Notes under the pieces: model-generated
The model's database searches: none
The model's input: only the letters and a program-made list of their open reading frames with translations
Told to the model about the DNA's origin: nothing
Shown here: in pieces, positions 1 to 64,000 of the stretch
Numbering within the stretch: the first letter of the stretch is position 1
How the letters are laid out: every line of letters begins with the position of its first letter
Made by a program: the position numbers and the translations under genes
From: Auricularia sp. M13
Taxonomy: Eukaryota; Basidiomycota; Agaricomycetes; Auriculariales; Auriculariaceae
Direction of reading: 5' to 3'
NCBI GenBank assembly: GCA_037042915.1
Contig: CM073193.1
Span: 248,001-312,000 of the forward strand
DNA length: 64,000 nt

Positions 1-218
1 GACAAAGCGATTTGACCTCTGCCTCAGATATCGGAATGCATTTCTTTAGTTGCTCGATTTGTCTGAGCCCAGCGTGCGCGCGAGTGAAGCGGTTGTGTGC
101 AAAGCAGAGGAAATTTGGCAGTCAAGTGATGATGACACGAAAGCAGGAGCAAAGCATGAGCATAGTTCAGGTGTGTTGCTTGATGAATATGCGCTGCGTA
201 CCTATCCAGCTCGGACAT
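1..218 (-). CDS. PP4/PP2A-type Ser/Thr phosphatase catalytic subunit, N-terminal exons (partial)
   Basis: Start codon at 218-216. Exon 1 (218-202) encodes MSELD plus the first two bases of Arg. A GT-AG intron (201-63) follows, and exon 2 (62-1) continues RQIEQLKKC and SEAEVKSLC before leaving the window. This matches the N-terminal helix of metal-dependent PPP-family phosphatases; the order LDRQIEQL..C then EVK.LC is closest to the PP4 catalytic subunit (PPP4C, yeast Pph3), with PP6/Sit4 the main alternative. The catalytic metal-binding motifs lie outside the window. Known role of the family: dephosphorylation in DNA-damage recovery and centrosome or nutrient signalling. The intron is rather long for this genome (139 bp). 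Confidence 0.75.
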
Positions 219-1739
219 AGTGCTCTGGAGGTTACGGTACGGGATCAAGAGGCGCGCGCGCGGTTCGCACTCCGACACATCGCGCTCTCCGAGTCGTTGC
301 TCACGATTGTTTCTCCCACATGGCGAGCTCTTCGCGTAGAAAAAGCGGCCTCCTGTTCTCCTCAGCGTCATTTGCGCGCGTTAATATGGAATCTTTGGTT
401 GGCTATCGACACCCACGATCAAAGACGTGTCCCCGACCTTGCCAACTCGCCTCCACTAATAGAGCAACTTGTTGTGCGCTTTGACCCACTCTGCGCCGCT
501 GAAGGCACTTCTAGAACGTGGTAATTGGCGACTGTAGAGGGCATTCACCGCATCATGTCTTGAACTTGTCTTTCCTGCGAAGCTGCTCCTCAGGCTAGCT
601 AGGGCCTGCTCACCCCGGACTACTGTTTCTCTGATACAACCCGTTGCGCGCCTCGGTCCTTGGCGCTGCTTTCGACGCCTCCATTTCTATCATGAGTCTG
701 GCCGTCTAGCCCACGATCCTGCACCTTGCATCTTATCAATGTCGTTTATACATGATGATTATGATGATTTTCGCGCATGGATCACCACGACTCGTGCTAC
801 TTGCCAATGACGTCGATTTTTTTTAAAAGAAGGCTCTTCGTCTCCAGCTGCGCGGGTCAGGCGATTGTCGTCATGGTCAATTGGTCAATGACGCCTGAAG
901 ACGTGCGAGGCACCGATGGCAGGCTCACGGGTCCAGAGGGTTTGCGTAATGTATCTTTGAGGTTCCCTTTCAGGAAAAGGAGCTGGTATTATGCCGTACC
1001 ACAAGAAAATTGAGATGCGTGACATTGTGGCGTGCCTGAGCCCCTGTACCTATGGAAAGCTGCATACTAGTAATAGCAGACTGGGGCACGAAATTTTCAG
1101 CACACAGCTCTCTCCGTAATGTGAATTCTATGAAACCTTAGAATTAATCTCAAGCGTTCCATAGAACACTCAGGTGACTCGGAGTGACGCGGGCGCGACA
1201 TGTGATGTGGCTAGCCTGCGACAAGTCACAAGAGGCAGGGTATATGAGATTCTAGCCAGGTTTCATCGGGACTCCATCCGTCGTGGAGTTTGCGACAGAA
1301 ATTAATGATACTATACCTTTTCGACCAACTGTTCATCTTGTCTAAAATATCTTCTGATAGCCTCGATAAGTAATCAGAGACGATCGGTGATATGTAACCT
1401 TTCTCTCGGAGGCCAGCGTTATGCGTTACGCTGAACAATTGGTCGAAAAGGTACAGTACTTGTATCCTGACCGCTGATCCGCTGATCACTAGGTCGTGAG
1501 AAATTTACGGTCGGGAATCACCGCTTCTGTTCAGCTTTCCCCACGACTAGGACTCGGAGGCGTTATTTACCGGATCCATCTCCAGGGATTCCCTGCGCTC
1601 CACCCAGACTCAGGTCCGCTGAGCATAATGGCGTGGCCAACCCCTGCCTTGCTGCCGCACTTCCGGCCGGTCAGCGTGTTGCACGGACGTTGAGCGTTTG
1701 CGCGACACGTTCATGCATGTCGTGTCTCGCCGCGCAACC
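219..1739. other. Intergenic region with no recognisable gene
   Basis: Several open frames exist on both strands but none shows a known domain or a consistent splice pattern. It should hold the upstream region of the phosphatase gene (minus) and the distal promoter of the peptidase gene (plus). The only structure seen is the short inverted repeat at 1315-1452. Confidence 0.5.
1315..1452. repeat. Short inverted repeat (21-bp stem, 96-bp loop)
   Basis: 1315-1335 and 1432-1452 are reverse complements at 20 of 21 positions (ACCTTTTCGACCAA then C/T then TGTTCA). It could be a tiny foldback or MITE remnant, or a hairpin. No target-site duplication was noticed. Confidence 0.5.
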
Positions 1740-1746
1740 TATAAAA
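1740..1746 (+). promoter_or_regulatory. TATA box of the S53 peptidase gene
   Basis: TATAAAA lies 40 bp upstream of the chosen ATG (1786), a usual spacing for a fungal gene with a short leader. Confidence 0.55.
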
Positions 1747-1785
1747 CGAGGGAAATTGTTTCCCAGGGCCTCAGCACAAGCCGCC

Positions 1786-3926
1786 ATGTTCTCATCATCC
1801 TGGCGCTCTCTCGTCTTTGCTATCGTCATCACTACATGCGCCAATGCAGTAGCCATGCGTCCCAAGATGACCGTGCACGAGCGCAGGCCTAACGCTCCGT
1901 TGGGCTTCACGCGCGTGGCGAAGGCGAAGGCGGACAGCCCCCTCAAGATGCGCCTCGCTCTTCGGCAGCGCGATACGGACGGGTTAATCAAAGCTTTGTA
2001 CCGCGTCAGCGACCCAAAGAGCGCTGACTACGGCAAGCACCTCTCCAAGGAGGAGGTCCGTCGTCTCCTCTTCGTCTCTGGCCTTGTTCCGAAGCTAACG
2101 CGGGCATATAGATCAGCACCTTCACGGCACCGACGCCGGAAACGCTCGCTGCCGTCAACGAGTGGCTCAGCGAGCACGACATCGCGGCCAAGCCTGCGTC
2201 TCCCGCGGGCGACTGGATCGAGTTCCAGCTCCCAGTCTCGAAGGCCAACGAACTATTCGACGCTGAGTTTACTGTCTTCGAGCATACGGACACTGGCACG
2301 CAAGGCATTCGCACTCTACAGTACTCCATCCCCACGCAACTCCAGAAGAGCATCCAGGTTCTCTTACCTGGCGTTTCCTTCTGGTCTCCTCGGCGGGTTC
2401 CCAGGTTCGAGAGCATCCACAGCAAGCAGAGTAATGTCAAAGCCGGGCTTGAGGAGCGTCAGGGCATTCCGTCGTCGTGTTCTACCCAGATAACGCCAAA
2501 GTGCGTTCAGGAAATTTACGGTATCCCCACTGCGGCGGCGACATCTCCGTCCAACCAACTGGCCGTCTCCGGTATGTGTGGCATTTCCACACACCGACAG
2601 GGACTGATCAGCTGCACTGCAGGTTTCAGCGGTCAATGGGCGAACAAGGCAGATTTGCAGGTCAGAACGTCCTGCGGCCATGCCCAGCGACAGCACTTGC
2701 TCACAATTATCTACCAGCGATTCCTCCAGGACAATCGCCCCGACATCATGAATGAGACCTTTGACACCCAGTCCATCGACGGTGGCGTCAACCCGCAGCT
2801 CCTCCCACTGGCTGGCATCGAAGCCGTATATTTATGCCTCTCTGCATTCCGCGAGTCGCTGCTCTAAATTACTTCTGACAGGACCTCGATGTCGAGTACA
2901 CTGTTGGTCTAGCAAGTCGCGTTCGGACGAGATTCATCACTGTGGGAGTCTTCAATACCGACCATGTCTCCGGCTTCATGGACCTGGTCAACTCCCTTAT
3001 GAACGAGGCGAACAGCCCTCAAGTTCTCACGACGAGCTATGGGGCGAATGAAGCTTCGCTTTCTCCGGCTGCTTCGCAGTACGCTACACGGCTGTTTCGC
3101 CGTGGGGACAGGCATTGATCGCACTCCCGTCAGGGCGTTGTGTGTCGCATACGCTTCTCTCGGAGCGAAGGGAACTTCAATCCTTTTCGCAACCGGTGAC
3201 GGCGGAGTCGCCGGTTCCAGGAATGATACTTGCTCGACGTTCGTGCCGACTTTCCCGTCAGGGTGTCCCTTGTAAGCATTAATCCGCTTCATCAATTTCC
3301 TCGCATAACAGACTAAACCAGCATCACCACGGTCGGAGCAACGACTGGAGTGCCCGAGACCGCCTGGAACCTGTCGTCCGGGGGGTTCTCCAACGTGTTC
3401 GACAGGCCCGACTACCAGGCCTCTGCTGTCAGCAGCTATCTGGCGCAGATCGGGGACCTCAACACTGGGCTCTTCAACACGACCGGCCGCGCTTACCCCG
3501 ACGTTGCAGCCTATGGAGATAACGTCAGGATTGTATGGCGGGGAAGTAATGCCACGGTGGCCGGCACATCCTGCAGCTCGCCGATATTCGCCAGCGTCAT
3601 CGCGCTCATCAACGACCGCCGTGCGGGGCAGGGCCAACCTCCTCTTGGGTTCTTGAATCCACTTTTGTACGCCAACCCGCAAGCCTTCACCGATATTACT
3701 ACCGGCAGTAACCCTGGCTGCGGTGCGTGCGGATCGATGACCAGACTCTTCCATGGGACTGAATCTGAGCCACAGGTACCGACGGCTTCCCCGCTAAGTC
3801 TGGCTGGGATCCGGTACGCTTCAAGCTCTGTAATGACTGCATTCGGTCTGACACAGACGCCTGAAATAGGTCACTGGCCTTGGCACACCAATTTTCGATG
3901 CCCTTGCTGCCGCAGCCGGCGTGTAG
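1786..3926 (+). CDS. Secreted S53 (sedolisin / tripeptidyl-peptidase-like) serine-carboxyl peptidase
   Basis: The ATG at 1786 opens a signal peptide (hydrophobic LVFAIVITTCANAVA). The pro-kumamolisin activation domain follows (SADYGKHLSKEE; FTAPTPETLAAVNEWL), then the S53 catalytic domain. Catalytic Glu and Asp are in EADLDVEYT, created by joining exons across the intron near 2827-2880. The oxyanion Asp is in ATGDGGVAG, and the nucleophile Ser is in GTSCSSP. The C-terminus is SGWDPVTGLGTPIFDAL, the usual calcium-site end of the family, with the stop at 3924-3926. Introns seen: 2056-2111, 2572-2622, ~2661-2717, ~2827-2880, ~3081-3134, ~3273-3324, ~3724-3775 and ~3812-3869, all GT-AG. Joined exons give a full-length protein with no breaks. 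Inferred role: extracellular acid proteolysis, removing N-terminal tripeptides or cutting internally. Confidence 0.9.
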
Positions 3927-4701
3927 ACTTACAGTGCCTTGACCAGCTTGTCAAATTGGTGAGATGCATATAGTATCATATACACACCAGCTTGCCTTGT
4001 GGGACTGCATCAATGCTAGGGATTGAGACTCGGAGTTATGAGAACGCTTTGGCACTCCAAGGTGCCTCTTGTCCTCCACATACTCACTGGAAGCGATACA
4101 GGCGCAGGTCGAGTTTCGCTGTATTATGATATTACAATGTCCTCAGAACATGGCGCAGAATGGCGACAACGGCGGTTCACATAATTTATGAGAAAGCCAA
4201 AACTCATATGACCTCTATTTTTGCGCGGCCTGCCGTACCCGGACAGTAAATTGAAATGACTTGACGACGACGGACGCGCGGATTTCAGTCGAATGCTGCT
4301 ACACCCATGATCTAAACTGCTCAAGGCGCAAAATCTCATCATCCACTTCCACCTCCGATCTATTGCCTCGTCATTGGATACGCACTTTGGACTTCATTAC
4401 GTTTCGGACTGGCCAGAGTGCACCAGCAGAATCTCAAGATATGCACTGCCCATCAAATGAATGCAGGTCTCCGTGCCGCGCACCGGCAAGATCCTCCGGG
4501 ACGCGCACGAGATTGCAGGAGAACGCACCGTAACGATTGCTGCGTCCGAGTTCGCCACCATGCGACCCCGCCCAAATGAGGTATGTATAGGCGACAGCTC
4601 ATGTAACAGCCAGTTCCGAGAACGACGACTCCAGGTCGAGTTTCCGAGAAGGCAAATCCCTCCGAGCCGAAGAGCAGGTCAGACAGAAACTAGAGAACGT
4701 C
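3927..4701. other. Convergent intergenic region, no recognisable gene
   Basis: This lies between the 3' ends of the peptidase gene (plus) and the kinase-like gene (minus) and probably holds both 3' UTRs. Open frames here show no domain and no convincing splice sites. Confidence 0.4.
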
Positions 4702-6045
4702 TCAGTCAAAGCGTACATGTACAGAAGAGGCGTACCATAATTCGTCAGGCAGTCTGCGCCGATATCGTCCAGTGCCGGATGTCGGAATATCATCTAGTTC
4801 CTCTTGAGGCGTCAGCTCACGGATGGCGCGCAGCGAAGCCAGCGCCTGGGCGGCCGTGGGTCGCGCGTTGGGATCGTCGCTTCCCATGACGAGAAAGAGG
4901 TCCTGCAGTCCCGGCACACCGTCGATGTTCTGGGACAACAGCATTAGCGGCAAGCAAACAATGGATAGCCAATGACGCGTACCCCAAAGGAAGCCGAAGC
5001 ACACTTGCCAAGTTGGTAAATGTCCGCCTTAAATGGACAGTACGGCATTTCACAGACAGCCTCGGGGGCGAGGTGCCTGGAATACTGCTCGGCCGTGCCG
5101 CCGTAACGCGCGATTGGAATGCCGGTGACAAGGCGCGTTCCGGGATCTGACTCCGCCGAAAACTGAACGGAGAGTTCGAAGTCGTTGATAAAGTAGCGCA
5201 AGTCGGGGCAAACGGAGCGAAAAACGTGCGGTATACGATAGCAGGCGCCGGGCTTCGGTTGGTGAACGAATCCGCGACCGTAGTTTGTAAAGACTTCGAA
5301 GAATGACAAATCCTGCGATGACAGAAGGTAAGGGTCGAGAGGCTACGTTATGCGATCGTATGTAGACACGCACCCGATGGGCAATGAGTCGCTCGTGAAG
5401 AAATGCAAAGCCCTGACGGTGCCGGATTAGTAAGAGAATTACTTGAACTTGAGCGCCGTACTTCAAAAATCTGCTCTAAAGCGTCAAGCACCTCACGCAC
5501 AGTCTTGAACCACGGACGCTCCATGCCGTCGTCGAACATCATCGGAAATATGCCAAATACTATGTTGTCCATCCGCAGCTCGCGCAACATCGGGACTGTA
5601 TGATTTTCTGGGACCTGCGCGTCCGGCGCGGCCAGCGCGCGCATTATGTCAAGGTGTTCCTGGCCTTCATTCCCAATGGACATGATGCGAATGACAACGT
5701 CGGTGTTTTCGGGCGAGCGTGCACCGACATGAATGCCAGTCTATAAAATCTAGTAAGATCGGTTTTATACGGAGCCAACGAAGCACTCGCCTGAGGGTAG
5801 AAAACGGATTTCTTGGGTGGCATCTCAAGACATTCGGGCAGAAAGCGAGCGTAGTCATCTTCAGCGCGTACATCACTGCAGTCCGCCGCCGGCACCAGGA
5901 AATGATTCTTGATGTTGTCGCTCACTGTGAAGAGTTTATAACCGTGTTGCTTGAAGAAGGGCTCAAACTGGTCCCAGGCAGCCCGACCGGGCCCAGGGAC
6001 ATCCAACTCGCGCCAAGCGCGCAGAGAGCTAAGGTTGGCAGGCAT
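4702..6045 (-). CDS. Protein kinase-like protein, probable pseudokinase
   Basis: Starts at the ATG at 6045-6043 (MPANLSSLRAWRELDVPG). The N-terminal lobe lies across 6045-5350 (VVIRIMSIGNEGQEHLDIMRAL; GLAFLHERLIAHR). An intron joins HR to DLSFF, giving an HRD catalytic loop. The activation-segment equivalent is FINDFELSVQF, then APEAV.EMPYCPFKADIYQLG. The last exon (from ~4930) has PNARPTAAQALASLRAI, a normal kinase C-lobe end. The HRDxxxxN asparagine is replaced by Glu and DFG reads DFE, so metal binding should be lost and I infer a pseudokinase. Agaricomycetes carry many such degenerate kinase-like genes. Introns include one of ~53 bp (GTACGC...CCCAG) joining SFG to NIDGV. The exact 3' end is uncertain. 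Confidence 0.65.
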
Positions 6046-6194
6046 GGGTAATATAAGGGTCAAGAGGCATGGCCCATTTTCGCACTCCGATGCCCGGGCC
6101 TTGCCTTTCGACTACAGCTCCGAGCCTGCCCGAGTTTTGCGTTTGACCCCTTAGGTTGTACAGGTATCAGACGCGCAATTGAGCCTTTCGCACA
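6046..6194. other. Spacer between the kinase-like gene and the EMC1 remnant
   Basis: About 150 bp, probably the promoter of the kinase-like gene (minus). It contains the 3' boundary of the damaged EMC1. Confidence 0.35.
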
Positions 6195-8542
6195 TTATTT
6201 GAGATCTCTGTTCAATAATCGAGTAACGTTCCGTGCCTGGCTCGAATAAGTACATGGCGAGCCTTCGAACAGTTCAACAGTGACGAGCCGGATACCCTTC
6301 GCGCCGTCGACAACGCCCACTGCGCACGCCGGTCCCACATCCAGACCCGCTCGTGAGAAAGAGACGACCGCGAGCAAGCTCGGGTTGAGGTACCGGTAGA
6401 GCGTCGTCTTGTTCGCCAGCACGCGGCCAATGGACACCGAAGGCTCGTGCGGGCGGCGCACGAGGTACGGGTCGCGCATGGGCGTCTTGAAGAGCAGCAC
6501 GCCGAACAGCGCGGTGAAGCCCTTAGTGTACACTTGCTCGCCCGTCAGCGCGTAGAAGTGGTAGGCCAACGTTTCTGAGGGTTCCTAAGACCGCGATAAG
6601 TATTGTAGTAGCACAGCCCTTCGAGAAGAACGTACGCCAGGCATGTGATGGTGCGCAAGAGTGACGACCTCGGGCTCGCTCGTCTCCACTGCCGTGCGGA
6701 GAACATGAATCTTGACGGGCTCGATGGTACTTACTACTACGCGCGTCCATTCCGAACAGCTTCGTCCAGATCACTGCGCCAGTGGTCGAGTCGAGCACGA
6801 AGACCTTGCCAGAGCGCGAAGATAATGACTTTTCGGAAGCCAAACGGATCCCGCCAGAGGTCACCGGGCTTGGCGGCGTTCAGGGTGTACGAGTTCGATA
6901 GGAACCGCCGCGACCACTCGAACGCGTAAGTCGGCAGGTTTTTCAGGTTGGCGATGTGGCGAACGAGTCGCGGCACGAAGCCTTCAGACCCAGCGGTCGC
7001 ACCGGCAACGACGGCCTTGCGTTCTGGAAGGTCGACGAACTCGACGGCGGCGAGGTTACCCAGCGCTTCTTCGCGGTTCCAGACCATCTTCTCCTGCTGC
7101 CAGAGCTGAAGGGAGCCGGTGCTGGCGACGAGCAACGTACGCGAAACGACGACGCCGTGTTGAGGGTTGTCTGCGTCTATGTCGCCGCGTACGATGATGC
7201 CGTGCGCAATGGTGTCAAAATGAAGCCCGTGCCGTGAATCTGGCCGCCGTCCTTGTCGCCGTGCGCAGTCAAGACGTGCGTTGCGCCTACAGCGGGCTGG
7301 TGCGTCCAGAATGTTCGCAAGACGTACGGCTTGCCCTGGCGGTCCAGCGTGCCCGAGAACGTCGACTCGGAGTATTCGCTGGGCGCTGTCTTGCTCACAG
7401 GGAACTCCCATGCGGGCACAATCTTGCGCGACGGCACGTCCAGGCGGATAATCTGGGCGCTGCCATCGGGGCGGATGCCGACCACGATATCGGAGAGCTC
7501 CAGGTTGACGTCGAGCACGCGGTCGTACTTGGCCGTCGCGGGCTTTCCGGACAGTTCGCGGTTGAGCTCGAAGTACGCCGCGTTGCCTCCTTCTACCCAG
7601 ACCATGAATGGGTTCTCGACCGTTTTGGCGGATACGGCGACCAGCGAGTCCTGCGTGTCCGTGATGTCCGACGGTACGTCAGCGCTGGCCAATTCGGTGC
7701 CGGTCTGCGTGTCGAGCACAACAACGTGCAGAGTGTAAGACCGGATTTGACAAGGCCAACCGCGTATACCGCTGTCGAGCTGACTACGAGCTTGGTGTAG
7801 ATAACGAACTGACTGGGCATAAGCAGGCAATCAAACGTTCATACGACTGCTTACCTCTGGTCCTGCGATTCCCAGCGCCATGTCTTCAACCCAGATAGTC
7901 CATTGACATGAGTGACCGAGCGGCCGTTGGTAAGGACGAAGATGTCCGGGGACTCAAGCGCGTATTGGATGTCATTAGACAGCGTGACGGGTTCTGTCAG
8001 AAACGCGTCTTATGGTTTGGGTAATTGGGTTTCGAATGTTAACAGGCCACTCGTAGCCTCGAAGACGCGCAGGTTGGCACCACCGGGGCCGGATAATACG
8101 GCCACAGCGACGGGTCCGCGAGGGTCCAAATCAGCTTCAGCTTTGGGCTCGCCGCGTCCGTACAATGCAATGACTGCATGACGATTAGAAATATGCCTTG
8201 AAAGCGCGCGTTGGGAATTACCATCGTCGTTAGTTTTCATATTTACAATCGCATCGCCAGCTAAGAACTGTCTGCGCCATACTGTCAGTCCGTCAGCTTC
8301 AGCACTATCCAGCGAGGCATATTGCTCACCAAGCGCTCCATCGGCTGGATTTATACCAGCAAGAATGTTGGCCTCAGTGGCCGTCAGAACGACGCTCTTC
8401 CAGGTCTGGCCGTGTCTGTACGGAGGCACGCGATGGAAAATTGGCACAAAAAGTGCCCCGGAGAGCGGTATGCCGATTTGCTGCTTGTGCCAGTCGACCT
8501 TGCCAGCGTCCTCCGCGTGTAGGGCGAGCGCACCGTGCCCTA
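6195..8542 (-). pseudogene. EMC1: EMC1, ER membrane protein complex subunit 1, main part (split by a transposon, 3' part lost)
   Basis: Translated minus strand from 8542: GALALHAEDAGKVDWHK.QIG, KSVVLTATEANILAGINP, LRVFEATSGLLTFE (N-terminal beta-propeller), then LDTQTGTELASADVPS, LWQQEKMVWNREEALG, ERKAVVAG, DPFGFRKVIIF, GKVFVLDSTTGAVIWTKLFG and finally TTLYRYLNPSLLAVVS from the C-terminal DUF1620 region. This order matches EMC1, the luminal scaffold of the ER membrane insertase complex. Several introns are still recognisable. Two kinds of damage are visible. About 90 residues expected before TTLYRYLNP are missing, and the rest of DUF1620 with the C-terminal membrane helix is absent after VVDGAKG. 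The start codon and signal peptide are separated from this part by the 39.9-kb insertion. A functional EMC1 would have to lie elsewhere. Confidence 0.85.
8540..8542. repeat. Target-site duplication, left copy (CTA)
   Basis: CTA directly precedes the left terminal repeat and is repeated directly after the right one (48424-48426). Counting CTA once, the EMC1 exon reads continuously in frame across the insertion point. Confidence 0.75.
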
Positions 8543-8594
8543 CACCGCGGGCAAAGGTCATGATAGTATGGGTGCATACTATCACTGTGATAGT
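8543..8594 (+). repeat. Left terminal inverted repeat of the giant element
   Basis: This 52-bp unit contains its own palindromes (TGATAGTA facing TACTATCA). Its partner is 48372-48423 on the opposite strand. Confidence 0.8.
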
Positions 8595-8781
8595 TTTGAT
8601 CGGCCAGTTTTCCATTGTGCCACCCAGTGGGGATCGGCATTGTTCTGACGCTCCGTACAGTTAGTTACATGGGCGCCTCTGTCAGACTCCGGGCCATCGG
8701 AAGGAGGCGTCGGAAGACCACTGCGAGGACCAGTATGGGGAGAGATAACTAGAAAGAGGAGGCAGCAATATCGCGGCCCCT

Positions 8782-9010
8782 TGTGGACAAAAGCCCGTCT
8801 TAAGCATTTAAGTTAAATTTCCGACAATTTCATTTTTCCTTCCATTCAGGGCCGCAATTCCTGCACATTTTCCTGCATTGCGTCTGTTCCTGCGCTGATT
8901 CCTGCGTTTCTTCCCGCGTACATCACAAACTTGCCTCCGGACCATAGTTTAGAGATAATGTGATTCCCGCGACTCTTCCCGCGACTCATTCCCGCAATGA
9001 TTCCTGTGGG
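8782..9010 (+). repeat. Left subterminal block: TGTGGACAAAAGC plus about nine TTCCYGC-type motifs
   Basis: TGTGGACAAAAGC lies at 8782-8794, followed by a run of TTCCTGC and TTCCCGC motifs (~8840-9010) and the shared word TTGCCTCCGGAC. The same features in the same order occur in reverse complement at 47785-48132. Clustered short motifs next to the ends are known transposase-binding arrays in CACTA elements; that role is inferred here. Confidence 0.75.
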
Positions 9011-9170
9011 TCATTATCATTAAACCTCGCTCGCCCTTCTGTTCCTGGCTCCTCATCAACCCGGCGTTAAGTACCTCGCTGCACTGGATCACGCCGCAGT
9101 CGTGCTCCTTATCGTCATACCCTCATCACCCACGACCGCCGCAATCTGTGACCTTGCCTTGCGCCCGCCT

Positions 9171-9540
9171 ATGGATCCGTCACTTGCCTTCGACTCGCTC
9201 GTGGCCGAGCACAATCGGCTGGTGACTGACGTCCGCGACTATCTACAACGCCGCGTTCTTCACGACCCTGCTGCCCTCACCGCCCGTGTTCATAGCCTCT
9301 CAACTCGCGCAGAGCAGGTATCTATGCGTGCACGTCGGATTGTCTGATTTCCTGACGCCCTGCCCTCAGCGCCACCTCGTTTTCCCTGCTTCAGAGTTTG
9401 AGCGGCTTCGGCTGAGCTGCAGCGAAATGTTACGCTGCATTCCCGTGCTGTCGCAAGACCATCATCCGATACGCGGCGCAGCGCACCCCGTATGTCCATG
9501 TCCCTTCTCATTGGTCAGCCCCGACTGAACCTCATTGTCC
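9171..9540 (+). pseudogene. N-terminal fragment of a second integrase-core gene
   Basis: The ATG at 9171 opens MDPSLAFDSLVAEHNRLVTDVRDY, the paralogue of the start of the complete gene at 10085. An intron-like break follows STRAEQ, joining to FPASEFERLRLSCSEML, which matches FPAGELARLRLSCASM of the complete copy. Similarity ends near 9455 and no catalytic domain follows. It looks like a tandem, truncated paralogue 900 bp upstream of the complete gene. Confidence 0.6.
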
Positions 9541-10084
9541 GGTCTAGCCTCTGGCCGCGTCACCGACATCGTCAACGGCACCGACTTCGCCTGCTCCACC
9601 GCATGCGTCGAGTCACTATCATCTTGTCTGCAACGCTGTTTTTGACCCCTTCAGCCGTTGCGCAATCTCTGTCTCGTACTCATACACCCTCTGCAATCTC
9701 CCTCACCCAGTCGAGTCCTCGCAGCCACCTCCCCCGCCCATTTCCAATCTTGCCTTTCATGATCTTCTCGCCCCGCTCTCACTGCCTGTTGCAATCACAA
9801 CACGCCTGCCTCGCCTTTCTTGAGACAATACATACACACATCAATATTATCCCGTCCGTCTTGTCCACGAAGTTGTGTGTGATACAGGCCTCTTGAAGAT
9901 GTCAACCTGGGTATTTTTATTCACTACTCCCCCACTGAGGTGTGCACCGTACCCTAAGCTTCAGTCATCTGAGCAGCATCATCACCATTCTGACTCGCCC
10001 ACCATTTCTCACTAAGCGGACCGGCCGAGATTTCAAGCTCCTCCTTGTAGCCTTCTTTCGCACCTCGTCGATCCTCATCCACGC
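9541..10084. other. Spacer between integrase fragment and complete gene
   Basis: T- and C-rich sequence with no domain-bearing frame. It presumably contains the promoter of the gene starting at 10085. Confidence 0.35.
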
Positions 10085-11886
10085 ATGGATCCAGCCCAAC
10101 TTCTCGAGATATTCTTTCGGGAGCACCAGCTGTTATCCCATGACGTCCGCACCTATATTCACACTCGGATAGATCACACCACAGAGGCTCAGACCAGTTC
10201 CATGCGCGACCGTGTGCTTCAACTGCACACCCGTGCAGAATCTGTTAGTATCGCAAGAGTATTGGAGGTACCCAGCTTTCTGACCTCATCCGTTCTGCTC
10301 CATACAGCGTCAGGATATTTTCCCAGCCGGCGAGCTCGCCAGGCTCCGTCTCAGCTGCGCCAGTATGGTTGATGCGCTCGACTCTTACGCCAAGGATCAG
10401 CGCGACCCGCCTGTCGTTGTTCCTCATACAGTTCTGACCCATGTACCCACCGGTGGCCGGCCACGCAAGCATATAGATGAGCAGTGGTTGGCCACTGCGT
10501 CTCATTTCCGCGGGCCAAAAGGAATTGCCGAATACCTCCCTAATGTCCATCCGCGCACCGTCCGCCGTGCCCAGCTGCGCGCTGGCATCCGCTCTCCCCA
10601 CCCTCCTGTCATGCACTATTACCCCGACCGCCCCCCTGAGCGCAACGTGCAGTCTGTCTCACGCCGGCCAGCCGACGCACTACCTACGGAGACGCTCGAC
10701 GCGCATGTTGCACGTCTCATGAATCAATTCCAGAATCACGGCCGATCCCTCATGGAGGGACAGGTTCTTTCCCTCGGTCTGGCTCTAGGCACAGAGGTCA
10801 CTCGAGCCCAGATTTCGGCATCCATGCGTCGTGTCACTGGTATTCCTGGGCAGTTTGGCCGTCGCCCCATTGTTCCTCGGAAATATCGCGTCGCTGGCCC
10901 GGGTTCCCTCTGGCATCATGACGGCCAGCACGGTCAGTATTTTATCCTTGTCTGTTTCGGTCGGATACTGACTACTTTCTCACAAAGGCCTCATCCATTG
11001 GAAGCTTGTCACCCATGCGTTCGTCGACGGCTACTCTCGGCGCGTCATGGCCCTTCACACCAGCAACAACAACCGCGCAACAACTGTGCTTAAGCTGTTC
11101 CTCGATGCCACACACGTTTGGGGGTTTCCCAGTCGTGTTCGTGGTGACCATGGTGTCGAGAATCTGCTGGTCGCTGCGGTGCAGGAGCAGATTCGTGGTC
11201 CTAACCGCGGCTCATACATCTGGGGTCCCAGTACCGACAACACGCGCATTGAGCGCATGTGGGTGGACATCGTCGTTGGCTACGTCAATAAATGGAAGAT
11301 CTTTTTCCTTGACCTCGAGGCCAACCATGGCCTCCACCGCAACAACGAGACTCACATATGGCTCCTTCATTTTCTCTTTCTCGACTCCATCAACGACGAC
11401 GGCATTGCTTGGGCTGCTGGCTGGAACGAGCACCACTTCACCCACCTCCCTCCCCACCAGCACACCCGCGGCAGCCACCTGCCTTCACCCAATGAACTTT
11501 ACTTCTTTGGTGAATACGTCAACGGTGTCCGTACTCTCCAACTTGACGATGACATCCTTGACGACAACGCCATTGCCCAGTATGGCGTGGGTGCTGATGA
11601 CGACGACCCCACCATCCGTCGTTTTCAGCATGTCGTTCCCCAAGAGCCTGAGCAGGCTCCTCCTCCCGACATACTTCCGGACGACCGCCACCCTAACGGC
11701 TGGGGCCGTCCTCGCCGCATGTTTGAAGTGCGTGTGCCGCCCCCAGCACCTCCCCTGGACGTCAACCTGATCATGGCTCTTCGTGACCATCTAACCACCA
11801 CTGTCGACCTCGCTGCCGAAACCATGCCGCTGCGCCGCCTTTGGTGGACAACCGCTCTCGAATTTATTTCGACTCGCCCGACGTGA
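10085..11886 (+). CDS. DDE integrase-core (rve-like) protein
   Basis: Three exons (10085-10243, 10308-10932, 10988-11886) joined by GT-AG introns give about 560 residues without a break. The N-terminal ~75 residues form a helical region (MDPAQLLEIFFREHQLL). A middle part resembles helix-turn-helix regions of integrase-like proteins (GPKGIAEYLPNVHPRTVRRAQL). The RNase H-like integrase core carries the acidic triad: Asp in WHHDGQHG (split by intron 2), Asp in RGDHGVEN, and Glu in NTRIERMW. The C-terminal ~150 residues are Asp- and Pro-rich. The core matches the integrase-core family seen in basidiomycete and animal genomes rather than a retroelement pol, since no protease or reverse transcriptase is nearby. 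Possible role: DNA joining for this or another element; a domesticated function cannot be excluded. Confidence 0.75.
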
Positions 11887-12469
11887 ACTGCTTCCCTCAT
11901 TTCTTAGTCCTGACATGCTATGCATACATACTGCTACTTTTTCGAATCATTCACTCCCACTCTGTGTCTTGCAAGACCGACTGTCGATGGGAAGGCACAC
12001 AATCGATCTGCTTTGTGAACAATACAGTCAGCATATCTAATCAACCCGTTGAAGAGGTGTGGACGTACCTGCATGCATGCGCGATCGGCAGCGAGAGAGC
12101 AACGGCCAGATCTGGACAACCGCTGCAACTGCAGACTTGTGGCGGCGGGAGCAGTCAGCAAACCTCGGCACCGCATGCATTGACCAGCAATGCACCTTGA
12201 TTAAAGCCTTTGTCCCGCTCCTCGAGTGGCACGACACTGACTGGCAGTGTCAGTCTCGGGCACCTTCCTTCTCAGAGGTGCAGCAGGACACTCGAGAAGG
12301 TGCGCGCGGCGATACATCTTCGAGGATGTCAGTGTCGGCGGGACACTGATGTGCAGTGCAGCACAGGCTCAGCATGCAAGACGAGCACCAAGCGAGCACC
12401 CATGGCTCGGCGCCACGAAACCGAGGACTGTTGGTGCAGCTCTCCCGCCAATCTGAAAACAAAAAAGAC
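11887..12469. other. Spacer, no recognisable gene
   Basis: Between the integrase gene (plus) and the tentative minus-strand gene at 12470-13490. No domain or clear splice pattern was seen. Confidence 0.35.
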
Positions 12470-13490
12470 TCACCAAGCACTGGCGTCCGTGGCTGAGGCA
12501 CGGGAATATTCCGTAGACGTGTCTTCCCAGGTATCTCGATGCAGGATGCAGCGGAGGGCTACACGGAGGGTCGTTAGTATGTGCAGGCAGTCGGGGTATT
12601 GGGAAGACCACAACTCACCAGACTCTGCCGCCGCGCGTCGCTCTCGGCGACTTGGAGCAAATTTAGCAGTATTTCCCCGTTGCTGACGATCTATTACGCA
12701 AGCTTTGAGCGGCACCTGCATCAGAGTCGTGCCGCCACACACCTTTAGCGTCTGCACAAAGGAGTGCTCTCCGACATTGCGCACGATAACGTGCGTGAAT
12801 GCGCACCGGATTGATAACGCCGGTTGGCACCGTTGAGCCGTTGAGTGGGTGGGCAGAGAAGAGAGAGCGACAACACTCACCCCGTCGTCATGAGCGACGA
12901 GTCATGAGCGACGACTTCCGTCAGCATTGGCTCGGCATGGGTCGGGTCGATGTTGGGCAGTGCGCGTCGAACTGCTTTATCAGTCTCAGCAACTGTTCCT
13001 GCAGCAGGCGGGCAAAATGAACATACCTCGCTCGCAACGTCCAGGACTCGCGGTCCAAGACTCGCCGCGGCGCACGGTCGGCGACGCACACTCGTCATCT
13101 ATCCGCAGCCACATCACCAGCGGGTGGATGACTCAGGTCCACGATGCGCGTGAATAATGTCTGATGCCATGTACATCGTGTTGTCAGTGATAACCACCGT
13201 GGGCAGAAAGATGAAACAGCACACCTTGGCGGAACATCTGCAACCAGCGCCAGTCGTCAGCCCGTAGCAGTTGGTAAGTGCCGCCAGGGCGCTGTCTACA
13301 CAGCTGTCAGGAATAGTGGCCCTTGTTGCGGAGAAAATGATGCAGCAACGTCATTGCTGCGATAGCGGGAGTCAAGGCACAAAAGCTTCCACCGGCAATT
13401 TGCGATGCCCTCCGAGTCCGACTGAGTCCGACTCTCCCAGCTGAGGTTGTGTCTTTGTCGCCGTGGCCCTCACTCGTTCGGGTTCTGCTC
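12470..13490 (-). CDS. Tentative multi-exon gene, unrecognised
   Basis: Minus-strand segments read like protein separated by plausible short introns: ALAALTNCYGLTTGAGC (~13290), VVITDNTMYMASDIIHA (~13180), NIDPTHAEPMLTEVVAHD (~12920) and FVQTLKVCGGTTLMQVPLKA (~12720). I recognise no domain, and the ends are not fixed. It is read on the opposite strand to the integrase gene and with the genes at 13871-17440. It could be part of the same larger gene as 13871-15957 or a decayed gene. Confidence 0.3.
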
Positions 13491-13870
13491 ATCCCTAGAC
13501 TAAGACATGTATCTGCGGCGGGCCTTGCCGTCGCAGATAGTTACTGCCTTATGTGTCCACTCCACACCCAACGCAACGCCGCATCAGTGTGCCCAACGTC
13601 CTCCTTCCTCTTGGATATGCCACTGTACACACAGTCCTTGCAACATTTGGCTTCCATGCCACTATACAGACAGCATAGCTGTGATCACAGATATGCTGTC
13701 CAGTTCTCGGCACTGATTCTCATGCCTCTCCGTCTGACCTGACCTCTCAAAATCTTCTGCTGTGTCCATAATCTTCCCTCCCTCTTAAATCTTGGTTTTC
13801 GAGTACTCACAATCAGAAAAGTACATCCAAATTGCCTATCCTATTTTCCACTTGCACCCGCGCCCCACTT
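13491..13870. other. Spacer, no recognisable gene
   Basis: Pyrimidine-rich on the plus strand. It probably holds the 3' UTR of the minus-strand gene ending at 13871. Confidence 0.3.
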
Positions 13871-15957
13871 TCATTGCAGCATGTCCCCAAATCTACGATA
13901 GCTGCAACAGCTAAAGCCCGGATCACCTATCTTCTCTTCCGGTGCACAGGTCTCCAAGATGCATGCAACACGCGTACTCTTAATGGCCGCTCGAGCGTCC
14001 TTGATCGCTCGCAGCAGATGTTCGCAGAGATCCACAGCGCTCAATGTAGATCCTCCCACCAGCTCCCTCATGCGTTCCAGTTGCTGTTGGGTCGTTTTGG
14101 TCAGCAACTTGGCTCAAGCTCACCAGCGCGAGCGAGTGACTCACAACTGCATTCCAGACTGGGTTGCGCGCCGACAACAGATTGGCTGGTTGCATGCCAT
14201 AGTCGCGACCGTCACGTGGAAGACAATTCACCTTCAGCCGCCAGACTGTCGCTCCATAACCCATACCCACGCGGTCGATGCAGAATTTCTCCGTCATCAG
14301 GTTATTCGCGCCGCGCGCGCACTGAGTCTCGGCATATGCCCACGCCGCCGCAAGGTTTTTTTGCACATGGGAGCAGGCGGTGGTGGGCGAGGTCCTCGCA
14401 GCATAGGCCAAAGCCAGACAAGCCTCAAAGTTTGTCCACCAGCGAGGCGCCGAGTCGTCGTTCGAGCAGGGCTGAGGATGCACGAGGGCGAGCAGATATT
14501 CGGCCCAGCGGCGTGATGCGGCACCATCCAATCCCCCTTGCGGCCTAAACAGAGGTGATACCATCGCCGCGCATGCCGCCCGACGCACCATCTGGTGTAG
14601 TCCGCGGTGCTCATGTCGGGCAATGTGCTCTGCCGGTGGAAGCCCTGCAAAGATCGCAGCCACGAGCCCACGCACGCTGTCGGTCTCGGCCTTGCAGAAC
14701 AGCAGGACACGCAGCACACCGAGCATATGGAGTGATAGCTGTGTCCCCTTGACCTGCGCGACTGCCAGTGAGCCCGGAACGACTGGCCCCTGTGATATGT
14801 TCTCCGCCGTAGCTTGAAGTGCAGCGGTGATTTGCTTGGGGCGGTAAGCATGCTGCTTGGAGCTATAGTTGCGCACCAGCTCACCCGAATCTGCCCTCTA
14901 TTCGCTCGCAGTAGATGCTCCGCCGTTGCCTGCATCACCCATCCAAAGCACGTCCAGTGCATGCGGGTGCCCCGCGCGCATGTATACAGGGCCGTCTCAA
15001 GCGCGGTGTAGTCCAGATGTTCTGGAGCAGGATGAATGTCGAAAGCCACCACCCATGCTCGGGTTCCACCACATGGGGCGCTCGTCCACCATTTCATCAC
15101 CGTCTTGAATGCCCGTGCATGCTGATTGGCCTCCGTGCGCTGCAGCATCCGGGCCGCCTCTGCTAATATGTCCGTTAAGTTGATGAGCGTTTGGCGTTGG
15201 CGCTGAGATCCCATCTGTGCGTTGCCGTGCCGCGTTGCGCGTTCTGCCCTCAAAGAAATTAACCACTGGCAAAAGACACACATCGCCAATTTCACTGACC
15301 TAGACCCTTGTCCGCGATGGCAGCCAACTGAGCTGCCTGTGATGCGGCCGAGTAGGGCATGTCGAAGTATGTGCGCTCGCCATCACCAGCCGGGCGCGTG
15401 CGCGTTCCCCAAGCCAGCTCATCCTCAATCATAGACAGCAACCCGCCCGCCGTCACAAGGTCGTCGCAGCTGGTTCCAAGGCAGGCAATTACATAGGCGC
15501 GCAGCGTCGCGGCGATGGTGTCCGGAATGCGCGCGCGCGGAGATTTGTAGCGCTCCACCATTTTCTGCGGCAGTGACCATTAGATGCCTTCCACCAACTG
15601 GTACGCTCAGTGCTGTCTTACTGTGATCAGAGCGCCGACCGTGTCCAGACTCCAGAGCGACCGCACACTGAAGATGTGCCGTCGCAGCTCCCTCTCCAGA
15701 TGCACGAGTTGCCAGGGCCGCAACACGCCGGTGCGTATTCCGAGCATGAACGTATGCTGGATGATATCGATTGGCAGCTTCCGTGGCGTCGTCACTATGC
15801 TCATGACTGTATGAGAGCAGCGCGACTTCAAGTGGGAAAGAAGAAAGGAAAGTGTGACGCCGCGTACCACGGCTATCTCCGGACCTCTCGCAGCTGGTTT
15901 GCGGTAATGATTCTTAATCAGTGTAATTAATATGACTTCAACAGATTCATTGGACAT
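13871..15957 (-). CDS. Unrecognised multi-exon protein (about 550 residues)
   Basis: ATG at 15957-15955 (MSNESVE). Coding runs through ERELRRHIFSVRSLWSLDTV, a GT-AG intron (~15625-15570), KMVERYKSPRARIPDTIAATL, an acidic Gly-rich stretch, RQTLINLTDILAEAARMLQR, then helical sequence such as HMLGVLRVLLFCKAE, RRWAEYLLALVHPQPC and NFEACLALAYAARTSP. It ends with QQQLERMRELVGGS and DLCEHLLRAIKDARAAIKS. The protein looks globular and mostly helical; no known domain was recognised. It is co-oriented with the exonuclease gene just upstream (gap ~90 bp), so the two may be expressed together. Internal exon borders are approximate. Confidence 0.5.
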
Positions 15958-16045
15958 CCGTCGACACGACCACCATTTTGCGCCGAGTCAACATAACTGT
16001 ATTGGAAATCAGACAAGGAAGTATTTCTCGGGCTTGTGACACATG

Positions 16046-17440
16046 CTAGTCCTCAAGCAGCGCGTGGACGGCATCCATTGTCCACTGAAAAAAATGTGTG
16101 GTCAGTACCAATGGGTCATCCAAGAGCATAGCAAACCTTGGCGTCATTTCCCGCATTGTGCCAATGCACGGGGTTCGCGTCGATGTCGAGGATGGACAGC
16201 ATCTCAATCAGCGAGATGCGGTTGTTGACGGGGGACCTTGTGCCTGATTTCCCAGCAAATAGAACTTGTGTGTCCATGTAGGCGACAAACCCGCGTGGGA
16301 GAGGCAGGTGCGCCTCGATTGGCATGTCTGAGGCCGCGGGCAGAACCCCGAGGCCGTCGAGAAGATACCTGTGCCTGCGCGTGGGTACGTATATTGCACT
16401 CATCATGAAGGACTCACCTGCGCTCCATTCGATCATCGTGGCAGGAGATATAAAGTGGGCCACTTGTCACCGCCGCGTTGATCTTGCCAGACAATTCCGC
16501 GATCACGTGCCCGAGTGATGTAACCACCGACGCACCATACGCAAATGCTGGGAAACTGTCCTTGCGGTGGGGTTTGTCGCGCCACAACTCATTATCCTTG
16601 ATGATGAAGTGTTGGTAGGACTTTGCGTCGCTGGAAAGAGCATGCACGGCGACGCCAATCTCGGTAATGCGCGTGGGATCCGCACGTGAGACCTCGATAT
16701 CGAGCGTGATCCATGTTCCACTCGCTGAAATATAGCAGGCGCGGGCATTCATATACACCTGGCGGGCGCGTAGAATCCCGTCCGCCGCGGCTGAGACGAT
16801 GGGTGCAGTCGTGACGGGGGCCGGGACGAGCTGAGGAGCAGATGTTGGGTTCACCTGCTGGCCACCGCGGGCGCGGTTCACCTGACAGTTTGGGACAGTC
16901 AGTTGACACATCCCACAGCTGGTCTCAACTTACGCGCTTCAGGTCGGCGAGCTCGGCCACCGTGCGGTAGACCCGCACAGTTGGCTGTCCCTGGATAGTC
17001 CTCTCGCCGGCTACATCAACTCCGTACGGTGCGACGTCCGCGTGAAGCGCGATTGTCGGCGTGATGACGCCCGGGAAGCCTGCTTTGGCCGCAGCTATCA
17101 TTGTGACAATTTGCTCGTGCTTGAAGAACATCCTCGTCAGACCGTCGCCGCGTAGCCCTAATGCTCATGTCAGTCTCAATAGAATGCCAGTCCGCCGATG
17201 TTGCGCACCTTCGTACAACACGATCCCATTCTCGCCCGCCGACCACAACGGGTGTTGCTCAAGCTGAGAGTCATTGGCCGCTGTGATATCGGCAGCCTTG
17301 GGATTCAACGCGCGCAGATAACTTCTCAGGACGTCCATTGCCGGGTTCGGCGTTGGAGGCGTCACCTCGAATGCGGTGAAGAGCACCTGCGTAAGCAGGT
17401 AGAATGCGCCGGAGTCGGGCTGCTCCGCAGGGGTAGTCAT
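16046..17440 (-). CDS. DEDDh exonuclease, Gfd2/YDR514C-like (RNase H fold)
   Basis: ATG at 17440-17438 (MTTPAEQPDSG). Exons joined by GT-AG introns give YEG|LRGDGLTRMFFKHEQIV, RMERR|YLLDGLGVL and GNDAK|WTMDAVHALLED, with the stop at 16048-16046. The catalytic domain begins at WITLDIEVSR (first Asp and Glu of DEDDh) and continues with IGVAVH, a conserved HDDRMERRYL (Asp), YMDTQVL and HWHNAGNDAK (His and last Asp). The order and HNAGNDA match the Gfd2/YDR514C-like family of fungal RNase H-fold nucleases. All five acidic/His positions appear present, so activity is plausible. An N-terminal ~180-residue region is unassigned. The gene is divergent from the RPA-like gene starting 156 bp away, so they share a promoter region. 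Confidence 0.7.
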
Positions 17441-17595
17441 CTGCCGTCAATGGGAGAGGCACTTGCAACAGCCGTGAGAGGGGCGCGTACTTTATATGCA
17501 TTGCGCGTGATCGGGCGCATGGCCGACCGGCCAGCCAAGGGAAGCGGCGCATGAGTATAAGAAGGGGCGATAACCTGTGCAACAGCTATCTGATC
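17441..17595. promoter_or_regulatory. Divergent promoter between exonuclease and RPA-like genes
   Basis: This 155-bp gap separates the two divergent start codons (17440 minus, 17596 plus). It contains ATATAAAGTA on the minus-strand side (~17490-17500), a possible TATA element for the exonuclease gene. Confidence 0.45.
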
Positions 17596-18319
17596 ATGTC
17601 TGACCACGAACTCACCGAGGACATTTGCACGCGGCTGCTCTCGTCTCTCGACGACGAATTCATCTGGAGCCAGACTCCTGTCCTGCAGGTCTTGTCCATT
17701 GAGAGCAAGACCATCTCTTTCACGGGTCAGGAGGGCCGGAAATTGGTAGAGAGCTATGTGGGTGTCGTTGCCGATGGGTCACATAGCATGCACGTCTCGT
17801 TTGGGCCGTATGTATGGCCGCAGATCGACAAAGGGGTCATCAGTCCCTTGTCCGTCGTGCGTGTACGCAGTATGAGACGCTGTGTGATGGCGGACAGGTC
17901 CACGCGGTGAGTTCTTGCGCGGGCTGACACCCACCGCATGCTGATCCTGCGCTGGAAACTGGTGCAGAATTGCTCGTGACACCATATTTCTCCTCGATAT
18001 CGAGCTGCTGCGCGACGCCACCACAGAACTGGGAAATCCCCTCAGCCCGGAGGTTCAGAACTCGCTCAAGTTTGCGCAGCCTGTGGAGAACATTGGGGCA
18101 GCAGCCGACGCCGAGAAATTCCTGCGTCGCTATGGTTTCACTCGGGCCATAGCAGAATACTTTGGCAGGCAGCTCTATTACCTGGAGACAGCGGAGGAAG
18201 TCTACAGTGAGCTATCAATGCTCAACGTTTGCACCGTCAGAAGCACACGACTTGGAGGACTCAGTTTTGTGCGCGCGGGAAACATATTTGACACTGTACT
18301 ATTCGCGCAATACGAATAG
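17596..18319 (+). CDS. Small protein with a replication protein A 70 kDa N-terminal (RPA70N-like) OB fold
   Basis: ATG at 17596 (MSDHELTEDIC). Exon 1 encodes PVLQVLSIESKTI, then ESYVGVVADGSHSMHVSF and VISPLSVVRVRSM. A GT-AG intron (~17909-17972) leads to DTIFLLDIELLRDATTELGNP, then a helical tail (EKFLRRYGFTRAIAEYFG). The order PVLQVL.I - Y...V.DG - L.V.V.R - IFLLDIELL - GNP follows the Rep-A_N OB fold of RPA1 (PVLQVINI, RYRLLMSDG, VVILMELEVL, GNP). The protein is only ~220 residues, so the DNA-binding OB folds of full RPA1 are absent. Known role of RPA70N: binding acidic peptides of checkpoint and repair proteins. In the element it may act as an adaptor to host replication proteins (inference). 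Confidence 0.6.
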
Positions 18320-18349
18320 GGCCTGTACTTGCGACGTGTACATGTATGT

Positions 18350-20503
18350 CTAGGCAGTGGCCATCCAGCGCACCACAGTGTCTGCGAGATCCCCCGACTG
18401 CCAGTTCCGAATGGCAAACTCGTCCGCATATGCATCCGGATTGCGACGCGGGTCGTGCGCGGTCACGTCGACGATGAAGAACGAGAGGTTGTGCTGAAGG
18501 GCAAGCAACTCTTCCTGGGCTGCAGCGGGCAGCCCGATGGTGGCGAGCGCGAGCTGAACCTTCTCGTTGACTGCGCCGATGTCTCGGAAACGCGTCTTGA
18601 GGTTCTGCCAGGTCCCAAGTGGAACACCGAGGGCCTCGGCAACCATCTTGGGCGTGATGGCATAAGCGACGTTCGCGGGCCCGAGGCGAACGTGGTGGGG
18701 GCGACCAGGATGGTAAATGTCGAGCGAGAGAGCTTGGCAAATGTGACGGATGTGCGCCCAGATGCGCCAAGCGGCGTATGCTGTTCCATACAGGAAGGGC
18801 GGATTGCTGGGCGAAGCCTCTGAGGCCACGGCACCGCGTCTGTTTGGATGCGCGAGTTGCATGCACAGTGCGACGTCGTCGACGGCGTCGCAATATTTGA
18901 GGCGCAGGAGATCGATCGCCGTTGGTATCCCACCTGGATGATCACCGCCGTGAGTAATTGAGCTCGCAGTCGGTGGGCCGGTCGTCGCTGGCACATGTGG
19001 TATGGTATGCGGCGGTAGGGGTCCTGCGGGAGGCAAATGTTCAGCAATCTCCTCCACCGTCGCGTCTGCCCAATTGGACAATGGCAGCGCAGCACTGTCA
19101 TCGTTGAGGTTGTATGAGACAGTAGGGGGAGAAAGTGTTGGGGAGTTACGAGCGGGAGTGGGAGTAGCCAAATCCAGAGTAGTATCGCGCAACATGAAAT
19201 GGGATATGAACAGATGAACAATGGGAACAGTGGATTGGGTTGCGGACGAGAAACGAGCCCGGTATCCGTCCAGCGTCGCCGCCGGATGAACGCAAACCGT
19301 CGGAACTGGTGGCATATCCGAAGACATAAGATCGCTCAGCACGCCATGCAGGACAGAGTTTCCGGGCGGGGCGAGCTGCTGATAGTCATCGGACTGCAGG
19401 CAGTCGGTGGAATAAACGTTGGCGCTGGGACATGAATGGAGGGACCGTTCGATTAGTTGGCGCGCGCCAACCCATTCGTTTGGCAGAACCAGCGCCAGCT
19501 TCAAGAGTCGGCGAACATTGGGAAACGGCGCGTCGGATGGGAACGACGCGAGGTAAACCTCTGTGTTGACGAACGCTCCAGGCCCGGGAAGGCCACCGGC
19601 TGCTGTGAGGAAGATGATGATTCGATTCTTACAAGACACAGTTAGCAAATCAATCTGAAGAGCGATAGGAGACATGCTCACCACAGGAACCTGAGGATGT
19701 GAGCTGCTGGTAAGAGGACCGTCAACTCGCCCCGACCCTTCTGATGGCTTAATGCACAGTGTTAGACGCGAGGTCAACGATCTTAAGCGTCGACTTACCA
19801 ATGGTGCAACGTGCGAGGGCGGCGCCTCAGCCAGCCTATTCGCAGCCCGACTCCTCCCTGGTGTCTGCGCCTCTGTCTGCCGGTCGGTCGTTGCATCGCG
19901 CGGTGGACTGGGTGGAGTGGAAATGATCACTGTCGCTGGCGGCATCGGCAGCATCAGGGGCGGCGAGCGCAGCATTGCCACGGCGTTGCCGGGAAACGGA
20001 GGCGGATGCGGTAGCAGGTTATTCGCCTGGTCCACCGACGTCGGCACTGCCGGATGGCCTTCAGCAGGATGGCCTTCAGAAGTATGGTTGGTAGGTTCAT
20101 CCTCCCGACGCCGGCGTCGCGCCCTCCGCGCGAGCTCGTCATCCACGGCATTGTAGTAGCCCTGGTTTGGCAGTCGTGTCCTGATCTCACGGCGAGGACG
20201 GTCGCGAGCGATGGACGGGCCCTGGTTGCTATTACTGCTCCCGCGTCCACGAGCGCCACGGCCACGTCCACGACTACCACGACTACCGCGGCCGAGACTG
20301 CGGCCGCGGCCGGCGGGTTCTTCTTGGGTTGCACCAGAGTCGCCAATGCCAGGATCCGGCTGCAGCGTGGGCAGTGGCTCCGTGTCGGCAGGTGGCAGCG
20401 GTAGAGACATTGTGTGCGACGAGTGGGGGGGGGCAGAGACTGGGGGAGATGGAGACCTGCAGAGGTAAACCTCGCAAGTGGCACAATTGCCAGACTCCTC
20501 CAT
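18350..20503 (-). CDS. Long Pro-rich protein with an RG-rich segment, unrecognised
   Basis: The frame is open throughout. The start may be at 20503 (MEESGN) or, more likely, at MSLPLPPADTE near 20410. Two segments look like introns whose lengths keep the frame open (near 19740-19800 and 19630-19685). Visible parts: acidic/Pro N-terminus, then RGRSLGRGSRGSRGRGRGARG (~residues 65-90), RRRRRED, a long Pro/Ser region, a globular part (GAFVNTEVYLASFPSDAPF; RRLLKLALVLPNEWVGARQL), and a helical C-terminus (AYAAWRIWAHIRHICQAL; PKMVAEALGVPLGTWQNLKTRF). RG repeats are known RNA- or DNA-binding and arginine-methylation sites. No catalytic domain was recognised. It is convergent with the RPA-like gene (30 bp between ends). 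Confidence 0.55.
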   Translation of the reverse strand: MEESGNCATCEVYLCRSPSPPVSAPPHSSHTMSLPLPPADTEPLPTLQPDPGIGDSGATQEEPAGRGRSLGRGSRGSRGRGRGARGRGSSNSNQGPSIARDRPRREIRTRLPNQGYYNAVDDELARRARRRRREDEPTNHTSEGHPAEGHPAVPTSVDQANNLLPHPPPFPGNAVAMLRSPPLMLPMPPATVIISTPPSPPRDATTDRQTEAQTPGRSRAANRLAEAPPSHVAPLVSRRLRSLTSRLTLCIKPSEGSGRVDGPLTSSSHPQVPVVSMSPIALQIDLLTVSCKNRIIIFLTAAGGLPGPGAFVNTEVYLASFPSDAPFPNVRRLLKLALVLPNEWVGARQLIERSLHSCPSANVYSTDCLQSDDYQQLAPPGNSVLHGVLSDLMSSDMPPVPTVCVHPAATLDGYRARFSSATQSTVPIVHLFISHFMLRDTTLDLATPTPARNSPTLSPPTVSYNLNDDSAALPLSNWADATVEEIAEHLPPAGPLPPHTIPHVPATTGPPTASSITHGGDHPGGIPTAIDLLRLKYCDAVDDVALCMQLAHPNRRGAVASEASPSNPPFLYGTAYAAWRIWAHIRHICQALSLDIYHPGRPHHVRLGPANVAYAITPKMVAEALGVPLGTWQNLKTRFRDIGAVNEKVQLALATIGLPAAAQEELLALQHNLSFFIVDVTAHDPRRNPDAYADEFAIRNWQSGDLADTVVRWMATA

Positions 20504-22490
20504 AGAGTGTGACCCGTGTCACCGTGCATGTTCGCGAATCAGGGTTGTCATATCCAGCAATCAGGGTTGCTTCGTTATCTCTCTCTCTCCGGCGATGAAC
20601 AAGCCTCAATAACAAGTTCTGATGTCAACATACACAGGGTACATTGCACAGGCACAGAAGAGACAGCGCCCACGAGATCCATACTCCTCCAGTGTTCCGA
20701 CACCCCACCAGCGGCGGTATTCACTATTCACCTCCATAACCATAACATCAGCCAAAGACTCCAGGAGGCGCTACTGAGCTACTGAACTCACTCTGTAGAA
20801 TGAGTCCTGTCAGAGTCGTGCACTGTGGCAGTCTGTGCAAGGCACGCATCCCATAGCTTCTCGACTCTTTTGTTACGGACTGAGGTCACCCAGACTGAAG
20901 GCTGCGGTTGCGAGGGCAAATAGGACCGGTTTCCAGTATCTTCGTGGCAGACCTGCAGCGGCTGAGGTCCTCCATGAGCCACAGATGTGTTGTCCTCGTC
21001 GTGATCCATGGCAAAGAGAGTAGATCAGACACACATCACAGTGCATAATAATAGTGCCGCCCATGCTGCTGATACGGATCACATACATAGCCACTAGCAA
21101 GAGCAATTCCAGAGGTTTGAGACCACACAACGCCACAGCTGCACGTCCTGCCTCGCAGTAAGGAGCACATTTAACATTTACTGACAAAACATGAGCCACT
21201 GTCGTGCAAGCTATGTGCTCCGTTTCGTGATAATGCCCTCAGCATTCTTGGCATGGAAGCCATTTGTATCCCCACGCAGCATACGCGAACACAAGGGTCA
21301 GTACTTGTCCGAGAAGTGGGTGCACAATCCGCTCCGAGAAGTGGGTGCACGTTCCGCGTGAAGCCTTCCTGATGCATACTATGCCAAAGTGACTGGTCTG
21401 GGCGGCACGGCCCGCTCGCAGACGAGTCACAGCACACGAATACATCGGCAGTGGAAAGCCATGCATTTTGGCGAGCTGACACAGACTAGAGTGCATCCGC
21501 ATGAATTCCAACTCCGTCCCAGCGCAGTGCCTGTTGATCTCCTGGTGCATTTCCCATGGGCAATTTACCTCCAAAGTCTTAGGTTGGCATCGCAATATGT
21601 TCCCAGGATGCCTAATCATGTTTTGCACTTCCTAGTTCTCCTTAGAAAACAGCCCCCGAATTATTGTTCCATTTTCTTCTATTTTCACCTGCTCGGCGAC
21701 GGCCGGTCCGCATAGCACCCTTGCGCGCCAGCTGCCCACGGTTCTACGAGGGCCAGGTCCTCGCCGTCACGCATGTGTCAACCATCGTCGATTTCCTCGA
21801 GCGGGCCCGTACGGCTGACAGCTGTCGACATCATTTCCGGCGAGCGCTCGTTGACCTCTTAACACCGAACCGGCGCACCCTCAATGGCAGGCTTTAACAA
21901 CCCATCTGCATCGTCCGCAACATTGCAAGACCACGGCTATAGTACTCTACTCTTTACTGTCTTTTCCGCAGCTTCAGGCCCAGTATAAAGGTATAAAGCC
22001 GGCACACTGGCGGACTGAACAGCTTCAGTTAACCGCACCACTGCGTGCTGCTTCTCACTCGCTCTCAATCGCTCAGGCCAACGTCAGGCCTCTTCCGGCG
22101 ATATTCTGTGGCTGACGCAGGGCAAGGTGACTTACACAATTACTTCATAACTCACATTCGCTCCTTTGGTTGCTTTGGCCCTACGAGATGACACTTGGCT
22201 CTACGACATGACACACATGCCTGCGGCAACACAAGATCAATGACATGTGGGTGCAGGTGCAAGTGAAGCAGTATAGCGACGACCATGCATGCATTAATGA
22301 TACATTCTCCAGCCTGCTTTCACCGCGCGATCAGCGTCCCGCATCCCGCCTAGCTAGCAAATGAGAAAATTAGCCTCTCTGCAGCAACTCAGGTAAACAG
22401 AAGATACATACTCTATAATATGAGCACAGAACTTTTCAGAGAACCTCAGCTGCATTTCGCCAGGAGCAGCCCTACGGTTTGATCTGTTGG
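20504..22490. other. Region without a recognisable gene
   Basis: Open frames on both strands lack domains. It contains a diverged copy (21549-21710) of the terminal repeat of the nested element. Confidence 0.4.
21549..21710 (+). repeat. Diverged copy of the nested element's terminal repeat (left outer)
   Basis: Matches 22491 onward with many differences (CCAAAGTCTTAGGTTGG, GAATTATTGTTCCATTTTC, GGCCGGTC). A similarly diverged copy in the opposite orientation lies at 37626-37812, so the pair may mark the ends of an older 16.3-kb element enclosing the younger one. Confidence 0.55.
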
Positions 22491-22795
22491 ACAATCCTCT
22501 ATCTCTAACTTGCAACCTATTTCCCGTCGGTAGTTCACCTCCCAAGACTTGGGTTGATATGGGAAATATGTTCCCTGTATACTTAATTATGTTTCCCTGG
22601 TCATAGAATTCCTTGCGAAATGGGCCCCCAATTATTGGCCGATTTTCTTCTATTTTGACCTCGTCGGCGTCGGCCGGGCAATCGCCCGGCTTCTTGCATT
22701 TGCACCGTCAACCGCGTCCGTCCAACGACCGTCCCCTCCCATCCCCACCCCCTCGGTCCGCGTCGGGTGTCAGTCACAGATTCCATTACCATCCG
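22491..22795 (+). repeat. Left terminal inverted repeat of the nested element
   Basis: Partner of 32589-32899. Both arms carry a GGCCGGGCAATCGCCCGG palindrome near the middle. Confidence 0.8.
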
Positions 22796-23429
22796 CGAAG
22801 AGAAGACGGCACAGGTGGCGAGGACGGCAAAGCAAATGCGGTCGAGTCGTCGTGCAAGTTGCGAACGCGCAATCCCAACCACCCCAATCTCCTGTCGGCA
22901 GATCTAAGCTTACCGCTGTCAGACAGACGCCCAAGAAGCGCAGCAAGCGCGTTCTTTGAGGGCTCGTGCTGGGGCAGAAACTCGGCGAGGTTGGTTGGGA
23001 TGCTCGGGGCCATTCACATCACTGGCGCGCTCTCTCACCGCGCTCAACCTCAGGCTTTCGTGCTCACCGGTGCCTGCATGCAGCTAGTGCCTACTGGCGA
23101 TGACTAGACACAGCTGAGACGTGGAGACGTGATGGAGGCAGCAGCGCAGGCTCGCCTTACGCAGTTCAAGTCTCCAGTTCCACATGTCCCATGCTCACGC
23201 AGACCCACTTCCGCAGGCTCCCCATCCCCATCGTCACTGCATTTCCACTCCAATCTGCATCTCCTGCCGTTCATCATTGCCACATGCTCTGCTGATTGCT
23301 TCGGCGACTCACGCCTTGCGCGTTTTGCACTCGCGCGTGTGTGACTTTTCATCGCATGCAAGTTGCTCATCGCACCCGGAATAGCTGGTTGTGTCAACTA
23401 CTTTATTGCAGCAGTATCTACAACTGACT
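22796..23429. other. Spacer inside the nested element
   Basis: No recognisable gene. It would hold the 3' UTR of the minus-strand gene that ends near 23430. Confidence 0.3.
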
Positions 23430-26400
23430 ACACTATGTACAGCTATGTACATAGTGTCCACATAATGTTCGGGCTGATGAGCACATACCGCTTTGCATCA
23501 GACGCGTTGGCCGTGTCGATCTACACGAGAGTCAGCACGTGAGCAAGACCAACAGGATGTAAGCACATACAAGCATCTTGATTGACACACAACGGTTCAC
23601 ACTATCCATGAACACGAAGAAGCCACGGTTCATGAGATGGTACTGGAACTGGTACTTGCGCCACCACATGGCCATTTGCTTGTGGAACTGGTACCACTTC
23701 TTGCAGCAAAGCGAGCTGAGCTGCAGACAGAGTCACAGCCCACGGTCAAGTGCCTGCGCATGTGAGCAAATAGTACAAAAAAAGGAAGGATGCAGTGGAA
23801 AACGCACGGCATTTATCTGGTTCAGCCGTCGCGCATGCTTGCTGCTCTTTGAGCGCTGGCGCACGAAGCTGCGCATGGTGGTCGAGCGCAGGCTCGTCGC
23901 CTCGGAGGTTGTTGCCTGAGGCGGCGGCATGTACAGCGGCGCGGACAGCGGCTTCTCCACATGATGCACATCGCGCTGCCCTCGCACGCCTGCGTGCGGC
24001 GCGAGGACGGCGTTGCGCACGAGGTTGAAATCGCTGCGCGCGGACGACTCAGCCGTCGCGCTCGTTGTTGTTGCCGCGGACGAGGTCGGTGCGGTGGAAT
24101 ACGACATGCGGATGCCGCGCGACGGGTCGAAGAGAACCTGGCGCGCGAAGGACACCTCCGCCGCGGCGATGTCGCGCGCGAGGCTCCGGCTTGGCGGGTC
24201 CGTCACGAACTTCACGCTGTATGAGATTGACGACTCTCGTGTGAAGGTGCGCGGGTGCGGAAGACACAGCTGAAGCGCGGTTGAATAAGCATTATGTAGA
24301 CGACTTTGGAGCGGCGCGGCGCAAACACTCACTGCGCATTTGAAGGGCACGGGCCGCGTGGCGATCAGTGGCATCTCCGACCACTTCCAGCAGTCTCCAC
24401 GGCGCAGAGTACGATGGGTCTGGCAGGAATAGAAACGGGGCTTCCACGCTGCAGAGCAAAATTAGGTCGCTGCGACCCGCCGACAATATATAGGCACACA
24501 TTACGCCAGCCAGTGGAACTCTGACACACCCTCCTGGGAGCGGCCCTCGAGTACGTCGCCCAGCGCATCGTGTAGGCTGTGAGGTGCAGCCGCAGCTCCG
24601 TGTTGAAGACACGTGCTCGTCCGACCAGAACTTGTGCTGCCTGTCGGCCGGGCCGAACGCTGGTCCTGCATTGCGTTGTGCCAGACGAACGGATCGCATG
24701 GATGTTGCGCCACGTGAAGTATGTGATACCGTTCTACCAATCCGGCGTCAGCGGCAGAGAAGAAAAGAGAGAAGAAAAAGCGCTGCTCACCTCGAAATAA
24801 AAGGGGCGATGGAGCGAGCAGCACGGCGGGACTTGGGCGTCTGAACCGCAGCGCCAAAGACGCGCGCGGCACGGCGTGGGTGACGTCCGAGACGACGACG
24901 AGGAGGGAGACGACAACGAGGTGCGGAAGGCGGGCATTGTGTCGGCGGCGCAGACTCAACGCGGGGCCCGAGCGGATGGTGGCGGGGAATGACAGCGGTG
25001 CAGAGGCATCGAGCACGCGACGGAAGACGGCCGCCGCCGCAGCAGCAGCAGCGAGAGGATGGCCGCAGCCGTCGTGGATGGGATGTGCGCCGCGCGCAGT
25101 CAGACATGACGTTGGGCACGATGGGACGGAGATGGCGAGCAGACGGCGCGATGGGGATGGCGAACGGACAGTGGACGGGGATTTGGAGGTGCTTGCCTGA
25201 CAGTGGCGGCGAGCGGACAGACGGCGGGACGGCATGACGTGCGAGTCAATGGCGACGCAGAGAAGCGCCAGCGCCTGCAAGCAGGGTCAGCCCGGACGCA
25301 CCAAAATGAAGGGAAAAATCGCAGTGACTCACCATACATATCGACGTGCGCCTTCGCTCGTCCCGCCCAATGTATTCATCGCCCGCGGCGGTGACAGCGA
25401 GATATTGCGAGTCGCGCTGATGGGCAGGATGTTGGACAGTCGGCGGAGGGGGATGCTGGCGGCGAGAGACGGAGAACGGCGGGCCCACAGCCGCAGTGAG
25501 AAGACGCCAGCCAGGAGCGGGCGTGCCGATGAGCGGCTTGACCGGCGTGTGCAGCGTCATTGTCGTCGCCACGCCAGAGTTGCGCTTGGTTGGCGTGCGG
25601 CACTGCGCGTATGGCCGCAACGATGTGAGGCTGACTTGGTGGACGCGCCCGCGCGGTCTGCGGGCTCTTGGGCTCTGGCGGCTGCTGTGCGCGCTCGAAA
25701 GCCCCATAGTCGCAGCGCGTCTCGGACGGCTCGGGCACGGGCAGCGTGCCAGGCTGCGGCTCTAGCGACCAGTTCGGCAGCTCAGACGTCGGGCTCTTCG
25801 TGAAGGACTTGGCGTACATGATGGCGCGGTGGAACTCGTCCTGCGCGGGAAGGTGGCCGTCATCGGCGGGCGCGACAGCTTGTCGCTGCCCATCGACCAC
25901 ACCGGGACCGCGGGGCGCTTGGGCGCGTCCGCGGTGTCGCGCTTGGAATTCTTCTTGCGCTCCTTCTCCGCCGAGTCAGTCGCGCTTCGGAGCTGCGCTT
26001 GGTGCTGATGGTACTGCTCGATGTCCGCCGTTCCGTGCGCTCGTGCCTGCGGGCGGTATCGACGACGCTGGGGTCCCACCGGACGCTCGAGCCCGTGGAG
26101 ACCCAGGTCCGTGCTGCCGCCACTGGCTCTCGACAAGATGGACTCGGCGCCCCGAGGGACTGCTTCTTGCCTCTGAGCGTGGGCTGGTCGCGCAGAATCA
26201 ACGGAGAGCCTGTTCAGCTCAGACAGTGCGGCGCTGGACACGGCGCTGGAGACGGTGCCTGTCATGCTTGAGCGTTTCTCCTTCTTCCGGCTCGCCTTCT
26301 TCGCCTTCTCCTCGCGGACGGGCTTGTCCTTCTGCTTCGGGTTCTCCTTGTCGTCCCCGCCACGGAGCTGCGCCCACGAGCTGCGCCCACGAGCTGAGCC

Positions 26401-26640
26401 GCGCGAGCGACTTGACGGAACGCATCGTGCGAACTGCGAGCGAGCCATTCTTGTCTGCCGGCGCTGGGGCATTGGACGGCGGCGCAAGCAGCTGGGCCAG
26501 CGGTGGCAAGCAGCATGGTGGCGACTTGGGCGTCGGAGTGACCGGCAAGTAGGCGACCGGGGACTTGGTCGGAGTGACGCGACAAGGTGCGCGACCGGTC
26601 TTTGCCGTTTTTTCTCTCTTCCTCCCGTCTTTCACGCTTT
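23430..26640 (-). CDS. Tentative GC-rich multi-exon gene, unrecognised
   Basis: Minus-strand exons look protein-like between short introns. A basic segment (REEKAKKASRKKEKRSS, ~26290) comes first, then Ser/Pro-rich parts (FTKSPTSELPNWSLEPQPG, ~25790; TLHTPVKPLIGTPAPGW, ~25530), DRQHKFWSDEHV (~24620), SYSVKFVTDPPSRSLARDI (~24210), and a Trp/Tyr-rich exon at ~23717-23585 (KWYQFHKQMAMWWRKYQF, then FFVFMDSVNRCVSIK). The last exon reads IDTANASDAK. The style is that of a regulatory or cytoskeletal fungal protein, but I cannot name the family. Exon phases were not all resolved, so it may be decayed. It is divergent from the gene at 26744. Confidence 0.35.
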
Positions 26641-26743
26641 GCACGAGGCCGGCCGTCCGACACGAGCAGGTATGTTGCGGGAAGTGCGCAGGTGTGGCAG
26701 TGGCACGTCTGACTGGCGTTGGTCTCTTCTATCTGTTATAGCA

Positions 26744-29248
26744 ATGCTTCCAGAGGGTGGGGAGTTCATCGCGTCCCATGAACACCTTCGCCACGTTCTT
26801 GAGCGTCTGGCGTTCTTCGACCCGTTGGATGAGAATGCCGATGGACACTCGTACAAGAAGGCTGTCGATGGTGGCTGGCCATTGTTGTCTATCGTCGCCG
26901 ATGCCACGTCCAAGGAGTGGAACCTCGACACACTCGACCCGCGCGCGAAGCAAGGACTTGCGTTCAAGGTCAAGCCCGAGTACAAGCTGTCTCGTGGCAA
27001 GGATCAGAAGAACCCCTGCATGCTGTGGCCATCTGGCTTTGACACGCTGGACGGCTTCAAGTTCAAGAACGTTCACCTCAACTCGAGGTCGCTGGTCTTT
27101 GACTTCACCAAAAGCTACCTCGATGTGCGTCCCCAGGTTATGTCTGTGCTGTTGCTGACATAGGCTCAGCTGCACTACCTCACACACACGTCGGTGCAGA
27201 TCTATCCAAAAAGAATCTGGGACGACCGTGTGTGGGACGTTCCAGTTGGTGTACGTACCGTTCGAGAGGTTGGAAGAATGTGCTGCACTGACCCCCTGTG
27301 CCATAGGACGGTCCAGGGGAACGCCGCTTCCGTATACTCATCGGCTTCGAGTTCGAGCACTATGTGCTAGCGTTCCTCAGTCTCGATATGCTTGGACAGG
27401 TGTGCTTAGTTGCTGTCTCGAGCCGTACATTACTCTCAACCTGGCGAACAGCCGAAGTGGCAATCCACGATGCCGCCACCCAGCCCGGAAATTTTTCCTG
27501 GCTGGGACACCGATGCCGAACTCCTCGCCGTTCCAGACGACTGGTTGAAGTTGCTCGCCGAGCTGATCAACTGGACACTCGATCCAGGGCCGAAGGGCAT
27601 GCCTGACACATTAAAGAATGCCATCGCAATTGTTGCCCTACGGACGAGAACGAAGCTTATGAAATATTTTCCCGGCGTGGGGCTGTTCACAATCTGTGAG
27701 CTGTGGTTCATGGCAGGTGCGTCGGAGCCTTATGGTCTTGGTGCGGTCCTCACATATTTGACTAGGGCTGCCTCCCGGATTGACGGTCTGGGAGCTGATA
27801 TCAGAGCCGTCGCGGTTTGCGCGCCTCATCGAGGCATATTACGCCTTCATCTTCAGGTGCAAGCACGAATACTGGGAGAGGGTCATCTGCCCGGCGTTGC
27901 ACAACCAGTGCGCCTCGCTCACCACGTACAATACGATCCTCTCGCCTACCCAGGAGCAGCGCATGAAGTATGCCGACAAGTACCTCCATGTCTACCAGAA
28001 GGACACCGTGCTGCTTTTCGAACGGCATGCTAAGCTGATCGATGCATACAACGTACGTGGATGTGGATGTAATTGGTGGTCGTTGATACTGTTGATACTA
28101 AATCACGATGTAGGCGTGGATTTCGAAGACCTGGGCTATACGCCGTATCAGGGGCAAGGCACCCTTGGCAAAGGTGCGGGAAGCTCGCCAGAGAGCGGCG
28201 CCTGTCGAGCCATTCGAGCCTACCTACATCGCGGTCGCCTTCCGCAAGCCCGTCCACCTCGCCCATCTTATCTTTGGGGACGACTCGCCCCTCCTGGATG
28301 ATCTGCCCAAGTGCACGCGGGATGACCCAGTCACGAAGGCGTACAAGAAGAAATGGCGTAAGCTTGCCTTGCCTCGTGGTGCTTTCTGTTGATAGTGTAA
28401 TGACCATACTACAGGCGTCCACGCCTTCTTCAAACACGTCAAGGTCAAGCGCAAGATTGTTGGCGGCTACGACAGGCTTGCTCTTCCATTTCAGATGCGC
28501 AATGTCACTCGGGAGACGATACACTTCGCCGGCCAGCGCGACGTGGTTGGAAACCCTGTTTGGTCCGTCTGTTACGGAGAATGGGCTAACGAAAATATGT
28601 CTGTGATTTATTCCTTTCCTTCAGTACCTGCTCACCATTGTTTTAGCGCGAAGAGTGACGTGCGCGCGAAGAAGTTGTACAACCACATCATACAGGAAAC
28701 GAACAAGGTCACGGTCGGGCCTCTTGAATATTGTGGTTACGCGCCGCCTCTGAAGAACGGACCTGCGACAGAGTAAGCCGTGTTTCGCTCATTGTGATTA
28801 TGCATATGTTTTTTACGCTGTTGCCAGAATCGGGCTGTTTCGCGGCGACGCGGCACTTATGGAAGGCTCCAGCCAGTACCGAGCCGTCCAAAGGTTCATT
28901 GGGCGAGCGCGCCGCATGTTGAAGTTCGACTGCGACATGCCGGGGACGAGAAAGCGCGCGCTGACCAAGGCCGAGTTCGAGATGGTCGACAAGAAGGCAC
29001 GCGAGCTCATGGAGAAAGAGGGGTACTCTGACTATGTGGCGCTGATCAAGAGCTGGCGCAACCGTGCCAAAGTCGGCAAATTCAAGCGCCTGGAAAAGCA
29101 ACCGGCGAACCCTGCGCCCAAGCGCAAGCGCATGTCTGCAGACCGGCGTCTGGCGGCATCGTCTTCGGACCCTGCAGACGCCTCCAGCAGCACAGCTCCC
29201 GAGGACCCAGGTGTACCCACCCGTCGTTCGAAGAGGGCCAGGCTTTAG
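26744..29248 (+). CDS. Unknown ten-exon protein with basic C-terminus, carried by the nested element
   Basis: Exons join cleanly through short GT-AG introns: MLPEGGEFIASHEHLRHVL; FTKSYLD|AQLHYLTHTSV; VPVG|DGPGERRFRILIGFEFEHY; MLGQ|PKWQSTMPPP; PDDWLKLLAELINWTLDPG; ELISEPSRFARLIEAYYAFI; FERHAKLIDAYN|AWISKTW; TKAYKKKWR|GVHAFFKHVKV; KLYNHIIQETNKV; then ALMEGSSQYRAVQRFIGRAR and a tail with KRKRMSADRR and RRSKRARL, likely nuclear localisation signals. About 680 residues, no break seen. An extra 5' exon ending near 26671 may exist, since an acceptor lies just before the ATG. No known domain was recognised. As the only complete gene between the nested element's repeats it is the best candidate for its mobility protein (inference). 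Confidence 0.6.
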
Positions 29249-29679
29249 TTGCTAGCTCTTTAATCCATTGGTGTTTTGCTGTCTGTTAACATTTGTGTCC
29301 ACACCAAGACGATGACAATGGACAGCTTCACATTCACACTTATGACACATGCACGAGAAATTGTATGAGGAAATTGGATGAATGCAGACGATATGAGGGG
29401 TGAAAAAGATAAACATATAGACCACATGTACATGCTTCGTTTGGATAGAGTGAAGAGCACGAAAACAGTGCAAATTGCGTCGATGGCGGGGAAGGCCTCT
29501 GCGCCCGAAGCGATCGTTCAGTCCCCAGTCCGTTTCTGTTGCACACGAGTAGCAGGCGCGCAATGCCGCGCCGGCGTCATCCGCAGCGTCATCAGCGTAT
29601 GCCGTGCTAGAGTTCGATGCGAAAATGAGGCGCGCCGGCATAAAATAGCACTAGTGACCAGCCTTGCCTGGACGTGCTC
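29249..29679. other. Spacer after the ten-exon gene
   Basis: AT-richer than its neighbours, probably 3' UTR. No gene seen. Confidence 0.35.
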
Positions 29680-30450
29680 CAAGTCGCCGATTTCGTTTTG
29701 TATAGCGCACAATGCAAACTGTGCGTTGTGTGGTTGCAATGATCGTCGCCGAGTGCCGATCCATTGCGCTGAAATGCTCGCCGGGCACGCGATGGTCGTT
29801 GCACGCTATTGCTGTTGTAACGTGCAGGAGATCTTGGTCGTACGTCGCGACGTTGTCGTCGACGATGCCAAATGGAAATGAACAGGGAATCAAGACGGTG
29901 CGCTGCAAGGAAATGTCAGTGTAAGATGCTCAGACGCCGGTGGCGGACGCACCAGCGGACATGAGCGTCATGCGGGCGCTGCACAAAATAGCCACTCCGA
30001 GCGACTCTGGGGTGTGCATCAAGCCGCAGGTTTCGAGTCATGCGGCGCGCAATGCGAATTGTGCGTTGCGGCTCGAAGATCGTCGCCCTGCGCCGATCTC
30101 TGGGCTGAAATGCTCGCCGGGCTCGCGCTGGTCGTCCGCAGCCGTTCTGAAGTGTGGAGAAGGTTGGCATAGACATTGTCTACGTCGTCCGCGGTGTCGA
30201 GCTCGAGAACAATGAGAATTCTGCACGCTGTAAGAAATTGTCAGCGATAAATGATCAGAAAGCGCGGCAGACGTACCAGCGCAGAACCCGCATTATCAAT
30301 TGGCAGGGTGTGATAGCCTGCTTGGGTCAGAGGACGACCGTGCGAATTGCTGCTGCTGAATTCGTCTGCAACGGCGTGCAATGCAGCTTTCTGGCTGGTC
30401 GACGACGCTCCGGTGAGCACGCCATCGCCGTTGGTTGCAACATTGGCCGA
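29680..30450. repeat. Degenerate tandem repeats (~280-320 bp unit)
   Basis: Units near 29700-29790 and 30045-30140 share the word order CGCAATGCGAATTGTGCGTTG-like, GATCGTCGCC, GCCGATC, then GCTGAAATGCTCGCCGGGC. A third, weaker unit lies around 30340-30420. They separate the ten-exon gene from the AROM fragments. Confidence 0.5.
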
Positions 30451-30599
30451 GTCATCACGCGCTGCACGGTGAGCTGCACGGCGAGCTCGAATACGAGAGA
30501 GCATGTGTGTCGTCGAGGACAGCCTGTTGCACTGTCCTGCACCCGCCTACACCGCCGTTGCGCGTCATCAGCTACTCGCGGTTGTCGAGCTCGAGCTCA

Positions 30600-31690
<1,091 letters not shown>

Positions 31691-31799
31691 TACATGCGGC
31701 AATGTAACATGTGAGCCCCTGGACGCTGACTCGATGCGCGACGTGGTCAGGTGTCGCGGCAACGAGTGCCTGCAGGGCCCGTGCTTGAAGAGCGCTTCT

Positions 31800-32530
31800 G
31801 CGTTGGCAAACGTCCAGCCTGGGCCCAGCCGGGGTCTTGGCGGCACCGCGCATGCCAATGATGAGGATCGAGCGGTCTTGCGCAGCCGCAGCAGTGCTGG
31901 AGGTGTTGCTCGGGCGCGTGTGGCATGCAAATCCACGCCCTCCACTTTGAGTCGGGTGTGACGAGCAGTGTTCTCATTCTCGAGATGGTCCCAGCAGTTT
32001 GGCCACGTCTTCTCGAGGCAGCGCCTCACGGCAACTGCAACGACGGCGCTGAGCACGCTGCGGTGGTCGTCGTAGCAATGCGCCCAGACGCCGCGGTTGA
32101 GCTGCTGGATGGACTTGCTGTATATCTCCAGCCCATTGTGCAGTGCTTCGCGCAGAGGTCAGCAAGCTACAGCAGGGCTAAGAAGAGGCGTGGAGTGCTC
32201 ACTGAGCTTGACAATCATAGTGCGAATGCGGTTGCACTGCTTGACGTGCTGGTTGGGAATGACGGGTTGGGCGCCCTCGGGCGCGCGTCTGGGGAGCAGC
32301 AGGCGTGTCCCGGTGAGGGAACTCATGCGCTCCGTATCGAGCGGGTACGTCGTGCTGCTCGCGTCGCTCTCGAGCTCTCGATCTTATAGCGCCGTGGAGA
32401 CGGCGATGCCGACGATGAACGCCATGTCGATGTATGGCTGCGAGCGAGATGACATGGCCGCCGACGAGGTCGAGCGTGATGGGCGGCGGCACACGCGCGC
32501 TGGCTGCAGGAGCCCCTCTGGCGCACACTG
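31800..32530 (-). pseudogene. ARO1: AROM fragment: EPSP synthase C-terminal half and start of shikimate kinase
   Basis: Minus-strand reading: PITLDLVGGHVIS (~32490), QPYIDMAFIVG (~32430), YKIESS (~32390), NQHVKQCNRIRTMIVKL (~32240), LEKTWPNCWDHLENE (~32010), LKVEGVDLHA (~31940), then ILIIGMRGAAKTPAG (~31860), a shikimate kinase Walker A. In intact AROM this part follows the EPSP synthase start, yet here it lies upstream of the DHQ synthase fragment on the same strand. So the two fragments are permuted, or come from two tandem copies each losing one end. Confidence 0.75.
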
Positions 32531-32588
32531 CGGCAGAGCTTGATGCAGACGCTGTTGCCCAGCACGACGAGTTGAAGAAGGCCGATGG

Positions 32589-32899
32589 TTATGGTATCTG
32601 TGACGGACACATGATGCGGACGGGAAGGGCGAGGAATGCGAGGAATGGGAGGGTGGACGGTCTTTGGACGGACGCGGTTGACGGTGCAAATGCAAGAAGC
32701 CCGGGCGATTGCCCGGCCGACGCCGACGAGGTCAAAATAGAAGAAAATCGGCCAATAATTGGGGGCCCATTTCGCAAGGAATTCTATGACCAGGGAAACA
32801 TAATTAAGTATACAGGGAACATATTTCCCATATCAACCCAAGTCTTGGGAGGTGAACTACCGACGGGAAATAGGTTGCAAGTTGGAGATAGAGGATTGT
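32589..32899 (-). repeat. Right terminal inverted repeat of the nested element
   Basis: Inverted partner of 22491-22795. The AROM fragments end just inside it. Confidence 0.8.
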
Positions 32900-33478
32900 C
32901 GCGAATCCGTCAAAGTCCGCGTCTCTCTTCTTGACGCCGACCTTGACGTTCGCGCGGGTCGTCTCGTGCATGCCCACTGCGCCTTTCGAGTTCCACACTC
33001 AGCCCAACGCACTAAGCCCTCCTCCCGTACGCTCGTTAGACCAATGGCGCAAGGCCCGCGCGCGCAATAGACACTTGCACCGACCACGCCAACGGCCTCG
33101 AAAATGGGCAATGTGTTTCTGCCGTCTCGCACAGCACCATGCGTGTCGAGTGAGCCCGTGCGGTCGTTGCGAGCAGCGAGGAGTGCACGCCCGCTGGTCG
33201 AGCTCTGCTTGACATCTGCTTGACACCGACACCGACGACGGCAACAACCAGCTCAAGGACGCGCATGACGTTCTACCCATCGCCCCCGATACTGCATTCC
33301 GCTCCCTCTTTTGGTATGTGCCCGTTGTTGTACAACAACTTGGGCGTCGGACTCACCATTCACAGCAGCACCCCATCGAACGCGCCGACCAAGCCTGCGT
33401 ACTCGCTGCAACGGGGACCGCAGCCAACAAACTGCACACGCCGCCCCGGTCTGCTTGATGCGGACCTTGACGGCCACA
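32900..33478. other. Region without a recognisable gene
   Basis: Short protein-like stretches on the plus strand but no domain. It would hold the promoter of the small gene at 33479. Confidence 0.3.
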
Positions 33479-34108
33479 ATGTCCAGGTTGGACGCACCCA
33501 TCCCGCCGTTATCGAACGGTGTCCAGGACGTGGACATTTCTGTCGACTTGGCTCCCACCATCGCTCACCAGCTCGAACCTCCGCAAATTTGGCGCGATTA
33601 CATGCACCTCGTTCTGGGCTATCGGTGAGTACAAGTTTCTTGTCAAATGGTCAAGAATTTACGATTTACTTACCTCGCGCTTACTTCACGAACCAGTGCG
33701 TCGGGCGAGTCATCCCCCTCGTGTCCCGTCTGCTCCAAACGCCCTTTTGGGAGCGAGAACGGCACTTCCGTCTGCCTTCCGCATGCCGTGAGCAGTTTTG
33801 GCGACGCACACCACTCGAGTTCGTCTCCATCGTCCATCGCCGTCAAACTTCTATCGCGCACTCGACCTCAAACTCGCCCGAAAGGCGCGCAGACGACCCG
33901 GCCCGACACTACCTATCGGTTGGTATGCGCCAAAAGCGCTCGTGTGTCCGGGTTGTTTGCCAACGGCTTTGTCGGTCAGCTCGACTTCAACCACAAGTCG
34001 CACTCTCTCCACAAAAACCTCGTCAGCTTCGAACGAATGCTCGAAAAACATTATTTAGGTGTGAATGATAGAGATCCCCGCTTCCAATCGTGCAAGCCCG
34101 AAGTCTGA
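33479..34108 (+). CDS. Small two-exon gene, possible zinc-binding protein, unrecognised
   Basis: ATG at 33479 (MSRLDAPIPPLSNG). Exon 1 ends at LVLGYR, a GT-AG intron (33625-33696) follows, and exon 2 begins ASGESSPSCPVCSKRPFG. The 185-residue product has CPVC and a further Cys (SVCLP), a basic Ser/Pro region, and KNLVSFERMLEKHYLGV near the end. The clean splice supports a real gene, but the family is unknown and it may be a remnant of a longer one. Confidence 0.4.
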
Positions 34109-37100
34109 CGCTTCCTGCAGCCGTTCTCGACCAGGCGGGCACATTGCTCGCGATCGCGACAAGAGCCCCTCACTGCGCCAAACTGCGACCGCTGCGTGAT
34201 GCCTTAAGGCATACAACGCTACCCCGACCGTCAAATCGCGTGCGCAAGTCGCTACGCGAGTGCGCTGGTCCCGGATGGCAACCTCGGACGGCCAACTCGC
34301 GATCGGCCCAACTCCAGCTCAGCGCCGAGCAGACGTGGGCTGGAGTGGACGCTTGCGTATGTAATAAAGCCCCAGACCCGTTACATAGCGTGCTCAGGTT
34401 GCGCCGTGCGATTGGCAGCATTTCGTGGACTTCCGATCTCGGTCCCGTGCCAGCGCCCCCACGATCCGCGCAAACGCGACGAATTTGACGGCTCGATCGC
34501 ACGGATAGGAAAGTTATATGCTGCTCCAGCATCTCCGTAAGCGCTGAACACTACGGGTTGGTGTGGACGCTGCTGACTCGGTGTGTGGGCTCGGGCACTG
34601 CGCTGCACACCGCCGTCGCCAGACTTCCTATCGCGCGATTTTGAGCTCATATTTATTATGTAGGACCTTGGTCCACTCATCCGCGAGCTCGGCTTCGCGG
34701 GCGGACGCGATTTGAGGCGCGCGGGCCCGGAGTTCACCTCGGTGAGCACTCGTCGGCTTCACCGGCGGCAAGCTCATTATCGCGCGACTTTGCACTCATA
34801 TTCCCGATGCAGCACATCGAGTCAATCACCCTCGACCGCGATAGCGCGCCCGAGGTCGATTCAAGGTGCACCGACTCGGTCGGTCTGCACAGCGGCAGAC
34901 GGACTCGAGAACGTCACGGCCGCTATCCTGTGCCCGCCACGCACACCAGAGCTACAGCAGTGCGTCACACCGCCGTGCCCTGCGCGCAGAAGTCGCACCG
35001 AGTCGGCGTGAAACGCGGCGAGTCGGTTTGTCCGCGCGCGGACGAGCAGTCGGCGTCACCGACGAAATTGTCGTTATTGCGCAATTCCACGCTCATTTTC
35101 ACGCCCAGGCCGCTCAGTCCAACCACCCACGGCCGCGCGGAACGCGCCGTGTGCTCGGAACGCGAGGTACGCCGTCGGCTGGTCCTGCACGCCGACTCGA
35201 CTCGGCTCACAGCGTCGCACAGACCTCCGGGCCACGTCTGGCTGTGCGCATCGCACGCGCGGGCTCATGCACGATCGGCAGGACGCGCGCCGTGACGCGG
35301 GTCGGTCGGTTTGCCCGTCAGGCGACCGAACCGACTCGGACACGCCTCGCCGCAAAAAGCGAGCGCTGGCCGAGATTCTAGGCGCTAGAGGTGCGCATGG
35401 GGTGCGGTAATGACGTGCGGGTGTTGCGGGGCGTGGGGGATGAAGCTGGGATCGCGTACGCACCTTTTCCGTAGTTTGCCAATACACGTGCGTTTGCACC
35501 TCCTCCGATCCGATGCCCTTCGCGGCGCACGGCAAAGGCAGCGTATGAGTCTATTGAATGCAAACATTGATTAGCTGCAGCGAAAAAATTAAAGGAAGAA
35601 AACTGGAAACTTACTTGCATGAAAGTGAGCCGACCGAACTTGTTCATCGCGTTGTGCAGCGTTCGGCGCGCGCTGGACGGCGTCTAGGGTGTGACAGTAC
35701 GTCATTATTATACAGAGCAGCGTCATGCACGCAATACGTACGCATATGCCGCGAAAAACCGCGGGGAGATGGATTGAATGGCGAACGCAGGTCTTGCGAT
35801 AGGACGTCTTGCATGCCAATAGACGGATTCCTGAATGGATTCCAAGAGATGATGATGTATCAGCTGTGTACATGCAGATAGGACAGTTAGATAACGTACA
35901 TCGTTGATTCACGAGACTGCGCCGACGATTGTGGGATCGCGGGTGGATGTCGAACGTCGTTGCGAGTGAACGCAATGTCTCGTCGCAGTCGTTCGCCGGC
36001 GAGCAGCAACGAGCACAGATCGACGGCGGAAACTAACAGCGTTGCGCAGACTTGCTGGCGCCGATGCAGAGCCGTGAGCGAGAGGAGAGGACGAGGGAAG
36101 TGGGAGGAAGGCCGATGGCGAGTCTGACCCGCTTCCGCCAAACCTTCGCCGGCAGACGGCTGCGGGGGCTTACGAGTTTACGATCGTACGAGATGTACCG
36201 TGGAAATGGCGACGAGTCGGCGCCGAGACCGCCGGGGGTGCCTGTGTAGTGTGTTTAGCCACCCGACCACGGCTCGCGACGACGATTCCTCGCCGTCCGA
36301 CACGTCCCTCGCCTCCTCTTTCTGACACAGTCTTGAATAGGCGCCCTGTGCTTATCAAGCGCCCGTAGGGCATGGGGGATAGACAGGGGATACCCCATAC
36401 ACCCTCTGGACTGAGAAAAATGCACTACACCGCAGCGGCCGCTGTGACGCATCCGCGTCACATCAGCGTCTCTAGTGCGTGATGCACCTAAAAATGATGG
36501 CCGCACGTTGCGTAGCCCGCCCGGGAAACCAACAGAAATCGAGCAAACTTGGGAAACTCGCCGCCTACGCAGATCGCGTTTCGCACCGCCGTTCTTCGCA
36601 ATTTCATTAATTTCAAAGCAGTAATGGCATGCCTCTGACTCAGTGCGCAATATATGAGGTGAAGATAGCGTGGACACCGGCCTTGGTGGGTGAGTTCTGG
36701 CCTGTTGTCCAACCGACGAACGGAGTTTCCACGGTCGCAGATCGCCCGCTCCGGCACGTGCGAGCAGAATTTCGACCCTCACAAGTGCTCTGGCGCATTT
36801 ATTGATTAGTCAGATTATGTAGGAGCTATATGCTACCTCTCTCAGGGTATCAGAGAGTCAAAAATGCGAAAATGTCGAGTGAGACTCGGTGGATTGGATC
36901 GGAGTACGAGCTGTAAAGGGCAACAACTGCTGCACGAGAAACTTGACCAAATATGGAAGAGGCAATCGAGGATGAAGTTGTGCAGCAGTAGAAGAATGTA
37001 CGTGTGCAGACGGTGCTCGCACTGGCTTAAGTCTGCTCTCTCGCTGCCACTCAGCTGCTGGACTCGTGCCAACGTGGCTAGTCTGGACGCTGCCTGTGCC

Positions 37101-37625
37101 CCGTCAGCTACATGAGCGCATAGCTGCCCATGACGACGAGGCTTACTTTTTGCGGCCACGACGAGCCTGGATTTCTGGGCAACCAGTGGACGTTCCGTAT
37201 GCATATGGATGCTGATATCATCATCTAGGAGCGATATACCGAGCCGCGCTCATCTCCCTGTGTACTCGGCACTGAGTCCTTTGATGGTGGGAATCGAATC
37301 GACGAGTGCTCGTTGCGAGCGCAGGGCGTGTACATACAGATTCCATAGGCTTGCACAATGATGAGATATTCCCCACAGTATGAGCCACGGCGAGTATGCA
37401 TCGCATGCGTCAACGAACGCATCCTGGATTGAATTCCAAGAGATCATGATGTATCAATTGAATTCAACGCAGTAACGAGAGGGCGCGTGCAACGAGAGGG
37501 AGACGTCAAAGAGTGTGCGAGCGTGTGAAGAACATGCGCCATTCAGTTGATCTTGCGATGTTGGAGGTATATACAGACTGATCACCGTTGGAGACGTGGT
37601 GAGAGGCGGAAGCGAGTCGAGAGAA
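34109..37625. other. Gene-poor stretch
   Basis: Many GC-rich open frames (34.7-35.4 kb especially) appear on both strands without domain, splice consistency or codon pattern that I trust. A minus-strand piece near 35620-35480 (RRTLHNAMNKFGRLTFMQ; SYAAFAVRREGHRIGG) reads like protein but is unrecognised. Confidence 0.35.
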
Positions 37626-37812
37626 GACCGGCCGATGCCGACCAGGTGAAATTAGAAGAAAATCGGACAAGAATTCGGGGCCCATTTCGCAAGGAAAACT
37701 ACGGCCTGGGAAATGTGAATAAGTCTGTAGGGAACATATTCGCATGTTAAGCCAAGTCTTTGGAGGTGAGGTGCACAAGGGAAATAGGTTGCAAGTTAGA
37801 CATGGAGGATTG
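37626..37812 (-). repeat. Diverged copy of the nested element's terminal repeat (right outer)
   Basis: Opposite in orientation to 21549-21710 and clearly related to 32589-32899 (GGACAATCC tip, TTGCAACCTATTTCCC, CTTGCGAAATGGGCCCC, GGCCGGTC) but with many differences, so older. Confidence 0.6.
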
Positions 37813-38155
37813 TCCGACTGCACATCAACCAGGGCTTCAAAGCTGGAAACAGAGACTGCATGTATGAATGTTAATTCTAAATTGCTACGTAGGCCATGAC
37901 AAGCTGATTGCACTCTATGGAAAGGATGAGACACTGTCGAACATCAAGCTTGCTTCTTTGTGGTCGAACACAGGGTCCATCCGCTCTCGCTCAATGCGGG
38001 CCTGGAAGGCACAGCAGTCGGCGCTGCGTACGCCGGGCGGCAAGGCGCGGCACAGGGAACAGGTTGGAAGATGGAGATAGACGCCAGAGGGAGACTCCGT
38101 CACCTGGCCCACATGCCAGAGCGAAAGTTCGGGAGGGATGGACGGGGCGAGGTGG
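37813..38155. other. Spacer downstream of the first F-box gene
   Basis: No gene recognised. Likely 3' UTR of the minus-strand F-box gene. Confidence 0.3.
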
Positions 38156-39496
38156 TCAAAAGCAAAGAGATGGATGACTTGCGCGTGCTGAGGAGGTACA
38201 AGATATGGTTGTGGAGATCCCATCCGCGGTTATGGTGGACGACGCGAAATGTAGAACTCGAAGGCAGCGCAGATGAGTGAGAAGGTACTGGAGGGGAAGA
38301 AGGAGGGTATAAAGGTCGACGGAGGACAATATCAATCCTGCAAATGGGCCGACACCACTGAGAGATGTGCGCAGATCGTCCGGTTGGCTGAAATGCTGAT
38401 TTTGCTGCAGAAGACGCGACTGATTCTCGAGATGCTGACAATCGGAGGTGGAGAGCAGCACTGACGATGGGTGGAAATCGAGGCGTGTGATGCGTGAGAG
38501 CTCGGCGATGGCGAGGATTGCAGCGGCGTCGAGATGTACTGAAAGAAGGGAAAGACTCGTGACGGATGCTGACCAATGCGCCATCGCGCACGCCATGGAG
38601 GCGGTCAAAGAGGTAAAGCGGCGAAAATCTCCATTGCCGATGCGAAGATGGTGCAGTTGTCGTTCGTCCTCGATATAGAGAGTGGAGAGGGAGGTAGAGG
38701 TGGACCAGGTGGAGGGGTCAATGAGGCACAAGACCTGGACGGTGAGGCGCAAGGATTTGATAGATTGTGGTATGGAGAGAAGCATGTCGTGTTGTGTGGC
38801 GCAGACAATACCGCCGCCAATTCGCAGAGAGAGACTCTCTAGATTGACCATGGAAGCGATGCACCTGATTTCGGACAGCCATAGCGGGCGGTCCGCGCGG
38901 AAGTCATGGGCGACAAAAAGGTAGAGGTCGAGATGGCGGAGAGTTGGGATGGAGCAGAGTTCTTGCAGGTGTCTCAAGGAGGATGAAAAGGCAAGCCAGG
39001 GAGTGAGAGGCAGAGATTGGGGGATAGGTCGGATTACAATTGTGGCGGACGCGAGGCGGGGAAAACTGAGTGAAAGCATGAAGAACGTGGGTCGCATCTC
39101 GGAGTATTCGCAGAGAACGCGCACGCGCGTGGTATAGTCGAAGACGGTTTCGGCACCGCGCGCCCGCATGTCAGAGGAAAAATGTTGCAGAATGTACATT
39201 CTGGGACCGTGCAGGCGGAGGGAGGAGAATGCGCGCCCGATGGCGAGTTGTCGTGCGTGTCGACACACAGCGACAAATGACTGCAGCAGGCGCTGGCGAC
39301 CGTATCGGGTGGGCTCGGCTGAGAGAACTTCAATCCATAGCTCCGGAGGCTACATAAGGTGAGTAGTGAGTCAATGAAGAGAGGCGGGCAGGAAACGCAC
39401 AAGGTAGAGGATAGGGCAAGGCAACTTGTAAGATGGGCTACAGGACGGCCGCTCTGCAGCGTCGAATGAGGTAGAGTCTGCGAGACGCTCGAGCAT
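38156..39496 (-). CDS. F-box / leucine-rich-repeat-like protein (copy 1)
   Basis: ATG at 39496-39494 (MLERLADSTSFDAAE). Exon 1 ends at CPILYL, a short GT-AG intron follows, and exon 2 opens with PPELWIEVLSAEP and FVAVCRHARQLAIGRAF, the F-box pattern (PPElw..il, then a C-R..r.la). The rest has repeated Leu-rich units (LRHLQELCSIPTLRHLDLYL; MVNLESLSLRIGG; SIKSLRLTVQVL; SVTSLSLLSVHLDAAAI; LRCLRVLHFASS). About 415 residues. Known role of the family: substrate receptor of SCF ubiquitin ligases. Agaricomycetes have hundreds. It is followed head-to-tail by a second F-box gene with the same intron position. Confidence 0.65.
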
Positions 39497-39644
39497 CGCA
39501 CGCTGCAAACAGGTCAAGACAGGGGGACAAGCGTGAGCGACGGTGGTCTAGGTTTGTAATGGCAAAGGGTTGATTACGGCATATTTTAGCCATCGTTGAT
39601 GACCTGCGGGAGTGATATGGAGATGACAACGTTCACAGGCTAGC

Positions 39645-41207
39645 CTAGATGGGTAACATACAGGAATGACAGGCACGGCGAAGCTCGCACAGACAAGAGG
39701 GATGTACGGGACTGGCACGGTCGTCAGCGTAGGTACAAGGGCAGTCAGATGCGATGTGAATATGGGGGCAGTGAGGGGAACCATGTGGGCCAAGCTGGAT
39801 AAGACGCAATGTCGGAGATAAAATAGAGAGTTGTCGGACGATGCCACCGGAAGGAGCGTCATCTCCAGCGCGGATCGGGACGACCCAGTGCGCAGCACCA
39901 AGATGCATAACACGAAGGCGTATCAGTCCGGCGAGACATATTTTGAGGAGGCGCAGCAGTTGCGCGGCAACACCTGGTAAGATAGTGTATGTGTCATGTG
40001 GAGAGTACACCGCATGGAGAGGAATGAAGCGTGGGCCACGGGTGTCCGAATGGGGCGGGGCGTCGGGAGTGCCTGGAACAGCGGGGGGGCAATCCCTGAG
40101 ATCGAGCGCGTCGGGATGGAGGTCGAGATGCAGCAGATAGCGGAGCTGAGATATGGCGACCGCGGCTTGCAGGTCGAAACGAATGCTGGCCAAGTGAAGG
40201 ACGAGCAGGGTATCACACCATGCAGGGACAGCATCCATGAGTGCGTGGGAAAGCTGATGTGGTGATAAATGAGGCGGTGACGAGGTGGTGTCGGCGTCAA
40301 TGCGGAGACGGAGTAGCTGCTGATGCTGGCTCCAGTTGCTGGGATTGATAATGGCGAAATCCGAGGCGCTGATTCGCAGTTCATGTAGGACGTGGTCGGC
40401 AGGAAGGAATATCAATGGACGCAGGTCGAGCGCGTCGGCGTAATCATGTATGTGGAAATGAGGATGGAAGTGCAGGTGGCGGCAGGAGGGCGAAAGCGCC
40501 AGAGGCTGCCACGTCGGCATAGTACGCAGCAACGCCGGACCTCCTGTCATGGTGCTCGCGGTGGGCGGCGAGAAGGAAATGCCGAGTGACTTGAGCCGCA
40601 GACCAAGTGGGGTGCGCAGGAATATGTTAAGATCGCTGAGAGCCGAGGAATATTGTTGCCATACGGCGACGGCATTCAGTTGGCGTAAAATGACAAAAAG
40701 AAAGAGATGTTGCAGTGCTGGCATATGCTTGGGAAGGAGAAAGAGATGATCCAACATGAATGTGGGAGGGGAAATAGGTAAGTGAAGCGTCGAGGTGAAG
40801 AGAAACGGCGGCGGCAAGGGGGATGTCGTCAGGAATGCGTGTGCGACGAAGATGGATTGAAAAGGTTCGACACTAAAATGCACATGAGAATACAGACGAG
40901 AAATGCAGATGTTGTGAAGTGTTAAGCATGCAGTGGCGAGCGGTAGAAGGGCAAGATGTTCGCATTTTGCCCGAGCAGCAGACGAGACGACCAGTTCGCC
41001 AGGATCGAATTGATCAAGACATTCGGCTGACAGCACGTCCAAGATGCGATTCCAGACGGACAAAGGCTGAAATGAGAGAATAGACGAGAATAGACGCGAT
41101 AATGCAGGAAGAGTATGGAAAATCGGTGAGCGGAAATTGGTGAGCGAAAGCGAGGAGCAGTGGCTACGCACCAGGATCAGAGACGGTGTGAGGATCCTGC
41201 GGCGCAT
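39645..41207 (-). CDS. F-box / leucine-rich-repeat-like protein (copy 2)
   Basis: Starts with MRRRILTPSLIL (41207), then a ~102-bp GT-AG intron, and PLSVWNRILDVLSAECLDQF with LPLATACLTLHNICISRLYS, a recognisable F-box. Leu-rich units follow (MPALQHLFLFVIL; LGLRLKSLGISFSP; CRHLHFHPHFHIHDYADAL; LLHLDLHPDALDLR; LIRLRVMHLGAAH; LRLIQLGPHG). It has the same architecture and the same first-intron placement as the gene 150 bp downstream, though the sequences have diverged. About 485 residues after splicing, no break seen. Confidence 0.65.
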   Translation of the reverse strand: MRRRILTPSLILVRSHCSSLSLTNFRSPIFHTLPALSRLFSSILSFQPLSVWNRILDVLSAECLDQFDPGELVVSSAARAKCEHLALLPLATACLTLHNICISRLYSHVHFSVEPFQSIFVAHAFLTTSPLPPPFLFTSTLHLPISPPTFMLDHLFLLPKHMPALQHLFLFVILRQLNAVAVWQQYSSALSDLNIFLRTPLGLRLKSLGISFSPPTASTMTGGPALLRTMPTWQPLALSPSCRHLHFHPHFHIHDYADALDLRPLIFLPADHVLHELRISASDFAIINPSNWSQHQQLLRLRIDADTTSSPPHLSPHQLSHALMDAVPAWCDTLLVLHLASIRFDLQAAVAISQLRYLLHLDLHPDALDLRDCPPAVPGTPDAPPHSDTRGPRFIPLHAVYSPHDTYTILPGVAAQLLRLLKICLAGLIRLRVMHLGAAHWVVPIRAGDDAPSGGIVRQLSILSPTLRLIQLGPHGSPHCPHIHIASDCPCTYADDRASPVHPSCLCELRRACHSCMLPI

Positions 41208-41863
41208 GGATGATGGATTTGGTTGACTGGGTATGAGGCAGAGAGAGGTGGGCGGGAATTAAAAAGCAGTGCTGTTTTGTTTGTGTAAAGGGCACTTGAG
41301 CAAATGAGCATGCATTGAAAGGGCAGGCTCGGACAACAACGGACAGGTGAACCAATGGGTGACTATGTGCGTTCAGCGGGATTTCGGGGACACAAACTGA
41401 TGACGAGCAGGAACGGTCCGCAATTGCGGGGCCAAACAATGCAAGTTTGTTACACAACTGTCTCTTGTGGCACAACTTTCTGCTGGAACAGCGACAAGAG
41501 CCCAAGTGGTAAGCGCGTGGAGATTGAATGGTGCGGATGGTGCACTGAAACAATGGCAGGAACATACAATAGATTGGAATGCAACGTGAAAAGGGCGAAC
41601 CGACGAAGCATGGTCGAGGAGAGGTATGTCTGTCCGGGCATCGGTACTAATGGCGAGCAAATGATTAACTGGTTTCAGGAATGGGACATGTTCGGCAGCT
41701 CAAGAGGCACGCGGCCATACTCACCGGGCATACGGCATGTAAAGCGAGCACGCAGGCACGAGGATAGCTTTGGCGAGCACCGCGGCGGGGTATGCACAGT
41801 TAAAACTGCGTGCATTGGTCAATCTGAGGATGGACCGGCTAGGAGCATATCGGTACGGACAGA
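41208..41863. promoter_or_regulatory. Divergent upstream region between F-box copy 2 and the gene at 41864
   Basis: 650 bp between opposite start codons. No gene recognised. Confidence 0.3.
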
Positions 41864-43272
41864 ATGCTCAGTCACGACGAAGAGCGACACACGTGGTACG
41901 AGCATGAGGACGCGGTCAATCGGAAAGAGAACACCGCCGCAGAGGATAAGCTGCGCGTGAGCATTGAGGAGCTAATAGAGCTCGTGGTGAGCGCAGAAGG
42001 GATGGACGGGACTGCACAGGTGAGTGGATAACCAAGGTGCAGCTGGAATGGGAGGGACTGACAGCGTGTAACTTTATAGGTTGCACGCCGACGCGAGCTG
42101 ATGGACAAGTATGTGACGTGGGACAGTCGACGGGTGGTGCAGGAAATTGGCAACGTAAAGCTTTTGGCATCGACAGACGGTGATGCCTACTTCGACTACT
42201 TTGACCCAGACCGCGGCGCATACGACCAGATGGAGTTCATTGCAAAATCGACCGAGGCGGCAAAAATGGGTCGGGTTCAGCACGCAGAACAACTCGCGCC
42301 ACCCAACTTCGAGCGGCCAGCGCACTTCATATGGACGGTGTGGGAGTACCAGACTCCGATTCCACTGGGTCGCCACGGCCAGCCATTCCTGAAGGGCTCA
42401 GCGTGGGAAGACTTCAATCCTATGCGACTGTGGCAGGCTGTCGAAGGCGGAAAGGTCGACGCTGGAGACCCATTATGGGTCAGACTGGCGCACGACGCGG
42501 TCCGACTACCGTTCGAGTTCAGAAGCCAGGCGCAGCGCATCGTGGTCAGCGAGGCTCACCAAATGAAGCTTGATGGAAAGCTGGTGCTGCCGCTGGACGG
42601 CGACGTGGCAGAAGTCGATGTTTGGCACCAGTGCGTGAACAATGCACTTTACATGCCACTGGCGGTGCGCAGGCAGTACACTTTCGAGGGCGGGAGGGGC
42701 ACACTGTACCGCGAGTGGGATGCAGGGGATGTGGGCATATATGTGGTGATGCGAGCATGTGGACCGGACGGGGAGAAAAAGAGGGATCGGGAGCGAAGAA
42801 AGAAAGCGATGGAGCCGGGAGAAGCGTGGCTGCTAACTGGACTGACTTGTTCAGGAGGGCAGTGGTGTGGGGCGGAGCACACGACGATGTACGCCCGGCA
42901 CCGGACGAGGCATTCTGCCGGCCTCAGCGATATGTGGGCGGTGAGGATGCAGAGGCGATCTTCAAACATCTGATGCGCTGCGGCTTTGCGAGGGAGAGGA
43001 TGGAAAGAGGCGGAGACGTGCACGAGTATGTTGTGCGGGCGGAGCGCCTGGACAGGGAATTTCAGGAAATGAAGAGAAAGCTGGACAAGGAGGAGGGAGG
43101 CATGGACGTCGTTGCGCGGGCAAAGTGCATGATGGAATTGGGCGGTGCTAGGATAGGCGAGGGGCGACCGGTGGTGCGATGCAAAGTCAGGGATAGGGAC
43201 CCGCTGGGACGGGAATTAAAGGCAGAGCTGACACGGCGCCTGGGAGCGAAGAGCGGAGCAGACAGCATGTAG
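41864..43272 (+). CDS. Unrecognised three-exon protein
   Basis: ATG at 41864 (MLSHDEERHTWYEHEDAVN). Exon 1 ends at GMDGTAQ, a GT-AG intron follows, and exon 2 begins VARRRELMDKYVTWDSRRVV. It continues with DGDAYFDYFDPDRGAYDQ, HFIWTVWEYQTPIPLGRHG and WEDFNPMRLWQAVEGG. A last intron near 42740-42855 leads to RAVVWGGAHDDVRP and a charged helical end (LDREFQEMKRKLDKEEGG; GRELKAELTRRLGAKSG), stop at 43272. About 430 residues with an Asp/Tyr/Trp-rich middle. No known domain was recognised, though the exon structure argues for a functional gene. Confidence 0.5.
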
Positions 43273-43346
43273 ACAGTCGACAGTCGACGATATAATATTG
43301 GCTCTAAATAAACAGAACTGCGGGCGTATGTGAGAAAGAACATGGG

Positions 43347-46300
43347 TTAAAGAGCGGTATATTCTCCTGATGCAACGAGCTGGCCGTGAAGAAAAGAATC
43401 AAACGGAGTATCGACGGCGGACGTGCTTGGTTCCAGGAGGGCCATGGACCTTGCCACCAAGGCGCGAAGTGCATCGTTGACGGTGATGGTGACGGAGCGG
43501 GAGCAAGTTGCAAATTTGAAGGGCCGGGCGTCTTCCGCGTGTGAGCGAGCGGCTGGCTGACCAGAGGAGGAAAGATGGACCTGGCGATTCGGAAATATAA
43601 GCACAGGTGCACCGGCAGTGCAATGACGAGGATAGACCAACCTCGAGATGATAGTCAAGATCCCCTGGTGAGGCTGGAGAAAGGAAGGGGGCACCGCACA
43701 TGGCAGTAACAAAGAGCGCAGCACGGAAGCCATGGTCGTGGGGTCGAAACGCGCCCGGGTCAAGTATGGAGACGAGGGGCGCAGGATGGCCACGGCCGTG
43801 GAGATAGTGTCGAAGCAAGGTCATTATGTCGTCAGCGAGGGCCCGGAGACCGCTGCCACCTGGGGTATTGATGCGCAGACGTGGGATGACGTCTTGCACG
43901 TCGGGCAGGGGGCAGCAGAGACCGATAACCAAGTGCTTGAGTGCCGAGATAGTCGCAGACTGCGTCAATGGTCCCTGGAAGTCGTAAATAATCTGACAAA
44001 AGATGTGAGCATGAGCAGTGATAAAGTACGACACGCGTACACGGGAGAGTGTGTTGTCAGGGGATGGACTGCTCCCAAAGGAAAGATCGAGGTTGAAGCC
44101 GTCAAAGAATGCATCCCATTCAGGAGGGTCGGCCAGACGAGAGAGGTTCACGCCGAACAGGGTGTGGGTGAAGAGGGCGGGACCAAGTGCCTGGTGTTGC
44201 TGCGGTGTACGCGGCGTTCTAGCAGGTGAAAGACGACGTCAGCGGGGCAAGGAACCAAGAAAAGATGAGTCGAAAATGCTCACGGGATTGACAGACAGTT
44301 CGAGAAGGTGCTCGGTCAATATGGCAGCATGGGGCGACGAGTCGGAGGACGGAAGGGGTTGATTGCTGTGCTCAGGCCAGAGCTTCAGGATAGGGCAACA
44401 GTCAGCGGCGGCGATGGAAAGAAATGGGATGTCGATGAGATGTTCGAGCAGAGCCGGGTCTTTAAAGTTAACATGGAGGTATCTCTGGCAAAGGAGGAGG
44501 AAAAGGAATGCAGGGTCTACGAAAGGGATGTAGCCTAGACGAAGCAGCGACCACGCCGCGGCGAGACCGCAGGCGCGCAGGGTGTCCTTCTCGGTGTCGG
44601 TGGGATCCACCCAAATGCTCTTCAGTGGCGTGTAGTAGTGCCCGCGCTTGCGCCAGATGCTGTGCTGGGAGACAAAGGACTGGATGCACTGCGATATAGC
44701 CGTGCGCTCGGGACCTGGTCCAATGCCACGCCCGCTGGAACACAATGAGCGAGGAGACAGAGCCAAACAAGAAAAGACACACATGCGGAATGAGTTGAAC
44801 TTGCCGCAGACGAGCAACTTGATGTTCATGTTGCTGCAGGAGATGCCTGTAGAGCCGAAGGCATCTTGAAGGCGTTTGGTAAGGTAGCTGTCGAGCGGAC
44901 GCATCGGCGCAGAGAGGAGCCGAACGAGTTGGGCGATGACGTCACCGAGTTTAACTTGATCGTCGGCCACGTCGAATTTGAACTCGGCGTTAACATCGCG
45001 GGTGAGGTTCACAGCTTTCACGGCCTGCTTAAGGTGGTTGCGGAGCGCGAGATGGTAAACTGGCCAATCGACGTAGGTTGTTGCAGCGGTGGATATGGTC
45101 AGAGTTATCCGAAGAATGGTCCTCGTCCTCCGAATCGCTGATGACGATGGGTGCTTGCTCTTGTGCGACGGCGACGGCACGAGGAGGAGTTGGTGATAAG
45201 TCCACGTGGAGGTTGGGTGTTGAATTCACAGGATTCTGGTTGGATTAATGGGTCAATGTAAGCCAATAGTCAGCACTGTATGCGCGAGCACGTACCTCCA
45301 AATGCGACTCAAGTTGGTGGAGAAAGCGGTCAGCGCGCGTGGAGGGGTGGACAGGTGTTGCCGGCACACTGGTGGTCCGCGCGGCGACGGGGACGGGGTA
45401 GGTTCAGCAGTAAATGCGTCAACTCGGGAATGTGCTGGGCTTGCAGCCATGAGTGAATGAGTAAGTTGAACATTGGGAGACCAATGGTGAATGGGCGTAA
45501 CGGCGCGCGAGCGTTGCAAAACAGGAGAAGTGGGCTGCGCGGTCCATGGTTGATCATCAAAGGAGGGTTCCTCCGAGAAACGCCAGGGTTGGTGGTCAAC
45601 GTGCATGGGAGACTGTGGCTGGCAGGTACAGCAGGTTGTGAGAGTGTGCGTTTGCGGAAAATGGGAGCTACATACCCGTTCGGGGGATGCGCCGCCCTCG
45701 GGAACATGGAACGCGGAGCAGATGCTGTTGCAGCGGCCGTTGATGATCTCGGGCTGAGAGGATGAGAGGTCGCCGTAGTAGTCGACGGCGCGTATGGTGA
45801 AGCAGTAATGAGCGAGCGTCGAGAGGGGGATGGCAACATCGGATGGTGCATTCAATAGAGGGCTGTGAACAGGGCCTCGGAGAAACCAGTGAGATTCGGC
45901 GGGACCTGCAAACGAAGGGTAAGCATGGTGGCACAAAAGGATGGATGTGGAAATTGCGACGTACAGACGTATACGTGGTGGCTTTGAGCAATGCTGGCGG
46001 ATGGCCGTGTGATGTTAGAGAGCGCAAAGGATTCCGCAATCACGTCGTTGCGGACAAAGTGAACCGCGGAGTCGTTATTACGGGACGCAGTACCGCCTTC
46101 TCCGGGGTTGACAGATCTTGACTTAGCCTTGGCAGGGACCTTGCGTGGCACGAGTAAGCGGAATGAGGAAAGCCCGGGAGGTAGAGAGGAGTTGGAATCA
46201 TGAAGGATAAAGCCGCCGCGTGTAAGATGCGACGAGACGGCAGATAGGATAGTTTCATATAAGCGAGGCGGTGCGAGGTCCGAGGGTTTGAGGTCAAGGT

Positions 46301-47449
46301 GTGCGACAAGGCCGAGATGCCTCATGCGCTCAAGAAGTGCAGGATAGCGGTGGGGGTCGAGGCGAAGCCGGTTGAAACCTTGAGGCAGTTGCAGCGCCTC
46401 CAGTGTGGGGAACGACGCCGGCGAGATGAACGGTACAGAAGGCTATGAAAAGAAGGGAGATAAGTTGGGTGAGGGGACGTAGGATGAGATGAAGAAGAGC
46501 GTACGTCAAGTGGAAATATCAGAATTTCAGTCGAGAAATCCTTGGACTTGGGGGCGACCGCGGGACGGGCCGCCGAGCTGTATGGAGCAGCAGCAGCGCG
46601 TGCCACCGGCTGCGATGAGGATGATGCGACGGGTGCTTGGGACGATGTGGCGGTGGGGACGACGTTGCGAATGGGAAGAGGCGGGGCAACCCGAGATCCC
46701 ACATTCCCACGGGGTACGACACCGGAGGAAGGTCGGTGCCGCGTCGCGCTGAGAAGGCGTTGCTCATTGGCAGCAGTCGTGCTGGGAAGATCCGATGTGA
46801 ACAGCTCGACGCGGGAGTGAGACGATGCGGCGGCCAATTCGCGATCTCCAGGCGTGACGGACGGCAGTGGGTGGGAGGAGCTAGACGGTGTAGGAAAAGA
46901 AGATGGTCGAATAGCGGCTTGCGATGGGGCCGAGATGGCTGCGGCCGCGGGGCGTGGGGCTGCGGGATTGGGTGTCGCTGCGATGGATGGCTGAGCAGCA
47001 ATTGAAAACCTGGAGCACAGTGCGATCAGGAAAGCGAAGCTAGCTGGAGTACGACGCAACATACTCTCGGTGACTACCGAAGGGATGACCACAGCGGCAA
47101 ATGCAGAGAAAGAGGCGGCTGCCACGAGTAGCCTATGAAAGTGAGAAGGGTGAGAGAGGGTCCACATGGAAGAAAGAGAGAGGAGAAAGGAACACACCAG
47201 AATGAAGATGAGACAGTCGCATTGTTCTTCTGCACAGTGTGCCCTGGGAGGGATCGGGCCATGCTCGATGAGGGTATGATGACAGTTTTGGCAGTCATCA
47301 TAAGGTCCGGGCTGCTGGGGCTGCAAAGAAGGAGGTATGAGCAAGACGGGCAAGCGGCGGAGGCAAGGAGAGACGCGTACCTGAGAAGGATCTGCAGACC
47401 GCGCAAACCAGAAGTGCTGACACGGGCAGAAGACACAAAAGCGCGACAT
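43347..47449 (-). CDS. HECT-like ubiquitin ligase with N-terminal Cys cluster and SUMO-interacting motif
   Basis: Starts at 47449 (MSRFCVFCPCQHFWF). A Cys/His cluster follows (CQNCHHTLIEHG; CAEEQCDC), then a long Ser/Pro-rich linker (~46.95-46.5 kb), ILIFPLDV, LQLPQGFNRLRLDP (~46360), further exons, PIVISDSEDED (~45150, a classical SUMO-interacting motif) and a C-terminal part spread over 45.0-43.35 kb: IAQLVRLLSAPMRPLDSYL, LRACGLAAAWSLLRLGYIP, FDGFNLDLSFG, LVIGLCCPLPDVQDVIPRLR, LRHYLHGRGHP. It ends with FKFATCSRSVTITVNDALRA, where TC sits as the catalytic Cys of a HECT domain. The same architecture occurs in a HECT-like family common in mushroom genomes and often near transposons. At least seven introns; their exact limits are approximate. 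Confidence 0.55.
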
Positions 47450-47784
47450 CGTCGCCAAAGGGACGCTTGCTCAGCAGGCAGGGGCTGGATGTTGTCGGTG
47501 GAGAGGAGGGGAAAGGGATGCGAGGGGGAATTCCGAACGTGATGAACAAAGAGGACTTGGCTTATAGAAGAGTGTGTGCGCATGGTGCGACCGGTGGACT
47601 TGGCCCTGCGCGGGCAGAGCGAGTGGGAAGGTGGAATGCGAATCAATCAGTGGATCAATCAATGGTCACCAGCAAGTCAGGGTGTCATATGATGATGGAT
47701 GCATATCTTGGAGCAATCCTTGAATTGAAAGCTGCGGAAATGATGTGCGGATAGAGAGATAAGGACTGCTTGAGTTTAAATGTA

Positions 47785-48132
47785 AATCGGTCGCAGGAAG
47801 AAGCGCAGGAATGCGATGCAGGAACGATTTAACATTTTGTTTGTGTGAAGTGGATTTTGATTTTTGATTCAGATGGCACAGGAGCCGACTGCACGATAAA
47901 GCGCAGGAGGGACCGCGGGAATGAGCGCAGGAACTGACGATCACGGTTCCTGCGCATTTTTCGATGGTCCAGAACTGATTCCCGCAGGAATCCTGCAGGA
48001 ACGAATTATTCTGTGGTCGTCCGGAGGCAAATAGAGTGATTCCTGCAGTTATTCCTGTGATTTCGCAGGAATACACGCAGGAAGGGACGCGGGAATGACA
48101 AAGAGATTTAATATAAATAGCTTTTGTCCACA
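47785..48132 (-). repeat. Right subterminal block: GCAGGAA/GCGGGAA array plus GCTTTTGTCCACA
   Basis: Reverse-complement counterpart of 8782-9010. More than ten GCAGGAA or GCGGGAA motifs (47790-48100), the shared word GTCCGGAGGCAA (~48020), and GCTTTTGTCCACA at 48120-48132. Confidence 0.75.
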
Positions 48133-48371
48133 GGAGCCCGCCGTACAGCAAGTACTCAGCAAGTGTTGAGGAATGTCTCACCAGTATCTGCAACAAGATA
48201 TTGAAAGAAATTTAAGTCGTTGGACACCGGATGCTCACGAAAATACGACTGCTGCTTGGCCGAGATCGGAAGTTCGGCTGTGTGCCAGAGACCTCTCATG
48301 AATGCAGTTGCCCAGTCTTCCGCAGTCGGCCGTGGCACCCAGGTGGCACCATTCCCGAGAGCTTTACACCC
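48133..48371. other. Right subterminal stretch of the giant element
   Basis: A minus-strand frame (WVPRPTAEDWATAFMRGLWH, then YFREHPVSNDLNFFQYLV) stops near 48170. It shares only a short GTGCCACC word with the left end (~8625). It may be the remnant of an element gene. Confidence 0.35.
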
Positions 48372-48423
48372 ACTATTACAGTGATAGTACGGGTCGGTAC
48401 TATCATGGCTTTTGCCCGCGGTG
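48372..48423 (-). repeat. Right terminal inverted repeat of the giant element
   Basis: Inverted partner of 8543-8594; GTG tip at 48421-48423. Confidence 0.8.
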
Positions 48424-48466
48424 CTACGGCCAATATGGCCGGCAGCACGCGTGCGAGGACACGCAT
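48424..48466 (-). pseudogene. EMC1: EMC1 start codon and signal-peptide region, cut off by the insertion
   Basis: ATG at 48466-48464, then MRVLARVLPAILAV, broken at the CTA duplication (48424-48426). With the transposon and one CTA removed, the frame continues as GHGALALHAED at 8542. The second EMC1 fragment at 59434 confirms the natural order (MRRVLARVLPAMLAV then GNGALALHAED). Confidence 0.8.
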
Positions 48467-48975
48467 CCGGCATCGGGGAAAACCGTTGCCGCTTACAATC
48501 GATTGGGCCGCTTGCGTTCAATTGGGACTCTTGGAACACCGATTTGATATTGAACTTTGGTTACAACCTGATGCAATGAGAGCTTAAGAATGTGCTGCAA
48601 TTACAGCCGTGGCGCCAGGTGAAACTGGTATCACAATGTGCTGCGTTGTTGAAGTTGCCGTGCAATGAGTCGCACTCGTCTTGCGATGCGATGACCATAT
48701 GGTAGCCTTGGCTTTATGGTCACCGGTACTTGGCTGACGCTCGAGCGTATTATTGCACAAGTGTGAGGTCGGGTATATCAGTTCTAGCGAGCGGGCAGCA
48801 TTTGCACGGGAAGTAAGGACACATTCGTACTTCTCCTCATTCCGTAGCCTAGCGGCTTGAAGCGCGAGACACAAATGCCGTAGGAACTGATGCCATAGGT
48901 TCAGATATGGGTGATATGAATGAATCTCAGGCTAGTATTACATGCCCCGCGAGTAACGGCTTGGACGAAAGGAAG
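48467..48975. promoter_or_regulatory. Former EMC1 promoter region
   Basis: 509 bp between the EMC1 start codon and the 3' end of the Plavaka gene. No gene seen. No end of the Plavaka element could be identified here. Confidence 0.35.
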
Positions 48976-51900
48976 TTACTGATCAGTCTCCAGTTCCGGA
49001 TCCTCCGCAATTACCGGAAGCCCACCGTCTTCTGCACCCTCCTCTTCATCGGAATCCTCGTCTGCATTTGGTACTGGTGCTGTACGCGTGAACTCCGGGA
49101 CTCTCTCAGGTTCTCGCATGTCGATGTGCTTGGGAAGAGCGGCGACGTGTCCAACACCAAGACCTGTGAACCGCATCATAAGATCAGGGTCAGAAAACCT
49201 GGATTATAATCAGTAGCATTCGCGTGTCTGAGGGCATCACTTACCGCCCAACGTAATAGTAATTCCAGTCGCCCTTGTCGGTGTCGCGAGCGGTCGACGG
49301 CCCGAGGAGCTCATCCGTTATTTTGTGGTTGAAATCCTGGATGAGATGACACGCGCGGAGAACCTGCGAGGGATCCACAAAGCCAAATGCGTCGCGGTCG
49401 CTCTCGGGGACGTAGCCAATGCGATCTAAACGGCGTGTTGCCCATCCAGCGGCGAGTGTGGGATCGCGTCCAAACCAGCGCACGAAGAGCACATCCATGC
49501 GCTGTGCGACAGGAGAAAGGATGCGGTGCTTTACCTTGACGTGGAAGATGTACAGAACTCGCGCATACCAGAAGGGGTGCGGATCGTCGTCGTCTTCGTC
49601 GGCGAGTAGCATGATGTCTTGCTTTTGAAATTGCCGATTCACGCTGATAGAGTCCTGGGCGCGTCGAACGTCGTAGGTTGTGTAGTTGAATGCGGCTCGT
49701 TGATGCATGTAGAGCGAGTTGTTGTGAAACTCGACGAGCTCGCATTCCTCCCGCGGAAGATGAGCGGCGGTCGAGGGGAGGTTAACATCATCTAATAACC
49801 GTGCCAAGCAGTGGCTCTGCAAGTCACGCCGGAAGTGCTTGACAATAACAGTCAGCCGAAAGAGTACGATTGACTGAGCATTACTTACGCGGAAGGCCGG
49901 GTCTTGAGAACGCGAGGCAAGAAAGTCGTCCAGAAGGACGCGGTTCGCATTTCTTTGGCGATATGATAACGAGCATCCGGGGCGCCTTCAAAAACTTGAT
50001 CGCCACGCTTTTTTGCCTTGGATCCTGCGGCCTGAAGCACACCGAGCTGGACAAGCTTGTCGTGGACGTCGGAGTGGAACTGCTTGCGCGTATCGTTGCG
50101 CGCCACCTGCGACTCGAAATTTTGCTTTGAAGACCTCTGGTACGAGTCAATTGGATCGCGGAGACTGAGCTCATTCTGTGATGCAGCGTGTTAGCGACAA
50201 TTTCCAGGGAAACTGTGCTCTCACCCGTTCCGTCGTGTATCCGTACATAGAACCAAAGTATTTGATTGTGGCCGCGTAGTCGCCAAGAGAGTGGAACTTG
50301 TACGTGCTGAGATTTAAGCCTTTTGGTTGCCGAGCAGTCGAAGCTCCAGCCTTGGATTTGTGTGCTCGTTGTGCCGCTTCTGCGGGGGTCTCAACCGTGC
50401 GAAAGCGCTGCGTCACTTCGTACTGGAACTTCCGCAAAAGGTTTCCGAGGTCGCAGGTCGTCGACTCAAGTTGAACAATGGTTGAATCCGTGTGCATGCG
50501 CAGCTTGGCGAGAACGTGGAAGCGAGCAAAGGTAAATAATAGGTCTTGGACCAGAGCGTCGAATTCATCGGGGAAAAGGCCCTCAAAGGCAGGAGGTGAG
50601 CACTGTGTGTAACGTCAGCATTTATACGACAAAACTACATATCCTGCAGCATACCTCCAGTAAATTCGCGTACTGGTGTGCGCGTTTGCATGAGAAATTC
50701 GCGATTTCGTCCGAGAAGCGTCGAATTGCGTCGCGGCCAAACGGTGCAATGGCGCGGTAACTGGATTGAGTTTGCATCGAAGACCCGGGCATTCCGAAAG
50801 AGAAAACGCACCGTTCATTGAGCTCGATAACCCTTTCTTCTCCGAGTGCATAGAGAATTCGGACAAGGTGCTTCAAGACTTTCAGAAGCTCTCCAAGTAC
50901 GACCTCATGCATATGATCACATGAGAGAGACTGGAAATGATCGCCCTTGTTGCGTGGGTCTGAGAAGGCATTCTGGAGCAGGTTAGCAAAGATCTCAGTG
51001 TCAAAATCTGCCGCACCGTTGTGGGAACGTAGGACTCATCCTTTAGCAAATCCTCCACCTTGCTGCTGTCAACAGCGTAGCCCTTCTTGTAAATGTATCT
51101 CCTAGCCTTCTCAACTTTCTTGCGGCGCTCGATGGTGTCGTGCCGTAGCCGTTCGCGACGAAGACGCATATCGTTGGCGGTTCCCATTTGATCAAGTTCG
51201 TCGGACGGCACAAGGCAGCGCGGGCAGGGAAATCCGCCCTTGTCGCGGATCGTGGCAGTCAAGACCCTGCCCAAACACGTCAGATTCTTCCCAATAAATG
51301 ACACAGCACATACTTTTCGGGGTAATCGGCAGTGTAGGTGAAGATGCGCGGATACAGACGTCGCTTCACACCGTCGGCGCAATCTACCACAATGCCATGT
51401 TCGTATGCGTGCCAGAATTCCTCATCGAAGACGAGCTTGAGAGTCCCTTGGAACAGCTCGCGACGGCAGTGGGTGAAGATTGGATGGTTGGTTTTGCGCG
51501 ATCTGTTGCCCGGCATCTGGCGGATGAACTCGCGCAGTGCCTGCAAGGGAAGCTAGCAGAGGCCAGTCAGCAGTGCAACAACTGATTAGTACAGAGAATG
51601 TGAGCGCTTACCTCGACAAAGAATGCGACCGGATGAACCGCACGATTGCTGGCTTTGGCGCGCTCGTACATCGGCTGGTTTCCCGACATGACGTTAAGCG
51701 GGTGAATCTTTGCACTCCCCGTGTCCGTGAGATGCGCTGCATCGGAGGCAAGCATAACGGCGGCTACTGCGCGTGGGAGATCGCAGCCCGGCTCTGGGGG
51801 AAGCTCCAGTAACTCCTCGTGTGCCTCAGCAAAGGACCGTGAGCTGAAGATCTCGCCGTAGACATTCTCAGAGCGTGTCTGTCCGCTAGAACCATCCTGA

Positions 51901-53105
51901 GGGCGATCCCACGACAGTTTGAATGGCGTGTACTGAAAGTGGGCGGCCGACGGCTTCGAGTAAACGTCCTGAATAAGTCGGGGAATCGAGCGGTGGAGGA
52001 CATTGTCGACATTGAAAGTGCAGTCGGCGTCCTTCGGCGGTGCAGTTTTGCTGTAGTGAGGCACCTTAATGGGTACTGTGCCGCGTTTCCAGCCGTTTCC
52101 CAGCGGCCGTGCTTCCTGGGACTCAGAGTCACCATTGGCGACGAGCCGGTCAAGGCGGTCGAAGTCAACATGCGTAATATCGTCCAGAGAGAACCCCTCG
52201 TGCGAGAGAACATCCTTTATCAGGGTGCGGCGATCATCGCGCGACTTCTTGTGCCGACCCCAATACCACCGGTTGAATAGCCACGAGCTGAAGTTGGGAT
52301 ACGGGGCAATGACTTCCGCAACATCTGGCGGCGGTTCCTCACTCGGCAGGGGAACGTCCGGCGCAGCGCAGTCTACAAGAGGAGCAAATTTGTCGGGGAT
52401 GGCGTCGGGTCGGCTGATGTAGAGACGTGAGAGTCCAAATGCGTTCTTAGCCGTCCGAAACGTTGCGCGCAGCCTGAGACGAAGGTTCTGCGACAGATTG
52501 ACAAAGCGGCGTGGACTGGGAGGAGGGGAAGCTGGCAATTCATCTTCTACAACGTCCTCCGGGCCCTCTGGTTGCATATCGCGATAGCGCGCTGGCAGAC
52601 GGCCCCGATTTGGGCGCAACTTGGGATCGAGCGCTGAGTCCACCAAAAGTGCTGCCCCGCCTTGCATTGGTGGAGTGTGGGGTGGAGACGAGGTATGAGG
52701 CTCGTTGGGAAGTTCGTCATCTGAGGATGGACGTCAGCCGTTGAAACAACTGCGAAACTCTCGGGTTTGGGGCCATACCGCCGACGTCATCCACCTGCAT
52801 CTCCACGTCGGTATCCACACTCGTCATAGCAGCCGATGATGTACTTTTGGCCTGTTGAACGCGTTAGAAAGCTTGGAATGAAGCTGAGAACTACGTGCAT
52901 TGCGCTGTGCATTAAAGACGGCTCCCAACGAGAAAAACGGTCGATGAGACGACGTTCCCGACGCGCCTGCCTGCGAATAACCGCCCCCGGTTCCCTGGCC
53001 AGGTGTTCGAGGATTATATGTTGTGCACTTCTTGAGATGTCGCGAAAGCGAGGCGTGATTTGGAAATTTACGTGTGCACACGCATACATGCTCGGACTTT
53101 GTCAT
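48976..53105 (-). CDS. Plavaka (CACTA/EnSpm-group) transposase
   Basis: ATG at 53105-53103 (MTKSEHVCVCTRKF) begins a C2H2-like finger (C.C...F....SL.RHL..C). Multi-exon coding follows with family blocks: FKLSWDRPQDG, CDLPRAVAAVMLASDAAHLTD (catalytic Asp region), HPLNVMSGNQPMYERAKAS, THCRRELFQGTLKLVFDEEF, GIVVDCADGVKRRLYPRIFT, KGGFPCPRCLVPSDELDQMG, SCDHMHEVVLGELLKVLKHL, NLSTYKFHSLGDYAATIKYF, then NYTTYDVRRAQDSISVNRQ and HPFWYARVLYIFHV. The last exon ends FTGLGVGHVAALPKHIDM and an acidic tail (stop 48976). Full length for the family, with introns at GT-AG borders and no break seen. It would act on CAC-tipped termini with 2-3-bp duplications. Confidence 0.85.
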
Positions 53106-53366
53106 TCCGGCCTGGTTATCGATTAGTTTGGAATGATAACATATTGAGCACATACCTAACGTGTAGCATGTAGCCGTTGGAACGAAATAGCGTCGAGGGA
53201 GAGGAGCGCTTGGATGAGTCACGTGCTGAACGTGACTGCTTGGGGCGCGCTCCACCGTGCTGCGCACGCTCCACAGCTCCCGCGAAGCTATAAGAGTGGA
53301 CTCTGCCAGAGTCAGCGCCCCAACATTCCCTCTCAAACTCTAAGTCCTATCATCAAGCCCTTCGGT
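53106..53366. promoter_or_regulatory. Divergent promoter of the Plavaka and DUF6698 genes
   Basis: 261 bp between opposite start codons. CTATAAGAG at ~53288-53296 lies ~75 bp before the DUF6698 ATG, and two TGACGTG-like/CACGTG words (53218-53240) may be activator sites. Confidence 0.45.
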
Positions 53367-55113
53367 ATGCCCGCTCTGCAGAACACCACGAACGCCTTCT
53401 CCCAGCAACCCGCTGGAAAATGCGCACAGATCGCTCTTTCCAAGACCACCAAGACCTCGCACAAGGTCCGGGCTGAAAAGACTCGCCGTCATGCGAAGGA
53501 GAACAGCACGCCAACCGGGGACGGCGCGCGCAAGAAGAAGCGCCGCCGTTCTCGACGTAGCTCGACTCCGGCTGGTCCAGATCCTGCGGTTATCGAGGCC
53601 TTGCAGAGAGAGTACGTCCAGCATTGCATTGGTAGTATGTATAGCAATTTTTACATTTCTTGCTGCAGGCGACAGCAGCGTGAGGAGGCGCGCGGCATCG
53701 GCCGGATGGTTGCTCGTTTCATCAATGCGTTCAGCGACATCAAGATCGCGTTCCACTGGGGGCGCGAGCGCGAGTCCGGTACTACCGGCTTAGACGAGCA
53801 GTATGTCCTATCTACTTGAGCAGGGTGCATAGTTACTCATTCCTATTCAGACAAGAAGCGTCTGCCGACCTGTACGACCGCCTCGTGGAAGCGTACCCCG
53901 ACATCAGGACGCTCTGCGACACGTTGGGCGCAAGGGTTGTTGCCGACCAGGTGAGTTGACCTTTTCCCTTGCCCAGAGTCATATTAACATCATATCAGGT
54001 TGCCGCTGGACAGGCGCAGGCACGCGCGGACGACACGTTCGTTTTGCGCAGCCTCGTCATGCAGCTCCGCGACTGGGGCATCAACGTCACAAACCTCGAG
54101 AACAAATCTGCGCGCGGCATGCAATGCGACGACATGGCCATGCTCTTGATACCCTCGGACGTCTGCATCGAAGACGAGTGTGTATAATTTAGTTAATTTG
54201 AAGAAACTGCTGTCCATGATGCGTTGCTATCCCCCAGGCCCGGCCTAGTTCTCGAATTCCAGCAAGGCGACCGAGCGCTCGAACCGCACACGCTACCGCA
54301 CCTTTGCTTTGACGACGACCTTGAGGGCAAGCCGGAGAGGATGTTTCTCAACACGATTCCCATGAAGGTACGCCGCCCCACGCCGACTCGGCTGCACTCG
54401 CTCACCGATACCGCCAGTGCGGCCGTGGTGTCATGCACGGAGGCCAGTCAGCCATCAAGCCTGGCCGCCGCGCAGGAAATACGACTGCCAAGAAGTATGG
54501 CATCTTCACCGTCACCGACCAGCTCGTGGCGTACATCATTTCGCTGGTACGTCGTCTGGCACTGCGCCTACCCGCTCCTTGCTGAAATCCTTGCAGACGC
54601 GCTACGCTATCTCGTCCGAGCCCACGTTCACCTTCGACGGCAGCAACGGCTTCGACTATCGCGTGTTTTACAAGACCATGCTCGATACCATGTCCAGCGT
54701 CCGTCGCTCCGGGCCCAGCGGCAAGGCCGCCATGGACAACGTCATCAAGGAATGGAACCAGTGCGTACTTCCCTACTCATATCAGCGTGACGTTCAATCT
54801 CATCAGGTACATCTTTGGTGCTTGCGTGACCACCGCGGCCTCCGCCACGGACGAAGAGCGCGAACGTCGCGCGGCCGAATACAAGGCCGGCCTCCTCGCG
54901 CTTTTCACCAGTGCAGACGAGGCCATGCGCGTCGACGCGGATCCCGAGGCTCAACAGCCAGCACCAGACAACGAGACCCGCAACGCCGAGCCAGTCGCCC
55001 GCGGTGACCACGGTGACCACGGTGACGAGGAGTCCCAGGAGTCGAGCTCCAGCTCGTCCGGCAGCAGCTCGGGCTCGAGCTCGAGCGGCGAGTCCAGCGA
55101 CGAGGAAGAGTAA
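53367..55113 (+). CDS. DUF6698-like protein
   Basis: ATG at 53367 (MPALQNTTNAFSQQP). A basic N-terminus (RKKKRRRSRRSSTPAG) is followed by exons REEARGIGRMVARFINAF, SADLYDRLVEAYPDIRTL, LRDWGINVTNLENKSARGM, LPHLCFDDDLEGKPERMFL, TAKKYGIFTVTDQLVAYI and TRYAISSEPTFTFDG with FDYRVFYKTMLDTM. It ends in a Ser/Glu-rich tail (stop 55113). The block TRYAISSE...FY..MLD.....WNQ is the DUF6698 pattern, frequent in mushroom genomes and often beside transposases. Seven short GT-AG introns, frame intact. Function unknown. The divergent pairing with Plavaka suggests both belong to one element. Confidence 0.65.
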
Positions 55114-55503
55114 TCTGTAGCCCCACAATCCGAATAATATAGAATAGCTATGCTTCACTACAACCGTCTGATGTGCCTCAAGTAATGCAATGAGCATCTG
55201 TTTCTGTATTGATCAGGCTCGGTGCCCGAGGCCAATGGAAGTGTGTCCCCAACAAGCAGAGAACATTGGCCGAATCTGAGTGCGGTCTGCTCAGACTCTC
55301 AGTGCAAAGTAAGTGCAATCCTGATTGCAGCCCGAGTGCAAGGCGGTCCCAAGCTCAATTGCAATCCATCCCAATGCTGCCCAATCTTGGGTGAAATTTC
55401 AAACATCTCCATCGGAGCCTGGTCTATTGGGATCATTGGGTATGCTTGAGGTTCTTGGAATCGTGTGCAACCCGAACGTATCCGAGCAGGGTTTTCCCCG
55501 ATG
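55114..55503. other. Spacer, no gene recognised
   Basis: Lies between the DUF6698 gene and duplicated block A. Confidence 0.35.
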
Positions 55504-56640
55504 GGGTTATAGCAGAGCGTGAGAATAACCTCGGCAATTCGCCGGAGCATGACCGCAAGGTGTCCTCATGATCGCACAATTTTCTAGAGTCTCAAGCCAA
55601 TGAGAGGGAAAGAAAATATATTAAGATTAAGATGGAAATTATGGTAATAGAGAAAGAATTAGATCAGAAGATGAAGGACATGAATTGAAAGGAGAAAACC
55701 CCTCGCCGACTCCAGAAGGAAATCACTGTAAAGACATCAGCCACTGCGATGGAAGTTACGCCCGATAACTTCAGCATTAATGCCGTTTTCCTTCAGATCT
55801 TGGAGCATAGTCTCCATCCGGACCAGAGTCGAACTCCTCCGCTCAGGAGCAGGGAATACGATGACTTCCAGTTCTTCAAGTTCATGACAGGGAGGTGGCG
55901 CTGTACGCGTGAGCATTGTTTCGCACGCATAACCATACTTCGCTCGCATGGGTTCAGGCATCTGAGTCGGCGTGGGAACAGCTTTCGCCGGGCCGTCGTG
56001 ATAAATCGGGCGTGAGCGGGCGCGACGAGCGGCAGTCGCGGCGTCTTGCAGCTCAGCGGCATATGGAGCCGCATGTATCTCATTGAAAAGTGTATTCGAC
56101 GTCTTATTGCTCTGGGAAGCGGGTGTAGCACTTTCGAGTGCAGGGCGTGCGCGAGCGCGACGAGCGGCCGTGGCAGCGCTCGTCAACTCGGGCAACCTTG
56201 CTGATGCAGCAACATCAGCAACAAATGCGCAAAGCGTATCACTGCTCTTCTCCGAGTCCTCAACATTCCGCAACGCCGGGCGCGAGCGCGCCCGACGCGC
56301 AGCCATCGCAGCGTTCGTGAGCTCGCCGACGCGCTTGGCGACGGCGACCTCAAACACGAACGCGCTCAGACTCTGCGCACTGCAAGAGGAGGCGATGGAG
56401 GATGCGGAGAAGGATGCAGGAAACATGATGCGCAAGCAGACCGGCTCAAATCACTGGTAGTATGGGGGGAGGGGGGGGTACCAGGTCAAGGAGAGATCTG
56501 CTGAGCTTAAAAAAATTCACGGCTTATCTGGGTTGCGGGGGAGGGGATCCGGATGGGTCTCACCGAGGACCGAAGCGGATGGAGCGGAAAGGGCAAGGGG
56601 TCCGATCAGTGTGTCGAGCTACTCTCGAGTTTGAGAACAG
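55504..56640. repeat. Duplicated block, copy A
   Basis: Begins GGGTTATAGCAGAG and ends near 56640. It matches 59437-60580 over coding region, 5' flank and 3' flank, with small indels, and lies 2.8 kb from it in the same orientation. Confidence 0.75.
55737..56426 (-). CDS. Novel protein with three Ala/Arg repeats (copy A)
   Basis: ATG at 56426-56424 (MFPASFSASSIASSC), 229 residues, no intron needed. Three repeats ~40-50 residues apart: ELTNAAMAARRARSRPAL, ELTSAATAARRARARPAL, ELQDAATAARRARSRP. Then KAVPTPTQMPEPMRAKYGY and a C-terminus ELEELEVIVFPAPERRSSTL, MLQDLKENGINAEVIGR. Each repeat is a short amphipathic helix ending in an Arg-rich RP turn, which suggests binding to nucleic acid or an acidic partner (inference). 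No known family was recognised. The frame is kept in both copies despite nucleotide differences and small in-frame indels, which argues that it is protein-coding. Confidence 0.6.
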   Translation of the reverse strand: MFPASFSASSIASSCSAQSLSAFVFEVAVAKRVGELTNAAMAARRARSRPALRNVEDSEKSSDTLCAFVADVAASARLPELTSAATAARRARARPALESATPASQSNKTSNTLFNEIHAAPYAAELQDAATAARRARSRPIYHDGPAKAVPTPTQMPEPMRAKYGYACETMLTRTAPPPCHELEELEVIVFPAPERRSSTLVRMETMLQDLKENGINAEVIGRNFHRSG

Positions 56641-58393
56641 ACCGTACAATATCAGCGATATGAGAGAGGGAGCAGAAAATGCGGTGTATACGCACCGGAC
56701 GGCGCGAGCGAAAGTGGTAGGTTGAAATCTGTCTGCTTTGCGGCACTTTTTACGGTCCCACGCACGTTGCCCAGCCGTAGGATCACCCTGAAATCAGCAT
56801 TTTGCGGGAATCATAAGAGCAATGAATCCTTCTGAGTTTTCTTCTATGCTAAATCTTGCTCGCAGCTCCTTGTCAGGCACATGGAGTTGTGCAGGTACGA
56901 GAAGTTGCGCACAAACAGCAGCTGGCATGTCGACTCTACGCCGCGGGCCAAGCTTCAGTGAACACCATAGTGTAGCTCGCGATGCTCCATGATGTCGGAT
57001 GGCACGTAAACGAGCAGCAGTTGGTAAGGCCAAAGATGTCGCGAGACTCAGTGTCGAGCGCGAATTGACTATCATTTGACAGCGCGGCGCGTGGCTGGTT
57101 CGGGTTCGAGACTAGTCCCACAACGTCGGAGATCCGGACAAAACCGGCCAACCAAACCAACCATGCCAACGACCGGCTCGCCGAGCTCGTTATTCCGTGC
57201 CGCAATCTCCGCGTACAGCGCGAAAGCAGAGCGGGCGTTCCTCACTGTGACCTCCCTGCTTTATGTACATGGTATCCTATCCCTTTGATTATGCAATCCA
57301 GCATAAGTAACTTGAAAGGAGCCCAAGCAACACAATACCATCTTGCTGTGGTTTTCAAGGCAAGCCTGCACAAGCGGCTGCATGGGAGCTATATGGGAGC
57401 ATTGATTGAAAAGGGATTGATGACCATAGCCTATAAATTATGGTACAGTACGCAAGTCTCAGACTTGGACAAGCCAACGATACAAATTCGATTTTTTGCA
57501 GCAAAGGGTTGTCGTGTGACATGACGGAAAAATTCAACAACGAGTGTATTTTCGCGTGTAACTCAAAAAAATAGACTAGCTGGGGAGGGTGGGCATGTAA
57601 GAGCGCAGACCGGATATGACATCACGGCGAGGCGGCAAGTCGGACGAGCTCGGGAGAGTCGCGGTACGCGTGACGGGCACAACGTCAGGAGGTGTGTAGA
57701 ATAGAACGGAAGTGGTGTGGATGGGGATAGGACGGGGTGGGGCGCGGGATTGGGGGGAACGAGGCTCGAGCGGTGGACGCGTGCGAACGCAGCGCGATAT
57801 GGTGAACATTGCGTAAGCCTGCGTCTCGAGCACTCTCGGTGCCGACGTAAGTGTTACATGCGATGGCAGCTCGGCGTCTCGCGGTGCGTGCAACACTGCA
57901 ACGGCGGCGGCGATGCATACCATCGTGCGTTCACTACGCAGCGTTGCGCGTGCACTCACACACGGCGTCAGCGGCGCAGCATCCTGGTGTACAGCAAGGG
58001 ACGTAGGATGCGCACTGCACGCCGTTGCAGCGTGTGCACGCATCGCGGCAGATGCGGGCTGGAGGCCGCGGGCCTGTGGGGAACGGGGATGACGGGGTAG
58101 CATAAGATCTTAGGCTATGGGAGCAAAAAAAAAAAGGATGAACGTGGTGCGCGACTATCGCGGGTGAAGATGGGGCCGAAGACGCCCGCGTCGTACAGCG
58201 CATCAGCAGCGCCGTTACGTCGACGACGGTGACGAGGCAAAAGTCGACGACGGCCAAACACACAAACATCGGATGCATTGCAAAGCAGCTGACCGGACAT
58301 ACCGGTATAATCGGCCGTAGCGGTCATATCTGGCCGTTGGTATGTTTGGCATGGTTGGTTTGGTTGGTTTTGTCAGCAACTCATACGTTCTCA
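56641..58393. other. Region without a firm gene call
   Basis: A minus-strand frame at 57576-58103 is open but Pro/Arg/Thr-rich and unrecognised. A word GGTTGGTTTGGTTGG at ~58355-58370 recurs in inverse at ~57140-57160, suggesting a small inverted repeat unit. Confidence 0.35.
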
Positions 58394-59151
58394 CTAGTCC
58401 AGGCCGGACGTTCACGGTTGAAAGCATCCGGCGGCGGCTTTCTCCTGCCGTCAGTTCTGCCTGTCCACCTGAAGTCTGTTTAATTTCTGGAGGAATATGT
58501 GATATCCTGGGACACATAGGGGCCCAGAAACGCGTTTTTAGCACATAATATGCCCGGATAGTCGACTTAGTGCATTTTTAGCGACTTCCGGAGCTATTCG
58601 GCAACCACCGGACCTTCTCCTCCTCGTCCCGGCACGCCACAGCACACGCTGGGGCAGCCAGAAAGAGATGATACAGACTTGTGGGAAGGAAAAGCAATCA
58701 TGTTCTGCTAAATCCGATGCTATCTAAGTATCACATGTACATACTAACACTCGAAGTGAAGAAAACCGAAGTCTTACACAAATCCTTGTGTTTGGTTCAC
58801 CTCAGGGCCATTATACTTAGCTTCTGCATGTAAATTAACTTATATATATATATTCTCTAGAACATGTGTATTTTCTTGTAGAAACAGCTGTGATTCAGGC
58901 TAGACGGGGGCTAAGGGGACGAGGAGGAGAAGGTCCGGTGGTTGCCGAATAGCTCCGGAAGTCGCTAAAAATGCACTAAGTCGACTATCCGGGCATATTA
59001 TGTGCTAAAAACGCGTTTCTGGGCCCCTATGTGTCCCAGGATATCACATATTCCTCCAGAAATTAAACAGACTTCAGGTGGACAGGCAGAACTGACGGCA
59101 GGAGAAAGCCGCCGCCGGATGCTTTCAACCGTGAACGTCCGGCCTGGACTA
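58394..59151. mobile_element. Foldback / MITE-like element with ~234-bp arms
   Basis: 58396-58630 and 58916-59149 are near-identical reverse complements (tip GTCCAGGCCGG). The 285-bp spacer is AT-rich with a TATATATATA run. TA flanks both tips, compatible with a TA target site, as in Tc1/mariner-related MITEs. The arms carry no complete gene. Confidence 0.7.
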
Positions 59152-59159
59152 TCGAGACT

Positions 59160-59434
59160 TGCAGTTTGGAAGTTGGGGTTCGAATGTTAACAGGCCGCTC
59201 GTCACCTCAAAGACGCGCAAGTTGGCGGGCCTTAATGCCTGTCAAAACGACGCTCGTTCAGGTCTGGCCGTGTCTGGACGATGGCACGCGGTGAAAATTT
59301 GGAGCAAAGCGTGGCCCAGAGAGCGCTATCCCATTTACTGCTAGTGCCAGTCGACCATCCTCTGCGTGTAGAGCGAGCGCACCGTTTCCCACGGCCAACA
59401 TGGCCGGCAGCACGCGTGCGAGGACACGCCGCAT
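59160..59434 (-). pseudogene. EMC1: Second EMC1 5' fragment with internal deletion
   Basis: ATG at 59434-59432: MRRVLARVLPAMLAVGNGAL, ALHAEDG, FHRVPSSRHGQTW, SVVLT, then a jump of roughly 270 bp relative to the main EMC1 copy to VRVFEVTSGLLTFEPQL. It stops about ten bases from the foldback element. It shows the unsplit structure of the exon that the giant element interrupted. Confidence 0.8.
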
Positions 59435-59436
59435 CC

Positions 59437-60580
59437 GGGTTATAGCAGAGTGTGAGAATAACCGCGGCACTCACCGCATTGCGCGACAAACAACGCCAAG
59501 TATCTGATCACACGAACTTCTAGCGTCTCAAGCCAATGAGAGGGATAGAAAAGGTATTAAGATTAAGAGAAAATTATGCTAATGAAGATGAAATGAGATC
59601 AGAAGACAGTGTAATAAAGATTGAAAGGAGAAAACCCCTCGCCGACTCCAGATAGAAGTCACTGTAGAGCCATTAGCCACTGCGGTGGAAGTTACGACGG
59701 ATAACTTCAGCATTAATGCCGTTTTCCTTCAGATCTTGGAGCATAGTCTCCATCCGGACCAGAGTCGAACTCCTGCGCTCAGGAGCAGGGAATACGATGA
59801 CTTCCAGTTCTTCAAGCTCATGACAAGGAGGTGGCACTGTGCGCGTGGGCAGAGTCTGGCACGCATAGCCGTACTTTACTCGCATGGGCTCAGGCGTCTG
59901 AGTCGGCGTTGGAACAGCTCTCGCCGGACCGTCGTGGTAAATCGGGCGGGAGCGGGCGCGACGAGCGGCAGTTGCGGCACCTTGCAGCTCAGCGACATAC
60001 GGGGCCGCAGAAATCTCATCGGCAAGTCTATTATTGCTCTGGGAAGCGGGAATGAAAGTGAAACTTTCGAGTCCGGGGCGTGCGCGAGCGCGACGAGCGG
60101 CCGTGGCTGCGCTCGTCAGCTCGGGCAACCTTTCTGATGCAATAGCATCAGCAACAAATGCGCAAAGCGTATCACTGCTCTTCTCCGAGTCCTCAGCCTT
60201 CTGCAACGCCGGGCGCGAGCGCGCCCGACGCGCAGCCATCGCAGCGTTCGTGAGCTCGCTGACGCGCTTGGTAGCGGCGACGTCGGACGCGCTCAAACTC
60301 TGCACACTGCAAGAGGAGGCTATGGAGGACGAGGAGAAGGATGCAGCGAACATGATGCGCAAGCAGAACGGCTCTAATCACTGGTACCCTGGGAGGGAGG
60401 GGGGGTACCGGGTCAAGGGGGAGTCTACTGAGCTTAAAAAATTTCACGGCTTATCTGGGCTGCGGCGGAGGGGATCGGGGTATGTCTGACCGAGGACCGA
60501 AGCGGATGGAGCGGCAAGGGCAACGGGTTCGATCTGCGCGTCGCAGAGCAACTTTGGAGCTTGAGTCGTAGGCGAGACCG
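59437..60580. repeat. Duplicated block, copy B
   Basis: Partner of 55504-56640. It starts directly upstream (in gene direction) of the EMC1 fragment's ATG. Confidence 0.75.
59673..60353 (-). CDS. Novel protein with three Ala/Arg repeats (copy B)
   Basis: ATG at 60353-60351 (MFAASFSSSSIASSC), 226 residues. The same three repeats as copy A: ELTNAAMAARRARSRPAL, ELTSAATAARRARARPGL, ELQGAATAARRARSRP. Same C-terminus (LKENGINAEVIRRNFHRSG). Differences from copy A include small in-frame length changes between repeats. Both copies keep a similar upstream region (GTACCRGGTCAAG, TTAAAAAA, CACGGCTTATCTGGG), so both may be transcribed. Confidence 0.6.
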   Translation of the reverse strand: MFAASFSSSSIASSCSVQSLSASDVAATKRVSELTNAAMAARRARSRPALQKAEDSEKSSDTLCAFVADAIASERLPELTSAATAARRARARPGLESFTFIPASQSNNRLADEISAAPYVAELQGAATAARRARSRPIYHDGPARAVPTPTQTPEPMRVKYGYACQTLPTRTVPPPCHELEELEVIVFPAPERRSSTLVRMETMLQDLKENGINAEVIRRNFHRSG

Positions 60581-63026
60581 ACAGGAATTGTCCAGGAGGC
60601 CAAGAACGCGAGGAAAAGTGGTCGGATCTGCGCTTCCCCGTGCCTTCAACGCTCCCGCGCGCCTGCAGGTACTCATAGATTTAAACTAAGGTATCTGCTC
60701 TCTGCCACACTAACCCTTTCGCTCATTCTTCCCAGTAACCAATAATCGTACTTGAGCCAGTTCTGCGCGGCTGCTTTGAGCTGGTATGATGAAATTGCAA
60801 GGAGGGCGAAGCTCGCGTTTACGACAGTTGTCGTACACGGTCACAATGATGTTAAAGCACGACCCACGTCGCCGTGCATCGCGCCAGAGGTGCCTAGAAC
60901 GGGCGCGCGACCTATGGTTTCTGATTGTGAAGAGCAGGGCGAAGAGCGGATGCACGCTTTGAGACTCCGCTGCGCCTCTTGTCCTGCTTGAGCCGCGGAT
61001 CGTTTTGACTTGTACGGTTTCCACTGCAGACGTCATTTCTTCTTCACTCATGATGTCTTACTACTCTTTTAGGCCCACCTTTCCCAGTATTACGAGGCGC
61101 CAAAAAAAGGCACATTTCCCGCGCGTCAGACATTCTGCTTCGTCCCACCTCGTCCACATCGGGCACCTTCCCGATTTGGCGCCCTGGATGCATGTGATTT
61201 CCAATTCGCATATAAGGAGGAGGAAGCGTTGATTTCATGGCTTCGCCTCTTGTTCCCATTTCCCCACCATCTCGCTCGATGCTTCCCGGTCACGATCTGC
61301 TACCGCCGGGGCGAGGCGGTCCCCGCTATGCGAGCGCGCACAATCCCGTCATGTGTGCTCCCGTTAATAGGCCTCGAAGCGCCTGTGTTCGTGTTGCCGT
61401 TCTTGCCATCCTTGCCCGCCGCCCGATTGCCTGAGCAGTTCCGCGCACGCCTTTGACATACCGTCATGCGCACGCAGGAGACCTGTCCCCGCGGGCCGAT
61501 TGCGGTTCTTCCTGCCGCGCGCGCAGCCGATTTCCTCACTTCGCTGTCCTGGTGTCGAGCCGCTGTGTTTCAGGTCGTACTTTCTTCTTCCCCTCTCTTG
61601 ATGTCGTCGCCTGCTTGGAACATGCAGGCATGCAAGAGGCTGCTGATGCGCCGTTCTCCCGTGCTGTTCGCGCGAGTCCCGCTCAGCGCTCCGGCCTCGC
61701 GTGAATCCGCCGGCGTGTTCATATGCCGCACGTTTCTCCCTTCCTGCGCCTGTTGATCGTGGGATACTGGGCAGTGATCGCTGCTTCTGTCATTCCAATC
61801 TTGCTGCTTGAACCTTTCCACCTCCTATTCCACCGCCTCTTCCTTGGACACGCCTTATGCGGGCGCGACACGTCAATGGGTGCTCAGCTTCTGCCGCCTG
61901 GTGGCGATCGAGGTATCTGCACATCAGCGCGTTGCCGCGTCTGCGCCGCCTGTTTTCAAGAGACTTGCGCTTCTAGCCTCAGTGAGGGCCTGCTATGTCT
62001 GTCAATGTGGGGCAAGTGATAGTTCAGCGTCACAGATTAGGAGCGCGTTCATGACTCTCGTTCTTTCCCAAGCCGCAAAAATCGAGTTCGTCACGATCAA
62101 TCGGCTCGGCCGCGCTCTCACTGTTCAAGTTCGCTCTTGTCTGCGTCGGCATTGATCTATTCACTAGCTTCGACCCGGTGCACATAACTTACGTCACGGT
62201 GAGGAGGTATTCTTGCCAGGCGGGCATTATCTGTCTCGTTCAATTTGGAACGTGTTGTGCCAGGGCTTGGGACGATCACGAACTCGCCTGGATTCCTTCT
62301 GCCTTCAACGCCATCTTTTCGCCGTCGTATGCCCTCTTCAATTCGGCGGCTATTATCATTAATCTGTTTGCCCAGCTGCTACTTCGCGCAGCAGTTCCGT
62401 CGCTTGCGATTCCATCGCTCGTTTCTCTTGCACGGCACATCCATCTATAAACCCCAATTCCACATGTGGTACGCCGTCGTGCTTGGTGCAGTGCTTGACG
62501 CGTCCTCGCAATTATACCAGTTGCCACTGCAGGCTGCGGACGTTCCGTACCAGTAACTGCGTCAAATTCATCGCCCAAGCGAGCAACCTTACGCGATGAT
62601 GATTAATGTATCCACTCCCGAGATTTCGAGTACAGTAGCAATTTGTCAGCGCAAGTGCAATTGACAGTACAGACCGACAGCCGCACGAAGAGTTTCGAAA
62701 TGGACAACCACAGCAATATAATATTGGGTTCTCATCGCTGGATCATTTGCGTATGCATTCGTTGACTTTGTAGATTTCGAAGTACGGTTTGAGTATTAAC
62801 AAGTCCCAGGCCCGGAAGACAAGTTAAAACACAAGAGGAATTTTTGCTCTGAGGAGAAAGCAGGATCAGGTACACAGCTGAGACCACAAGCCTTTACCGG
62901 AGCGCGGACATACCGTATGCAGCTGCGAATATTTGGGCGGCACGGAGAGTGGACGGCAGCAGAGCCGGGCGTGCGGCAAGCTCCGCATCTTCGCACCGTT
63001 TATCTTTCTCCGCGCCACCCCTCACG
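60581..63026. other. Region without a recognisable gene; promoter of ARB1 at its right end
   Basis: Several medium open frames (61.2-62.6 kb, plus) have no domain and no consistent splicing. The sequence upstream of 63027 is the likely ARB1 promoter and leader. Confidence 0.35.
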
Positions 63027-63617
63027 ATGGCCCCGTCCAACTCGAAGCAAAAGCGCCTGGCGGAGAAGGCAGCGAAGCAGGCGGCCAAGGGCGCCGGCGC
63101 GGGCTCGTCCGACGCGGGCACCTCGACGCCGACCGCGTCGTCGACGAACGGAAAAAACACGCCGCTGACGAGCGTCAGCGCCGCGGGCAGCACCGACGAC
63201 CTGTCCGACATGAAGAAGCTCGCCATTGCCACCGATCGGTGCGCCCAGCGTCGCTAGCAGATTTTTCTGGCCCCTGAGCGTGCTTGCAGGAGCGCGGCGG
63301 GCGTGCTGGTATCGGACCCCAAGAGCCGCGACATCAAGATCGATTCGTACACGCTCTCGTTCCACGGCCGCTTATTGTTCGAGGGCGCAGAGGTCTCGCT
63401 CAACTACGGCCAAAGGTGCGTGTCTGCCTGGCTTTGCGCTGCTTTAATCGCTGATCAATTCATTTTTTCCAAGATACGGATTGCTGGGCGAAAACGGATG
63501 CGGAAAGGCAAGCAGATTTTCATTTGCATATCGTTGGGCGGGATCTGACCTGGGATCCAGTCTACGTTCCTGCAGTCGTTAGCCGAGCGCGATATCGAGA
63601 TCCCAGAGCACATCGAT
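63027..63617 (+). CDS. ARB1: ARB1-like ABC-F ATPase, 5' exons (partial)
   Basis: ATG at 63027 (MAPSNSKQKRLAEKAAKQA). Exon 1 ends MKKLAIATDR, intron 63239-63287, exon 2 SAAGVLVSDPKSRDIKID and GRLLFEGAEVSLNYGQR. A GT-AG intron (63416-63476) leads to YGLLGENGCGK. An intron 63508-63560 with a GC donor splits Walker A between Lys and Ser, and the next exon reads STFLQSLAERDIEIPEHID. The sequence matches ARB1/ABCF2, a cytoplasmic and nuclear ATPase of ribosome assembly. The expected continuation after HID (IYLV.GE) was not found in the remaining 380 bp, so a long intron, a break or a rearrangement follows. Confidence 0.8.
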
Positions 63618-64000
63618 GTGAGTGCTTTTCCCGTTCGGCGCGTTTCACATCGGGCGCTTGGACCCCGCTTTGCTTTTGTTGGCCTGCCATTGAGCGCCTT
63701 GCCGCGTGCGTTACACGTTTCCTGGGCCCACTGCGCGGTTGTGTTCGGCATGACGCATATGGCGGCGCTGGTGACAGGCGGAAAAGGCACACGAGCCGAT
63801 GCCGGTGCGCTCGTCTTGCAGACCCGCCTTCCGCGTCTGCTCTTTCTCTGCTCTTGTCAAGGACCGTTTGGGTGCGACAAGGCACTGCTACATTCGCAGA
63901 ATCCACGGTCGATGAGCAGAAAATCCAAGGACCTAACCAGTATAAGCCATCTGCCATCGCAGCGTCCATTGCGTTGACCGCTCGTAATGCCTATCTCTCC
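63618..64000. other. Sequence after ARB1 exon 4
   Basis: Begins with a normal donor (GTGAGT). Near 63900-63995 a plus-strand frame reads TVDEQKIQGPNQYKPSAIAA after a possible acceptor. It looks like protein but does not resemble ARB1; it is unidentified. Confidence 0.3.

Follow-up and report, generated by a model that had tools for sequence, protein, structure and literature searches.

Cut-and-paste transposons of eukaryotes mostly fall far below 40 kb in length. In the passages of the literature consulted here, fungal EnSpm elements have CAC..GTG tips and a 3-bp target-site duplication (TSD) (PMC12730594), and the largest EnSpm cited, from the red alga Chondrus crispus, are 16–20 kb long with 4–5 ORFs (PMC6431247). 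Plavaka elements, DNA transposons of mushrooms and their relatives, have the termini TGT..ACA or CATCA..TGATG (PMC12730594). The eukaryotic integrase-type IS3EU transposons have TA..TA ends and a 6-bp TSD (PMC10045372), with TET/JBP and alpha-kinase passenger genes reported for fungal members (PMC10045372, PMC12730594), and Polinton/Maverick elements, which have a retroviral-like integrase, are typically 15–25 kb and up to 40 kb long (PMC6431247). Starships are giant fungal elements with a tyrosine-recombinase captain and extra genes; an earlier note on the present DNA named those of the Pezizomycotina as the nearest concept, but the cited part of PMC13066641 reports eight from Tremella fuciformis, a basidiomycete.

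The element described here lies in a window of 64,000 nucleotides, the whole stretch of DNA that was analysed. Like CACTA/EnSpm (CMC) elements, the Chondrus crispus EnSpm among them, as far as the cited passages describe them, it has CAC..GTG tips, a 3-bp TSD, subterminal arrays at both ends, an enlarged size with extra ORFs, and host gene fragments. It differs from them in its tip, CACCG rather than CACTA, in its integrase core of the rva_4 type (D..D34E, with no C..C) and in being about twice as long as the Chondrus EnSpm. The integrase-related DDE enzyme sets it, by description, beside IS3EU and GingerRoot, whereas the ends published for these are TA..TA with a 6-bp TSD, neither of which is seen here. 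It shares size and an integrase-type DDE enzyme with Polinton/Maverick elements, but shows no family B polymerase in the frames scanned and has a 3-bp TSD. The likeness to Starships as excerpted lies in giant size, extra genes and an occupied versus an empty site; the element, however, has a DDE-type gene and no captain in the scanned frames.

An insertion with exact borders in EMC1

The inserted element comprises bases 8543–48423 (39,881 bp) and ends in 52-nt terminal inverted repeats (TIRs) with CAC tips, complementary at 43 of 52 positions and identical over their first 13 nt. The whole window, which contains no N, was searched for inverted arms separated by 500 bp or more; the 9-nt tip had to be exact, the flanks had to agree over 3 bp, and 40 or more of the 52 positions had to be identical. 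Two matches were found, the 8543/48423 pair and a position within a long internal inverted repeat, while none of 20 Markov-simulated windows had a match even at 34/52. With looser settings (20-nt arms, 17/20) the real window gave seven matches, against 0–2 per simulated window; besides the TIR pair, the seven comprise three matches in internal repeats, two between subterminal motifs and one other. The 52-bp inverted ends, CAC tip and flanking CTA repeats described in the earlier note are all present where it placed them. A DNA search of the element against its flanks gave no similarity at E 0.01.

The element interrupts the signal peptide of EMC1: the protein sequence runs MRVLARVLPAILAV from 48466 as far as the junction and continues in frame as GHGALALHAEDAGKVDWHKQQIG from 8539 downwards, so that removal of the element and one CTA restores the EMC1 frame. 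A degenerate EMC1 relative outside the element provides a natural empty site: the joined flanks are identical to it at 178 of 220 positions, with 12 gap positions, none of them at the junction. The in-frame resumption of EMC1 noted earlier can be read directly and is backed by a gapless paralogue junction. The C-terminal quarter of this EMC1 copy seems to be missing; one EMC1 query ended soon after the matched part, and the apparent loss rests on two further searches. Because of this apparent truncation, the event is not clearly an insertion into a working gene.

Table 1. Positions of features in the window
Feature	Position	Strand	Basis or remark
Remaining EMC1 copy, target left side	5872..8539	-	exon limits from our gene model
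TSD, left copy, CTA	8540..8542	.	sequence; empty paralogue has a single trinucleotide
Left TIR, begins CACCGCGGGCAAA	8543..8594	+	sequence and inverted-arm searches
Subterminal block TGTGGACAAAAGC	8782..8794	+	second copy at 48120, minus strand
Left array, 8 TTCCYGCR motifs, all inward	8858..8996	+	motif scan
Subterminal block TTGCCTCCGGAC	8931..8942	+	second copy at 48019, minus strand
Diverged second copy of transposase N-terminal exon, MDPSLAFDSLVAEHNRLVTDVRDYLQRR...	9171..9323	+	sequence
Candidate transposase gene, ~558 aa, rva_4 integrase core, D..D34E	10085..11886	+	PF24764, 1.5e-48; start codon and exon limits from our own model
Possible nested insertion, 7.6 kb, 12-bp inverted repeat GCTTCCATGCCA, CATTTG on both sides	13650..21260	.	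arm scan; encloses the exonuclease gene
Large predicted gene, ~1,436 aa (our own model), DEDDh (DnaQ-like) exonuclease domain in C-terminal half	15292..20503	-	PF21762, 1.7e-14
Internal repeat, arm one of 320-nt inverted repeat (92%, 200 nt identical)	22490..22796	+	DNA comparison
Predicted gene, 670 aa	26744..29248	+	no Pfam family above cut-off
Fungal AROM gene fragments: 3-dehydroquinate synthase pieces	31147..31896	-	sequence comparison
Internal repeat, arm two	32581..32900	-	DNA comparison
Third related copy of internal repeat, 82–83%	37626..37818	-	DNA comparison
Two long ORFs, 397 and 537 aa	38159..41258	-	no Pfam family above cut-off
Long coding stretch, inward from right end, limits uncertain	42000..47470	-	ORFs and gene model; no family assigned
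Right array, 10 TTCCYGCR motifs inward and 3 outward	47792..48095	-	motif scan
Right TIR	48372..48423	-	sequence and inverted-arm searches
TSD, right copy, CTA	48424..48426	.	sequence
EMC1 start, MRVLARVLPAILA and first base of following codon; target right side	48427..48466	-	sequence, alignment to paralogue
Degenerate EMC1 relative lacking the insertion, outside the element; natural empty site	59228..59438	-	alignment

Next to the TIRs on their inner side, TTCCYGCR motifs are arrayed in 12-bp steps. The left 500 bp has 8, all pointing inward, and the right 674 bp has 13, of which 10 point inward; there are 11 in the remaining 38.7 kb between the ends, and 7 in the flanks. The two ends thus have in common the TIR, two 12–13-nt blocks and the inward-facing arrays and, since both bear these arrays, they belong to one family. 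A sequence at 43,112 agrees with the left TIR at 22/30 positions (maximum 20 in eight simulated windows) and could be a fossil end.

The candidate transposase

The interior was scanned against Pfam in three frames on each strand, with stops as X, over 8601–46800 on the plus strand and 8543–36900 and 38000–47900 on the minus strand; outside the scan lie 46800–48423 (plus) and 36900–38000 and 47900–48423 (minus). Of the transposase families, rva_4 alone was recognised in these frames; at E 0.05 there was no further one, nor any family of reverse transcriptases or recombinases. No CACTA family protein was found in them and, 46800–48423 (plus) and 47900–48423 (minus) aside, no Starship tyrosine-recombinase captain. 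The rva_4 gene begins 0.6–1.5 kb from the left tip. Its position, and its being the only transposase family recognised, make its product most likely the cognate transposase. Between the second D and the E of its core, which is of retroviral-integrase type, are 34 residues with no C..C motif. The limits of the intron near 10,950 probably differ from those in our model.

Membership of the CACTA group, as the earlier note proposed, is therefore supported by the ends, with CTA on both sides of the element and an empty paralogue, but not by the enzyme: from its second D to its E a CMC-type transposase carries the motifs C(2)C and H(3-4)H, and the sole DDE gene recognised here is rva_4. The alternative attribution to Plavaka is not supported, since the Plavaka family PF18759 occurs only outside the element, at 49–53 kb, and the tips are unlike the Plavaka termini given in the cited part of PMC12730594. 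The Plavaka-type gene at 49–53 kb was considered as a part of the element and rejected, as it lies beyond the right TSD.

AlphaFold models of two single-ORF parts of the transposase had mean pLDDT values of 40.1 and 33.8, too low to use, and in PDB sequence searches neither the transposase core nor the right-end protein had a match better than E 0.39. In non-fungal collections, in which misses say little about copy number, the viral contigs had no match to the TIR pattern and no stretch matching any peptide pattern for relatives of the transposase core, and 13 pattern matches in prokaryotic genome contigs yielded none that was confirmed.

Origin of the 40-kb length

Four related internal repeats are seen at 21.5, 22.5, 32.6 and 37.6 kb, within a region (21–38 kb) that is coding-poor and repeat-bearing. 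The inverted repeat at 22,490/32,900 was rejected as a nested TIR transposon because its outer ends have no duplication. The segment 13,650–21,260 is possibly a nested insertion; when 300 sequences as long as the element were simulated, a test made after it had been sighted, 6 had an exact 12-nt-arm match like it. For duplications of 4, 5, 6 and 8 bp, scans with 16-nt arms (13/16) gave 36, 1, 8 and 0 matches in the window, of which 24, 1, 7 and 0 fall in long inverted repeats, compared with 3–10, 0–3, 0–1 and 0 in 20 simulated windows, and this segment is the sole 6-bp match outside the long inverted repeats. Without it and one direct repeat the element would measure 32,264 bp, and part of the present length may thus be later growth. 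The single TIR-bounded 39.9-kb insertion of the earlier note, which lies in the signal-peptide exon of EMC1, has a 3-bp TSD and contains extra genes, is upheld, but the arrival of 40 kb as one unit is not, given this possible nesting.

We tentatively favour, with a confidence that stops a little short of even, a giant TIR DNA transposon of a basidiomycete-like fungus, 39,881 bp at present, of an unplaced lineage, with the rva_4-type DDE protein most likely its transposase. The TIR and TSD, with no counterpart in 20 simulations, the empty-site paralogue and the features shared by the two ends all argue for it. Recognition of the TTCCYGCR arrays, the putative binding sites, would fall to the rva_4 protein or to a partner, which would pair the two 52-nt ends and excise the element; insertion with a 3-bp stagger would duplicate CTA. 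Most of the length would move as one unit, with the DEDDh exonuclease gene (perhaps nested), large predicted genes and rearranged host AROM pieces between the ends. The CACTA-like ends (CAC..GTG, 3-bp TSD, subterminal repeats), unlike the published IS3EU ends, count against this explanation, as do the possible nesting, the coding-poor 21–38 kb and the TIR-like match at 43,112. These last features, with the four internal repeats and the AROM fragments, speak for another history, in which a far smaller element entered EMC1 and was afterwards enlarged to 40 kb by insertions and duplications, without ever having moved as a unit at that length. We regard such growth in place as a real possibility, but one that we would not expect to hold: of the 39.9 kb the nested candidate explains no more than 7.6 kb, the 22,490/32,900 repeat has no outer duplication, the duplication scans for 4–8 bp are near chance apart from that candidate and the long-repeat matches, and retrotransposon families are absent from the frames scanned.

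The ends would also suit a giant CACTA/EnSpm element, non-autonomous or cryptically autonomous, with a CMC-type transposase encoded elsewhere or too diverged for recognition and rva_4 as a passenger; its tips and TSD match fungal EnSpm as excerpted from PMC12730594, and the TTCCYGCR arrays fit too. This we think rather unlikely, as the scanned interior frames showed no CACTA or Plavaka family at E 0.05 and a recognisable DDE gene is located at the left end. Internal repeats could also mislead an assembler into fusing the ends of two different copies through shared interior sequence, but such an artefact is very improbable: CTA stands at both junctions, the EMC1 parts beside them make up a single exon between them, the paralogue shows that these parts belong together, and the window has no N. 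This junction evidence covers the borders, not the intervening length.

The giant-transposon explanation may extend further, to a new basidiomycete lineage in which an rva_4 D..D34E enzyme acts on CACTA-like ends and moves 30–40 kb, both further genes and host gene fragments, as a DDE counterpart of Starships; we put this forward as rather doubtful. In open-licence PMC literature (titles and abstract openings, with subscription papers and Repbase outside), none of the matches listed concerned a basidiomycete TIR element of 40 kb whose transposase is of integrase type, a weak sign of novelty. If the reading is true, a precisely bounded 30–40-kb insertion with a DDE-type enzyme would mean that fungi have other vehicles for gene cargo than tyrosine-recombinase Starships. 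The poor fit of CACTA-like ends to an enzyme of integrase type bears on the exchange of ends and enzymes among DDE superfamilies.

Other genes between the ends

The earlier description of the element as cargo-rich is confirmed by the exonuclease gene, the AROM fragments and the further predicted genes. The DEDDh region had no match among PDB sequences at E 1. Within the AROM fragments, a weak shikimate-kinase-like peptide lies out of order at about 31.8–31.9 kb. By eye the ORFs at 38.2–41.3 kb may be F-box/LRR-like, and the 42–45 kb region may be HECT-like; searches supported neither assignment. The gene model is a simple dynamic-programming predictor trained on the 64-kb window, and its minus-strand runs at 23.4–33.0 and 37.5–54.2 kb are over-joined and should not be read as genes. 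Pfam matches below the cut-off, which were not used, were to New_glue, Nitr_red_alph_N, LRR_6 and DUF6594, and in the right flank to Defensin_big.

Borders of the insertion and its EMC1 target

The element is a real giant insertion with precise borders. Its terminal inverted repeats (TIRs), at 8543-8594 and 48372-48423, are complementary at 43 of 52 positions, their outermost 13 nucleotides being identical, and CTA flanks the element on both sides; the ends claimed in an earlier note, made from the sequence alone, are exact to the position. The whole window was scanned for inverted arms whose 9-nt tips match exactly, whose flanks share 3 bp and which agree at 40/52 positions or more. This gave two matches, the TIR pair and a position within a long internal inverted repeat, and none of 20 Markov-simulated windows held a match, even at a laxer limit of 34/52. 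On the minus strand the EMC1 frame opens at 48466 (MRVLARVLPAILAV) and, beyond the element, continues from 8539 (GHGALALHAEDAGKVDWHKQQIG).

For an empty-site comparison the left and right flanks were fused with a single CTA and aligned to the right flank. A degenerate EMC1 stretch at 59,228-59,438 aligns to the fused flanks with 178/220 identities; RVLARVLPAMLAVGNGALALHAED spans the junction, where none of the 12 gap positions falls, and stops occur farther along. Because this EMC1 relative crosses the junction without a gap, the alignment shows that the inserted DNA is 39,881 bp plus one CTA. Borders, split reading frame and empty-site alignment together bear out the 39.9-kb insertion in the EMC1 signal-peptide exon proposed in that note.

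The left-side EMC1 copy matches the EMC1 N-terminal propeller family with a score under the family cut-off, and matches weakly (E 2.4e-4) the 993-residue EMC1 chain 6ww7_A, which we take to be the human protein. Since the matches end at residue 767, a kinase-like ORF follows farther on (PF00069, 8.4e-5, under its cut-off) and a search of 4600-8540 in its three minus frames gave no EMC1 C-terminal family, the interrupted copy is probably a truncated paralogue and unlikely to be a working gene. Among the degenerate EMC1 pieces lies a direct duplication of ~1 kb (55569-56616 and 59505-60543; 86-92% in pieces, 3.93-kb spacing), and a 769-bp unit, whose 242-nt inverted arms are 99% complementary, abuts a degenerate fragment (58389-59157) and is perhaps a MITE-like element. 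The left flank carries a plus-strand peptidase-like gene that encodes a pro-kumamolisin activation domain (1786-3926; PF09286, 1.4e-38).

Ends and interior of the element

The left and right ends belong together, sharing the TIR, two sequence blocks and inward-pointing arrays of TTCCYGCR. The blocks, TGTGGACAAAAGC (8782 plus, 48120 minus) and TTGCCTCCGGAC (8931 plus, 48019 minus), have no further exact copy in the window. All eight motifs in the left 500 bp point inward, as do 10 in the right 674 bp, where three point outward; the other 38.7 kb of the element hold 11 and the flanks seven. Adjacent inward motifs are spaced exactly 12 bp apart in 8/16 gaps and 11-13 bp in 11/16; En/Spm binding motifs are 12 bp. 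A published account of CACTA elements includes subterminal arrays of such a kind (PMC8978399).

Features within and around the element (window coordinates)
Feature	Position	Strand	Remarks
DEDDh exonuclease-like domain gene	15.3-20.5 kb	minus	~1,436 aa predicted; PF21762, 1.7e-14
Predicted gene, 670 aa	26.7-29.2 kb		without Pfam family
3-Dehydroquinate synthase pieces	31.1-31.7 kb		PF01761, 4.9e-13; PF24621, 2.3e-10
Long coding stretches	38.2-47.5 kb	minus	without assigned family
Related repeat copies, 160-320 nt	21549-21708, 22490-22796, 32581-32900, 37626-37818		in element, absent from window flanks
Plavaka-type transposase gene	49244-52733	minus	upstream of EMC1 start, beyond right target-site duplication, outside element
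Additional EMC1 fragments	59,165-59,226 and 57,011-57,092		

The 3-dehydroquinate synthase pieces match fungal AROM proteins (best 3.1e-24) across approximately residues 179-315. A weak shikimate-kinase-like peptide (7.2 bits) sits out of order relative to them. From this and the partial coverage we read the pieces as rearranged captured fragments. The element centre (21-38 kb) is poor in coding sequence and holds the four related repeats; one pair of them makes up a 320-nt inverted repeat (92%, identical across 200 nt) with no duplication at its outer ends. GC skew is 0.25-0.31 in all five 2-kb bins of 38001-48000 and, on the positive side, at most 0.14 in every other window bin.

Candidate transposase gene and proposed origin of the element

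The gene adjoining the left end encodes an integrase-type domain, rva_4 (PF24764, 1.5e-48); PF00665 (rve) in the same gene is under its Pfam cut-off. Its first exon is present in two copies, MDPSLAFDSLVAEHNRLVTDVRDYLQRR at 9171 and MDPAQLLEIFFREHQLLSHDVRTYIHTR at 10085, and its presumed catalytic residues, assigned by the arrangement common to such enzymes, form a D..D34E core with 34 residues and no C..C motif between the second D and the E. Because EnSpm, Plavaka and their relatives share a C(2)C and an H(3-4)H motif between the catalytic residues (PMC12730594), the rva_4 gene is not of their kind. A three-frame Pfam scan of plus 8601-46800 and minus 8543-36900 and 38000-47900 gave, at E 0.05, no further family of transposases, reverse transcriptases or recombinases. 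The Plavaka match (PF18759, 1e-23 on the spliced model, 2.9e-6 and 1.7e-6 in raw frames) sits beyond the right duplication and the only transposase-like family recognised inside is rva_4, so the Plavaka assignment of the earlier note is not supported; its CACTA assignment holds for the ends but not for the gene recognised inside.

Starting from the insertion, its borders and the protein families, all directly observed, we give just short of an even chance to a giant TIR transposon whose transposase is most likely the rva_4 protein. Encoded at the left end, this protein would bring both ends together and use a 3-bp stagger to move the element, with the TTCCYGCR arrays as putative binding sites for it or a partner. 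That rva_4 acts on these ends is something we infer, and it is the weak point of the explanation, because the ends look CACTA-like with a 3-bp CTA duplication, whereas IS3EU, published eukaryotic integrase-type relatives, has TA..TA ends and 6-bp duplications (PMC10045372). The same likeness favours a CACTA element served by a transposase made elsewhere, or too diverged to recognise, with rva_4 as a passenger, which we consider unlikely.

It is quite possible, if doubtful, that a shorter element inserted and then grew in place, a proposal that overlaps with the passenger one. Two features favour it. The 7,611 bp at 13,650-21,260 carry a perfect 12-bp inverted repeat (GCTTCCATGCCA) at both ends, CATTTG on both sides and, as expected of a nested transposon, the exonuclease gene; in a post hoc comparison, matches as good occurred in 6 of 300 simulated sequences of element length. 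This possible nested insertion speaks against all 40 kb as a single mobile unit, the element without it being 32,264 bp. At 43,112-43,141, inside the element, 22/30 positions match the left TIR in direct orientation (at most 20 in eight simulated windows), possibly a fossil end. The interior of the giant insertion may have grown in steps.

A lineage of giant cargo transposons in basidiomycetes, driven by DDE enzymes and joining an integrase-type rva_4 to CACTA-like ends, seems to us doubtful rather than probable, and the case for it depends on finding more copies. Gene style and the presence of the Plavaka family point to a basidiomycete host. Among the matches listed from open-licence literature, none described a TIR element of 40 kb from a basidiomycete that carries an integrase-type gene. 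EnSpm elements of Chondrus crispus measure 16-20 kb with 4-5 ORFs, maize Helitrons reach 39 kb and Polintons 40 kb (PMC6431247), and one basidiomycete carries eight Starships of 42-606 kb (PMC13066641).
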